Assembly (NCBI GenBank): GCA_026075535.2
Contig: AP026545.1
Span: forward strand, 1,240,001-1,304,000
Length of the DNA: 64,000 nucleotides
Direction of reading: 5' to 3'
Source of the DNA: Tricholoma matsutake
Taxonomy: Eukaryota; Basidiomycota; Agaricomycetes; Agaricales; Tricholomataceae
In this document: positions 1-64,000 of the stretch, one piece after another
Position numbering within the stretch: position 1 is the first letter of the stretch
Layout: every line of letters begins with the position of its first letter
Notes under the pieces: model-generated
What the model saw: only the letters and a program-made list of their open reading frames with translations
Told to the model about the DNA's origin: nothing
The model's database searches: none
Translations under genes and position numbers: made by a program

Positions 1-42
1 TTTGAGTGCCTTACGGCTGCTAACGTCGCCATCCCCGAGCTA

Positions 43-1014
43 GTGCAAGCAATGATTCTACTTGCTGCGATGCTGCGCGAGTATGATTCCTTGTCCGCAA
101 CGGTCCTTAACACGACCGCTACTAGCGCCTTGACATTTAAACATGTCAAGGACTCCATTGTCGCTGAAGCCTCAAGGTGCACAGCAGTAGGAAAGCCCGC
201 TGGCCAGCCTCAGGCCAACAAACTTTCTGCTGTTAAGCGCAAAGGGGGAAACCCCAAATGGCAGCCCAAAGAAGGGCAAAACAGCAATGGAGACTCGTCC
301 CAAAAGCATGGATGACATGGGGACAGAAAGACTAAGGAGGAGAAGCCGAAGGAGAAACATACCCACCTCGCCTCCAATGCCTATACCACCATAAATGGTA
401 ATGGCACCATCATACCGCCGATGCCGCTTATACAGCGCATCAAAAGATGCAAACACACTCCCACAAGGGATCCTTGCCGCCGACCGCCTGCACAGGCATA
501 TACGGGCGCGGCCTCTACCTCTCATTCGGTTTATGCTGAATATCAGCAAGCTCGAGACACCCTCGAGCAAATGCAACTTCCGCGCAGCGCAAAAAATCTG
601 CGACCGCTGGAAGAGCACCTGATGGTGCGAGAAGGAAAGAGAAGAAGGATAGAACCAGAACCCGAGTCTAGGATCGAGGAGGTAGAAGACGATACCGTCT
701 CCCTCGGATCTGAACCTCCGGTGTCTGATGAGGAAGTGTGGAAAGCCGTCGACGAAATGCTCGTCGATGAACCCCTTGATACAGGGGTGTATGATGACAG
801 GTCAGTCCTTTTCCCTGCCACAAGCACTAAGATTAATATTCCGATGAATACAGCGAACTTTTCATGTGAAATTTTACCGCTATTAAATGTATCATGGAAT
901 TATTTAGATCTTAATATATGTGCTATGTGTGCAAAGGGAGATTGTAAAAAAGGTGCTGACTGGATCATGGATTCAGGCGCATCAAAACACTTCACTGGAT
1001 TTCGCTTCTTATGA
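43..1014 (+). pseudogene. copia gag C-terminal region and aspartic protease
   Basis: One frame with a TGA at 313-315 separates a basic, Lys/Gln-rich gag tail from a downstream part ending in a retroviral-type protease motif, DSGASKHF (about 967-990), normally the catalytic Asp-Ser-Gly of copia protease. Between them is an acidic, proline-poor linker. I see no intact CCHC knuckle; the segment MCAKGDCKKG just before the protease may be its remnant. The frame is lost after HFTG by a frameshift, and the next domain continues in the frame starting at 920. Confidence 0.75.
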
Positions 1015-2671
1015 GCCTTTACCAAGAAAGGACTCTACCTTGGTCCAAATGGCCACTGGTACTACTCATATAGTAGGAAAAGGAGCAGTCTTCATTAAAC
1101 ACCAGGTAGTATGTCATGGGAAGTCAGAGACATGTGAAACGCGGTTATACCCCATCTACTACATACCCGACATTAATACTCAATTGATGTCAATGGGGGT
1201 CTTTTTACAAGACGGAAGTGATGTGCGTGGTTCCTCCGCACACATTTCATTTATCAAGCATGGAAACCCAATCATGCATTGTGTCCCTCTAAGGAGGAAT
1301 GACATGATCTATTGGGCTCGGACTCATATATTGAGCACCAAAAAGGTTAATGTTGCGACCATTTATGTCGCTGACTACTTGACTTGGCATAGGCGACTTG
1401 GACACCCATCCAAAGAGGCGCTAGGGAAAATGCCTAAAAGCACCATAAAATTCCCAAGGAATTTAATTATTCCTAAAGACAAAATTATATGTCCAGGGTG
1501 TGCAGAAGGGAAAATGACCTCAAAATCTTTTCCCGAGTCAGACTCACGAGCTGACAAATCCTTTGAATTAATACATTCCGACCTAAAGGAACTCCCGGTA
1601 CTATCGTACCACAAACATAAATACTTCATTGTATTTCTGGATGACAAAACGTCACATATCTGGGTCCAATGTCTCAGAAAGAAATCTGATGCTGCTGCAG
1701 CGATTAGACAATTTCAAGCGATGGCTAAAACCCAATATGGCGCTACAATCAAGCGCTGGCATGTCGATCCAGGGGGGGAGTTCAAGGATCGTGAGCTACA
1801 AAAACAGCTCAAGGACTTAGGCATCAAAATAGAGATGTCTGCACCCCATGTTCATCAACAGAACGGGCGCGCAGAGCGCGCCATAAGGACAATAATGGAA
1901 AAGTCGCAAACCTTGTGATTCACCGCTTGTCTACCACAATCATGGTGGGAATTTTGCATAGAACATGCAACACATTTATACAACCGAACCTCAATAAGGC
2001 GCCTGAAATGGCTGACACCTTTTGAGGACCTGACAAAGGTCCGCCCAGATCTAAACAATCTGAAGGTCTTTGGTTGCGGTGCTTATGTCTATCTACCAAA
2101 GGAAAAACGTCCAACAACATTATCTCCTCGATTGGAGTTAATGACGTACCTTGGAGTAGAAGATGGCATTAAAGCATATTGTTTCATGTGACAAAATGGC
2201 GCAATATTCATTGGTGCCACAGCACTATTTGATGAAACGATGTTCCCATGCTGTCCCAGAGCTAAAACTCCTGCCAAGACAGACCTTGGTGATTTTCCAC
2301 CTCCAGAACCAGAAGATGACGACCACTCATCTGGAATGGATGGCGATGACCCTATACCACCACAAAATCCGCCCCTTCCTCCATCATCAGAAGATGATGA
2401 TGATGATTTACCAAGTGAGCAAAAGGTGCATGACGATGCGACTAATGCTCCTCCTCCGCCGCCTCCAGTTAACACTGAGGACTTTTGTCCAAGATGTGAA
2501 GATCAACAGGAATGGCAGCAATTGCCCCGTCAATCAGGCAGGCAGAGGAAAATCCCAAACTGTCCCGGCAATACCTATGGAGAACAGCAACTCCCCTCTG
2601 ACATAGAGAGAGACATTGCGCGTGATCGATATTGGAAGAAGTCTGTGGGTCAAGATTTGGATCATAACTGA
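920..2671 (+). pseudogene. copia integrase with GAG-pre-integrase domain
   Basis: The pre-integrase zinc domain is visible as WHRRLGHPS followed by CPGCAEGKM (about 1385-1515). The integrase core carries HSDLKE (first Asp), HVDPGGEF (second Asp; DNGGEF is usual) and HQQNGRAERAIRT (catalytic Glu, about 1852-1890). Downstream are the FGCGAYVYLP stretch and an acidic proline-rich linker to RT. In-frame TGA stops at 1916-1918 and about 2189 break it; it would join the RT frame (2735) without a shift, through the TGA at 2669-2671. The protein would bind LTR ends and insert cDNA. Confidence 0.85.
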
Positions 2672-2734
2672 ACACGACCACGACCTCAACAGCAAGAACC
2701 AGTTGCTGGACCGAGTTCGGCACCCCACGAGAGT

Positions 2735-4429
2735 GTGCCCGATTCCAATAATCAAGAACATGATTACCCAATGGGGGAACCGGACGAAGCAGGTTATATT
2801 AAAAAGATAACCAAGGAAGGTGGAGATGAGCTTATCCGCTGGCTGTTATCAAAAGCAGTCACACCATCAAGCGGAAAAGGCCTAGTTCCAAACCAATTTC
2901 GCGATATTGCACGCCTACCCCGGCAGCAGCAACTTGAGTGGAAACAGGCTTGTCGTGAAGAGTTAGAGGCTCTTCGCAAGGGACAAGTCTATGATATCGT
3001 CGATCTTCCACATGATCGGAAAATGATCAAAAATAGATGGGTTTTCTCCGTGAAATCGGATGGAAGAAAACGGGCCAGACTCGTGGCCAAAGGCTTTTCA
3101 CAAGTCAAAGGCATTGACTTTGATGAGATTTTCTCACCAGTAGTCCGCTACGAGACCGTATGCCTCATGTTTCCCCTTGCATCTCTAGAAGGCATGTATA
3201 TGACCGGTCTAGATGTAAAAACCGCATTTTTATATGGCAAACTTGATGAGGAGATCTATATGGATCAACCCGAGGGTTTCAGACTCGAGGGTAAAGAGCG
3301 CAAAGTAATGCGCTTACGCCGAGCATTGTATGGCCTTAAACAGGCTTCACTAGCATGGTGGAAAGAGCTAGAGGCATTTATGCGCACCATTGGGTTTGTG
3401 CGTGCCAGCTCCGATGCCAGCATCTTCATACACAAGGATCCTAAGACAGGCAGCATCATTATTGCGCTAGTCTATGTTGACGATGGCTTGTTCATGGGCA
3501 AAAACAAGAAACTTGTGGATGAAAAGAAGAATGCTTGCCTGAAGCATTGGGAGTGCCGTAGTACTGAAAAAGTCACGGAATTCTTAGGCATGTGCGTCAC
3601 CCAGACCACTACAAAAGTCAAACTCGATCAAACAGAATATCTTGCCAAAGTGCTCGAGAGGTTCGAGATGACAAATGCCAAAGTTGCCCCCACTCCGCTC
3701 CCGACTGGCTACAAACCGTCGGAGAACACAGTGACACCAAACGCGGCGCTTAGATCGAAATATCAGTCTGTGATCGGATCTTTATTGTATCTGATGCTCA
3801 GAACGCGACCTGATATCGCTTACGCGGTAATCAAGATGTTGCAATTCTCAGCTAATCCTAGCCAAGAACATCTAGACAAAGCAATGTACATAATGCGCTA
3901 TCTGGTGGGAACCCAGAAGTACAGTATAGTCTATGATGGAGAGAAATCCGAGGGGCTGCAGGCCTTCACAGATTCTGATTGGGCAGCTGACACTGTCAAG
4001 CGCCGATCTACAACGGGTTACTTTGCTACTCTGGTGAGTGGCATTGTGTGCTGGCAGTCCCGTTTACAAAAAACTGTAGCACTGTCATCCACAGAAGCCA
4101 AATATATGGCTCTCTCTGACACTTGTCGGCAGATAGTGTGGATAGAGTCCTTATTCCAGGAACTTGGATATACACTGAAGCGCGTACCAATCTGCGCTGA
4201 TAATCAGGGATCCATCTTTATTGGATCAAATCCAGTTCAGGAAAGAAGGACCAAACATATAGACATTCGCTACCACTACACCCGCGAATGCATAGAAAAT
4301 GACAAAGTCACAGTCGTTTTCATTCCTGGAAGTGATAATCCGGCTGACATGTTCACAAAGAACCTTGGCACCGTCCTATTCAGGAAATTTAGAGACTCTC
4401 TCGGAATTACTTTCGAGATTCAAACTTAG
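2735..4429 (+). pseudogene. copia reverse transcriptase and RNase H
   Basis: This is the longest open segment of the element (564 codons). RT motifs in order: the NRWVFSVK-KARLVAKGF region, TAFLYGKLDEEIYMDQPEGF, RALYGLKQASLAWW, and the catalytic YVDD (about 3475). RNase H follows with TDSDWAAD, LSSTEAKYMAL and DNQGSIF, ending in HIDIRYHYTRE and ADMFTK, the usual copia C-terminus. The segment itself has no stop, but it lacks its own start context and depends on the broken upstream frame, so I call it part of a pseudogene. The start at 2735 is only the first Met after the TGA at 2669. Confidence 0.9.
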
Positions 4430-4461
4430 CTGCTTAGAGCGTTGTACAGTTTGAGGGGGGG

Positions 4462-4737
4462 TGTTGAAATTAATCCCAGTGATGCATGCTGTATACATGA
4501 GGCAATACATGCAGCATATGCATGTTACTGCGCTTACTGCGCATACATGCGGTAAACACATTCCTGAGTCATGTGACATCCTTATTATTATGTATATAAG
4601 GAGAACCTGTACCGTAGTTTAGGAATACAGTGTTCTTACCTCTGCTAACCCTAGCTGTAAGTCTAAGTAAACCCCAGGTAGGTTGTAAGGAACGTGTTGT
4701 CTCTTCCACTGTGCAGCATATATAGTCTGCTCCAACA
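4462..4737 (+). repeat. 3' LTR of the copia element
   Basis: The segment begins TGTTG right after the polypurine tract and ends CAACA, giving a 5-bp inverted terminal repeat over 276 bp. It contains a TATATAAGG box (about 4592-4600), suited to LTR transcription. The 3' boundary rests on the TGTTG/CAACA symmetry because the 5' LTR is not in the window. Confidence 0.8.
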
Positions 4738-4744
4738 TAGATAG

Positions 4745-5040
4745 AGGTCAAAGACAAGATCAAGATGACAATGACAATCAGGACACAGAACAGGATAACT
4801 CACATTGGGTCAAAAGGTCAGTTACCATCATCATTGACAGGACTGTACTCATGGTTGCCAAATCATAACAGTTGTCACTTGATGATCAGCTTGCTCCGAT
4901 CATACTGAAGTTGGAGAATAACCATCCAATTGGGAAATGTGATGCCCATCCCAATGTGCAATGCTTTGTTTATACCACTAACAACTAGCACTTTGACTTG
5001 AGTTGACACCAGTTGCAGGCTTGGGCCAACCAGACTGTGA
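4745..5040 (+). pseudogene. fragment of an agaricomycete hypothetical-protein gene
   Basis: One plus-strand frame reads DDQLAPIILKLENNHPIGKC, then a short His/Cys-containing segment, then QLQAWANQTV, followed by a possible intron start (GTGAGT at about 5039). This resembles a family of mushroom hypothetical proteins with an L(E)xxYPxG...C...F-L...L-WA pattern. The frame carries several stops. No function is known to me. It is cut off by the copia LTR on the left. Confidence 0.4.
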
Positions 5041-5354
5041 GTGATCTTTTTCTTATGTGCTTTCCAGGCTCATATTCAAGTTATAATCTAAGCTGAGGAA
5101 AAACACTGAGTACTCAAAGCCACTCATTGGTAGTAACTTCTTCTGTGCAAAGAATTGGATTGGTTTTGACATACAATCAGACATTGTTAATCCATCCCCA
5201 CAAACTTCTGGGCCATCACCATTCTATTCACTCTCTCTGGAACCTGTATGGATACCCAAATTTTGCATCCCCTGTTGGTGTCCTAGTCCGAGCAGAGTCC
5301 GAGTCAAATCCTAGTCTTAGTGAAATTCCCACACCAATAAAATAACATGTCACA

Positions 5355-5405
5355 AGCAAGAATTGAACTATACACCTCAGCACTCTACCAACTGAGCCAA
5401 GGAGG
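5355..5405 (-). repeat. tRNA-like Pol III module in E0
   Basis: On the minus strand there is an A-box-like TGGCTCAGTTGG and, downstream, a B-box-like AGTTCAATTC, spaced as in a tRNA gene. The flanks do not form an acceptor stem, so it is a tRNA-derived promoter relic, not a tRNA gene. Confidence 0.65.
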
Positions 5406-5925
5406 CCTTGCATTATAAAGAACATTATGTTTATTTATTACTACCAAAAACTATTTTAAATTAACCCCCTGTGCGAGGAGAAGACTGTACTACTGATTAT
5501 AATAAAAATATCCACCCCACAAGCAGTTGCTCATGGCAGTGGTTGGTGTTGTTGCTGCTGCTCTCGCTGTCTATTTCCCCCCACAGCTGTTAGCACCCAG
5601 TCCACCCTGCGAGCAAATGCTCGCAGTAGTGGGGGGCGGGTGCTGGGCCACCTTTGTCTCCTTGGTCGTCAACGTCATTCCACCCACCATCCACCCCACA
5701 AGCAGTTGCTCATGAGGCTGGAGGCAGGTGGTGCTTGTTGGTTCCCCCTCCTTGTCACTGTCTCCCCCTCCATCATTGTTGTTCATTGTTCATTGTTGTT
5801 TGTTGTTCCTTCCTCATTGTCATTGTCCCCCCCTCTCATTGTCCCCTCCCCTTGTTTCCCCTCTCCCTGCCATCCCATTATTGTCATTGTCCCCTGTTGT
5901 TGTTGTCTATAGTTAAAATTAGTAT

Positions 5926-6041
5926 CTAAAAACATTGTTAGTAAAAAAAGAAAAGAATGAGAAAAGAAAAAAGAAAAACTTACCTGTGGCCCAAGAGATG
6001 TCATTGGTGGCCCAAGAGATGTCAATGACATCTCTTGGGCC
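5926..6041 (-). other. GGCCCAAGAG hairpin followed by intron-like segment
   Basis: On the minus strand a perfect hairpin (arms GGCCCAAGAGATGTCA, 6009-6041) is followed after a partial duplicate arm by GTAAGTTTTTC, an ACTAAC branch-like site and TTTTTAG, bounding a 58-nt intron-like stretch (5926-5983). The same hairpin-plus-intron design recurs across the window. Confidence 0.6.
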
Positions 6042-6641
6042 TTTTTTTGATTGGCTTGCCTTCTCATCATGTTGGTGTTGTTGTTTCGGTCATCGTCTCC
6101 TCCCCCCTCCCCTTGTATTCCTAGCCCTCCTTGTTCATTGTCATTGTTGTCCTGCCCTGGCATTGCTGGCCCTCATTCTCCTGCTGTTGTTGTTGTTGTT
6201 TTTCTTTGTTGTTCCACCCATGTTCCACCCCACGAGCAGTTGTTTGTGAGGCTGGGGGTGGGTGGTGAATCATTTCTTCTTCTTCATTGTCATTGTCCCT
6301 GTCTCCATTACCCCATTGTCCCCGTCATTGTCCTCCTCCTGTCATTTTGTTTCCCTCCCCCCCATTGTTTTGCTGCCCTCTTTGTTTTCCTCTTGCCCAT
6401 TGTCCCATTGTCCCCACAATCCACCCTGCAAGCAAGTGGCTCACAGGCGAGGGGTGGGTGGCATTCTTTATCATTCTGTTTCTAGTTAGTTAACAAAAAA
6501 AACAAGAGAAATAAAATACCTAGGGCCCAAATGATGACAAATGTCATTTGGGCCCATTTGGTGTGCGATGCAGCCATTTTTTATCTGGGGACTAGTAGTT
6601 GACATCCTAAAAATAGTATTGAAGCTAGCTACTTTTGTCTT

Positions 6642-7215
6642 GTATTAGGCAATTTGTAAATCAACAAAGTCACCCAACTTCATTCCAACCAAGTTAAACA
6701 CTGCCAATCCCCTTTCAAGTACCTCAAACTTTGCCTTGTTCTCCCTGGAAACCTCCAGATCTCTTATCTCTCTCCTATCCCTTGTCTTGAAATTAGGACA
6801 CTTGATGAGGAGAAGGGCACAACTTCTTACAAGTTGAAGCCAAGTCCTTTCTGTTCCCCTCACACTTGGTGTGTCACATCAAGTGGACTCTGCCCTGGAA
6901 TCCTGTCAGTTTTCCTTTCCTACTTCTGTCCTCCCTTTATCCTTCAACCACTACTGATGGGTATGACTGGAAATCCAATGTCTTCCTTTGTTCTGCTCAG
7001 AACTTAACAGTATTTACAAACTCTCACTTCTCTCGTCAAATTCATCCAATCTTCTAAAACCCCTCCTATAGTCAGACTCCCACTGAATCACAGACTCAAA
7101 AAACTACAAGAAACTTCTGCCATGCAGGCACAGTACCAGGTTTATCAGCAATCCATCAATCTATACTTCTATCCCCTAGGCATGCTTCAACCTTTGGTGC
7201 ACATTGGTAACCTAT
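6642..7215. other. no recognisable gene
   Basis: There are short ORFs on both strands (72 aa minus at 6645-6863, 63 aa plus at 6866-7057), but neither carries a motif I recognise. The stretch is the left flank of E1 and ends in its left target duplication AAAATAGTG (7216-7224). Confidence 0.5.
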
Positions 7216-7537
7216 AAAATAGTGAGTACATTACACTCCTCCACCTATTCTGGTCAGATTCTGGTTGGAATGCCCATTCCGATCAGAATTTCTGGAATTC
7301 CAGGGAATTCCATGGACATATATTTTTCTCACAATTCATAATTCCGATCGGACCGGAGGGTCAATTTTACCTCTGGAATCCCTGGAATCTACCCGGACTC
7401 ATTTTTACCTGGAACAGTCAGATCAACCGGATGCACAGCAACTAGTATAACTGGAATAACCAGAATAACTGGAATAACCAGAATAACCGGAATAACCGGA
7501 CTGCATGTGCTTTCCCAAATAAAATTTCGACGTACAA

Positions 7538-7603
7538 CAAGAATCGAACACTCGACCTTGGGTCTGCACACATAACAGCACACTTAACCACTGAGCTACC
7601 AAG
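7538..7603 (-). repeat. left outward tRNA-like module of E1
   Basis: The minus strand carries a TAGCTCAGTGG A box and a TGTTCGATTC B box. The same sequence recurs in E2 at 33221-33289. Transcription would run toward the left end through the TCCGG units. Confidence 0.75.
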
Positions 7604-7711
7604 CAATTATTCCTCTACATACATTTAATACTTTTATTACCCAACCAAGGTACGTAGTTAATCACAGCCATTAACGGAATAATTAATATTAATACTAATA
7701 AGTACGCATAT

Positions 7712-8244
7712 CACAAGAGGCAGAGCAATATATTAGCCTGGAGAATATGCCAAGAATAATAAGAGAAAAAGACACTTTTTCCCTTGGGAAAAATAAAAGG
7801 AACCATTAGTGAAAATGTGTCATTTTCCCACACTTTTCTCTTTGTTCTTACTTAACTAAAATGACTTATCTATTCCTGAGAGAAAATCAGATGAAAATAG
7901 AGGGGAAATATCTCTTTTTTTCAACTTTTTCTCTATTTTTGGTGAAAATAACATTTTTTCTCCTGATTTTCACAATATTTTCTCCTAGCAACAGATTAGA
8001 TATTTCTTCATAGAGAAAAAAGTGGGAATGTATGGGGAAATAACCTTTTTCTCCTTAAGTTTCTCAGGTGTTTCTTCTGGAAACAGGTTAGTTATTTTTC
8101 AGCAACAACCAAAAGGAGAAAACTGTGAGAAAATAACATATTTTTACTGATGGTTCCTTTAATTTTTCCCTAGTGAAAAAGTGTCTTTTTCTCTCATTAT
8201 TCTCAACATATTCTCTTAGGCAAAATATTGCTTTGCCTCTTGTG
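7712..8244. mobile_element. MITE with about 95-bp TIRs, nested in E1
   Basis: The ends CACAAGAGGCAGAGCAATAT and the inverted CACAAGAGGCAAAGCAATAT extend to arms of about 95 bp, with an A/T-rich interior lacking ORFs. TAT is duplicated at both sides (7709-7711, 8245-8247). The related element E2 has GCATATGCA at the corresponding position (about 33128-33136), which is the empty site. A 3-bp duplication suggests PIF/Harbinger; a TA duplication (Tc1 type) cannot be excluded. Confidence 0.85.
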
Positions 8245-8423
8245 TATGCATGACACGTGACACGTGACTGCCAGCTCACAACCACCACCACCACTGTCAC
8301 CAATGCCACCACCTCCTCCTCTCCACTCTACCACCACCACTGCGTGTGCACCCACCACCACCGTTCCCATGCCCACTGCCACCATCACCACCACCTTCAA
8401 ATGAGCCAACTGGACGGAACGTG

Positions 8424-8523
8424 GGCCCAAACGACGGCAATTGTCATTTGGGCCATAGGTAAGTTTTTTTCTTTTTTCTTTTTCTTTTTATCAATCAACT
8501 AATTGTAATTTATTGCTTTTTAG
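8424..8523 (+). other. GGCCCAAACGAC hairpin and intron-like segment of E1
   Basis: The hairpin GGCCCAAACGAC...GTCATTTGGGCC (8424-8454) lies 4 nt before GTAAGT. The intron-like stretch 8459-8523 (65 nt) is T-rich, has CAACTAAT as a possible branch site and ends TTTTTAG. There is no convincing ORF across it, so any spliced product is probably non-coding. Confidence 0.6.
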
Positions 8524-8839
8524 GCTATATACTACTGGGGACGACCTGTTGCAATGAAAAATGCGCAACGAAAAATATGCAACGCATGCCCACAGCCACC
8601 CAATCCCCTCCTCCCCTTTCAAATGGGATGTGAGGCTGTCGACATGGGCTAGGTGGGTGCAGAGGGATGCCAGGAGACCCCAGAAGGAGGATACCTGCCT
8701 AGTAAGCACCCACCAACCCCCGTACATGTGCCATGTCGCACTGACACACCCAAACCCCTCCCCCCCCGCCCCCCCAAAAAAAAAAAGACAGAAATCCAAA
8801 TGGGGGATGATGGCGACAAACAACAACAAGCCACCCACC

Positions 8840-9300
8840 CCCAGCCTCATGAGCAACTGCTCGTGGGGTGGAACATGGGTGGAACGATGCCCAGGCGCAG
8901 GGACAGGAGACAACAACGACACACCACCTGCCCCCAGCCTCACGAGCAACTGCTCATGGGGTGGATTGCGGGTGGAATGACAACAATGACAAGCCACCCA
9001 CCCCCAGCCTCACAAGCAACTACTTGTGGGGTGGAACGTTGGTGGAAAGATGCCTAGGCACCTGGATAGGAGATGATGACACACCACCCACTCCCAGCCT
9101 CATGAGCAACTGCTCATGGGGTGGATTGTGGGTGGAACGACAACAACAACAAGCCACCCACCCCCAGCCTCATGAGCAACTGCTTGTGGGGTGGAATGTG
9201 GGTGGAACGACACCCAGGTGCAGGGATAGGAGATGACAATGCACCACCTGCCCCCAGCCTCACGAGCAACTGCTCGTGGGGTGGATTGTGGGTGGAAGGA
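8840..9300 (+). repeat. six tandem GAGCAACTGCTC palindrome modules of E1
   Basis: Units of the form CCACC-CCCAGCCTCA-GAGCAACTGCTC-GGGGTGGA recur at about 8850, 8942, 9012, 9104, 9174 and 9262, spaced 70 to 92 bp. Each holds the 12-bp palindrome or a one-base variant, inside longer CCACCC/GGGTGG complementarity that could form a larger hairpin. Open frames through this array are by-products of the repeat. Confidence 0.7.
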
Positions 9301-9322
9301 CAGACAACAGCGGGGTCGCGTC

Positions 9323-9610
9323 CCCTCCCCCTCCCCCACACTTTGTGTGGGGAGGGATTTTTTTTGTACTTTTAATTATTTATTAGTATTGTGCCCCCCC
9401 TCCCCCATTTTGCGTGGGGAGGGATTTTTTTCTTCATATTTTTACCTCCCCCCTCGTGTTTGGTGTGAGGGGTTAGCTTTTTATGTATATAAATAAAACT
9501 CCTTTTATGCATAAATAAAACTCCCTCTTGCATCTTGTGAGAGGGAGGATTTTTTGTTTATGTACGTAATCACAATCATCCCCACTCCCTCGCATTCAAT
9601 GTGAGGGATG
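9323..9610 (+). repeat. tandem G/C-stem hairpins with T-tracts in E1
   Basis: Four to five successive hairpins have stems such as CCCTCCCCCACA/TGTGGGGAGGG and CCCTCTTGCA/TGTGAGAGGG, most followed by T runs of 5 to 9. The layout looks like intrinsic terminators, but in a fungus the T runs could stop Pol III. A close copy in opposite orientation lies in E2 (31627-31895). Confidence 0.65.
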
Positions 9611-9694
9611 TGGTTGATTAAAATTTTTTGATCTTAACTACTTTGAAAAAAATTAGAGTGTCAAGAATAAACCTTATATTACTAACTAATAATT

Positions 9695-9785
9695 CTCCTG
9701 TGGCTCAACTGGTTAAGCACACATGTTTGGTTTGTCATGTGATCACTCTAATCAAGATGTCTTGAGTTCAATCCTTACTCTGCAC
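9695..9785 (+). repeat. right outward tRNA-like module of E1
   Basis: A box TGGCTCAACTGG and B box GAGTTCAATCC lie in tRNA order, with an enlarged spacer between them. Near-identical modules sit in E2 (31453-31543, minus), E3 (37466-37550) and E5 (61840-61928). Confidence 0.75.
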
Positions 9786-9884
9786 AAATATATTTTGTAG
9801 GCACTTTGACAACTTAAGACTTGAAATTTGACTATCCATTAGGGTATATACTCTAAGTTGAGCATCTGGAGTAACCAGAATCTG

Positions 9885-10018
9885 GTCAGACTCACTGGAA
9901 TCCACTGGAATCCAATGGAATCCAATAGAATCCAGTGAGTCTGATTGGAATCCAGTGGAATCTGGTGAATCCGATCGGAATCCAGTGGACTCCAGTGAGT
10001 CCAATCGGAATAGGTGGA
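9885..10018 (+). repeat. subterminal GGAATCC array of E1
   Basis: About ten GGAATCC-like units (GGAATCCACT, GGAATCCAAT, GGAATCCAGT) lie between the tRNA-like module and the right TIR. The left end of E1 carries the related unit GGAATAACC. In E3-E5 the corresponding unit is GGACTCC. Confidence 0.7.
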
Positions 10019-10246
10019 GGAGTGTAAATTACTGAAAATAGTGCCAGATACAGGCATCAACATTGGCATCAGCATCAGCATTTGGCACAGAGAGTTATAA
10101 AGTGCATCAGCATCAGCAAACAAGACAGACAATTGGTACAGGCAATATTAATGGGTTAGATCCAGCAAAAAAAAACCATGTTCAAAATAACAATGTCAGT
10201 CCTAGCTACATAGATGTAAAAAGAGTTGTCATTGAGTAATGCCACA

Positions 10247-10919
10247 TCAGTGAGAATCAGCAGGGGGATCAGCCATGGTGTCATTGGCACTGTCATGGGA
10301 TGATGGTCTGATTGGAATTTCTGAGAACCTGCTTTCAAATGATTTCAGATTATGCTCCATCCTTTCATTCAAAGTTGCATATGTCTTCAATGTAATATCT
10401 TGCTGTTCCAGCTTCTCAACCTTGGTCATGTAGAGGTGATGACTGGCATCCTTGTATGATGTGCCAAGCTGGGTTTGCAGGGCCTTCACTTCAGCATGGT
10501 AGCTCAACAACTCCCAGTCTGTCAAGTTCTGCAACAGGATCATTCAATATAGCCACACAAATGTAGGATGAAGACACTTACTGGATTGGCAGGTAGTATG
10601 AGCTGGTTTTGGGGCATATCATAGCATGGTTCATTGGTCATGTTTCCAGACTGTGAATTGATCATGAGTCAGTGGATACATAACATCAGCAAATAAGACA
10701 TGGCATTGGCCAGGCAGCATCAACACTTTGAAATGAAGGAAAGCTTACCCCCCCATGTGCCTTGTGCACATTGATTTTGACCTTCTTGTGATAGGCCTCC
10801 ATTGCATGATGGGTGGCCAGAATCATAAAATGGGACACTAAATAGTGTTGCCCATTGTCACTTTGAATAGGGACATACCCATCAGGAATATCTGCCTGGC
10901 TTTGCTGCTGATTGCTCAT
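10247..10919 (-). CDS. hypothetical 173-aa protein, three exons, apparently intact
   Basis: Exons 10919-10749, 10650-10582 and 10528-10247 join in frame (57, 23 and 94 codons including the stop). Both introns (98 and 53 nt) have GTAAG donors and CAG acceptors in phase 0. The start MSNQQQ is the first Met followed by the conserved-looking GYVPIQSDNGQHYLVSHFM block; a Met four codons upstream (MIHTMSN) is possible. The third exon has YHAEVKALQTQLGTSYKDASHRLY-like text (here SHHLY) and looks helical. I associate this pattern with a mushroom-specific family of unknown function often seen next to transposons. It is divergent from the gene starting at 11102, with about 180 bp between. Confidence 0.65.
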
Positions 10920-11101
10920 TGTGTGGATCAATATAACAGAGGTGATAACACTATCTTATGTGTTTAATCAGTGATCAGATCAGACATTATTTGTTTGTGT
11001 ATATCTATCAGATCTATCAAAACATGTGATTGTTGATTTTCATCATTTCACATATCAACATCCATCCATCCTGACCCATAGCTGTGCTGACTCATCTCAT
11101 C

Positions 11102-12586
11102 ATGAACATTACACCCCAACAAGTCCTCGGTCAAATCAACGAAATTGACAATGCAGTCCATAAAGGGCTTCATGAAGGAAACATCAAGGCTGTGATGAGG
11201 GAGCAAAAACAGGCATTGGTAAGTGATTGGCATGCTATCAGGATGACTGTGCCACTCACATAGTGTAGAAAAAATTATTTACTTGGCAAAAGAAGGTTCT
11301 GTTGGAGGATGTGCAGAAAGTGTTCCATGCTGATACATTCTTATGGGGATTTGTTGTGGCATGGGCCAAGTCAGAGAAGGCAGGGGACCAAGAATTCATG
11401 GAAGGTCAATGGAGGGTGATGAAGATATTTGATGAGAAACATAGGATTGCAGCAATGGCATCAGCCTCAGGATTGGGTCAGCAGCACCAGCACCAGCACT
11501 GACACCAGCCAAAGTGGAATAACCAAGAATCAGAGCAGTTGAACCATTGCCCAGACCAGTGGCAGTCTGGGAGCAGGCACCAGGGCCATCTGCCACAGTA
11601 GAACCAGTGGAAGTATCAGGATTGAGACCAGTGCACCAGGCAAAAGCTCCACACTGAGACATGTGCCCATCGGCACTGGCCATGAAACCTATGCTGGTAA
11701 GAGGTAGTGGTAGTGACAAGGTTCAGGTCACACAGAGCTGGAGCAGGAGCTCTGACAAGGAGTTCAAAGAGGAGGGGGAAACAGAGGGGACAGAGAGTGA
11801 TGCCAATGCTGTGATGAAGTGGAAGAGGGACAACACTTAAAAGGCCTGAGGAGTACCCCAGTGTGGGAGACAGAGAACAACACTGTGTTCATGATGTGCC
11901 CAGCTTGCACGTGATTGCTATGAGCAGGTGAATGGCAAAAAGGCATGCTACTATTGCAGTAAGAGCAAAGTTTGGTGCTGTTAGGAAACCACCCCATTAC
12001 CTAATAAACTTTCATTTTTATTTTATTATGTCAAATTACACTACATTTTGATAGCATGAGAATTTTGTTTCACATGCATCAAAATGTACGTGCATGTACA
12101 AGTGCGTCGGTAACAACAATGTACAATATATGTAACATAGTATATAAACCCTAAATATATGCCTAGGGGACCCCAGTTGTGTTCTCTTAGGTATTCCACC
12201 TACGTTTTTGGTGTGAAAGGCCTATCTCAACAAACTTATCTATTAATAACCCCTTGCATCAAAACCATCAATTTCCCCATCACGCATGTGGATCCTGCCC
12301 CCTTCTTGTAGAGAGAACCCGCACGGTCTTAGCTAGCAGATAGTGGGTGTCGCCCTAACAGGTGTGACACAAAGGATGTGGGTCTAGCAGCCAGACCAAA
12401 GAAAGGAAAGGGACTTGCCAGAAGAAAAGCCAAGAAGGCTCCATCTTCCAGTGGAGAGGAACAATCACCCAGGTGGTTCACTCAACAGGAAAAAGGGAAA
12501 TTTTAAGGGTGAGTCTTCCTTATCACAATACATAAATCCACAAATACATGTACCTATAGCAGCTGTAGATGTTGATATCAAGATGG
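11102..12586 (+). pseudogene. hypothetical gene with Cys-rich motif, decayed and split by LTR insertions
   Basis: Exon 1 (11102-11218, starting MNITPQQVLGQINEID) joins an exon from 11293 (KVLLEDVQKVFHADTF) over a 74-nt GTAAGT-AG intron in phase 0. Later segments need frame changes: a GLRSTPVWETENN region, then CPACT and ACYYCSKSKVWC, a Cys pattern like those in mushroom hypothetical proteins. The solo LTR at 11979-12360 sits right after VWC. The 3' part continues as a Lys/Arg-rich stretch (KAKKAPSSSGEEQ) and, beyond the gypsy element, at 18623-18890 (MYNQAWWVEETLWEPLAKKK). Function unknown. Confidence 0.5.
11979..12360 (-). mobile_element. solo LTR of the second gypsy family
   Basis: The 382-bp unit starts TGTTAGGAAACC and ends GCCCTAACA, and is the reverse complement of the LTRs at 42994-43394 and 48642-49042. 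It is flanked by GGTGC and GGTGT, a 5-bp duplication with one mismatch. It lies in the Cys-rich region of the gene that starts at 11102. A solo LTR arises by LTR-LTR recombination after insertion. Confidence 0.88.
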
Positions 12587-13012
12587 TGTAAGGGGACTAG
12601 GGGGGTGCCCTGTGTGTTTTTCCTATTTTTTATGTTCGTCCCATATTTTTCCCCACCTCATTTCCTTCTATTCTTCATTTTCTATGATTTTTCCAGGTTT
12701 TATTACTAATTTTCCCTTGTTATCATGTTTGTATATGTTGACACTTTTATATTTAGAGGCGGAGTACCCCTTCCGACACATACCCCTTGGTATGATGTCA
12801 TTCAGCGGCCTTGATCCGCCTATCTCCGCCTTTTTCTATTTTTAGGTTATATTTGATTTTTGTCATCTTCACATATACTGGGCATCAGCAAGGGGATCCT
12901 TAGAGTTTTCTCTTCGGATTTCCCTTTGCTAGGTGCGCCCCCAATCCCTGTATTATGTAGCATAATTTTAACTTCGGATTTCCCTTTGCTAGAGGCTTAG
13001 GTTGCCCTTATA
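12587..13012 (+). repeat. 5' LTR of gypsy element
   Basis: It runs from TGTAAGGG to CCCTTATA (imperfect inverted ends). The segment TTCGGATTTCCCTTTGCTAG is repeated inside it (about 12913 and 12973). Confidence 0.92.
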
Positions 13013-13178
13013 GTAGAAAACTCTCCCCTAAGGCCCGAAAATCGCGAACGCGCTGCCCAAAATAGGCAGGTACGGACTGGACGACGCTTCCCAAAGCTCC
13101 ACAGAGTCCCTACACACCGTTCCAGATACTCTCGCCTTTATCACGCCACCATTTTCGCCAAACGCGCTCCCTAGCGAC

Positions 13179-14297
13179 ATGGACGCATCAGAACGCTTCG
13201 ATGCGCTTGAAAGCGACGTTTCCGGAATGCGCGCGCAAATCGACTTGCTTAAATCTACGATTGAAAACTTCGTTAGGACCCTCCAGGCTAACCCTACGAC
13301 TAATAGTTCCCCCTTCACAACTCCAAGCGCACCCAACAACAACATTTTGCCAAATGCGTCCACTAAGGAATGTGCCCAGATCAAACTGTCCCCCCCCGCC
13401 GAATTTAATGGTGCACGTGCGCAGGGACGTGCATTCCTTAATTCCTGTGAGTTATACATTAGTCTCCAGTCGCATCAATTCGTCGATGAGGCTGCAAAAA
13501 TTTATTGGGCCTTCACATACATGAAATCTGAACGTGCCTATCTCTATGTGGACCGTATCCTACGTCAAACTAAAGAACTCGGTTCTCTACCTTTCTCCAC
13601 TTGGGGTGACTTTCGAGCTGAGTTCGTACGCCACTTCTGCCCCCTCAATGAACGCCACCGAGCAGTGACACGACTTGAGTCATCCACTTACCACCAGGGA
13701 CGTCGATCCGTGGATGACTATATCGATGAGTTCAAGGATTTGGTGGACATGGCAGGGTATGGGAGTGGGTTACCAGTGGTGGTGAAGTTCCGACGGGGGC
13801 TCAACCGAGAAATTCAGGACCAGATTGCACAGATGTTGGAAGGGCGCCCAGCGGACGATGATATCCTTGCTTGGTATGAAGCTGCTTCACTCTGTGATGA
13901 GAACCGACTCACAAATGCGGCGTTTAATGCTGCATTCCGTGCTCCAACTACCACTCATACACCCTACACCTTCAATCGAAGCCTCCCCCGCCCTAACCCC
14001 ATTCCTGCTCGTCAAACTCCCACACCAGCCGTCAATGTCCCAGTACCAATGGATGTTGATGCAGCCTGCAGCCGTGCACGTAAGTTGGATCTCTGCTACC
14101 GTTGTGGGGAACCTGGACACAGGGCTGGAGCGTGTCCCCATCGTCAGGATATCCGCATGCTCACCCCCGAGGGACGAGACGAACTCCTGCAAGACTTGTT
14201 GGCACTTGTAGATGTTGAGGAAACGAAGGATCAAGTTGCAGAGGAGGTTAAGCTGGAAGTTGTAGAGGAGCAGGATTTTCCTATTCGCAGTGAGTGA
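13179..14297 (+). CDS. gypsy Gag polyprotein
   Basis: The 372-aa frame has an N-terminal coiled region (about residues 1-40), a retrotransposon gag capsid domain (about 70-235, with YWAFTYMKSERA, FRAEFVRHFCPLNERH and a YIDEFKDLVDMAGY stretch) and a CCHC zinc knuckle CYRCGEPGHRAGAC at 306-319. Gag would assemble the particle and bind RNA. The TGA at 14295-14297 is in frame with pol, so the stop is either a leaky gag/pol boundary or a nonsense mutation in an originally single polyprotein. Confidence 0.92.
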   Translation: MDASERFDALESDVSGMRAQIDLLKSTIENFVRTLQANPTTNSSPFTTPSAPNNNILPNASTKECAQIKLSPPAEFNGARAQGRAFLNSCELYISLQSHQFVDEAAKIYWAFTYMKSERAYLYVDRILRQTKELGSLPFSTWGDFRAEFVRHFCPLNERHRAVTRLESSTYHQGRRSVDDYIDEFKDLVDMAGYGSGLPVVVKFRRGLNREIQDQIAQMLEGRPADDDILAWYEAASLCDENRLTNAAFNAAFRAPTTTHTPYTFNRSLPRPNPIPARQTPTPAVNVPVPMDVDAACSRARKLDLCYRCGEPGHRAGACPHRQDIRMLTPEGRDELLQDLLALVDVEETKDQVAEEVKLEVVEEQDFPIRSE

Positions 14298-14327
14298 ATC
14301 GTACACCCTCACTGCCGCTTTGAAGTC

Positions 14328-17300
14328 TTGTCAGTTGAATCCCTGGAGAATGAATCCATTTCTGTGACTGCTCCCCTCTCTGACCCTTCGAAGTTGGCTA
14401 AAGACGTACCTGCTCTCCCCATCTCTCCTTCTACTCCACGTCCCAAAATTAAATCATGGGAGCATAAACTACCACGCAAGTATATTGTGGCATCCACTCC
14501 CTCTGCACATTCCTTAAACCTAGCCATCGAACTGCAGACGACCGACACTGGACAGATACTTGGTGTCTCTGCGCTCCTGGACTCTGGTGCGACTGGTCTC
14601 TTCATCGATTCCCATCTGGTACAACAACATCGTCTAAATACTCGCTCACTCTCACGTCCGATACCTGTATATAACGTGGATGGATCCCCAAATGAAGCTG
14701 GTGCCATCCGAGAGGTTGCAGACCTGGTTCTCCGTTACAAAGATCATAGTGAGCATGCCCTTTTTGCTGTCACTCAATTAGGAAAGCAAAAGGTGATTTT
14801 GGGATATCCATGGCTTCGAGACCATAACCCAGAGGTCGACTGGCGCACCGGGGAGGTTACCATGAGCCAATGTCCATCCCGCTGTCGGACGTGTTTCACA
14901 GAAGCCAGGCAAGAATGTCGTGGACAGAAGGCGGCAATACGACGAACTCAGAAGTGTCGTGCTGGACCCCTGCCTATACCTGAAGTGGAATTGGAAGGGG
15001 TTCCTGATCTAATGCCGGACTCGGATGATGATGATGAGGACCCAGAGGAAGTGGAGGAGGGTGATCGGATCTTCTACACTGCGATTCGCTCATTGCATGA
15101 GGTGTGTGCCACATCGAACATATCCCAACGCCTCGCCGAGTCCTTCCACAAAAACAACACTGCTAAATCCTCTACTAACTCCTTACTCCCTCATCTCCAT
15201 GAGTTTGAAGATGTGTTCTCCAAGGAGTCATTCGACTCTCTTCCTGCACGTAAGCCATGGGATCACGCGATCGAACTCACCCCCGGCGCAACCCCTTCAT
15301 CCTGCAAGGTCTATCCTCTCTCTCCGGAGGAACAACGGCAGCTTGACCAGTTCATCGACGAGCACCTGGCCTCTGGACGTATTCGACCATCGAAGTCACC
15401 CATGGCCTCTCCCTTTTTCTTTGTCAAGAAGAAGGATGGCTCACTTCGACCGGTTCAAGACTACAGAAGACTCAACAACATCACGGTCAAAAATTGCTAC
15501 CCACTACCCCTCATCTCCGAACTCGTAAACCAGCTCCGTGGAGCCCGATAATTCACCAAGCTCGATGTCCATTGGGGCTATAATAATGTGAGGATAAAGG
15601 AGGGAGATGAGTGGAAGGCAGCCTTTCGTACCAACCGTGGTCTTTTTGAACCGCTTGTCATGTTCTGTGACCTTACTAATAGCCCTGCCACCTTTCAGAC
15701 CATGATGAACGACATCTTCCATGACCTCATCCTCGAAGGCGTTGTCTGCATCTATCTCGACGACATCCTCATCTTCACTCGCACGGTTGAAGAGCACCGT
15801 CGCATCACGCGCCTCGTCCTAGAGTGACTTCGACGGTACAAACTCTACCTTCATCAGGACAAATGCGAGTTCAAAAGGACCAAGATCGAGTACCTTGGCC
15901 TGATTATCTTGGAGGGTCAAGTGGAGATGGATCCTATCAAGGTAAACAGGGTCACAGCTTGGCCGACGCCCACAAACAAGAAGGAGGTGCAGTCTTTCCT
16001 GGGCTTCATCAATTTTTATCGGCGTTTTATCAAGGATTTCTCACATCATGCACGACTGCTGTTCAACTTGACAGGAAAGGAGGCATGGAGGTGGGATAAT
16101 GCACAACAGGAGGCGTTCGAAAAGCTTAAGGAGATGGTCACTTCCGCTCCGATCCTTACCTTTGCTGACGATTCGCGTCCTTTTCGTGTAGAAGCCGACA
16201 GTTCTGACTTTGCGACGGGCGCTGTGTTGTCTCAGCAGTCTCCGGAGGACCAGAAGTGGCATCCTGTTGCGTTCTACTCCAAAAGCCTTAGTGCTGTAGA
16301 GAGAAACTACGAGATCCATGACAAGGAGATGTTGGCGATAATGTGTGCGCTTGAGGAGTGGCGACACTTCCTCGAGGGTGCCCAACACAAGGTGGAAATT
16401 TGGACGGATCACAAGAACCTCGAGTACTTCATGACAGCCAAGAAATTGAACCGTCGTCAAGCTCATTGGTCCCTGTATCTATCTAGATTCGACTTCTCCT
16501 TGCACCACCGTCCGGGTCACAGCATGGGGAAGACCGATGCCCTATCCCGACATGCAGACCATGGGGATGGCAGCGGTGACAACCAAAACATTGTGCTGTT
16601 GCAGCCAGACCTGTTCACCATTCAGGCACTGGAAGGCATCGTACCCCAGGGTGAGGAGTGGGACATTCTATGTGACATTTGTCACGCAAACCGTAGCGGT
16701 TTACATGAGGATGTTGTCGCCCAAGCTGTTAAAGAACTGAGGAAGGGATCGACCCTTTCCTTACGTGTGGCAGAGTGGGCTGAAAAGGAGGACTTGTTGT
16801 ATTTCAGGGATCGCATCTATGTTCCCAATGACCCAGACCTTTGCCAGCGCATCATATCCCAACACCATGACTCACAGATTGCTGGCCACCCTGGACGCTG
16901 GAAGACTTTGGAGCTCACCTCACAGAACTATTGGTGGCCACAAATGTCATGGCTCATTGGTCAGTATTGTCGCACTTGTGACCTTTGCTTACGCACCAAG
17001 GTCCCTCGTCGCAAGCCTATTGGTGAGCTACACCCTCTTCCTGTTCCAGAGAGTCGTTGGGATGTTGTCAGCGTCGACTTTGTGGTGGAATTGCCAGAGT
17101 CAAATGGGTTTGATGCGGTGATGTGCACAGTTGACTCAGTGGGAAAATGCGCTCACTTCATTCCCACTCACACCACTGTCAGTGCCCTAGGTGCCGCTCG
17201 ACTCTACCTCCACCACGTGTGGAAATTACATGGACTTCCTGGTGCCTTCCTCTCGGATCGTGGCCCTCAGTTCATGGCAGAGTTCACTCGTGAGCTGTAC

Positions 17301-18185
17301 CGACTCCTGGGGATCAAACTCCTCGCTTCAACTGCTTATCACCCACAAACTGATGGCCAGACGGAGCGAGTCAACCAGGAACTGGAGCAGTACATCCGCC
17401 TCTTTGTCAATGAACGCCAGGACGATTGGGATGATCTCCTTCCTTTGGCCGAGTTCGGGTACAACAACCATGTCCATGCTTCCACTCAACAGACCCCTTG
17501 CCTCTTAGACACTGGACGACATCCACGCATGGGATTTGAACCTCGCCAAACTCCCTCACACATCGAGACAGTGAATGAGTTCACAGAACGCATGAGGGAT
17601 AGCTTGGAGGAGGCAAGGGTAGCCTTAGCAAAGGCGAAGGACGACATGGCGCGATTTTACAACCAGCGCCACTCCCCAACCCCTCAGTACAAGGTTGGTG
17701 ATCGAGTTTATCTTGACTCCAGTGACATCTCCACTACACGTCCATCCAAGAAACTCGCTCATCGCTTCTTGGGACCTTTCCCCATTGTCAAGTGCGTTGG
17801 AACACATGCCTATCATCTACGCCTCCCAGCCTCCATGTCCAGACTCCATCCCGTCTTCCATGTCATCAAATTGCTTCCAGCTCCCCCAGATCCGTTCCCG
17901 GGATGCCATTCACACCCACCACCACCACCTACAGTGATCGAGGGAGAACCCCAATATGAAGTCGAGTCAATCTTGGACAGCTGTTTGTGTCGAGGAAAAC
18001 TCCAGTATTTGGTACATTGGAAGGGTTATGGGTATGAGGAGAACTCATGGGTCGAAGAGTCTGACATAAATGCCCCTCGGTTAATCAAGGAATTCCACCG
18101 ACGGCACACTGCTGCACCGTGTCGCATTCAAGTCACGGACTTTGGTCGTATACAATTTCGAATGCATCGGGGCGATGCATCTTAG
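14328..18185 (+). pseudogene. gypsy Pol: protease, RT, RNase H, integrase, chromodomain
   Basis: One frame with two stops (TAA 15549-15551, TGA 15825-15827). Protease: LDSGATGLFI. RT: FFVKKKDGSLRPV, then LDVHWGYNN (LDVRWGYNN is usual) and the catalytic YLDD at about 15752. RNase H: VEADSSDFATGAVL and the LNRRQAHWSLYLS stretch. Integrase: HH-CC finger (GHPGRW, CRTCDLC), Asp in VSVDFV, Asp in LSDRGPQF and Glu in TDGQTERVNQELE, then the LGPFPIV motif. The C-terminal chromodomain reads ILDSCLCRGKLQYLVHWKGY. R-to-H and R-to-stop changes fit CpG deamination (inference). The copy cannot make full Pol without readthrough. Confidence 0.92.
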
Positions 18186-18196
18186 AGAGGGGGTGA

Positions 18197-18622
18197 TGTA
18201 AGGGGACTAGGGGGGTGCCCTGTGTGTTTTTCCTATTTTTTATGTTCGTCCCATATTTTTCCCCACCTCATTTCCTTCTATTCTTCATTTTCTATGATTT
18301 TTCCGGGTTATATTACTAATTTTCCCTTGTTATCATGTTTGTATATGTTGACACTTTTATATTTAGAGGCGGAGTACCCCTTCCGACACATACCCCTTGG
18401 TATGATGTCATTCAGCGGCCTTGATCCGCCTATCTCTGCCTTTTTCTATTTTTAGGTTATATTTGATTTTTGTCATCTTCACATATACTGGGCATCAGCA
18501 AGGGGATCCTTAGAGTTTTCTCTTTGGATTTCCCTTTGCTAGGTGCGCCCCCAATCCCTGTATTATGTAGCATAATTTTAACTTCGGATTTCCCTTTGCT
18601 AGAGGCTTAGGTTGCCCTTATA
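18197..18622 (+). repeat. 3' LTR of gypsy element
   Basis: Same length as the 5' LTR, with about four substitutions, two of which are C-to-T at CpG (CCGCC to CTGCC, TTCGG to TTTGG). Confidence 0.92.
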
Positions 18623-18891
18623 GATGGCCCCTCCTGATGCCACTGCTGCTCCCATTGCCAATACTGATGCTGATGCTGCTCCCGCTCCCAATTATGCTGC
18701 CCTGGGAGTGCATCTAGAACAAGTGGAGTAAGACATGTACAATCAGGCATGGTGGGTGGAAGAGACACTCTGGGAACCCTTAGCCAAGAAAAAACAAATG
18801 TTGGACACTCTAAGCTCACTTTCAAATAGGATGGATGACCTTGAAGCAAGGGCAGTGGCCAACCCATTGTCCTGTACAATAGGCTTACCAC

Positions 18892-20277
18892 TGACTGTGA
18901 TGAGAAGTGACTCACAAATGCGGCATTTAACGCTGCATTCCATGCTCCAACTACCACTCATGTGCCCTACATCTTCAATCAAACCCTCCCCCAGCATAAC
19001 CCCATTCCTGTCCATCAGACTCCCACACCAGCTATCAATATTCCAGTACCAATGGATGTCAATGCAACCTGTAGGTGCATAGGTTGGATCTCTGCTACCG
19101 CTGTGGGGAAACTGGGCACATGGCCAGAGCATGTCCCCATTGTCAGGATATATGCATGCTCACCCCTGAGGGGTGAGAGGAACTCCTCCAGGACCTGTTG
19201 GCACTTGTAGATGTTGAGGAAGCAAAGGATCAGGTTTCAGAGGAGATCAAGTCAGAAGTTGTAGAGGGATTTTTCTATTTGCAGTGAGTGAATTGTACGC
19301 CCTCATTGCCTGTCCATAACCACTTTGAAGTTTTGTCAGTTGAATCCCCGGAGAATGAATCTAACTCCATGACTGTTCCCCTCTCTGACCCTTCAAAGTT
19401 GGCTGAAGTCTGAAGATGTACCTGCTCTTCCTATCTCTCTCTCTGCCCCACATCCCAAAATTAAATCATGGGAGCGCAAACTACCACACAAATATATTGT
19501 TGCATCCACTCCCTCTACACATTCCTTGAACCTAGCAATCAAACTACAGACTACCGACACTGGACAGATACTCAGTGTCTGTGTGCTCCTGGACTCTGGT
19601 GTGAAGATTTGAAGTAACAACCTCCCACAGCCCAGTTATGCCCATGTTGTACTGATCTCTTTATCAATGCCCATTCATGTGCCAAGGAGTCCGATGTGAA
19701 TGCCCCTTGGTTAGTCAAGGAATTCCACCGATGGCACACTGCTGCACCACATCACATTCAAGTCACTGACTTTGGTCATATGTGATTCCGGATGCATCGG
19801 GGCAATGCATCTTAGAGAGGAGGTGATGTAAAGGGACTAGGGGGGGACTAGGGGTGCCCTGTGTGTTTCTCCTATTTTTTTTATGTTTGTCCTATATTTT
19901 TCCTCACTTCATTTCCTTCTATTCTTCATTTTCTATGATTTTCTTTATTTTATTACTAATTTCCCTTTCTATCACATTTGTGCATGTTGACAGTTTTATA
20001 TTTAGAGGTGGAGTACCCCTTCCGACATCTACCCCTTGGTATGATGTCATTTGGTGGCCTTGATCTGGCTATTTCCACCTTTTTTATTTTTAGACTATTA
20101 TTTTATTTTTGCAATCTTCACCTATACTGGGCATTGGCAAAGGGGTCCTTAGAGTTTTCTCTTCAGATTTCCCTTTGCTAGGTGCGCCTCCACTCCCTGT
20201 AATATGTACCATAATGCTAACTTTGGATTTCCCTTTGCTAGTCCACTAATTAAGTGGCTTCTAAGGTTGCCCTTATA
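18892..20277 (+). mobile_element. deleted relic of the same gypsy family with 3' LTR
   Basis: From about 18892 the sequence matches the complete element's gag from about 13893 (NAAFNAAF region, degraded knuckle, then protease up to LDSG at about 19597). It jumps at about 19660 to the Pol C-terminus and ends in an LTR from 19827. It has lost the 5' LTR, most of gag and all of RT and integrase. It lies directly downstream of the intact copy and is clearly older. Confidence 0.85.
19827..20277 (+). repeat. LTR of the gypsy relic
   Basis: The 451-bp segment (TGTAAAGGG to CCCTTATA) is diverged from the 426-bp LTRs, with a short duplication near its start and an insertion near its end. It ends directly before the pogo fragment. 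Confidence 0.82.
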
Positions 20278-20299
20278 GAATTGGTCAGACAAAGGAGGA

Positions 20300-20659
20300 T
20301 AATTGGACCCCCCCCCCCCTACCCTGGAGGATCTTGTCAATCTGGTTGAAGAGCATGAGGTTGGCAACTCACCATACAGGTTTGAGGGAGGTGATGCAGA
20401 TATTGTGGCTGAAGTTCAGCATATCCAAAGAGGTGATATCATAGAACTAGATTCCGATGATGAATCCAACGATGATATTGGAGACATAGTCTCACAAGGA
20501 GAAGTTCTCAAGCTTTGCAAAGTTGTGTTTGACATATGAGAATGATTTGACAGAGTTTTCCATTGATTTGCCCCAACACCTGTGCCAGTACAGAGCAAAA
20601 TTGTGGCAAGATGACCTTCAAAATTCTACTCAATCATTGTTAGAAAGCTACTTTATATG
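20300..20659 (+). pseudogene. pogo/Fot1-type transposase, C-terminal tail
   Basis: The frame reads an acidic tail (PYRFEGGDADIVAEV, then IIELDSDDE) and, after a frameshift near 20515, SIDLPQHLCQYRAKLWQDDL and LLESYF before TGA (20657-20659). In fungal pogo/Fot1 (DDE_1) transposases this text follows the catalytic domain. The catalytic part is absent. Recognition is by pattern only. Confidence 0.6.
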
Positions 20660-21263
20660 AAACATCCCTTAATACAGTGTAAATACTCACTTGACCACAT
20701 ACTATATTATGATACTAATAGCAAATATATTATGATAGTGAATTGTGGAGTACTATCAATTTTAGTAACATTCAGTTATTTGGTTATCCGGTTCGAAGGA
20801 GTGAATAGCTACCTAGGCTACTGTAATGACTATCCATTGTCAAATAACTATTTTCTTGTCGTCGTGATGTGTTGCAGTGAAGAAGTTCCTGAATAGATGT
20901 GGAATGCCAAAAGGAGACAATTCCCAGTGTTGTGTCCCAACTTGTTTGGTGCTATTTTGGCTCCCCAGCATCAATTACCTTGCCTCGAATCCACTTGCGC
21001 AAATAACAATGGTAAGCCTATCGGAGTGTACATCCTTTGAGTCAGTCTTGCTACTATCAAGTACTTGGGTACATCTCCTCCAAGTGAACATTCAAGAGGT
21101 CCAGATCCATCAATGGCAGGTCATGGCCAGGGTGCCAACCAGGAAAATGAGTTGTATCATCTAAAGCATCCACATTCCAGCCACGATCTTGTCCAGGGAA
21201 GATGTGAGGAGTGAACTCATTTGCTTGTTAGATTGGGGTATTGCAAAGTGTCAAAGATGGGAT
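20660..21263 (+). other. A/T-rich spacer and start of a decayed hypothetical gene
   Basis: 20660-20870 is A/T-rich without genes and may include the 3' end of the pogo element. From about 21180 the plus strand reads toward the target duplication of the 21272 element and appears to continue at 24331 with a hypothetical frame. I recognise no function. Confidence 0.4.
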
Positions 21264-21271
21264 AGTGGGAT

Positions 21272-24200
21272 TAGTGCTTGAAAGTCCACTCCTTGAGGGA
21301 GGACTGGAACCAGAACCAGTTCTTACATTTTAAATATTTTACGAAAACCAGACCGGACCCTACAGGACTGGTCTGTAGTGTTTTAAGGTCCGGTTTGGTC
21401 CAGTTGTTGTACCACAACCAATTTAAACTGGTCTTACAGAAGACTGGTCAAGACTGGTCAAGACCAGTTGGGTACCAGGTCTCAACCAGTCTGTCAGTAG
21501 TTTACAGGTAATTTACAGGTAATTTAATTAAGTATATTAGATAAAATCAATGCATTTACACCCTGCGAGCAGGTGCTCACAGCGGCATAGGTAGGAGATG
21601 AAAGAGAAAACAAAAGAAAAAGATAATGAAAAAAAAGCCCCACCATCTCGCATTTGTAGCGAGGGTGAGGCATGCTGTTGTCCTGTCCCCACGGTTTGTC
21701 ATCCCAGTCATTCCCTGCCATTCGTCATCCCCACAGTTTGTCATCCCCACAGTTTGTCATGCCCATGGTTAGTCATTCCTCACGGTTTGTCATGCCATTC
21801 ATCGTTGTTCCTGTCATTTGTCATCACCCATTGTTCATTGTCCCTGTCCTGCATTGTGCCTTCATTGTCGTTCATGTTGTTGTTTCCCAGCCCCATCATC
21901 AGCACCTCCGTCTCCCCCTACAAGCAGTGGCTCACAGGCGGGGTGGTGGTGCTGTGTGATGTGGCACCCATCTTGGTCCAGGAATAAGACCCATTGCCAC
22001 CCTGTGAGCAGAGGCTCACAGCGGCAGTGTAGGGCAGGTGGTGGCTCGCAGGGGCGATGGAGGGGAGGTGATGTTGTCATTGTTATCAAACCTAAAACAG
22101 AAATGAAGTTGGTTAGTAAGAAAAAAAGAAATCAATGATAAGGAACATACCTGGGGCCCAAACAATGCTAGTCGTCGATTGGGCACTCTACATTCATTCA
22201 TTTGTGGTCGCAAAGTTCTGAGCTAGGTGGTGTCACCCCCATTGGTGTCATCCCCATTGATAGTGCTGTGACGTGATGTTGGCCGTGGCTAGAACACAAC
22301 CCATTGCCACCCTGCGAGCAGAGGCTCGCAGGTGCAGTGTAGGGCATAGCGTTGTTGGTGATGAGCAGTATCCATAGCAAAGACAAGAACCTAAAAAGAA
22401 TAAGAAACAGTTAGTAAGTAGAAGTAGTAAAGAGAAAAAAAACACCCTATGGCCCAAACCACAGACTAGTGTCATTTGGGCCACTTGCTCTGTGTTTGTT
22501 TGTTTGTTCATTTGTGGGCTTGTGGTCTTGGGATGGGTGTGGAAAGAACTGAAGTGATTGTGGTGTCATGGGAATAGTCTAAACAGTGGTGCCACTTTTT
22601 CTTTGGCAGTGCAAGCATGACCAAATGGTCTGTGCGCAGCCACAGGTATATAAACGCTCATGAAACAAGTATTTATTCCCCCGGGCTTGTTCAATTGCCC
22701 ATTGCGAAGTAGGTTAAACATAGTTACATAGTGACAATAGTACTTATATTAGTTCTTTTACTTTTAATGTATGTACTATTAGTTATGAAGTATTATATGG
22801 GTAGAAGACTGGTTGCAACTGATTGCAACCAGTTTTCTAATGGTTTTTCAATATTTTTAAAATGAGGCAACTGGCAACTCAACTGGGTTCAAAACAGAGC
22901 AACCACAACTGACGGTCCGGTTGCAATCGGTTGGGTTGGGTTCAGTTTCGGTCATTTTTTCGGTCCAGTCAACTGGACCTTTAAACACTACCAGTCTGTG
23001 TCGGTTCATATCAATTCAAAAACCAGTCCAGACTGGTTTTTGACTGGACCAGCAGTCCAACCAACATTGTACTAACTACTGGTAGACTAATTTGTAGTAT
23101 AGTTATAAAATTAGGATGAATAATGAAAAAATGAAACAAAAGAAGTCCACCATGCGAGCAGTGGGTCGTGAGGCTGAGCATAGGAGCTGGGGACAGCTCA
23201 TTAGTACAAAATGAATGAACATGGCCCCCTCCATCTCACGTTTCAACAAGGGAGGGGGAGTGCTGGTCAGGGTGTGCCAGTGTTGCATTGTCCATTGTCA
23301 TTGGCTGTGGCATTGGTGTTGGCATCTTCCATTGTCATTGGCATTGGCATTGTTGTTGTCATTGGTGTTGGTGTTGTCCATTGTTGTGGGCATGGACATC
23401 TTCCATTGTCACTGGCATTGTCCGTTGGCATCAGTGCTGGCATTGTTGTTGGCATCGCCCCTGCTCTTCATTCACCATTGTCATCACCATCCCCACCTGC
23501 AACCCACCTCACAAGCAGGGGCTCATGAGGCTGGAGGTGCTTGGTCATTGGTCATCATTAGCTGTTTCAAGGGGTGCTGGGTTGTTGGTCATCGTTAGCT
23601 TTTCAAGGGTGGGTGGGGTTGTTAGTGACATGGCAGCACTGGAGTGACATGGCATGCACCTGGCATTCATTGTCTCCACCTGTTGTTTGTTGTCCTGTCT
23701 GATTTGGTGCCCTTGTCACACCTGAAATCCACCCACAAGCAGGTGCTTGTGTGGCTGGAGACAAGTGCATCATTATTACAAAGTTAAAACCTAAAAAAAT
23801 ACAAAAGATTAGTTAAAAAGAAAAAGATAATTACCTGAGGCCCCAGTTGTGTGTGACTCAGAGGAACCCAGTTCTGTGCAAGGAAGTCGTTGTGGAGGGA
23901 AGTGAGACTGTGAGAACTTAGTAAACAATGCCAGAAAAGTGGCACCACTTGCATTTGGCACTTGCATTTGAAACCCGCAAACAACAGCAAATGGTCCATG
24001 CACTCCCTGGGGTATTTAAACTGCTCACTTTCCACCTGTTCCTGCTTGGGTGTCCCCCACGTAGTTAATCTTTTGTTATGTTTATATTTTTAATAGTTAT
24101 AATATATATCTATTTGTACAAAATGGGAGGACCATAAATTTGGTCCTCAACTTGTTTGAACCAGTCTATAGTGGTTCTAGTGAGAGTATAGGATATGCAG

Positions 24201-24322
24201 GACCATGGACCGAACCACCTTTTTAAGGTGTAAAACTGGGACTGATAGTCCTGTAGGACCCATTCTGGTTCAGTCTGGTCTTGGTCTTTTTTTGGTTCAA
24301 TGAACCAGACCTTCAAGCACTA
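21272..24322 (-). mobile_element. hAT-like TIR element with hairpin-intron modules (E6)
   Basis: The ends TAGTGCTTGAAAGTCC and the inverted TAGTGCTTGAAGGTCTGG lie next to an exact 8-bp duplication AGTGGGAT (21264-21271, 24323-24330). Eight-bp duplications and a YARNG terminus fit the hAT superfamily. Subterminal ACCAGTC-type units fill both ends. Within the unit, a nested relative and a 23100-23840 segment carry intron-like modules on the minus strand (for example 23791-23834) and GAGC-GCTC palindromes (about 23510 and 23740). No transposase is seen, so the element would depend on another source. Confidence 0.8.
21376..22990 (-). mobile_element. nested hAT-like element of the same family
   Basis: The TIRs TAGTGTTTTAAGGTCCGG and (inverted) TAGTGTTTAAAGGTCCAG are flanked by CTGGTCTG and CCAGTCTG, a possible 8-bp duplication with two mismatches. 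The interior has minus-strand intron-like modules (22092-22150 and about 22391-22445) next to GGCCCAA hairpins, and GCGAGC-GCTCGC palindromes near 21570, 22010 and 22320. Confidence 0.72.
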
Positions 24323-24330
24323 AGTGGGAT

Positions 24331-24627
24331 CCAATTGTTGAACTTGGTGATGAGGTGGGGCATTGGAAGGGATAGTGAATGGGAGTGGAATGGGGTGCAT
24401 GCCGAGAAATTGCTCATGCGGTCCCAAACTAAGGTGTGGCAGTGCTTCATTGTGTTGTTGATTAACATGAGTTTGTGTAATGCTTTCCAAGGGTGACATG
24501 CCTTTGAGGGGTGCAAATGGAGCCCCCAGATCATCAATATGGAATCCTCCAATGGGTGAGCTTGGAGTAGGGACTGTGGACTCATCAGTTGTGCATATCA
24601 TCAAATCATCAACTCTCGCACCTGAGC
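24331..24627 (+). pseudogene. fragment of a hypothetical gene between two hAT-like elements
   Basis: A frame reads VMRWGIGRDSEWEWNGVHAEKLLMRSQTKVWQCF and LINMSLCNAFQG, then stops. It may join the 21180-21263 flank if the 21272 element is removed. I associate it loosely with mushroom hypothetical proteins of unknown role. Confidence 0.35.
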
Positions 24628-24635
24628 CTGAGGCC

Positions 24636-27600
24636 TAGTGTTTAAAGGTCCAGTCCATAGGACCAAAAAAAGACCATTAACCAAACCTAACCAGACAGAT
24701 ATTAAATGGACCAGCGGTTATGGTGATAGGTTGTCTCCTCGGCTCAAAGGCCGATTCACCGTTTTGACCACATTCTAATCACATTGGATAACTCGCACGA
24801 GGTCCCAGAAGCAGTGCGACCACTCCCGACCAAGTCTACCAAGCGCGATATCACGTCGAACGTGATCAAACATCATCAAACATCGTCAAACATCATTGCA
24901 AACATCGTCAAACACGATCAAACATCATTGAGCAGCGGGAGCATCATATTGAATGCAATCGAACATCGTCAAGCATTGTATCGAACATGATTGAACATCG
25001 TTGAGCATCGAACGTGGTCGAACATCATCGAGGATTGTATCGAATGCGATTGAACATTGTCGAGCATCATGAACATCATCGAGCATCGTCGAGCATCACG
25101 AACATCATCGAGCATCATCGAGCAGTGCGAGCATCATATCGAACGTGATTGAACATCATCGAGGATCGTATCGAACGTGATCAACATCGTCGAGCATTGT
25201 ATTGAACACGATCGAACATCGTCGAGCATCGTCGAGCATCGAATGCAGTCAAACATCGTCGAGCATCGCAAACATCATTGAGCATTGTCACGCATCGCGA
25301 GCATTGTCACGCATTGCGAGCATCATCATGCATCATGAGCATCGTATTGAACGCGATCGAACAACATCGAACCTCGAAAAACATCATTGGACACAGTATT
25401 TCTTGTTTGAATGATCTTCGGATGCATGCTGGACACATGGGACACTATATTGCGGATATTGAACACATTTCGACCTTGCAGATATTGAACACATTTCGAC
25501 CACATGTGCACACATACAATCCGCTCGAAGCAGTTTCCAATCTTTTATTCAATTTATAACAAGGACAGTCCGGTTTTAGCTATTCTTTCTTATTATTTCT
25601 TCATCATGTGTTATATTCACCCCTTCTAGGCTCGCTTTATTGTTCTATTATACATATATTGTCTTTTGCCTCGAGTTTTCCACATGTTCTCTAGCCTTTT
25701 TAGGTACTTTCTTATTTTATATAAAAAGAGGTACTAGATACAAAGAAAAACAAGAAAGTCATCGTCTTCCTCCCAGATCACAGTGATTTGAGAGTACAGT
25801 TTAGTCTTATTCAGTCTGAAGTTTGGTGTTTTACGCTAAACTTCCTCAAAATTCCTCAAAATTCCTTGCATTACGCTATTTTCGCTCTCGCTTCCCTCAA
25901 TTAGCCTTTTTGTCACTTCTACTACTCGTCTAGTCCCCCGATCTTGCGTCCGAACATATCTGCGCACTCGAAATTCCTCGAAACCTCTTCGAAAAATATT
26001 GCGACATCTCGAAAAGCATCATGACATCTCGAAAATCATCGCAAAGTCTCGAAAATCATTGCAACACCTCGAAAATCATCGCAACCCCTCGAAAATCATC
26101 GCAAAGTCTCGAAACACATTCTTTTAGCCTTGAACTGCTTCGACAAGCAGTTGTTTTATGACTATTTGATGGTCGGTCTGACAGGTGACTTCTAGAGGGC
26201 CTCGCAACCTTCCTCTGACTCATGTTATACCATCTAAAGCCATTTTGTGGGTTTTGTTTGAGTTTCTGGGTTGAGTAGGATTGTATGTGTGCACATGTGG
26301 TCGAAATGTGTTCAATATCCGCAATATAGTGTCCCATGTGTCCAGCATGCATCCGAAGATCATTCGAACAAGAAATACTGTGTCCGACGATGTTTTTCGA
26401 GGTTTGATGTTGTTTGATCGCATTTGATACGATGCTCGCGATGCTTGACGATGCTCAATGATGTTCGTGATGCTCGACGATGTTCGACCGCATTCGATGC
26501 TCGACAATGCTCGACGATGTTTGATCGTGTTCGATACGATTCTCGACGATGTTGATCACATTCAATATGATGCTCAACGATGTTGATCACATTCGATACG
26601 ATCCTCGACGATGTTCGATTGCGTTCGATATGATGCTCGCACTGCTCGACGATGCTCGATGATGTTCACAATGCTCAACGATGTTCAATCGTGTTTGATA
26701 TGATCCTCAACGATGTTCGACCACGTTTGATGCTCGACGATGCTCGATGATGTTCAATCGCGTTCGATATGATGCTTGACAATGTTCGATTGCATTCGAT
26801 ATGATGCTTGCGCTGCTCGATGATGTTTGATCATGTTCGATGATGTTCGCAATGATGTTCGACGATGTTTGATGATGTTTGATGATGTTCGACGATGCTC
26901 AATCGCGTTCGACGCAATATTGCACTTGGTAGACTTGGTCGGGAGTGGTCGCACTGCTTCTGGGACCTCATGCGAGTTATCCGATGTGATTAGAATGTGG
27001 TCAAAACGGTGAATCGGCCTTTGAGCCGAGGAGACAACCTATCAACGGTTAAGGGCTGGTCTTTAGCAGTTAAGGTTAAGGTCTTTCAAATTTGAACAAA
27101 TCATTAACTGCAAAAAGACCGGTTTCAATTCGTTAAGACTGGTTATTAATTACATAAGCTATCTCATATAATTGCCCTGCTTATTACCTTGAATTCGGCC
27201 CTTGTTCATGCAAAATGGTCAAGAACTGAGAAAGATATGACCAAATACATTTTGATACCATTATATTTTTGTGATCAGCATAACATTGATTGTACTGATA
27301 TGTTGTGCTACAAAATGTGGGGTACAGTTAGACATCACCCATGACATCAAAATACCACACATAAACATCTGTACACTTTATATTTTATTCATTTAACAGC
27401 CCTGACAAGTCATAACTACATACCACAAACTGCAACCACAAACTGCAAACTAATACACTGCACTTTTGTTTTGGCCAAATCTCAGTTAAATCTTGATGGA
27501 ATCTCTTAAAAGTTGGATCAAACGCCGGGGAATTACAATGTCTATTTTTTTGCTTAACGGTTAAGTGTTTAGGGTAACATTTGTTGAGATACATATAGGT

Positions 27601-27794
27601 TGTATAGTACAACAAATTTCATGACAAAAAACTGGTCTTAACCAGTCTTTTTTCGGTCCATTAACCCAAAAAGACTGGTCTTAGTCGGTCTGGTTAGGTC
27701 CTCCCAATATCTGGGTTGGTCCTAGACTGGTTACAGTTATGGCCTACCCATTGTAGGGTCAAAAAATCGAACCTAACCTAACCTTAAAACACTA
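24636..27794. mobile_element. hAT-like TIR element carrying an LTR palindrome (E7)
   Basis: The ends TAGTGTTTAAAGGTCCAG and the inverted TAGTGTTTTAAGG lie next to an exact 8-bp duplication CTGAGGCC (24628-24635, 27795-27802). Subterminal ACCAGTC/GGTCTT units occur at both ends. Without the inserted LTR structure the element would be about 0.84 kb. No transposase is encoded. Confidence 0.82.
24724..27044. mobile_element. palindromic pair of 1.3-kb-family LTRs nested in E7
   Basis: 24724-26277 is an LTR of the family at 35241-36531, starting TGATAGGTTGTC and lacking only its last few bases. It is followed by an inverted partial copy (26278-27044) ending in CCTATCA. The arms of about 770-800 bp face each other across about 750 bp. 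The outer flanks ATGG and ACGG resemble a 4-bp duplication with one mismatch. Much of each arm is a degenerate GAACATCGTCGAGCATC array, rich in TCGA. Confidence 0.8.
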
Positions 27795-27902
27795 CTGAGG
27801 CCATTCTCAGCATGAAATTCAGACCATGAATTGGTGGTATCTTCACACCGTCAAAATTTGATGTAGATCAATTATGTTGTGGTGTATGACCAGCTTCTTT
27901 CT

Positions 27903-28081
27903 TCTGGTCCATTACAGCCCTTCTGGAAACCAATGAGAATCACACTTTTTTTTTCTTTTTTTTTCACACGTGAAAGTAGTCAATTTCCTTTTTGAGAACT
28001 GGCTCTTTGAATGTGTCCAGCTCGGCATTGATGTGTGTGTCCGTTCTACCATGGCTTCCACACCTGATGATCCTGGTCACG
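27903..28081. repeat. segment shared with the 5' flank of the Tc1/mariner gene
   Basis: 27903-27998 (CCAATGAGAATCACA, a T-run, then GAAAGTAGTCAATTTCC) matches the reverse complement of 37890-37980 upstream of the Tc1-like gene. It is probably a fragment of the same transposon family. Confidence 0.6.
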
Positions 28082-28083
28082 TA

Positions 28084-28450
28084 GTGTTGCCACTGGCTCA
28101 GCCGAGGTTTTTCAATAAAATGGATATAGCATGCCAGATAAATCTGCTAAATTCACCAGAATATTTGAGCCTATGGACGGGCCCATAAGCCGAGGGGTCG
28201 CCTGCCAACATTAGTTGAACTGATCGATCATCCCTGAGTTATTTAATAAACAAAATTCAGCTTGATGGCTCACCTTCAAATCAAAGCTGAGTGAATATGT
28301 CAAGAAGGGATGATTCGATAAGCTAATGCTGGCGGAAGACTCGGCTTATGGCCCCATCCATATGCTCAAATATTTCGGTGAATTTAGAGAATATATCTGG
28401 TATGCTATGTCCATTTTATTAAAAAACCTCGGCTGAGCCAGTGGCAACAC
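28084..28450. mobile_element. Tc1/mariner-type MITE with about 130-bp TIRs
   Basis: Both ends start GTGTTGCCACTGGCTCAGCC and the arms match over about 130 bp. TA flanks each side (28082-28083, 28451-28452). The 367-bp unit has no ORF of its own. GTGTTGCCACTG also occurs upstream of the Tc1-like transposase gene (about 38021-38032, inverted), so that family may be the source of transposase. Confidence 0.88.
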
Positions 28451-28452
28451 TA

Positions 28453-29990
28453 TGGACCAGGACCTGGTGTTATATCTGAAGATGAACCTGAAATAGTGCA
28501 GACTGCCAATGAAACTGTCAATGCAATGATTCAAGACACTATTGCTGAGGTTCCATCAGGTCAGCTATGCCTACTCAAGATATCTGCATGTAACACATGA
28601 TTTCATTGTACAGCTGTAAAGTGGTTTGTTAGCGATCCTGAGCTACTAGTGAAGAAACTTAGGCAAAACAGGCCAGGGAATGAGCAGCAAAAGAGAAAGC
28701 AGGCAACACATCAGAAAAGAGGAAGAGGAAGGACAGTGATGTTGATGTGAATGTAGAGGATGAAGAGTCAGCTCCGAAGCCACCCAAAAAGTGCGTGAAG
28801 AAACACAAGGCCAGCATTGACACTGATAATGAGGATGATGACAAACCACTGTTCACAATCTTGGCATATATCTATGTTCTCTGCCAGAATCTTCCCACTG
28901 CTACATCTAAAACCCATGGAAAGAAACCTAGCAATGAATATATTCAGCGTGGACCTCTTCAATTTCAAAGCACTGACTCTTACAATGACTTTCTTCAATC
29001 TGTTGCTATGACACTTCCATGTCCAGGTCCGGAACATATCGCTGCCTCAAAGATTACTTGGAAACCACAGAAGCCTATGAAAGCAGAGGCGCTATTGCTG
29101 GGTGGTGCTCTTGGGCTTTCTATCATGATTGATGAACTTGCTGGCAAGGCTTTGTGTGTTATCACCCTCACCATGCCGCCTCCTGCAAAGCTGGTTGACA
29201 AGATTCCAGTACATATATTTACTTAGATATTGGAATGTCAATTCATTCACTGACTTTTCAAGGTAGTTCTGGGATACTGGCAAAATTTCAACCTCACAGG
29301 TTGGCACAGAATTCCCATATGATGAGTTATAACTCCAGTCAATGACTGACTCTATTGCTCAGCAACGTGTGAGTTTGACACCATTTGGATACAATCAACC
29401 TGGATGCAATCTAACAGGCTGCCAACAGGTAACATTTGACAAAGCAGTTGGTCCCAAGCACTTTGAGCTTGAAGAAAAGTACCCTGAGGATAATGATCCC
29501 TTGTTTCCTGGACAGTGCATCTACACCAACAGCAAAACCAGGTTCCAGTTTGAGTTGAATACTGGAAGAATTACAGTATGGGCCTCCCACCTTGTAAGTA
29601 CTTGTTTCTGTTTCTGTTTCGGAATAATGCACATATACCCAGGCTTGTGGGACTGCGACCCTTGACAAGCCACCTGCTACCCCTCTTTTCAATTTCTCTC
29701 AACACATCAAGACCAGACCTACTCCCTCTCCACCCACTGTTGTACCAGCCTCTGTTCTGCCTCCTATTGCTCCAGTTGCCCCTGTTCCTCACACCTCAAT
29801 TGCACCTATGCCCTCAATCACTGAATTGCTCTTGCTTCAGCTTTTTCAGAACCAACAAATGGCTGCACATGCCTCACTTCTTGCAACACCTCATCAGCAC
29901 GCACTACTTGCAGTTCCAGCCTCTGTCTCTGCTCCACCTCTTGCTTCTCTCCCTCCTTTTCCAACAAGGCACTGACATGTGTCTCTGGAC
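28453..29990 (+). pseudogene. agaricomycete hypothetical gene, 5' part, split by element E2
   Basis: Exons with short introns (for example 29594-29642, GTAAGT to CCCAG) encode an acidic/basic N-terminus (EDEESAPKPPKKCVKKHKAS), a conserved block (PSNEYIQRGPLQFQSTDSY, LPCPGPEHI, then SKITWKPQKP), a second block (TDSIAQQRVSLTPFGYNQ, KHFELEEKYPEDNDPLFP, then RITVWASHL) and a Pro/Ala-rich linker. I associate this pattern with a mushroom family of unknown function. Frame breaks near 28700 and 29330 and a TGA at about 29968 suggest decay. It continues at 33542 beyond E2. Confidence 0.6.
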
Positions 29991-30049
29991 CTGTAATTTA
30001 CCCTCCCCCACCTATTCCGGTCGGAGTCCAGTTATTCCAGTTATTCCGG

Positions 30050-31240
30050 TGATGATACTCAACCTGGGAAAACCACCTAAACTGCTGATGAGGCAATCAA
30101 TGATATTTCCAATGAGTCAGAGGAAGGTTGTGAGTTGTTCTGAATGTTTGTGGCCCAACCAATGGAAAGATGACCAGTTGGTACTAGTCGTGAAGGTAGT
30201 GCTATGAGAGACAAAGGCATTTGGCATGGTCTGACCAAGTATCAATCGAGGGCAATCGATGAGATCAACGGTGAATGAGTTTATCGTTGATGGTCAATAT
30301 GTGAATTCTGGGGACCTTTTGATAGGTTGATGGTATATGAAGGGTGCGGCAAACGGCTATAAAGTGTTGCAGAGGGTTGCTAGAACTAATGACGAGAGGA
30401 TTGAGGGAGGATTGAGGACGCGACTATCGCAGAGGTTTCTTGTCGATCGAGAAAACCCGCAGAGACTTAGATTGTTTTTAGAAAGTTGATTGGATGCTTA
30501 GAACTGTATACAAGACGATATGTGAAGACAATTTCTCTTTTTTTCCCAGTAGATACTACAGAGTTTTATATGTTTTAAAGAAACTTCCTAAAATGGAATG
30601 AGAAACATGTGTAGAACATGAGGCAAAAGATATGAGTTAAGGCACAAGGCCATAAAGGAGACTGGAATCTGAACAAGAAAGATATATATATCATATGATG
30701 AAAGAGTAATAAAGGGAAAGAACTAAAAGAGACTGTCCTTTGTGTATAAACTGCGCTAAGTCTTGCAATAATGTGTCCAGCGGGTTCTGTGCACAATAGG
30801 GACTTGGAATGAGGCTGACCTATGAATCAACAGGTTTGAGCACGAGTTGGAATACGTCCCAGTGCATGGTCTTCCACCATTTAGATAACAAAGGTGGCAC
30901 CCGATGTTGCTCATAGTTTCTCGATATCGATCAATGATGCTCGACGATGGTCGACGATGGTCGATGATGGTCAATCGTGGTTGCGGCTGTTCAAAGTTGA
31001 TTGGGGATGTTTGATGGTGGTGTAGGGGAATCTTAGGGACTTTCGGGGTAGTCCTAAGGTTGTGCGATGTGGGCTCTTGATACGATCGATGTTGCTGGTG
31101 ATGTTTCGACGTGGTCGATATGATATTGCGATCGATAGACTGGGTTGCGCTGCATCTGGGACGTCGTAGGAGTTAGCCGATGTGATTAGAATGATGCTAA
31201 AGTGGTGAATCGGTCCTTGAACCAAGGAGACGACCTATCA
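30050..31240 (-). mobile_element. solo LTR nested in E2
   Basis: The unit starts TGATGATACTCAACC and ends GACCTATCA, i.e. TG...CA ends in minus orientation, flanked by an exact CCGG duplication (30046-30049, 31241-31244). It shares both termini and the GACGATGGTCGA array with the 1.3-kb LTR family but is diverged inside. No internal domain remains. Confidence 0.82.
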
Positions 31241-31452
31241 CCGGTTGGAGTCCAGTTATTCCGGTCAGAGTCTGGTTATTCCGGTCAGAGTCCAGTTATT
31301 CCAATTGGAGTCCAGTTATTCCGGTCGGAGCCAGTTATTCTGGTTATTCCGACCAGATTCTGGTTACTCCAGATGCTCAACTTAGAGTGTATACCCTAAT
31401 GGATAGTCAAATTTCATGTCTTAAGTTGTCAAAGTGCCTACAAAATATATTT

Positions 31453-31543
31453 GTGCAGAGTAAGGATTGAATTCAAGACATCTTGATTAGAGTGATCACA
31501 TGACAAACCAAACATGTGTGCTTAACCAGTTGAGCCACAGGAG
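31453..31543 (-). repeat. outward tRNA-like module of E2 (left)
   Basis: On the minus strand: A box TGGCTCAACTGG and B box GAATTCAATCC. Near-identical to E1 9695-9785. Confidence 0.72.
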
Positions 31544-31626
31544 AATTATTAGATAGTAATATAATGTTTATTCATGACACTCTAATTTTTTTCAGAGTAG
31601 TGAAAGATCAAATTTTTTTAATTAAC

Positions 31627-31895
31627 CACATCCCTCACATTGAATCTGAGGGAGTGGGGATGATTGTGATTACATAGATAAACAAAAAATCCTCCCTCTC
31701 ACAAGATGCGAGAGGGAGTTTTATTTATATGCATAAAAAGCTAACCCCTCATGCTGAATGCAAGGGGGGAGGTAAAAACATGAAGAAAAAAATCCCTCCA
31801 CCATACAAAACGGGGGAGGGGGGGCACAATACTAATAAATAATTAAAAGTACAAAAAAAATCCCTCCCCACACAAAGTGTGGGGGAGGGGGAGGG
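31627..31895 (-). repeat. tandem G/C-stem hairpins of E2
   Basis: Inverted copy of the array in E1: stems such as CCCTCACATTG/CTGAGGGA and CCCTCTCACAAGATGCGAGAGGG, plus CCCCACACAAAGTGTGGGG, separated by A/T-rich spacers with A runs (T runs on the minus strand). Confidence 0.65.
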
Positions 31896-32454
31896 GACAC
31901 AGCCCCACTGTTGTCTGTCCTTCCACCCACGATCCACCCCATGAGCAGTTGCTCGTGAGGCTGGGGGTAGGTGGCTTGTCATTGTTGTCATTCCACCCAC
32001 AATCCACCCCACGAGCAGTTGCTCGTGAGGCTGGGGGTGGGTGGTGTGTCATTGTCATCTCCTGTCCCTGCGCCTGGGTGTCATTCCACCCACAATCCAC
32101 CCCACAAGCAGTTGCTCGTGAGGCTGGGGGTGGGTGGCTTGTCATTGTTCGTTGCTGTTGTCCCCTGTCTGGATTTCTGTTTTTTTCTTTTTTTGTTTTT
32201 TTTGGGGGGGGGGGGGTTTGGGCGTGTCAGTGCGACATGGCACGAGTACAGAGGTTGGTGGGTGCTTACTAGGCAGGTACCCCCCTTCTGGGGTCTCCTG
32301 GCATCCCTCTGCACCCTCCTAGCCTGTGTCAACAGCCTCACATCCCATTTGAATGGGGAGGAGGGGATCAGGTGGGTGTGGGCATGGGTTGCGCATTTTT
32401 CGTCATGGCAGGTCGTCCCCAGTAGTATACAACCTAAAAAGCAATAAATTACCA

Positions 32455-32945
32455 TTAGTTGATTTATAAAAACAAAAAGAAATAAGAAAAAACTTATCTA
32501 TGGCCCAAACAACGTTGCCATCATTTCGGCCCTTGTTCCGTCCAGTCGGCTCGCATTTTTCGTTGTGGCAGGTTGTCCCCAGTAGTATACAACCTAAAAA
32601 GCAATAAATTACAATTAGTTCATTGATAAAAAGAAAAAGAAAAAAGAAAAAAAAACTTATTTATGGCCCATCTGGCAGTAGAGTAGAACCTATAAAACAA
32701 AAGAAACAAGTTAGTTAGTTTATAAAAACAAAAAGCAAACAAAAAAAAACTTACTTAGGGCCCAAACAACATGATCTGCATCGTTTGGGCCTGTGTTCTG
32801 TCCAATCACATCGTTTGGGCCCATGTTATGTCTGGCAGTCGAGTAGAACCTATAAAACAAATGAAACAAGTTAGTTAGTATGAAAAAACAAGAAGCAAAC
32901 AAAAAAAAACATACTTAGGCCCCAAATGACGCAATCTGCATTGTT
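32455..32945 (-). other. four hairpin-intron modules in tandem in E2
   Basis: On the minus strand four intron-like T-rich stretches with (A/G)TAAGT starts and TTTTAG-type ends follow GGCCCAA segments (near 32500, 32660, 32760 and 32917). The best hairpin is GGGCCCAAAC...CATCGTTTGGGCC (32759-32790). Units repeat with a period of roughly 120-160 bp, so this is a local tandem amplification of the module. Confidence 0.55.
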
Positions 32946-33220
32946 TGGGCCTGCGTTCCGTCCAGTTGGCTTGTTTGAAGGTGGTGGTGATGGTGGCATT
33001 GGGCGTGGGAACAGTGGTGGTGGGTGCACATGCAGTGGTGGTGGTAGAGTGGAGAGGAGGAGGAGGAGGCATTGGCAACAGTGGTGGTGGTGGTTGTGAG
33101 CTGGCAGTCACGTGTCACGTGTCTTGCATATGCATACTTATTAATTATTCTGTTAATGGCTGTGATTAACTAGGTACCTTGGTTGGGTAATAAAAGTATT
33201 AAATGTATGCCCAAGAATAA

Positions 33221-33289
33221 TTGCTTGGTAGCTCAGTGGTTAAGTGTGCTGTTATGTGTGCAGACCCAAGGTCGAGTGTTCGATTCTTG
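33221..33289 (+). repeat. outward tRNA-like module of E2 (right)
   Basis: A box TAGCTCAGTGG and B box TGTTCGATTC, the same module as E1 7538-7603 in opposite orientation. It is followed by ATTCCGG units up to the right TIR. Confidence 0.75.
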
Positions 33290-33541
33290 ATGTGTGTCGA
33301 ACCTTTATTTGGGAAAGCACTTGCATTCCGGTTATTCCTGTTATTCCGGTTGTGATGAGTCCAGTCAGATTCCGGGGATTCCGGGTGTAAATTGGATCCT
33401 TATTCCGACCAGAATTGTGCTGCATAGGGAAAACTACATACAAAAAAAATTCCATCAGATTCCAGAAATTCCGGAAATTCTGGCTGGACGAACTGGAATC
33501 CAACTGGAATAGGTGGGGGAGTGTAAAGTACTCCTCTGGAC

Positions 33542-33775
33542 GAGTTCTGTACCCACTATGAGATCTCCGAGGCTGACCATGGCCATTTACAAAAATTAGA
33601 TTTCCAGCCTGGTGATCCAATTGAAAAGCTTGAATGAGTAGAGTGGCATGACAAAGGTGTATTTCAGTGTTTGGGGTGGGATCAGATGTTGAGCAAGAAT
33701 TGCGAGTTCCTTCAAGATATGCATGCCAGTACTGTTTGGATGGCAACCTAGTATGTTCTCATGTAATTGCCAAGA
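33542..33775 (+). pseudogene. hypothetical gene, 3' part after element E2
   Basis: Continuing the frame from before E2, it reads EFCTHYEISEADHGHLQKLD, then FQPGDPIEKLE, a TGA, and VFQCLGWDQML with FLQDMHAS. This is the C-terminal domain of the family described at 28453. The E2 target duplication encodes SLD at the joint. Confidence 0.55.
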
Positions 33776-33847
33776 TGTTCTTCGTGTGTTCTTTCCACGT
33801 GTAATTGACAGACATGTAATAAGTAGTACAATTTGCAGCAACTTCAT

Positions 33848-34776
33848 TCACTGAACAATATAACCTGCATGCTCAAACCAAGCTGTCGCCATCTCTGCTG
33901 TAATGCATCCACATGCCTCCAACAACACGAGTATGGGATCTTCAGCCCCACACAATATGGTGCCATGGTGACAAAGATGGGCCTTCCCTGTCAACTGACT
34001 GTCAGAACTATATAATTGTGAGGTAATTTGATGAACATACAAGTGCTGAATGACTCTTCTATTGGGCTGAGATCAGGCAAGTATGGAGGAAGATACAAGA
34101 GCACGATGCCAGCATCATTGAGTATTTCTTGTAGTGTATCAGTATGGTGGATTTGACAGTTATCTAATATCAGAACGCTTTGGACATCAGGGAATGTGTT
34201 CATCCGTGGAAGCTGAGAAGTCAGATCATAGCTATATGCAGCAGCATGAAGAGAACTACTGTAATACTAACAACCTCCTCGACAATGAAGTCAAAGAACC
34301 CAAAAGAGTCAAATGATCCAGGTTGTACTCACACTGCAATATAGCCAGTGGTACTCATAGCAGCAACAAGAGAGTAATGCTCAGTGCAAACAAAAGGGTC
34401 AACAAAATGTGGAGCCTGTCCAATATGTGCATGCCCATAGCATCGTGCAACATCATGCTCATTCTTGCTGGACTCATCAATCACCACAAACTCAGATCCA
34501 GTGCCTGAGAATTCGGTCTGAACTGCATGGAGAAAGTTGGTCCTTGTTTCTACATCTCTCTCGCATGCAATCTTGTGTAATAACTTTCTTGTCAATCCTG
34601 CCTTCTCCAAATTTTCTTGAAGAGCCGAGATTGAGATTGGAATGTCATGATGGATCACCCAAAACCATTGAAGCTCATCAATATATGTGTCTGGGTGGTT
34701 TTCATATTGACAGCCATGAGTACAGCCAGAGTGATGAGGCAAGGCCAGCCAGTGAGGGGTGAAAGAGGTTTGGTCA
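33848..34776 (-). pseudogene. Tc1/mariner-type transposase, catalytic and C-terminal part
   Basis: In minus-strand order: a short linker, the middle region (DIPISISALQENLEKAGLTR), the first catalytic Asp in FVVIDESSKNEH, then YSLVAAMSTTGYIA, an intron (GTTAGT to TTCTCAG), the second Asp in LILDNCQIHH and the Glu in PPYLPDLSPIEESFS, another intron (GTATGT to GTCAG) and an end reading ACGCITAEMATAWFEHAGYI. This DD-E order is that of the basidiomycete Tc1/mariner family. The N-terminal DNA-binding part lies beyond E3 at 37708-37867. A TGA after GYIAV and the E3 insertion disable it. Confidence 0.85.
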
Positions 34777-35098
34777 AGGTCTTTACTGTGCCCCACGTAT
34801 TCCGAGCCAGTCCACGCGGAATTTGGTGGACTCTGCACAGACTAGCTCGGACTGGACCCACTCATTTGGCTCAAATGTCCTGTATATTGCTTGGACACCT
34901 AGAGAGTCCACATGGACTTTTGTGGAGTCCGAGCTATTTTTGGACTTTTACTCGGAGTGCGCACGGACTTTGTCTGAGTGACATCAATTTACTTGGACTC
35001 GGACAGACTTGGACAGATACATGTCTGAGTCGAGTCCGAGTCGAGTCTGTGGATGCACAACAGAGGCTTAGCTGACTACAGAAAAATTATGTATTAAA

Positions 35099-35167
35099 GT
35101 AGAATTGAACCCCAAGCCTTGTGGCCATGCATAAATAGCACAGTTAACCACTACACCACAGAGCCAT
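35099..35167 (-). repeat. left outward tRNA-like module of E3
   Basis: On the minus strand: A box TGGTGTAGTGG (a full consensus match) and B box GGGTTCAATTC. The body differs from the E1 left module, so it was derived from or captured from a different tRNA. Confidence 0.78.
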
Positions 35168-35240
35168 TGTCAGTAAGTACAAACAAGTGCATTATCTAAC
35201 CATGTTTAAATCAGGTGACTCATGTGCATGTTCAAGATGC

Positions 35241-36531
35241 TGATAGGTTGTCTCCTCGGCTCAAAGGCCGATTCACCGTTTCGACCACATTCTAATCACA
35301 TCGGATAACTCGCACGAGGTCCCAGAAGCAGCATGACCACTCCTGACCAAGTCTACTGAGTGCGAGCATCGTATCGAATGCGATCGAACATCGTCGAGCA
35401 TCGTTGAACATCATATCGAACGCAATCGAACAGCGCAAGCATTGTATCAAATGTGATCAAACATCGTCGAGCATCATTGAACATTGTCGAGCATCGCGAG
35501 CATCATATCAAACATGGTCGAACATCGTCAAACATTGTTGAGCATCGTATCGAACACGATCGAACATTGTCGAACATTGAAAATCGACATTGGACACTAT
35601 ATCACTATTCCAATGGTCATTGCACACATGCCTGACGTATCCCCTACCATTGTCGAACAATATCGCACCAATATCGGGCCACAAACGAAGTCAGAAGAAT
35701 CTTCGAAAATCTTTGAAAAACATTGAACCTCGAAAAACATCGTTGGACACAGTATTTCCTATTCGAATGATCTTTGGATGCATGCTGGACACATGGGACA
35801 CTATATCGAGTATATCGAACACATTTCGACTGCATGTGCATGCATACAATCCACTCAAAGCAGTTTCTGATCTTCTATTCAATTTATAACAAGGACAGTC
35901 TGGTTTTAGCTATTCTTTCTTATTATTTCTTCATCATGTGTTATATTCACCCTTTCTAGGCTCGCTTTATTGCTCTGATATACTTATATTGTCTTTTGCC
36001 TCGAGTTTTCCACATGTTTGCCTCATGTTCTCTAGCCTTTTTAGGTACTTTCTTTATTTTATATAAAAAGATGTACTAGATACAAAGAAAAACAAGAAAG
36101 TCATCGTCTTCCTCCCAGATCACAGTGATTTGAGAGTACAGTTTAGTCTTATTCAGTCCGAAGTTTGGTGTTTTACACCAAACTTCCTCAAAAATCCTCA
36201 AAAATCCTCAAAAATCCTCACATTACGCTATTTTCGCTCTTGCTTCCCTCGATTAGCCTTTTCGTCTAGTCCCCCGATCTTGCATCCGAACATATCTGCG
36301 CACTCGAAATTCCTCGAAACCTCTTCGAAAAATATCGCGACATCTCGAAAAGCAATGCGACATCTTGAAAAGCAATGCGACATCTCGAAAAGCATCGCAA
36401 AGTCTCGCAAATCATCGCAACCCCTCGAAAATCATCGCAAAGTCTCAAAACACATTCTTTTAGCCACGAACTGCTTCGACAAGCAGTTCATTTTGTGGGT
36501 TTTGTTTGGGTTTCCGGGTTGAGTATCATCA
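35241..36531 (+). mobile_element. 1.3-kb solo LTR nested in E3
   Basis: The 1291-bp unit starts TGATAGGTTGTC and ends GAGTATCATCA, with an exact ATGC duplication on both sides (35237-35240, 36532-36535). It has a promoter-like TTTTATATAAAAAG (about 36056-36069), a GATCGAACATCGTCGAGC-type array (35365-35580) and a TCTCGAAAA(T/G)CATCGC array (36305-36450). TG-CA ends and a 4-bp duplication fit an LTR. The internal domain of the parent retroelement is nowhere in the window, so its class is unknown. Confidence 0.82.
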
Positions 36532-36716
36532 ATGCATCAACAATCATTGTTGATGTTGATCACCACCATCACTCTCGACGCCGCTGCCTCCCACCTCCCT
36601 CTACCACCACCACCACCCAGTCAGCCCCCGCCTCTGACACCTCTTGCACCAACAGCAACAAACAGCAAACTAGCTGAGCCGATGCAACAGGACCCAATGA
36701 GCCGAGCCAACACAAT

Positions 36717-36813
36717 GGGCCCAAACGATGATAATCATTGTTTGGGCCCCTAGTAAGTGTTTTTTTTGCTTTTTGTTTTATCAATCAACTAATTGTATTT
36801 TATTGCTTTTTAG
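36717..36813 (+). other. GGGCCCAAACGATG hairpin and intron-like segment of E3
   Basis: The hairpin GGGCCCAAACGATGA-TCATTGTTTGGGCCC (36717-36749) is followed by GTAAGTG and a 61-nt T-rich stretch (36753-36813) with CAACTAAT and TTTTTAG, closely matching E1. Confidence 0.62.
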
Positions 36814-37465
36814 GTTGTATGCTACTGGGGACGACCTGCCACAACAAAAAATGCGCAACCCATGCCCACACCCACCCGATCCCCTCCTTCCCATTCAAAT
36901 GGGATGTGAGGCTGTTGACATGGGCTAGGAGGGTGCCCAGGGATGCCAGGAGACCCCAGAAGGGGGATACCTGCCTAGTAAGCACCCACCAACCTCCATA
37001 ATCGCGCCACATCACAGTGACACACCCAAACCCTCCCCCCAAAAAAAAATACAGAAACCCAAACAGGGGACGATGGTGATGAACGACGACAAGCCACCCA
37101 CCCCCAGCCTCATGAGCAACTGCTGATGGGGTGGATAGTGGGTAGAATGACACCTAGGCACAGGGATAGGAGATGACAGTGCACCACCCACCCTCAGCCT
37201 CATGAGCAACTGCTCGTGGGGTCGTGGGGTGGGTTTTTTTTCTTCTTTTTCTTTTAGCCCTCCCCCACATTTTTTTTAAAAATCTATAGTTTGTAATGTA
37301 GTTATTATTAGTTTTTTTTGTATTTCTTTGATTGTATTGTATACTCCCTCACATTAGATGCGAGGGATGCAGTTAATAAAATTTATTTGTTCAATTTTTG
37401 AAAGATAAATACTTGAGTTTGAGTTTGAGTGTCATAAATAAACTATGTATTACTAACAAATAATT

Positions 37466-37550
37466 CTCCTGTGGCTCAACTGGTAGATCACATGTGTTTG
37501 GCTTGTTGTGTGATGACTTGGAGGTCTTGGGTTCAATCCTTGCTCTGCAC
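37466..37550 (+). repeat. right outward tRNA-like module of E3
   Basis: A box TGGCTCAACTGG and B box GGGTTCAATCC. It is followed by a short GGACTCC-like stretch to the right TIR. Confidence 0.74.
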
Positions 37551-37707
37551 ACCTATATTTTGTAGGCATGTCATGACTTTCATAAAGTCTGAAAAGCTTG
37601 GAACTCGTAAGATATCAAATTGACCCAGATTCTGCATACAGACTAGCTTGGACTCCACACAGTCTGTACGGAGTCCGCTAGGACATGTGGGGCACTGTAA
37701 ATTACTG

Positions 37708-37867
37708 GTTTGGTCATAGTTCTGAACTCATCAAAGATGTGTACCCATCGATAAAGGCTGGCTTGAGAATCACAGAGAGCATAGCAGATATCAGAATGAT
37801 GCCATCCAGCTTCCCAAAGTTTGAGTGCGCAATCCTTGAGGTCAGCACTGATATGATGATTGCCCAT
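37708..37867 (-). pseudogene. Tc1/mariner transposase, N-terminal helix-turn-helix
   Basis: It starts MGNHHISADLKDCALKLWEA and continues ICYALCDSQASLYRW and IFDEFRTMTKP, a homeodomain-like helix-turn-helix that would bind the transposon ends. It stops at the E3 duplication; the rest of the protein is at 33848-34776. Confidence 0.85.
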
Positions 37868-38255
37868 GGTTTCAATAGTGACAATGGTTCTAAAAAAGGA
37901 AATTGACTACTTTCACATATGAAAAAAAAAGAAAAAAGTTTGTGATTCTCATTAGTTTCTAGAAGGACTGTAAGTCTTTGAGTTTTGTTCACAGTTCCTT
38001 TTGAGTCTGGGAGGCAGTGGCAACACATTCTCAAACATCATCAATGTTATCATCAAGGTCTTTGTGGGTAGCACATTGACAAGCATTTTTTGTTTGGCGG
38101 GTGAGAGAACGAGTCATTCGATCAACCTGGCCATTGTGAGGATTACAAAAAATGCAGGTTTGAGTTGCTGCTGTAATTGATGCTGCTACTGATGCATTGA
38201 GGGATCTTGCACTATGTGGGAGTCAAATGTTCTAGTCACTCACACTGTGCATAGC
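37868..38255. other. 5' flank of the Tc1 gene and decayed coding sequence
   Basis: 37890-37980 matches 27903-27998. GCAGTGGCAACAC (38020-38032) is inverted relative to the MITE terminus GTGTTGCCACTG, so a Tc1-family end may lie here. 38040-38255 is a decayed minus-strand continuation of the next entry. Confidence 0.45.
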
Positions 38256-38567
38256 TCACATCACATACCATTGAATGGCCTCAAGTGGCCAGAGATTTAT
38301 TTGCATTCTCTGATTAGTTCCAGCATGAGCTGTTTCTATGAGGTTTGTGTGGTGAGGTGTTCTATCCCAAAAGTCATCAGGCATCCATGAGAGGTACTTG
38401 TTAAAACATGGTAGTAACCATGGATAGCTGATCTTGTGGGCATACCAGTCTGTCCAGTCAATCAAGGTGAGATTGCTGAGGCATTTTCCACAGTGATGAA
38501 CATACTCCTTAGTTTCTGGCTGGGATGGTCTTTGCAGAATGCATGCCATTAGTGTTGCCTTGACCAA
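38256..38567 (-). pseudogene. fragment of an agaricomycete hypothetical protein
   Basis: It reads WTDWYAHKISYPWLLPCFNK and FWDRTPHHTNLIETAHAGTN. The pattern WxxW..K..HPW...SL and TPxxTNxxExxHAxxN is one I associate with a mushroom family that also shows transposon-like spread. The 5' end runs into the foldback at 38541-38905; the 3' end (38255 downward) has stops. Confidence 0.5.
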
Positions 38568-38905
38568 CTTTTGGCATTTTCGTATATTGAGAATAACTTG
38601 ACACCATGTGCCTGGACCACTTAGTGTTGAGAGAGGACCAATCGACTTTTGGGGTCATGCATCCATCTAAATATTTTGAGAATTTTATAAACTTTATTGG
38701 AATTGATATTGCCCTTGACTTATTTTTTACTGGTAATATCAATTCCAATAAAATTTACAAACTTCTCAAAATATTTACATGGATGCAAGACCCCAAAAGT
38801 CGAGGGGTCCTCTCTCAACACTAAGTGGTCCAGGCACATGGTATCAAGCTATTCTCAATATACAGAAATGCCAAAAGTCAGTCAAAGCAACACTACATGC
38901 CATGC
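38541..38905. repeat. foldback (long inverted repeat)
   Basis: Arms of about 165 and 178 nt (38541-38705, 38728-38905) are inverted copies across a spacer of about 22 nt. The core shares CCATGTGCCTGGACCACTTA and is nearly identical; similarity falls toward the outer ends, which include KATL-coding text on both sides. No clear target duplication is seen. Confidence 0.75.
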
Positions 38906-39229
38906 AGCAATATCTTCGGGCAATGAAAGCGCACGGAACTTGTTGAGATGCTGAATGCCATTCATGCTTGTAACAGTTAGTTACTAGCTTTGAATACTTA
39001 TGACTTATGGTGCACCCAACAGAGCAGAGTCCAGTCTATTTGGGAGCTATGTCGTGTATGTTGTAAGTATAGAAGTAATTGTCCTCCAAATATAGGTAAA
39101 CAGTCAGTAATAATAGTCAGGTATGTAATATGTAATGTGGTATCCATTACATACCCCCATTTGAGATTGCCACCAAGGGAATCTACACTTCACATCATAA
39201 GGAATTATTGAGTATAAGTACTCAGTACG
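38906..39229. other. no gene recognised
   Basis: A short decayed frame follows the foldback (plus strand, YLRAMKAHGTC and then stops). The rest is A/T-rich without motifs. Confidence 0.4.
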
Positions 39230-41400
39230 TTACGTGCCGGTGGAGACAACAGGCAGCTTGTGCAAACTAGAAGTGTTGGTGATTGCACCCAAATTGGATG
39301 AGGCAGTAGGGGCCCACAGTGTCTGTCCTGTGAGTTCTTGAAAAATGTTGAGGGCGCCAGCAAGGAGCCATTCACAGTCTAAGAAACATAACCTACCAGT
39401 CCCATCGTCTTCTCGACTCATCAGATACTGAATGCAAGTGATGTCGTCATAGGTGGGGCTCCACCAACTGTCCCATTGCGGTATAGCCACGGGTATGCCT
39501 ACAGATTCCAAATGTTGCAGACATTCACAATCCGTTTGATAGTGGAGGTCATGAAAGGGCCCAGTCCGTAAATACAATTGATGATTTAAGTAATGGAGGC
39601 CGAAGGTATATGCATGGTCAATCCATTGTGGAGGTATGAGGGGAGAGGATGAGGTGGTGAGCCACCTTATCCATGGTGAGTCCGGGCACCAGCTTTTCAT
39701 TGTAGGGTTGAATGGTGAGAGTATCACCAGAGCACTCGACAAAAGGTGCATTGGGATGGGATACATTCCAGATGCCAATGACCTGGCGATAGTACCCAGG
39801 GAGTGACACCATACATCCATAGAGTCTCATAAAATCTGACCGGGAAGATACGGAACGAGGACCAAGCCCAATGAGTACCCAAACACACTTCGACAGTCTG
39901 CTTGGAGGGCCATGTTCATAGCAATGCCGTGAATAGTGTTGCTGCTACCGAGTCGTCCATGGTGCATTGTGTATTGGGCCACTAAATCAATGTCCAATAA
40001 TTGCTCGATGGGTATGGGTGGTAGTCCTGCACCACTGGTCTTGTTCCGTCAATTACCTATGAACATGTCTTCGTCCCGATGGATGGGGAAGTCTTCCCAC
40101 AACTGTTGATTATGGGGGCAAGGCTTGTAAACTTTGTGTAAGTAGACGTCATTGTTCAATATTTCTTGCATAGCTAGGTCCCGGAGCTCTGGTACAAAAC
40201 CACCAGTGATGGGGTGGAATTCTGACAGCAACCAGTAGGCTTCGACATGATTGACACTGGATTCCTTTGTGTCATTAATGAAGTGTACTCCTCGAGACAC
40301 CTCATAGGGGTTCATGGGAAACCCTCAAGGTAGGTATGAATACAGATGTCGGTTGCCATCAGTCATGCATGACATATCCATACGACCCTCATAGTCGCTT
40401 GCTACTGCTGTGGTTTTGCCAGCATATACTTGGTTGAACCTGATAGAATAGAAGATGAAGCAGCTAGGCATCATCCATAGCTCATTGTCCTGTTCATGCT
40501 TCTCGTTAACAATGACTACACCCAACCCGTCTGGGATACAGCTGGGTCGACTTTTGGCGAAGCATTTTTGAGAGGCAGCAAATTCCCGTTTCCTGGCCTC
40601 TTTGCATTTTGCATTGCCATCATCATCAGAGCTGATACTGTCTGAACTATCAGAGTCAGGTTTGTTTTCATTTGGTTGTGGTGTCTCCACAATGGGTTCA
40701 TTGGGTTGAGTTAATGTTGGTTTCGATGCCTTGGGTATACAAACCATGATAGGTGCAGGTGTAGGTGCAGGTGCAGGTGCAGGTACAGGTGGGTATTCTG
40801 GTCAGTAGATGTCATGACGTGGTCGATGCTCGGCAATAGGTACATCAAGGACTCGCAGCATGGGAGGTGGTGTCCTCCATCTAGCTGGTGAGCGATGACA
40901 TGATGGGGGTGATTCCCTATGTCAAAGGGGTGGAGATTCATGATGGCATTGTGGGGTGAGTCCCTACGTCGAGGTGGAGAGTCATGACGGTGTGGTGGAG
41001 AGTGAGGGCAGTAATGGTCTCCTTGATATGGAGGAGATGCCAGTGGGGTTGGTTGTGACTGATCCTCAGCAGTCACTTGTCATGATGAATGAGGAGGGTG
41101 TACCTCCATGGGTCATTCCTGTCCACGAACCTTGTGGGGGCATTGGTCTACATCCTTGGGGTTTTCAATGGTGGGGGAAGCTGGGCATTTGTGGGAGTCT
41201 ACCATCATTCGGGAGGCCAAGGCCATGGTTGTTCGTTTGGCCTGGTCAACTTTGCCTTGTAGACCTTCAATCCTATCAAGTAACTGATCCTTCCTAGCCA
41301 TTGAACCAATTTGTTAATGGTGTCATCAATTTCAAGGGGGGCCTGATCTCGACAATTATTGATTTGATCACGCAGACGTTTGTCAACTTCCATGGCATTG
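39230..41400 (-). pseudogene. retroelement-associated hypothetical ORFs downstream of a gypsy pol tail
   Basis: Going down the minus strand: a coiled-coil-like frame (MARKDQLLDRIEGLQGKVDQ), an Arg/Pro/His-rich frame ending in a CAGGTG-coded HLHLHL repeat (about 40760-40785), a Ser/Asp-rich frame (40325-40747), a conserved-looking block (40049-40315, EAYWLLSEFHPITGGFVPEL) and a frame with MRLYGCMVSLPGYYRQVIGI (about 39830). I have seen this last pattern in mushroom hypothetical proteins linked to retroelements, but the function is unknown. The frames are broken by stops and shifts. Confidence 0.4.
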
Positions 41401-41739
41401 ACTGGTCGGTGTGTGGCCTGATGCCCAGGTGATCTCGATCATCCTCATTGGTATCTGTCTGGTGAGTACCGGTCTCTTCCCCCTGCAGAGTTCACTCTGG
41501 AACTCTGCTGACTTCTCCCAATTCCTCTGCCATGGCTGTCATTGCTGGATGCATGCGAATATGAGCAGTGCATTTTGATGATCTGGTGTTATTGGTGTGT
41601 TGGTTTTTTTTGTGTAGCTTGATGTCGTTGATGGGTGATGGATGTTGTGCTGGCAGAAGGACAAAAGAAAATTTTTCTTCAGATGTCAAGTTGAGTTGAA
41701 TTACATAATTTCCCACAGTCTGGGAATTTCCTCAATCAG

Positions 41740-42314
41740 TTAATTTTGATGCTTGGGTAACTGAGAGGGTCATTTTAGACCTTGGATTTCAAGGTATCAA
41801 TCCAAAGCCTTGAGATCCTTGCATGAGCTCAGTGGCTCCCAGGTCGTATCACCCAGTGACCACTGAACCTCAAATTCAAGGCTTTTGTCTTCTGCCCATC
41901 AGTGTCCAATCAAGTCCTTGACAAACCACTCCTGATTGTCAGGTGTTCCGAAATTGTATGGCTCCGGTTGGACTCTATTTGGGAACATAGAGTCGTCATT
42001 TGCATGGTAGGGTCATAGTAACAATACATAGAAGAATGGAACTATTCGTCGGGATTGTAGTGCCATAGGTAGTTCTAGTGTATAGGTAGATGTTTCTGGC
42101 ATTTTTTGTAGAATTTTGTATGGTCCAATAAACTTTGGACAAAGTTTATGTGCATGTCCAGGTGGTAGATTGAGGTTCTTCATAGATAGAAATACCAGGT
42201 CTCCCTTAACAATTTTTGGTTCATTTGTTCTACAGTCATTAGCATAATGAGTCTGGAATACTCATACTCCGATGATTGCGTCACAGGCCTCAGCAAGATT
42301 TTGCAGGGCTGCCC
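41740..42314 (-). pseudogene. gypsy integrase C-terminus and chromodomain-like tail, truncated
   Basis: The minus strand reads VKGDLVFLSMKNLNLPPGHA, CPKFIGPYKILQKMPETSTY and then LRPYHAND-like text (a stop replaces R) and LGDTTWEPLSSCKDL. This is the integrase C-terminal GPF/Y region and chromodomain-like end of a gypsy family different from the two in the window. It is cut at 42315 by a hAT-like terminus. Confidence 0.7.
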
Positions 42315-42993
42315 TAGGGCACGGCATGGGTATGGGTAACACCATGTGTTTCTGGTCATGGGTATGCACAGGTATGGGTACAGGTATGGGATTGCCATAC
42401 CTGGGCAACACCGTACCCTTTTCTACAGTGTTACGGGTATGTGTGGGTATGCCGGTACCCAGATTTTGGTCAGGTGAGTAATCATCTGACTTTGTTGAAT
42501 ACTCACGACACGTCTAATTCTAAACTATATGATGATCCAACCACCACCATAGCATGGCCCAAATGACACAAATTGTTGTTTGGGCCTATAGTAAGTTTTT
42601 TTGTGTTTCATTTCTAGTTTTTTTAAACTAATTGATTATGTTTCTTCTTTTTCAGGTTCTAAACTACTAATAATGATGGATGATGACAGCTAATGACACA
42701 CACCCATCACCCAGGCCCAAATGATGTGATTGTGTCATTTGGGCCCATGGTAATTTTTTTTCGTTTGTTTCTTTCATTTCCTAGGTTGGAATTCCCTCGG
42801 AATGAGGAGTTCACATGGAATCACCCCATGCCAACATTGACCAGGAGGAGGACCTGAGGACCCAACTGCCACCACAAGCAACTGCTCATGGGGTGGAAAT
42901 GGGGATCGACAACTCCAGGCACACCACCCACCCCAGCCTCATGAGCAACTGCTCATGGGGTGGATAGTGGGTGGAATGACAACAATGACCAGG
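42315..42993 (+). mobile_element. left part of a hAT-like element with hairpin-intron modules
   Basis: It begins TAGGGCACGGCATGGGTATG, the terminus type of the element at 49239-50249, and runs through GGGTATGGGTA units, two hairpin-intron modules and GAGCAACTGCTC palindromes (42882, 42943) to the gypsy LTR at 42994, where it is cut. No matching right end with an 8-bp duplication exists. Confidence 0.65.
42556..42655 (+). other. hairpin and 65-nt intron-like segment
   Basis: The hairpin GGCCCAAATGACA-TTGTTGTTTGGGCC (42556-42586) is followed by GTAAGTTTTTTTG, CTAATTGA and TTTTTCAG (intron-like 42591-42655). A second module (hairpin about 42714-42746) has only a 35-nt intron-like stretch (42750-42784) and lacks the branch region that its relative at 49817-49879 retains. 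Confidence 0.6.
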
Positions 42994-43394
42994 TGTTAGG
43001 GCGACACCCACTATCTGCTAGCTAAGACTGTGTGGGTTCTCTCTACAAGAAGGGGAAAGGATCTGCGCACGTGATGGGGGAATTGATGGTTTTGATGCGA
43101 GGGGTTATTAATAGGTGAGTTTGTTGCTATAGGCCTTTCACACTGAAAACATAGGTGGAATACCTAAGAGAACACAACTGGGGTCCCCTAGGCATATATT
43201 TAGGGTTTATATACTATGTTACATATATTGTACATTGTTGTTACTGATGCACTTGTACATGCACGTACATTTTGATGTGTGCGAAATAAAATTCTCATGC
43301 TATCAAAATGTAGCATCATTTGGCGTCATGTAGTGTAATTCGACATAATAAAATAAAATGAAAGTTTATTAGGTAATGGGGTGGTTTCCTAACA
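42994..43394 (-). repeat. 3' LTR of the second gypsy element
   Basis: The 401-bp LTR has TGTTAGG/CCTAACA inverted ends. Its closest relatives are 48642-49042 and the solo LTR 11979-12360. Confidence 0.9.
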
Positions 43395-43405
43395 TTACCC
43401 CCCTT

Positions 43406-46400
43406 TTATGCCTCGACTTCCAGGCAAGAAAATATTATGTTTGTCCCCTCTGTGAAATTTTGGTAAGGCCAGAATTTCATCCCCTCATACACCATTCTCG
43501 CAATGCGACACGGAGCATTTGGATTATGTTTAAAGAATAGGGTGATCGCATTACATGCTCGCTTACAATTCTCTTCGGGTTCCCATGAATTATTTTCGTC
43601 GGTATAGTTTTTCCACTTTATTAAGAACTCCAATTTGTTCCATCGAAGATGTGAGTCTAGAATTTCTTCAACTATGTATTCTGGAGCACCTTCTACTATT
43701 ATCGGAGGTTGCGGAGTAGTTTGTTGGCCAGGAATAGTGGGTGGACAGTAAGGGCATAGGCGGGATACATTAATCTCGGGGTCAATCTTAAATGATCGGG
43801 GTAATTTTAGCACTACCACATTAGGCAAGATCACTTTAGAGATTGCATATGGGCCAACTTGTTTCTCCATAAGTTTCTTCGAAGGTCATGGAATATTCAG
43901 GTCCTTGGTACTTAGCCATACCAAGTCACCAACTTTGTACTCTGGAGCACGTGCTCGAGTACGATCCGCATGTCGCATCATGTCATCATGTGCTTTCTTC
44001 AATGCCGCCTCTGCTTCCTCTTGTACCTTTTGCATCTTGAATACAAAATCTTCTACCGACTGTACTTTGACTTCCCTTCTGGGTTCTACTCCCATGCAAG
44101 GATGATATCCATAATTCGCAAAAAAAGGGTGACATACGAGTAGCCAAATGGAATTTGTTATTGTGGGAAAATCTGGAAATTGCCAACCATTTGGGCCAGT
44201 CGGTTTGTCAGTAGTTGACAAACATACGTAGGTACTGCTCCAACTCCTGATTCATTTTCTCTGTCTGCCCATCAGTCTGCAGGTGATATGCCGTAGATAA
44301 TTTAGTTTGAATTCCCAATATGTTGTTTAGTTCTCGCATAAACGCAGAAGCAAATTGTGGTCCGCGATCGGAGATAACAGTATCGGGTAACCCATGTAAT
44401 AAAATCCACAGATATATCTCGCCACGGCACTTTAGGTATAGGGTTTGGCATTAATTTTCCTGCAGGTTTCTCTGGAAATTTCTTCCCCCTCATGCATGTA
44501 TCACATCCATCCACATACCCCAACACATACTTCGAAATTCCGGGCCACCAATAATTTCTCATTACTAATTCCAACGTCTTCCATCTTCCTGGGTGTCTGG
44601 CAATCGGTGTATTGTGATGTAACCGGACGATCTCCCTTCACAAATCCTGATCCTTTGGTACATACACTTTTCCTCGAAACAACACCAACCCTTGTTCCTC
44701 AGCCCATTTGTCTCCTTTGATATTACCTTTCTTCTCTCCCTTCAGAGCTTTCAAGGCTTCCACTACTTCATTGTCCATTTCCAAACATTGTCTAATTTTA
44801 GACAACATTTCTGTTTCCGAGCTATCTATTAATAGATGCCCTTGATGCATAGCACAAATGCGAAAGTATTTGGGCTTGAGTAAGGTAACATTTTTATTGT
44901 CCTCCTCCACCCCCCTTTTATGATCAATACGTCTGGATAATGCATCTGCTTTCCTCATTAAGCTTCCCACTTTATGGACCAAGTGAAAGTTGAAACGCAA
45001 TAGAAATAGTGCCCAACGTGCTTGCCAGCGATTAAGCTTTTTAGCGGACATGAAGTATTGCAGATTTTGATGATCCGTCCAGATCTCAATCTGATGCATA
45101 CATCCCTCCAAATAATGCCTCCATGCCTCCAATGCTCATATTATCCCCAACATCTCTTTGTCATGCACATCATAATTCCTCTCCACATCATTCAACCCTT
45201 TTGACAAGTATGCACAAGGATGCCATTTGTCATCTTTGCACAGCATTGATAATACTGCTCCAGTAGCAAAATTGGATGCATCAGATTCCACTCGCAAAGG
45301 GTGTGTGAAATCTGCTGGGGCTAATATTGGTCCCTCCACAAACTTCCTCTTCAACTCCTCAAACGCTGTCTGCTGCTGCTCTCCCCACCTCCATACTACT
45401 CCCTTTCGTGTAAGGTTATGTAAGGGTGCGGCAATTTTAGAAAAATTGTGCACAAAGCAACGATAATAATTTGTGACTCCCAAGAAGGCTTGAACCTCCT
45501 TGACATGGGTGGGCGCAGGCCAATCTGTGATCGCCTGTACCTTGATCGGATCCATTTTGATCCCATCAGGGCTGATCAATAATCCTAGGAACTTGATCTT
45601 GCTTGCCCCAAACACACACTTCTCTGGTTTCAAAAATAGATCGTTCTCCACCAACCTCCATAATACCTCCTGCACTATCACCTCATGATTCTCTTCATCC
45701 TCCATGAATATCAGAATGTCATCAATAAATATTATTACCACACCTTTGTCTATTACGTCCTTGAAAATGTCGTTCATCATATTTTGAAAGGTTGGGGGAC
45801 TATTAGTCATCCCAAAAAACATGACAAGCGGCTCGAAGGATCCTCGACGCATGGCAAATGCAGCCTTCCACTCATCTCCTTTCTTTATTTGTACATTGTT
45901 GTATCCCCATCGTAAATCCAATTTTGTAAAGACCTTGGCTTTTCCCACCTTATCAATTATTTCTGAGATCAACGGCAGGGGGTACGCGTTCTTCACTGTC
46001 CACTCATTCAGATACCTATAATCGGTACACATCCTCTTTCTTTGGTCTTTTTTGGGCACAAAGAATATTGGTGATGTCTGCGGTGATTTCAAAGGTCGTA
46101 TGTATCCTTTGCGCAATTGCTCCTTCAGGAATGCATCCACTTCTTCTTGTTCCATCGGAGATAACGGATATACCTTCGACTTCTTCAGCACAAACCCGGG
46201 CTTCATCTCAATTGCATGATCCCATGGCTTCTGCACCAGCATTCACTCAGACTCCTTCTTTTGGAACACTGACAAATGTTCATGATACACTTTTGGCACC
46301 CATTCCTCCACTGGCTTCTCCACCTTCACAATATTCTTGTCCCATGACTGTCCTCCACGAACTGCTCTAAAGGTTTGCTTTTGCTCTTCTTTCTCGATCA

Positions 46401-46893
46401 TGATCGGAACTTCCCCATTTGGCATTTCCTCATCCTCCACTTCCTCCATCATAACAGAATACTTTCTCGGATGTTCTTTCTCTTTCTTTTTCCTTTTTTC
46501 CTTCTTCATCTTCCTCCCATACACATTACATTCCTTAGGACAACGAGTCATTTGTACTTTCCCAGTTTTCCAATCAATTTCAGGATTATGCTTCCATAAC
46601 CATGGACATTCTATTATTAGATTGGTTTTCCCAAGATCGCACACTTCAAATACGGCTTGCTCCTGATGCTCCTGATACTTTAGTACCATAGTCACCTCCT
46701 CCTTGATAGTTCCTCCATGATTGACTGTTCTGTCAATATTGTACACCATTATAGGTTGCGCCAGCTTGCGTGTGTTAATACTGTTTCCGGTAATTAAGGA
46801 TCGATTAATAAATAATCCTGTAGCACCACTATTAAGCAACGCTTCCACATCAATAGCTGCATGCGTGTCCACTGTCTTCAATCCCACAGTCAA
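43406..46893 (-). pseudogene. second gypsy Pol: protease, RT, RNase H, integrase, chromodomain
   Basis: Protease reads LLNSGATGLFI, where the catalytic Asp is Asn. RT has FFVPKKDQRKRMCTDYRYLN and IIFIDDILIF (FIDD instead of YLDD, about 45725). RNase H has VESDASNFATGAVLS. Integrase keeps the CC of its finger (CDTCMRGKK) and ISVDFI, but a frameshift between 44230 and 44300 destroys the core. The C-terminal chromodomain has EYIVEEILDSHLRWNKLEFL and IKWKNYTDENNSWEPEEN. Stops at 46243, 45136, 44638 and 44302 separate parts that share one frame down to the frameshift. Confidence 0.88.
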
Positions 46894-47084
46894 GGTGATT
46901 TCTGGTTCTATTCATGCAGAGCGAATAAAGAATTTAGGGGTTTTCGGAAATAGTGCTTGGCAATTTTCTTGGTCACGTGATTCGTAACAGTTGTACTCCT
47001 CCTCGATTTCCTTTTCTGATTTACTCTGGGTTTCCTCGGATACTAATACATTGTAACGATTCTGGGTCACCAATGAGGAAACCT

Positions 47085-48179
47085 TCACTGGGACTCTTCC
47101 ACAAAATTCTTCGGCTTGCCTTCTGGCTTCACTTCCTCGATTGTAGCTTCCCTAATCTTTTTTTTCTGCCTACGATTCCTAGAAATGTGTCCTAACTGCC
47201 CACAGTTAAAACATTTAAGTGGGGCTCGTCTCCCTGCTTGATCAACCTCCATTGCCTCTGCTGGTGCTGCTGACTCCATAACTATAGGTGTCACTGCCAT
47301 GGCCGGTGGCTGTGCCCTTGGAGCTTGCGCCTGAGGTGCCTTTCCTTTCTCGGACTTTCCTCCTGATGACTTTCCAAATTTACTACTTCTGTACATCAAC
47401 TTTGACTCCGCCTGTTCCTGCCGATATTGCTGGTCAAGGCACATTGCCCATTTATACCACTCGTCCAACTTCTCTGGCATAGAAGGTAGTCGGTAGATAG
47501 ACTTGAATAAGGAGGGATTTAATCCTGCTTTCAAAAACTCTACCAATGCGGCTTCTCCCATGTCTGTTTGCAAAGCTTCTGCTTTGAACTGCAAAATAAA
47601 TTCATCTGCCATTAAGGAACCTTGGTGCATGGTCTTTAATTTAGCATTGGCTGTCACCTTTGGATTAGGGTCTCCGAACTGTGCCTCCAATCTCTCCAGA
47701 AATTCCTTGAAGGTTGCAAATGGTTTATTTCCCGTGGCAATTTGATTAATAGCCTCGTTTCTCCAGAACTGTGCTTTCCCCCCCTGAATGTATGAGAGAG
47801 CAAACATAATCCTAGACTCAGCTGTATGAAACTCAGGCTTCCTCCCATGGATGTACAATACTATAGAGCTGATGAAGGATTTTGTATTTTCCATGGTACC
47901 GTCAAAGATTTGCAGGGGCGCATACTAAGGTAAGTGCGCTTTTCCATGTCTGGATTTCTCTGCTGTCTCATCCTCCTGCGATATCCACTCCACCATCTCC
48001 TCCATCTCATCATCTCTTTCTACTGTCATCTCTGGCTGTACTTCTGCTTGTCTGGGCTGTGATGCTGCCAATACTGACACTAATTGCAACATTTGCACTG
48101 TGACCGCATCAATTTTCACCTCTAGTGCTGGTATGGGAACAGGATTAGGACTGGGATTAGAAGTTGAAGGTTCAGACAT
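47085..48179 (-). pseudogene. second gypsy Gag
   Basis: A frame of 365 codons with one TAG (47925-47927). The N-terminus is Pro/Ser-rich (MSEPSTSNPSPNP), then a capsid domain (GRKPEFHTAESRIMFALSY, EFLERLEAQFGDPN), a Lys/Gln/Ala-rich linker and a knuckle CFNCGQLGHISRN in which the last Cys is replaced (CX2CX4H then R). Loss of that Cys should impair zinc binding. Confidence 0.85.
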
Positions 48180-48641
48180 AATTGTAGAATCTGTGATGAA
48201 TCACTTCTTCAACAAATTCAAAATTTTTTCTTTGAAACCTCTCCAAATGTTTATGGGTCACGTGATAAAGCTCGTCGAGGTTCGTCAATCGTTCGTCATT
48301 CATCAGGCGCCTATTTTGACACTTCGGATCAATAACCCTTCCAACAGTGCCTGATCTCGGAGATAACACTGAATTTGGGTTGTAACTAAAATAGTCGTCC
48401 AAATAGAGTAATGCAAATTGTAACTAAACCAGATCCAATCGGTTGTCTGGTTGCAGCTGATCACTGGCAGTCGCAATGTAAGGCGAGGCCTGGCATCGGC
48501 TTATGAAAGAAAAGGTAGATTATGTATATACAAGTACTTCCAGCTCGTGCCGAAAGAGTGAGTAATCGGATGTGGCGCAGTGAAACAATGACGTATGTGC
48601 AAGTAAGAGAAGGCGCACTGATATGGGAAGTTGTGTTCTTC
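48180..48641 (-). other. untranslated leader of the second gypsy element
   Basis: Between the 5' LTR and gag there is about 460 bp without motifs. The stretch next to the LTR (minus strand GAAGAACACAACTTCCC) would be the primer-binding site; I cannot match it to a tRNA by eye. Confidence 0.5.
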
Positions 48642-49042
48642 TGTTAGGGCGACACCCACTATCTGCTAGCTAAGACTGTGCGGGTTCTCTCTACAAGAAG
48701 GGGGCGGGATCCGCGCTTGTGATGGGGGAATTGATGGTTTTGATGCGAGGGGTTATTAATAGGTGAGTTCATTGACAAAGGCCTTTCACACCGAAAACAT
48801 AGGTGGAATACCTAAGAGAACACAACTTGGGTCCCCTAGGCATATATTTAGGGTTTATATACTATGTTACACATATTGTACATTGTTGTTACCGATGCAC
48901 TCATACATGCATGTACATTTTGATGTGTGCGAAATAAAATTCTCATGCTATCAAAGTGTAGCATCATTTGGCGTCATGTAGCGTAATTCAACATAATAAA
49001 ATAAAATGAAATTTTATTAGGTAATGGGGTGGTTTCCTAACA
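48642..49042 (-). repeat. 5' LTR of the second gypsy element
   Basis: The 401-bp LTR differs at about 24 sites from its partner, too many for a young intact copy of uniform origin. Confidence 0.9.
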
Positions 49043-49186
49043 AAACCCTTGTACCCTTGACAAACCCTCCCATACCCTTGGCAACCCTTATATGTTTCCA
49101 TACCCTTACCCCTAAGGGTAGGGTGTGCAGGGGTAGGGGTAAGGGTATGAGATTTGACACCCAGGGGTAACCCCTGCCTTGCCCTA
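49043..49186 (-). mobile_element. right end of a hAT-like element with GGGTA units
   Basis: CCCTTACCC/GGGTAAGGG units end in CTTGCCCTA, the inverted form of the TAGGGCA terminus. It is not the partner of 42315: the 8 bp outside the two ends differ (GGCTGCCC and CTTATATT). It is cut on its left by the gypsy LTR. Confidence 0.55.
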
Positions 49187-49238
49187 CTTATATTGCTATT
49201 AACTTTTAACTGTTCGCTTACCATACATATAGTTTTCT

Positions 49239-50249
49239 TAGGGCACGGCACGGGTAACCCTCAGGTATATTTTCTTATACCCCTACCCATACCCATGAAC
49301 ACCATACCTGCATGGGTAGGGGTACAGTGTTACTGTGGGTTTCTGCGGGTTACCCGTGGTTATTCGTGGGTTTCAGCATGAATATGTATTTTAATAATCT
49401 AATTACACTAAATTAATATACAGAAAGTGACCCCCCTCTCGCATTTGGAGCAAGGGAGGGGGGTGGTGCCTGTAGTCACTGAGAACAGAATGAGTAACCC
49501 CCCCACTTGCATTTGCAGCGAGAGAGGGGGGGTGCTGCCTGTAGTTGTCAATCCCCATTTCCACCCCACGAGCAGTTGCTCGTGGCAGCAGTTGGGTCCT
49601 TGGGTCCTCCTCCTGGTCATTGTTGTCATTCCACCTGCTATCCACCCCATGAGTAGCTGGGTCCTCGGATCCTCCTCCTGGTCATCATTGTCATTCCACC
49701 CACTATCCACCCCATGAGCAGTTGCTCGTGAGGCTGGGGCGGGTGGTGTGCTGTCATGACGTGGTGGTGTTGGCGTGGGGTCGTTCCATGTGAACTCATT
49801 CTGAGGGAATTCCAACCTAGGAAATGAAAGAAACAAAATAGTTAGTTTACAAAAAAGAAACAAACAAAAAAAAAATTACCATGGGTGATGTGGCACTGTT
49901 GGGTGTGTGTCGTTAGCTGTCGTCATCCGTCATTATCAGTAGTTTAGAACCTGAAAAAGAAGAAACATAATCAATTAGTTTAAAAAAACAAGAAATGAAA
50001 CACAAAAAAACTTACTATAGGCCCAAATGATGATTTGTGTTGTTTGGGCCATGCTATGGTGGTAGTTGGATCGTCGTATAGTTTAGAATTAGACATGTCG
50101 TGAGTATTCAACAAAGTCAGATGATTACTCACCTGACCAAAATCCGGGTACCGGCATACCCGCATATACCCATAACACTGTGGAAAAGGGTATGGTGTTG
50201 CCCGGGTATGGCAATCCCATACCTGTACCCATACCCGTGCTGTGCCCTA
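49239..50249 (-). mobile_element. complete hAT-like non-autonomous element, 1011 bp
   Basis: The ends TAGGGCACGGCACGGGTA and inverted TAGGGCACAGCACGGGTA lie next to an exact 8-bp duplication AGTTTTCT (49231-49238, 50250-50257). The interior, in minus orientation, has GGGTATGGG units, G/C hairpins (about 49433-49463, 49499-49530), GAGCAGTTGCTC palindromes, two intron-like modules (49817-49879, 49951-50015) and a hairpin GGCCCAAATGATG...TTGTTTGGGCC (50020-50050). No transposase. Confidence 0.85.
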
Positions 50250-50257
50250 AGTTTTCT

Positions 50258-50774
50258 CGTGTACTCTAGGTATGGTCAGCATAATATTACAGTCATTTAT
50301 ACAAAGACTGAGTTTTCTTATGTACTCTAGGATTGATTTTCTACATAGGGCGTGGCCGATTTTTTTTTCAAAAATTCTCAGGAATTAGGTTTGAATAGTA
50401 ATTGACCTGTAGCTTACTCAGTAGTGCACCTATAGCTATGAAAATAGTATATTTAGAGTCTCCTCAATGTGCGCTATAAGACTGTACCATCAAAATAATC
50501 AAAATGTAAATTTTTGAATGATGATTTTGGTGGTGGAATTGTGCTACAGTTGATATTCTCATAATGTTAAATGCATAGCCTCCATCCCAACCAAAAGCTA
50601 TGCATTATGAAATATGTGGATGATTGAATACGTGACAATCATGACATGCATGTAACCCAGCCAAAAGTGTGACACAATTCAGAGGTACGACAACTTTAGT
50701 ACTATTAGGTTATTAGGTTATTTGGTCCGGACATCCAAATGACTATTTTACATCTCAAATAACTATTCCTCCCT
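50258..50774. other. A/T-rich intergenic sequence
   Basis: Apart from a direct repeat AGTTTTCT(C/T)(G/A)TGTACTCTAGG (50250-50270 and about 50311-50331), no gene or motif is recognised. Confidence 0.5.
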
Positions 50775-51240
50775 GTGTGCCACAAATTAGGCAAGAAGAA
50801 AATGAGTTTATGAGCCATTCAGGTATGAAATGTGAACTATACCTTTTTAGGCCAGGCTGCACATTGTCCCTGTTCACCAGTACTGTGAAAAGCAACAGCA
50901 GATGTTGTCGAGAGGTTCCCTTGCTTTCTGCCTTCCAACCATCTTGCTGGCTGCTGAAAAATGTCTCCTAACTGGGTTCAACAGTCTTGATGATGCAACA
51001 GAGAAACACTTAAATGTCTACAAGAGGGACTGGCTAGGTGTGTTGATACCGACTGTTGACAAACATGGAGCCTGATGAGATTGGAAGAGCCTGATGAGAT
51101 TGGAAATAGACATGCTGTCTGAGCTTGTGGTGCATCCCTTTCTGAGCACAAAAAATGCTGGAAAATGGGTGAATCTCCAACAATATAAGCTGTTCCCATA
51201 ATTCCATTGGAGAGTTTGTCAGCAAGCCCAGGTGAGTGGT
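50775..51240 (+). pseudogene. fragment of a hypothetical gene
   Basis: With frame changes the plus strand reads EKCLLTGFNSLDDATEKHLN, VYKRDWLGVLIPTVDKHGA and LVVHPFLSTKNAGKW. I recognise no domain. It is probably exons of a decayed mushroom hypothetical gene. Confidence 0.35.
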
Positions 51241-51435
51241 CTACAGTGGTGCCTGCACTGTGAATACTGCTGATTTGAGTTTCTGTTTAGCAGGATGTCA
51301 CCAAGGAAGTCTCAGACAAAACCAGCAACAGTTAAAATAGAACCCACCCAGGTTGCACATCTTACATTCTGATATTCCCAGGCATCCATATACTGATTTT
51401 GGCAATCTCAGGCGCTGAACACAGATCACAAACCG

Positions 51436-52622
51436 ATGCGGGAGGTCATTGTCATTTCAGATGACAGCGAGCCTGAGTTCCATTCAAAGGGCAATGGCAA
51501 GTCCAAAAAGTGTGCAGCAAAGCAAGAACCCAGTGATCCATTTGCAGGTAACAAGTGCCCTGCAAAGCAGCATGCATCAAACCCTTCAGAAATCATGAAT
51601 GTCATCGACTTGGATTTGGATGACAATTCCTCTGACAAAAAGACCAAACAGGTTCACAAATCCAACTCAGACATCATGACACACATCGATAGCTGCTCTG
51701 ATGAGCTTCCAAGGGATTGTGATGGGTGGTACATTGTCACCAGGAAGGTCAAAGTAGATGCCATTGAACATCTCGATAGCATTCCATGTCACTGGCCAGT
51801 TCCCAAGATGGACATCACATATATTCTTGATTTTACAGATGACACTAGGGTTTCAGATAGGAATGATGTGAGAAAGCCAAAGGGTCTTGATACATTCCTT
51901 AAAGCAGAGGTACATGGTCATCACTTCTTTAGTAAGCCTTGCAAACAACTGATGATCTCAATCCAGGATCAAGATTCATGAGGAAGTGGCACAAACGGCA
52001 GTACCTCTCATGATATTAAGCTCATGCTCCTCAACCAGCTGCCAACTTGCCATTCCATGCATGAGTGCAATGCCCTCCAATGTGAGATGTTTGATGAGAG
52101 ACTTCTTGAGGGCTATGAGCGGACTGATGGTGGTGACTCCAGCAAGATGGTAGAGATATTTGAGGCTGAGCAGGTTTGAAACAAGGCTGATGGAGAGACT
52201 GTGCTCGGGGTGACTGATGCATATGGGCCACATTCTCAGTAGAGTGTTTTTAAGCATAACCATGTCTATACCAGATTTTATCAGTTGATTATCATGTTGA
52301 GATGCAAGAAGCAGTGTGATGGTTTGGCTGTATTAAGGCCTTTCCAAAATGTGCATATCATACTTTGAGTTTATTTTAAACATATTAAACTGATGGTTCA
52401 TGCACAGCCCCCATCTGTGGAGGGTAAAGCATACTTTCTTGGCTGCAGCAAGTGGACAAAGGGAGAATGATGGGAGCATATTTATGCATCAATCCCATCT
52501 GTGGTTGATGAGGGCATTTTGTTTCAGTTGATGAATGGTCAACCAATCACGTCACCAGATCTTATTGTATATGAGGGAAGCTGTTCTACATTTCTTCATC
52601 CTCAGCATGGAAAACAAAAATA
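51436..52622 (+). pseudogene. agaricomycete hypothetical gene with C-terminal Cys-rich segments
   Basis: The open part (51436-51981) has an acidic/Ser-rich N-terminus and a block DGWYIVTRKVKVDAIEHLDS then WPVPKMDITYILDFTDD. Beyond the TGA at 51979 the same frame continues: CHSMHECNALQCEMFDERLL, GYERTDGGDSSKMVEIFEAE, CKKQCDGLAVLRPF, YFLGCSKWTKG, IPSVVDEGILFQLMNG and CSTFLHPQHGKQKYC, interrupted by about four stops. I recall mushroom proteins with this order and unknown function. The spaced Cys/His residues could bind metal (inference). Confidence 0.5.
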
Positions 52623-52654
52623 CTGTAGTAAGTAATCCAGGTTTGTTCATTCAG

Positions 52655-52800
52655 TAACAGGATTCTTGTTAAGGTATGACATGGGTATGGGTAACACCAT
52701 GACAATGTGGTCACGGGTATGCACGGGTATGGGTGCAGGTTTGGGATTGCCCTACCCATACAACACTGTACCCTTATCCACGGGTTTACAGGTTTCAATG
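52655..52800 (+). repeat. GGGTATGGG-type fragment related to the hAT-like termini
   Basis: TAAGGTATGACATGGGTATG (about 52673) resembles TAGGGCACGGCATGGGTATG at 42315 and continues with the same GGGTAACACCATG text. The far end at about 52795 is not a clear inverted copy, so it is either a MITE or a fragment. Confidence 0.5.
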
Positions 52801-52804
52801 GTCT

Positions 52805-53245
52805 CATTTTTGGGTGAGTTCTCCTTTAATCTGAGGACCCAAAGAGATGAAAATGTTGGGTTACAGTCTGATCTTGTTATTGACAACTTTGTTGCTGGAA
52901 GGGGGGCTTTGAACTGGGTGAGTTCTGCATCTGTTTCTGTGATCTTTGGATCTTTCTCATCTACATTGTGGTCGTTTTAAGGTGCAGAAGAGATGAGAGG
53001 CCCATGTTTGTTTGTTCTCTCTCAGTGTTGAATTCTTTCTTAGAAGGGGGGTTTCAGGAGATGGTATCTGATCTTGGTGAGTTCTTTATCTTTTTTCATA
53101 ATCTTGGGCTGGTTTCTAATCTAATTTACAGTTGTTTCAAGGTGCCAAAGAGATTAGAGGCCCATGTTTGTTTGTTCCCCCTTGGTGTTGTCTTCTTTGT
53201 TAGAAGGGGGGTTGCAGGAGATGATACCTGATCAGGGTGAGTTCC
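52805..53245 (+). repeat. degenerate tandem repeat of about 170 bp
   Basis: Three units share GAAGGGGGG(C/G/G)TTT...GGTGAGTTC and the last two share AGAGGCCCATGTTTGTTTGT (52998 and 53158). Each ends in GGTGAGTTC, which looks like a donor site. ORFs through it do not match a family. Confidence 0.6.
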
Positions 53246-53479
53246 TCAGTGTTCACATAGGTAAGCTACACTGTAATGAATAATCCGGTCTATTGAATGT
53301 ACACATTGTATCAAATGATACAGTTCAGTGGATGCTGTCAAACATACTGTATATACCTATACCTATCGTAACTGATGGAGTGCATTAGAGAGCTTCTGTG
53401 TGGTACACAAGCTGCTATTTAAGCACATATGGTGCATCAAACACATGGAAACCCCCATCGTCGCATCAGCTATTGGCAA

Positions 53480-53745
53480 TGGCAATGGCAGCAGCAATGG
53501 CAATGGCAACAGCAATGGCAATGGCAACAGCAATGGCAATGGCAACAGCAATGGCAATGGCAACAGCAATGGCAATGGCAACAGCAATGGCAATGGCAAC
53601 AGCAATGGCAATGGCAACAGCAATGGCAATGGCAACAGCAATGGCAATGGCAATGGCAATGGCAATGGCAATGGCAATGGCAATGGCAACAGCAATGGCA
53701 ACAGCAATGGCAACAGCAATGGCAATGGCAATGGCAGTCGGGTGA
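53480..53745 (+). repeat. hexanucleotide-based minisatellite (GGCAAT/GGCAAC)
   Basis: About 265 bp of GGCAATGGCAACAGCAAT with an 18-bp higher-order unit and, in the right half, pure GGCAAT. Every frame on both strands is open because the unit length is a multiple of three; the predicted GN, AM, QW or AI repeats are artefacts unless transcribed. Confidence 0.92.
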
Positions 53746-54194
53746 CTGATGTGAACCCTGGTCTCATGTTGTTGCATTTGATATTATTTAAATTGAGCTA
53801 GGTCATGAATTGATGACACCTTTAATTATTAAATCCACATTGGCAGTGGCAGTGGCATCGGCACTGGTAGCAGTAGTTGGACAGGGACCTGGACCTCACT
53901 ATGTGGGCCATCTCATCAGCACTATCCAGCCAAGGAAGGACACATTGTGTCGTTCAATGTGAAGGTGCATTAATTCACTTATATGTGAGTCCTTCACTAT
54001 GGCATTGCATTGGAAGTGGCAGTGGGATTGGCATTGGCAGTCCGATGCAGCATGATTTTGGCCTCACAAATGACATCCCATGGATGGGGAAGAAATTGAG
54101 CAGTTTTTACACCATGATCAGCATGGACCAAACCATCAACAATAGTATTACACATTGTAAGTCACAAAACAGTACTATATATATGAAGAGTGCA
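53746..54194. other. no gene recognised
   Basis: It holds scattered GGCAGTGGCAT units (53842-53870, 54005-54045) related to the minisatellite. It is the downstream flank of the minus-strand gene that ends at 54195. Confidence 0.45.
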
Positions 54195-57100
54195 TCATGA
54201 GTCAATATCCATCATTTTATCAGAGCCAGACAACCAAGTAACATCAACATAGCTGAAGTCTGCAGGACCATAGAGATTGGAATGTGGGAGTGTGATGTGA
54301 GAAGGAGTGGGGAAGTCTATCTGAGAGCTAGTAGGGGATGCAGTACGAGGAGGTCTTTACACTCCCCCCCCCCAATCTGAGCAGACTCTGCTCAGACACT
54401 TGGATGGTCCAAGTACTGTCTGAGTACTGTCTGAGGACTTTGCTCAGACTTTGCTTGGACTTCTTTGGCTGAAAGTCCTGCCAAACTAAATGTCCAGTCC
54501 GAGCTGAGTCCGAGTGTCTGAGCGGAGTCTGAGTGGACCAGGACTCGTACAGTCCTAGGACTGTCCGAGTTGCTTATATAATTGACTGAAAAATCAGTGG
54601 CTACCGCAGGGATTGAACCCTCATAGTCACATGATAAAGTACATTTAAGGCAACAATATAACTGTAAGACTAAAGTATCATTACAGGTAGATAGTTTTAT
54701 CTCTCTATGTACCGCCCCAGCTGTGATGACAAATCACCACAGCTGCGTCACCAACGATGATGCCAGCTCATCATCGATCATCATCATTCACCACCAACCA
54801 CCACCACCACCACCACTCGATGATGATGCCTCCCTCCCATGTCCCGCTGCTGCCACTGCCCCCTGAACACCCCACAGCCACAGGCCCCGTGCCAGCACAC
54901 GATGAAATGGGCCCAAACAACGATAGAGTCGTTTGGGCCCCAGGTGAGTTTTTTCTTTTTTCTTTTCTCATGTTTTCTTTAAGCTAACACATTTTTTCAT
55001 TAATTATAGGTTATATCTATACTGTAGCAGCACAATGACCCCAAAACCACCAAACGAGGAACAACGACAAGACCACGACCCAGCAGCTGCCCCCACCAGT
55101 GCAAGCAACTGCTCGCATGGGGGAGAGCGGCTGCTAACAACAACAATGACCACAGGGAACAACGACACCACCCACCCCAGCCCTATGAGCCACTGCTCGT
55201 AGGGTGGACGACAGGTGGAACAACGACAATTAGGGGAGACCCCAATGACAGCCAGCACCCCCCATAACCGCCGCAGGCAACTGCTCATGGGTGGATGGGG
55301 GGTGCGAGAGTGCAGGTACTGACAGGAAGACAAAAAAGGCCCAAGAGACATCAACATCTCTTGGGTTCTAGATAAGTTTTTTTTTTCCTTTTCTCATTTC
55401 ATTTTTTGATTCTAACCAACTTTTTTTAGGTACAAACTACTACTGGCAACGACGACGATGGGGGACACCACCACCACCACCACTGCTGTGAGCCCTGCTC
55501 ACAGGGTGGAAGGAGATGAGGGGGAAGGGAGACGAGGGGGAAGAGAGACGAGAGGGAAGGGAGACGAGAGGGAAGGGAGACGATGACACCTGCCCCACAC
55601 CTACGAGCATCTGCTCATGGGGTGGTTCGGGGGGGAGAAGAATGGGCACAGGAGAGCGAGACGGCCAGGGGACAACCCAGGGAGAGACGAACGCCGCCAC
55701 GAGCAACTGTTGCTGTTTTTAATTTATTTTTATTATTGATAGTTATGGCCCCTCCCCTCGAGCTTGCGAGGGGAGGGCTTAGTATTATTTAGTTACCCAT
55801 ATTAATTACCCCTTGCACAGATGCAAGGGGGTCAATTTAATAATCTATTCATGATATATATAAAAATTAGATTTCACTAATAAATAGATATGATATATGT
55901 AACTTGAAATGACTACTTGGCTTAAGTGGTAGAGTGTGCATGTTTCATTGTCATGTGATTGCTAGTCCAGAAGGCTGTTGGTTCAATTCCTGCTGTGCAC
56001 ACATTATTTTGTGAGACTTATAAGACTTTCTCTAAGACTGGAACTCGGACTTTACTTGGACAGTACTTTAGAAGGTGTAAATAAATGCACAATTGATGTT
56101 GTCCGAGCAAAGTCCAAGTGCAGTCTGAGTGTCCGAGTGTCTGAGTGTCCGAGCAGAGTCCGAGCGGAGTCCACTCGGACTGGGAGGGGGAGTGTAAAGT
56201 ACTGAGTACGAGAGACATCGGAGTCAACATCAGGGACCTCGGCATTAAATGCAGCATTATCCTCACGGTTAGATTCATGGGTGGAATCAGTCTCTGAAGA
56301 TGAAAAGAAAACATCTGCTGCATCAGACGCAGTGGGAACTGCTGTTGGAATGGAAATTGTGGGGCCAGATGCTGAAGAGGTGGTGCCAGCAAGGTAGAAG
56401 GCAGCGGCATCAAAGCCAGTTAGGGATTGTGCTGTGATACCAGAAGCAGGAGGGGACGGATCTTCATCGCTCTGCCATGCCATGGCTGCCTCAAAGGCAG
56501 TTGGCTGGTCAGCACAAGGTGAATTATCTTCACTATCCCATGCCATAGCAGCCTGAGAGGCTGTGGGCACACTGAGTGGGTGATCAGCTGCAGCATCGTC
56601 CTCCCCATCACCATCATCATCACTGTCATCATCATCACTTTCGATATCCTCATCATCATTGGGAGCAGCATCGACATTGGCATAGGTGTAGCCCTCACCC
56701 TCACCCACATTGGCAATGGCAACAGCAACAGCATTCACATTAGCATTAGCAAATGGCTCATTCGACTCAGTGTCTGTAAAATAAAGGGCAGCATCAAGGC
56801 CAGTTACATTGGGTGGTGGACTGTAGTTGGCAGAGGCAGCTGTTGGGATGCTTGCTGTGATTGAATTCTCCTTGTCGTCGGCACCATCAGGCAGAGAGTA
56901 TGTGTACCCAGAGTGTTTTTCCCTTGCCCGTGGTTGTCTGGTTGGATCCTTCTCTGTGAGGTCAACACCCCAAGTCCACTTGTGGGACGCGGCAGGAAGA
57001 GACTGAAGCAGCTCAAGTTCAGACTTCGCATGTGCTGCAATATGGTTTGACTGTCTTGTTACTGATGCCTTTGAGGAGGCTGCCAGTGCCATGGCCGCTG

Positions 57101-57446
57101 CTGATGCCGGTGTTTGAGCCTGAAGCTCCTTGAGCAGGGCAAGCTCATGAAGCCAATGGAACCCTGCTGGGTGCCTGGTATTTGCATTTAATGCAGCATC
57201 AGCAGAGGATTCACAACCATTGATGAAGTTATGCATGCTGCATAGTTTGGCTAAACTATCTTGCACAAGACCCTGGAGATTGAGACATGATTGGCAATCA
57301 GGCTGACTCAGTGGCACCTGGCTACCAGGGTGAAATGAGTCAGTGATGGGTATTGAGGCATTTGTCCAGGGTGGCAATGCCCAAAATGCACTCGGGTCCT
57401 GGCTCCCAATAGTGTCTCCACCAACTGCATGCATATGAATCCACAA
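54195..57446 (-). CDS. hypothetical acidic Ala-rich protein, ORF split by element E4
   Basis: From MWIHMHAVGG at 57446 the frame is open to the E4 duplication (56205-56213, coding SRT) and resumes in frame at 54341 (ASPTSSQIDFPTPSH) to TGA at 54195-54197, giving about 462 codons without the insertion. It has FWALPPWTNASIPI, a CQSCLNLQGLV stretch, an Ala-rich helix region, an ANANVNAVAVAIANVGEG segment and a long Asp run (DDEDIESDDDDSDDD). The frame may start further upstream (57663). It lies 3' of the KDZ transposase on the same strand and could be a second gene of that transposon (inference). Function unknown. Confidence 0.55.
54597..54677 (-). repeat. left outward tRNA-like module of E4
   Basis: On the minus strand the B box GGGTTCAATCC is clear; the A box region (TAGTCTTACAG) is degraded. 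Confidence 0.55.
54909..55009 (+). other. GGGCCCAAAC hairpin and intron-like segment of E4
   Basis: The hairpin GGGCCCAAACAACGA-GTCGTTTGGGCCC (54909-54940) is followed by CAG|GTGAGT, a branch-like AAGCTAACAC and TTATAG; the intron-like part is 54944-55009 (66 nt). This is one of the best splice-site sets of the module. Confidence 0.65.
55748..55830 (+). repeat. two G/C-stem hairpins of E4
   Basis: CCCCTCCCCTCG-CGAGGGGAGGG (55748-55778) and CCCCTTGCA-TGCAAGGGG (55809-55830), separated by an A/T-rich spacer. Confidence 0.65.
55911..56000 (+). repeat. right outward tRNA-like module of E4
   Basis: A box TGGCTTAAGTGG and B box TGGTTCAATTCC, with a long spacer as in the other right-hand modules. 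Confidence 0.75.
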
Positions 57447-57905
57447 GGCAGATGGGCACCTCGGTCACCACACCATTATCCAATGCAGCCAAGAGAGATT
57501 CGAGCAGCAAATGTTCAATATTGATGTTGGCCAGACTGTCAGCCAAGGACTGAAGCAGGATTGGCACCTCGATCATAAGGCCAATGTTATTGCCGATGCT
57601 GATCCAGGACATGACATACATCTGTGATATATAATTACAAGGATCCCTATGTTTGGGCAACATCTTACAAGCTCATTATACAGACATTTTTGCATCCATT
57701 GTTGTTTTATCACATTGGATTGTTCAATCTCCAGCAATACCCACCGGAATCATGACTCCACATACCAGATGACCTCCTGTGTCCAATTTTGCAGGGCACC
57801 TTTCGGGCCCAATTGTAATGAAAAGGGGTTGAAGATAGCGAGCAATTTGTTTGACATACTGATTGTGGTTAGTTATCAAGATAATCTAGATTACATAATG
57901 GATAG

Positions 57906-59993
57906 TCACAAAGGGGAGTGATAATCAACATTTGTTGATCTGAATGCTTTGTCAGCCCTAAAGGCTAAGTCGTACCAGACAGCCTGCTGACGATGAGCAT
58001 ATGCTAGGCTACCAGGAGGGGTATTGTCAGAGATCAAGGTGGAGTGCCACTTCTGATTGTGATACATGAAATAGTGCACAGTCCACTACATTTTGTATGT
58101 GACCAGCAGAAGTTCCTCCTTCCATCTATTGCTCTGAGCCCATGATCTAAGCCAATGTACTCGACAGACTGAGAGATGTGAGTGGATTGAAAATAAATGG
58201 CATAAAATGTACATTCATTCCCAGAGTCGGCCACCATTGGCATTGGCATTGGCAGCGGCAGCAGCATCAGCACCAAATGCAGCATCCCCTAGATAACCAG
58301 ATTGGCAAGACTTGTGCCAAATCCAGGAAAGATGAAGGTTGGTTGAACCAGGCACATTGGGTTTAAGAATAGCTGTGCTAGCCTTCAGGTCATCCTTTGT
58401 TAACAGCTGAAACATACTTAATGTGTCGGCATCACATTGCAAAGCAACCAAGCACCTTCAGCAATGCATATACATTTGGGCATTCAAAGTAACATTGTCT
58501 ACCAATTCCTTGACCACAGATCTGGCCCGGATGTGAACACCCTTCCTGGGTGCCAGTCGAACGATATGCGAATATTGAAATGATTTTTTGGCAATGAGCT
58601 CTCCAAGCCGATTTAGCAAACAGCTTGCCTGGTTCTTCTGAAGCAGAATCTCCACTTTAGCAAGATGTCCATTGGATTGTAGTTGTATTTGTTGCTCTTC
58701 CACTGGAATGGCATATGTGACATCTGAAAATTGTCAAGTGCCTGCAGCTGGAGTTTCTTCATCTGAAAGGTCAAATTTGGCTTCATTGTCAGGGGTGATA
58801 CGTGAGGGGGCAATCTGATGATTGGCAGCACTTTGTAATTGTGTTAATGTTATCATATGGGAAGCAAGCACTTGTCTTTCACATTCAACAAATTGCACAT
58901 CCAAAACCTGCGGTGATTTACCAAGCCAACAGACTTGGTCTCATAGGTCAATCCTGCAAAACAATGGTGAGGTGAGATATACAGTCAAAAATTCAACATA
59001 CTGCATCTCTTCAACACTGATGGCAAAATCAATCCACTCCTCAACAGATTGAACCACTGTTGATGCAGTGTCCAATGCCATTGCTGTTGCTGTTGCTGTT
59101 GCTGGTGCTGGTGCCAATGCCGCTTCCATTGCCAGTGCCTGCATTGCATAAATATCCATCACCTTTACGTCAACAAGCCTCATTGCTTCTGCAGCTATCA
59201 CTTCATCTTCCCATTGACTGACAGCCTGGTTGCTGAATGTTGCTGTGAGTTGTATGTGATGCTTGCTGAGTTGCACGGAGGTCTCGAGGGCTTCTCAATA
59301 TTTTGAGCACAGTGTAATTGCCATTCCAAGCATTTTCTTGTGATTTGAATCTGTAGCGTGATCATCAAGCATTTCTGCCCAATGTGGCAAGGTTGCTGTT
59401 CTGACTGTGGGGGAAATGGAATTCAGTGTCAACCACAGAGACTCGAGTATTTTGCCTGCTACAATGCCAGACCCTGGAATGAAAGATGGAGCATAGTGAA
59501 AAAAGCATTCATCCTTGTGGCCATGAACATGCATAAGCCCAATGGCCTGGTCAATGGTCAAGCCAGCTGGAAGATGGGCACCAATACGTTCCTGAAGGTG
59601 GATAATGTACTGGCAGACAATGTTGTAAATGAGCATGACTCCCTGTTGAGGGTCAACTCTGGTGGTCTTCAGCGCTTGAAGGAAAGCAAAGTCAACATTC
59701 TTCTGTTGTTCTCCCCAAAACAGGTTTACCAATGCATTGGGGGCATAACAGCCATGCCGTGCACATGCAATGGCCACCAACCCAGTAATATCACAGGCAT
59801 TTGATGCCTGTAGAGCATTTGCAATGGCCTGGAATTTATTTTCACAAGGAGCCTTCTGGCCAAGCAAATATGCATCAGGCCAGCTTTGGACATTGGGAAG
59901 GGACTGGTACATCCTGTCAAGTGTTCTATGGCAGACAGGAGGAACTGCTCATATTCAGCCTTGTTTGGAGCCATGCCTGCTCCATCCCATAGG
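57906..59993 (-). pseudogene. KDZ-family transposase, N-terminally truncated
   Basis: Going down the minus strand: CDITGLVAIACARHGCYAPN, a GEQQKNVDFAFLQAL stretch, LIYNIVCQY, GLMHVHGHKDECFFHYAPSF, GSGIVAGKILESLW and LDDHATDSNHKK (59295-59912), the standard order of the KDZ (Kyakuja-Dileera-Zisupton) catalytic region. Downstream text (ERQVLASHMITLTQLQSAAN, an IVRLAPRKGVHIR block, DDLKASTAILKPN, RVHWLRSWAQSNRW, QAVWYDLAF) is the KDZ C-terminal region, ending at TGA 57906-57908. Stops and frame changes (for example after CSKY and at 58457) show decay. The N-terminal CxC zinc part is missing at the E5 junction. Confidence 0.85.
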
Positions 59994-60250
59994 AGGTCTT
60001 TACACTCCCCCACCTTTCCTAGTGGACTCTGACTGGAGTCCGACTGGACTGACCAGAGTCCAACTGGAGTCCACTGGGACTGGTCACCAGCCAACTGCCG
60101 GCAAAGTTGCCAGTCCAGTCCCAGTCCAGTCCGACCAGACTCTGAGTGGAATCCACTCAAACACTGGATTCCACTCGGACTAGTCCAGTGGAGTCCAGTT
60201 GGAGTCCAGTTGGAGTCCAGTTGGATTCCACTGAAAAAGTGTGTAAAAAA

Positions 60251-60324
60251 AGGAATCGAACCCAGATCCCTGTAGGTTGATTATGTAATTATAATATGCA
60301 ATATAACCAATACACCACAGTACC
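60251..60324 (-). repeat. left outward tRNA-like module of E5
   Basis: On the minus strand: A box TGGTGTATTGG and B box GGTTCGATTCC, the latter a perfect consensus. Related to the E3 left module. Confidence 0.78.
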
Positions 60325-60686
60325 TTGTGTAAGGTATCATCTATTTGCATTAGGTACCATGGTGCAGCTGTGTATGACAAAGCATATAGCCGCGTCATCA
60401 AATGTGCCAGCTCATCACTCACCACCACCACCACCACCACCACCACCGTCGACGCCGCCTCCCTCCTCTCCACTCTACCACCACCACCACTGCGTGGACA
60501 CCCACCACCACTGCTCCCATGCCCAATCCACCATCACCACCACCCGCAAACGAGCTGACTGGATGGGCTCTATGTAAGTTTTTTTTTGTTTGCTTTTTGT
60601 TTTTATAAACTAACTAACCTGTTTCTTTAGCTTTCTAGGTTATAATCTACTGGTAACGATGCCACCACCTGCAAACAAGCCAACAC

Positions 60687-60935
60687 GGGCCCAAACGACG
60701 CAGATCACATCGTTGGGGCCCCACATAAGTTTTTTTCATTTGATTTTTGTTTTTATAAACTAACTAACTCGTTTTTTTAGTTTTCTTGGTTATAATCTAC
60801 TAGTAACGACACCACCACCCACAAACGAGCCAATGCGGGCCCAAACGATGCAGATCGCATCGTTTGGGCCCTACATAAGTTTTTTTCATTTGATTTTTGA
60901 TTTTATAAACTAACTTGTTTTTTTAGTTTTCTAGG
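60687..60935 (+). other. tandem hairpin-intron modules of E5
   Basis: Two units of about 150 bp follow a first intron-like stretch at 60572. The second hairpin (60837-60871) has perfect 15-bp arms GGGCCCAAACGATGC around AGATC. In both units the expected GTAAGT reads ATAAGT after a C, as expected from a CpG-to-CpA change, so splicing there would be lost; the copy at 60572 keeps GTAAGT. Confidence 0.6.
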
Positions 60936-61482
60936 TTATAATCTACTAGTAATGACACCACCACCCACAAACAAGCCAACACACCCACCCCACACCTATG
61001 AGCCCCTGCTTGTAGGGTGGATTGTGAGTGTGTGCAGTCAACGACGATGACGATGCCGCCTACCAGCACCAGGACCCAGAATGACCCAGACCCAATGACA
61101 CCCATGCCAGCCCCCTCCTCCTGGATGTGAGGGTGTCGATAAAGGATAGGAGACAGCAGAGGGGCACCGGGAGACCTGCGGAGCAGGATACCCACCTGGT
61201 AAGCACCCACCTACCCCCTCCCTTGCATGCCACATCACTGACCCCTCCCCCCAACCCCTCCAAACTAGGAGACCCACAAAACTGACAACACACCCACTCC
61301 ATGCCAATGAGCACCTGCTTGTCACCTGGATGGTGGGTACACCAGGGCTATGACCACCACGGCATCCATCCCCACGCCTACAAGCCTCTGCTCATAGGGT
61401 GGATGATGGGTGCGGCTTGCTACGGCGACAGACATGTGCGAGGAGGGGTGGGCGATGACACCCACCCCAGACCGCATCCCCC

Positions 61483-61736
61483 AACCCCCCCTCCCATGCA
61501 TTTTGCATGGGGAGGGGTCTTTATTATTTTTAATTTATCTCTGCCCCCCCCCCTCGCACCGAATGCGAGGGGTATATATATTGTAGTACTTATGAATCCC
61601 CCCCTCGTGCCAAACGTGAGGGGTTCAGTTTTTTATGTACATAGTAATAATCCCCCCCCTCTCGCAAGATGCGAGAGGGGTTTTTTTTTGTTTATTATTA
61701 TATTATACCCACTCCCTCGTGTCCTACACGAGGGAT
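61483..61736 (+). repeat. tandem G/C-stem hairpins with T-tracts of E5
   Basis: Stems: CCCTCCCATGCA/TGCATGGGGAGGG, CCCCTCGCA/TGCGAGGGG, CCCCTCGTG/CGTGAGGGG, CCCCTCTCGCA/TGCGAGAGGGG and CCCTCGTGT/ACACGAGGG. T runs follow several. Loops differ while the stems are kept. Confidence 0.7.
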
Positions 61737-61839
61737 GTGGTTAATTAAAATTTTTTGATCTTAATTGTTTAAAAAATGCCTCCTCGAAGAATATGAAAAG
61801 TTGAGTCATGAATAAACCTTATATTGATCCCCAATAAAT

Positions 61840-61928
61840 CTCCTGTGGCTCAAGTGGTTGAGCACACTTGTTTGGTTTGTCATGTGATTCCTTATGGTGA
61901 GGTCTTGAGTTCAATTCCTGCAGTACAC
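61840..61928 (+). repeat. right outward tRNA-like module of E5
   Basis: A box TGGCTCAAGTGG and B box GAGTTCAATTCC. Confidence 0.76.
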
Positions 61929-62275
61929 AAATTTATTTTGCAGGTACTTTATGAAATTCACCAAGTCCGAAGTCCTTTGAGCTCATATCCAATTGACTTA
62001 TCATTTGGTTGCACTCGGACTCCACTCAGACTCCAGTTGGACTCCACTCAGACTCCAGTTGGACTCCACTTGGACTCCACTTGGACTCCACTTGGACTCC
62101 ACTTGGACTCCACTTGGACTCCACTTGGACTCCAATGGGGGATTGAACTCTACATGACTTAGTGTAGTTCAATTGGACTCCACTTGGACTCCACTTGGAC
62201 TCCACTCAGACTCCAGTGGACTCTGGTCAGTCCAGTTGGAGTCCACTAGGACAGGTGGGGGACTGTAAAGTACTG

Positions 62276-63342
62276 TGGAGGAGTAAGAACATATAGCAGA
62301 TCTGAAACTAGTGTAAATTTGTGGATTTGTTGAGGGATGGAAGACGTACATAAAGGCAGAGTCAGATTCTGGTCATGAGATGTAGGCGGTTGAAGGCATA
62401 GTTTCTCATCCAAATTGTATAGGAGGGTGATGTGGGTTAACTGTGCATGTGACATAACATATCTTGCATAGGCAAACCATCAACTCCTGATGTTGTGAAG
62501 GACGTCACCACAATAGTGTTCCATTGGAAATGCCCAATAGGCCCAGACTGGGCCCATAGCTCTGATGGTTGGAGCAATATGCAGCAAGGCATGAACAGTG
62601 AGCGGGCAGCATGAAACACAATCCAGATCATCTTGACAGTAGAACCTGGCAAGTCATTAATCAAAATTGCATTGAAGTGAGAGGTGGAAGCATGTACTGC
62701 TCATAGTCTTGAACCCACTTCTGGAAATTCTGGTCAAGGTCATCAATTTCTTCATGCATGATTTCAAGGTCAATGCAACATGTAAGCAGTTGAACAAGTT
62801 TCACGAAATGGTTGTAATAGTGTTCATTCAGGAAGAAGCATGGGTGCAAGGTATAAGGTCCAAATTGTATAGGTTTCAGCAATCATTTTCGCCTTTTCTG
62901 ACACAATGTTGGGGATGCAGGACCCAAATGTGGCAGGAATTGTTTCTCCAGCCTGAAAGGTTGCCTCTCCAATTGCTTCCCAGACAGTTTTCATAATCAC
63001 ATAGTCCCGCCCATCATGATCCAAGTCCTTGAACTTTCCAGTCCAAAAGAGAACCAGATTAAGGATTAGGTTCGCCCAGATGAGATGCATGAAGTCGTAG
63101 GGGAATGAAGTTGGAAATGAGAGGGAGCTTAATGCACTGAGCAATGGGATGCCTTTGATGCCAAACTTAGTAGAAAATTTATCAAAATCTTTGCTAGTTG
63201 AAGCAGATTGAACTATCCCTGCTTGTTCAAGGAATGATGCATGATTGCGGAGCAGAAGAGCAGATGGGTTGTATGAGTCCCAAGAGCCTGGAAAGAAAGA
63301 ATGATCCAAGGGCACGTAATGTGTTTTTGTGCCAGGTTGCAG
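62276..63342 (-). pseudogene. CACTA-type Tnp2 transposase, C-terminal half
   Basis: Going down the minus strand: VPLDHSFFPGS, KFGIKGIPLLSALSSLSFP and SFPYDFMHLIWANLILNLVL, then WTGKFKDLD, VWEAIGEATFQAGETIPATFG, YTIWTLYLAPMLL, YYNHFVKLVQLLTCC and a decayed tail (AQLTHITLLYNLDEKL). I know this order from Tnp2-family transposases of mushroom CACTA elements. A frameshift lies near 62850 and stops follow. The 5' side is cut by an LTR at 63343, the 3' side by E5. Confidence 0.8.
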
Positions 63343-64000
63343 TGATGATACTCAACCCAGAAACCCAAACAAAACCCACAAAAGGCTTTGGATGGTATAA
63401 CACGAGTCAGAGGAAGGATGCGAGGCCCTCTAGATGTCACCTGTCAGATTGACCATCAAATAGTCATAAAAGGACTGCTTGTCGAAGCAGTTCGAGGCTA
63501 AAAGAATGTGTTTCGAGGGCTTGCGATGATTTTCAAGACCTTGCGATGATTTTCGAGATGTCGCAATGCTTTTCAAGATGTCGCGATATTTTTCGAAGAG
63601 GTTTCGAGGAATTTTGAGTGCGCAGATATGTTTGGATGCAAGATTGGGGGACTAGACGAGTAGTAGAAATGAAGAAAAGGCTAATCAAGGGAAGTGAGAG
63701 GGAAATAGCATAATGCGAGGAATTTTGAGGAAATTTAGCATAAAACACCAAACTTTGGACTGAATAAGACCTAAACCGAACTCTCAAATCACTGTGATCT
63801 GGGAGGAAGACGACGACTTTCTTGTTTTTCTTTGTATCTAGTACATCTTTTTATATAAAATAAAGAAAGTACCTAAAAAGGCTAGAGAACATGAGGCAAA
63901 CATGTGGAAAACTCGAGGCAAAAGACAATATAAGTATATCAGAACAATAAAGCGAGCCTAGAAGGGGTGAATATAACACATGATGAAGAAATAATAAGAA
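63343..64000 (-). mobile_element. 1.3-kb-family LTR, cut by the window end
   Basis: It begins TGATGATACTCAACCC (the right terminus of the family in minus orientation) after GCAG. It has the TTTCGAGATGTCGCAA array (63530-63605) and the promoter-like CTTTTTATATAAAATAAAG (about 63847-63865), matching 36531-35900 reversed. Whether it is solo or part of a full retroelement cannot be seen. Confidence 0.82.

Follow-up and report, generated by a model that had tools for sequence, protein, structure and literature searches.

A high-copy family of TIR elements in Tricholoma matsutake with outward-facing Pol III-type modules near both ends

The DNA analyzed here is a 64,000-nt window of contig AP026545.1 in the T2T assembly of Tricholoma matsutake. 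Five elements with related termini (E1 to E5) lie in this window, and their positions, proposed in an earlier note, were confirmed in the sequence. One side of an element reads G-AGGTC or G-AGTAC (with A in E3), the opposite side reads C-AGTAC, C-AGTAA or C-TGTAA, and both end types continue into TTTAC. The outermost base was assigned to the element, which makes the target-site duplication (TSD) 8 bp long.

7224..10034, + strand: E1, G-end on the left, TIRs; exact TSD AAAATAGT at 7216-7223 and 10035-10042
29991..33533, - strand: E2, G-end at 33533; exact TSD CTCTGGAC at 29983-29990 and 33534-33541
34776..37707, + strand: E3, TIRs; exact TSD GTTTGGTC at 34768-34775 and 37708-37715
54350..56204, + strand: E4, TIRs; exact TSD AGTACGAG at 54342-54349 and 56205-56212
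59993..62275, + strand: E5, TIRs; no TSD

The earlier note had given four of the elements a 9-bp duplication, two of them with one mismatch. The duplications of E1 to E4 stand, but they are 8 bp long and exact in all four, since the two mismatches came from counting one extra base.

It was found that the family termini have 947 exact matches genome-wide and the right module has 1,761 at no more than two mismatches, against zero for the reversed pattern in each case. E1 to E5 are thus members of a high-copy TIR family in the matsutake genome, beyond chance. Seven subfamilies were seen, with most elements between 1.75 and 2.8 kb and some made longer by inserts. Across 21 complete elements, TIRs stand at the exact ends together with a TSD of fixed length: the 8-bp TSD was exact in 15, had one mismatch in two, had one copy displaced by one or two bases in two, and was lacking in two; an additional nested element also has an exact 8-bp TSD. 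The ends vary together with the TSDs, as the earlier note had expected of a real family. No transposase-like ORF was noted inside complete elements in the ORF lists, and E1 to E5, with their short TIRs, subterminal arrays and 8-bp TSDs, are best read as non-autonomous cut-and-paste DNA transposons. The genome that houses them is reported to be about 72% repeats, with unclassified repeats making up 25.4% of the T2T assembly sequence (PMC10211490).

Each of the five elements carries two modules with an A box and a B box, and all ten modules point outward.

7521..7598, - strand: E1 left module, outward; A box 7587-7598, B box 7540-7550, T4 7521-7524
9701..9796, + strand: E1 right module, outward; A box 9701-9712, B box 9765-9775, T4 9793-9796
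33229..33287, + strand: E2 G-end module, outward; A box 33229-33240, B box 33277-33287, T3 only, no T4
31442..31537, - strand: E2 C-end module, outward; A box 31526-31537, B box 31463-31473, T4 31442-31445
35082..35158, - strand: E3 left module, outward; A box 35147-35158, B box 35101-35111, T5 35082-35086
37472..37561, + strand: E3 right module, outward; A box 37472-37483, B box 37530-37540, T4 37558-37561
54589..54672, - strand: E4 left module, outward; weak A box 54661-54672, B box 54609-54619 (10/10), T5 54589-54593
55918..56010, + strand: E4 right module, outward; A box 55918-55929, B box 55980-55990, T4 56007-56010
60245..60317, - strand: E5 left module, outward; A box 60306-60317, B box 60252-60262, T7 60245-60251
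61846..61939, + strand: E5 right module, outward; A box 61846-61857, B box 61908-61918, T4 61936-61939

The arrangement of two outward modules per element, which the earlier note had described for the window, extends beyond it. An outward module was present at 42 of 42 ends of the 21 complete elements (two behind or within inserts and one degenerate), and 43 of 44 TIR-linked right modules on contig 1 faced outward; this sample thus did not show the absence or random inward orientation of modules that the note had named as evidence against its claim. Most copies have the module some 120-370 bp in from each end. In E2 the C-end module is displaced to about 1.5 kb from the element end by an insert of about 1.2 kb outside it (judged by eye); box scoring found no outward module within 600 bp of that end, which was counted among the 42 only after the search had been moved inward past the insert. 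The left module of one element (L028) belongs to a nested element. The box score was higher outward than inward at 37 of the 42 ends and equal at four, although box score alone is a weak measure because the subterminal arrays resemble boxes and raise the inward controls, the best of which scored up to 1.8. Members of the same subfamily do not count as independent cases; independence applies at the level of about a dozen module types.

The modules are tRNA-like, as had been claimed, at the level of the promoter (A and B boxes), but the likeness does not extend beyond it. ARAGORN found no tRNA in the window, no match reached the Rfam gathering score, and there was no tRNA hit at E values up to 10; the E5 right and E3 left modules in isolation likewise gave no tRNA-model match and no Rfam gathering score. 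A genuine tRNA gene was rejected, the tRNA covariance model and ARAGORN having given nothing. A SINE-type Pol III promoter (A plus B boxes) is present at the motif level only, and the modules are best read as tRNA-derived Pol III units whose tRNA shape appears to be gone.

Two further insertions in the window, beyond the five of the earlier note, have the internal cassette in common with E1 to E5 and differ at their ends.

42315..42994, + strand: F1, same TIR type and cassette as F2; cut by an LTR element, one end visible
49239..50249, - strand: F2, E-type internal cassette; TIR TAGGGCACRGCACGGGTA; exact 8-bp TSD AGTTTTCT

No module scoring at least 1.65 was found in F2 on either strand, or in F1 at its one visible end.

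A T4-T7 run follows within 45 nt of the B box in 40 of the 42 modules, whereas runs of at least four T were found in only 9 of 1,342 windows farther out on the same strand and in 18% of interior windows. Within the A-to-B body such runs were absent from 2,817 bp, compared to 49 in the 8,400 bp directly upstream. In 13 chosen modules the mean information content was 1.39 bits for the A box, 1.56 for the B box and 1.15 for the T run, against 0.87 for the rest, and none of 10,000 column permutations was as extreme; the sequence between the boxes differs among subfamilies. T4 also follows the tRNA-Ile genes of matsutake called by ARAGORN. Damage was seen in the left module of L014 and the right module of L017, in addition to the E4 left module with its poor A box, and T4 is missing from the left (G-end) module of E2 and the left module of L016. 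The scarcity of T4 in the subterminal arrays is partly an effect of repeat composition.

Judged from their motifs, the modules look like apparently complete short Pol III genes, each with an A box, a B box and a T4-T7 terminator-like run, and their predicted RNA would be about 85-110 nt long, if transcription is assumed to begin some 12 nt upstream of the A box. The main transcript of such a gene should end before the subterminal array. The earlier note had proposed a transcript that covers the array and the TIR; with a T4-T7 run ahead of the array in nearly all modules, this is unlikely to be the main product. The paired outward arrangement itself looks as if it has been kept by selection.

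No autonomous partner was found among the hAT and KDZ loci sampled, and we therefore infer mobilization in trans. For hAT, no shared TIR was seen in 20 loci fetched of 151 matches (449 candidates, of which 150 were scored), and a candidate CAGTAATTTA end was rejected because it is internal, the copies remaining similar past it. The hAT TSD preference is nTnnnnAn; the 8-bp length agrees with hAT, but the preference is not seen, with T at position 2 in 6 of 18 TSDs and A at position 7 in 3 of 18. Among the four KDZ loci fetched, L052 stood out: after its KDZ gene come hairpins, then a right module that points outward and an end of the TTTAC type. Near that end, blastn matches to E1 and E5 span the module and extend at most about 50 bp past it, leaving the array uncovered. 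This locus had looked decisive, but it was not accepted as proof of a KDZ partner after a query with the joint between KDZ gene and module, in which, of 40 candidates scored out of 1,983, only L052 spanned the joint and the others matched one side only. On contig 1, hAT, MULE and KDZ matches showed no link to TIR or right-module sites above what was judged by eye, with no statistic, to be chance. Ten ORFs, taken from the window and from unpaired loci, were searched against Pfam: eight had no match, one was a KDZ fragment and one was a PIF1 helicase, which we take to be Helitron-like.

The reading that we prefer, at a probability of roughly 0.45, is that the paired Pol III genes keep the ends of a non-autonomous transposon open or insulated. 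We infer this mechanism, whereas the sequence itself shows the layout of the elements, their 8-bp TSD, the outward orientation of the modules in the samples examined, and the conservation of box and terminator motifs among diverged subfamilies. TFIIIC, TFIIIB and Pol III would assemble on both modules and would keep the adjoining transposase-binding arrays and TIRs nucleosome-free and shielded from silencing, and a transposase supplied in trans could then reach both ends. The short RNAs would stop before the arrays and be mainly by-products. The symmetry would fit a module that was once part of an ancestral long terminal inverted region.

Descent without function could give the same symmetry, if a tRNA gene or tRNA-derived SINE was caught in one end and copied across by TIR conversion, leaving passive relics. 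The left and right modules of L022 are alike over about their first 30 bp (by eye), so some pairs resemble inverted copies, and copies of one subfamily have the same module state in common. Over all seven subfamilies, however, sequence is conserved more strongly in the boxes and the T run than in the remainder of the module, with no T4 in the body, and we regard this explanation as unlikely.

The terminator is conserved and the body lacks T4 runs, as in a truly transcribed unit. This suggests that an RNA is really made, which suits an active RNA as much as open or insulated ends. Such short tRNA-like or read-through RNAs might control or direct transposition, tie up a host factor or be a source of small RNAs; read-through would exit the element, the outer arrays being nearly T4-free on the outward strand. 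Against this stand the T run ahead of the array, the between-box sequence that varies by subfamily and the failure of the two isolated modules to match a tRNA or Rfam model, both of the latter odd for a functional RNA, and it seems to us rather improbable that the RNAs are what matters.

SINE-like retroelements, single or in inverted pairs and amplifying via RNA, would share the tRNA-like Pol III heads and high copy number, but they are strongly disfavored by the fixed 8-bp TSDs and the TIRs at the exact ends. None of eight right modules without a stringent TIR close by was free-standing: all eight had the same array type, and six had a recognizable end (partly by eye). The repeat figures of the published assembly count only 13 SINE copies in matsutake (PMC10211490). 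Although a DNA transposon superfamily that targets multicopy small-RNA genes has been published (PMC3706591), the idea that the modules are host tRNA genes struck by such an element can be set aside, since they lie inside rather than outside the TIRs and TSDs and the flanking targets vary from copy to copy.

If Pol III complexes do keep the ends open or insulated, the family may, more tentatively, represent an undescribed DNA transposon class in which selection maintains the matched outward Pol III gene pair as an integral component of the mobility apparatus, and Pol III machinery at both ends would keep the termini competent for transposition within silenced chromatin. DNA transposons could then draw the machinery that transcribes tRNA genes to their own borders, mobile-element success would be tied to the boundary function of Pol III and TFIIIC, and it would become testable how non-autonomous elements remain mobilizable in silenced, repeat-rich fungal genomes.

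The open-access papers searched agree with the earlier note, which knew of no described class with this symmetry, paired outward promoters not having been found in them. An 8-bp TSD is given for Zisupton and one Dileera family and is usual for hAT (PMC12730594). Non-autonomous elements of hAT and of the KDZ-group Zisupton and Dileera have TIRs, an 8-bp TSD, subterminal repeats and high copy number in common with the matsutake family, whereas the matsutake elements add two outward Pol III modules and have TSDs without the hAT pattern. In the same genus, megB1 of Tricholoma and other Agaricomycetes is termed a dimeric Alu-like element and lies in the rDNA IGS1 of many Agaricomycetes, with a copy outside the rRNA gene in section Caligata; the text of that source that deals with this repeat describes no TIR transposon family for it (PMC10627285). 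AfuSINE2, a tRNA-derived SINE of Aspergillus fumigatus, has TSDs of 4-14 bp (PMC5063351). Like the matsutake modules, tRNA-derived SINEs use A and B boxes as a Pol III promoter. SINEs have one head, no TIRs and a variable TSD, in contrast to two heads inside TIRs and a fixed 8-bp TSD here. SINE and DNA-transposon sequences are united in the MER6 MITE with a V-SINE domain (PMC6887750) and in the HaSE2 SINE with a mariner-like 3' part (PMC3272025), each in one mobile unit, as in the matsutake family. The MER6 and HaSE2 abstracts mention no paired outward Pol III promoters, unlike what is seen in the matsutake elements. Genes for tRNA and TFIIIC sites also serve as chromatin boundaries. There, as with the predicted units here, Pol III units stand at domain borders, but those of matsutake are mobile and carried by a transposon.

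The five TIR elements placed in the window by the earlier note were confirmed in the sequence; with the outer base included, they span 7224-10034 (E1), 29991-33533 (E2), 34776-37707 (E3), 54350-56204 (E4) and 59993-62275 (E5). Their termini are of two kinds, a G-end (G-AGGTC or G-AGTAC, with A as the outer base in E3) and a C-end (C-AGTAC, C-AGTAA or C-TGTAA), and both kinds continue into TTTAC (TTAC at the G-end of E1), followed by a pyrimidine-rich stretch that is mostly C. The target site duplication (TSD), previously counted as 9 bp, is 8 bp in length once the outer base is assigned to the element.

The comparison comprised 21 complete elements: E1-E5; L005, L006 and L008, which were among eight genomic loci matched by the first 476 bases of E1 (one being E1 itself and four having no visible far end); and 13 elements from contig 1. 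These 13 were drawn from the loci surrounding the first 20 entries, all on contig 1, in the list of 947 exact genome-wide matches to AGNNNTTTACACTCCCCCA, the reversed pattern of which had 0 matches genome-wide. Twelve of them consist of the matched end with its partner, and L028 is a different element in the same locus as its matched end. The other eight of the 20 matched ends (L009, L019, L021, L023-L026 and the L028 hit) had no accepted partner within ~7.4 kb and were excluded from the counts; the sole candidate for L026 lay in a retroelement and resembled a chance match.

The 8-bp TSD was exact in 15 of the 21 elements (for L006 this was taken from a separate analysis, as the main comparison had no right flank for this locus), had one mismatch in two (L010 and L014), had a copy offset by 1-2 bases in two (L027 and L028, by eye) and was missing from two (E5 and L022). 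By eye, E5 seems to be placed at the junction of two different sequences, and E2 and E3 each contain an insert of ~1.2-1.3 kb with TGAT...ATCA ends (~30060-31240 and 35230-36540), possibly a solo LTR. We regard the E-type elements as almost certainly non-autonomous TIR elements.

Pairs of A and B boxes (tRNA-like modules) were scored within 600 bp of each of the 42 ends in both orientations. It was found that an outward-strand module was present at 41 ends, the best outward score exceeding the best inward score at 37 and tying with it at four (the left ends of L008, L013, L014 and L022). The exception was the C-end of E2, where the module exists and points outward, but lies on the inner side of the ~1.2 kb insert. 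Inward scores reached 1.8, and therefore the box score by itself is weak evidence; the weight rests on the outward hits being the same recognizable modules at similar places. The L014 left module is degenerate, and part of the A box is missing from the L017 right module. Near its left end L028 contains a nested second element, which supplied the module counted; the left module of the outer element itself is located past the nested element, and each of the two faces outward. A looser scan of the 21 elements gave 76 modules, compared to a mean of 26.3 (17-42) in 20 Markov-randomized sets, and 12 hits in the rest of the window.

The start of the right module, CTCCTGTGGCTCAANTGGTTNAGCAC, had 1,761 matches genome-wide with up to two mismatches, and its reversed pattern had 0. 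Orientation was evaluated by comparing 74 of 100 listed TIR places (up to 10.52 Mb) with 99 of 100 listed modules, the latter being exact matches on contig 1. Of the 74 TIRs, 44 had a module no more than 4 kb inward, on the strand pointing out of the far end in 43 cases and opposite in one; four TIRs had a module on the outer side, and 30 had none in this exact-match list, which omits mismatched modules. None of the eight modules not linked to that TIR pattern resembled a free SINE copy: L074, L076 and L079 had a standard end no more than 405 bases away, L075, L077 and L080 had an end of the variant TTTGCACTCC type (by eye), and L078 and L081 were in the same kind of array with no visible end. 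The outward rule of the earlier note holds for all 42 ends, including that of E2 behind the insert, and for 43 of 44 linked right modules.

A run of at least four T was found within 45 nt past the B box in 40 of 42 modules (not in E2 left and L016 left), compared to 9 of 1,342 windows located farther outward on that strand and 18% of windows in the interior. The first run starts 13-17 nt past the B box in 33 of these 40 modules, a distance comparable to that of the terminator in tRNA genes; it begins at the B box in six E5-type left modules and at +4 in L014 left. Such runs numbered 0 in 2,817 bp of A-to-B body, versus 49 in 8,400 bp just upstream. In an alignment of 13 modules spanning seven subfamilies (E1/E2, E3, E4, E5, L022, L052 and L028-nested/L075), conservation was 1.39 bits for the A box, 1.56 for the B box, 1.15 for the T run and 0.87 elsewhere, and 0 of 10,000 column permutations were as extreme. 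Because the representatives were hand-chosen and the alignment may favor the boxes, this test is support and not proof. With Infernal, neither the window nor two modules analyzed in isolation gave a tRNA match at E up to 10. The ARAGORN-called high-copy tRNA-Ile genes of matsutake are also followed by T4, and T3, T5 or T6 was seen after other tRNA-like loci (for most, in 10 bases of flank). Genes resembling tRNA-Ile(UAU) occur at high copy number on contigs 1-3 and at L064, some as near-identical tandem pairs ~295 bp apart. Judged by sequence, the modules look like complete Pol III genes, and they have probably been kept as Pol III units.

The main transcript is predicted to be ~85-110 nt and to stop before the subterminal array, and not to cover the array and TIR as had been proposed, given the T run past the B box in 40 of 42 modules. 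Any read-through would exit the element because the arrays are nearly T4-free on the outward strand.

On the G-to-C strand, the element interior contains hairpin arrays and intron-like signals. The internal cassette is shared with two insertions in the window whose ends (TAGGG) differ from the E-type:

F2, 49239-50249: insertion with an exact 8-bp TSD and the TIR TAGGGCACRGCACGGGTA
F1, 42315-42994: insertion interrupted by an LTR element

Neither contained a module scoring at least 1.65. Judging from these two elements, the modules seem to go with E-type ends rather than with the cassette, and the sharing suggests that transposons with unlike ends have exchanged cassettes. Intron-like motifs (GTRAGT plus a T run, CTAAY and TAG) occur at 8459, 32754 (minus strand), 36753, 54944 and 60574, all on the G-to-C strand of E1-E5, and at 42591 and 50015 (minus strand); of 23 element sequences, scanned on the G-to-C strand only, 16 contain them. 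In many copies a GGGCCCAAACGAtG...CATCGTTTGGGCCC hairpin directly precedes them. A GAGC-loop-GCTC hairpin is present in 71 copies (46 distinct) in the interiors of these 23 sequences (E1-E5 and relatives), with pairing in 400 of 460 cells versus a shuffle mean of 376.5 (maximum 388); one pair occurs as CG, TA and GC, and another position has a C-A mismatch in 13 of 46. Near the C-end (for example, E1 ~9330-9560) there are C-rich hairpins with T5 or longer after them; an element has 0-3 of these on its G-to-C strand and 0-1 on the opposite strand. One possibility is that the interior is a non-coding RNA that is both structured and spliced.

With respect to superfamily, hAT transposons prefer the TSD nTnnnnAn, a pattern not shown by the E-type TSDs, although the 8-bp length matches hAT as well as Zisupton and Dileera. 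Profile matches to hAT, MULE and KDZ are all present in the searched genome (13 contigs, 161,040,721 bases). In the accessible text of PMC12730594, an 8-bp TSD is typical of hAT and is given for Zisupton and a Dileera family (KDZ group), and TET/JBP-like dioxygenases occur in KDZ elements. A link to KDZ suggested by a joint at L052 was not upheld, the joint being found at that locus alone among 40 candidates scored. A KDZ transposase fragment (PF18758, E 5.1e-35) lies at 59295-59948, between E4 and E5, and at another locus the region L053:600-2140, which immediately precedes a KDZ transposase gene, could, by eye, be a gene for a TET/JBP-like dioxygenase.

In addition to the architecture and motif constraint observed, we infer Pol III occupancy, an effect on chromatin and mobilization: in the best-supported mechanism, the paired units at the borders would keep the ends accessible or insulated, and such ends would be usable by a transposase acting in trans. 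This full statement, non-autonomous TIR elements whose paired border Pol III units keep the ends usable in trans, is tentative, with a probability of roughly 0.45.

The accessible text of PMC10211490 gives a repeat content of 71.6% for matsutake, with unclassified repeats at 25.4% of the genome and 13 SINE copies. The open-access texts consulted describe no TIR element that carries a pair of outward-facing tRNA-like promoters (subscription papers and Repbase are outside this scope). In the accessible texts, fungal tRNA-SINEs are already known, and MER6 (PMC6887750) and HaSE2 (PMC3272025) are known chimeras of SINEs and DNA transposons.
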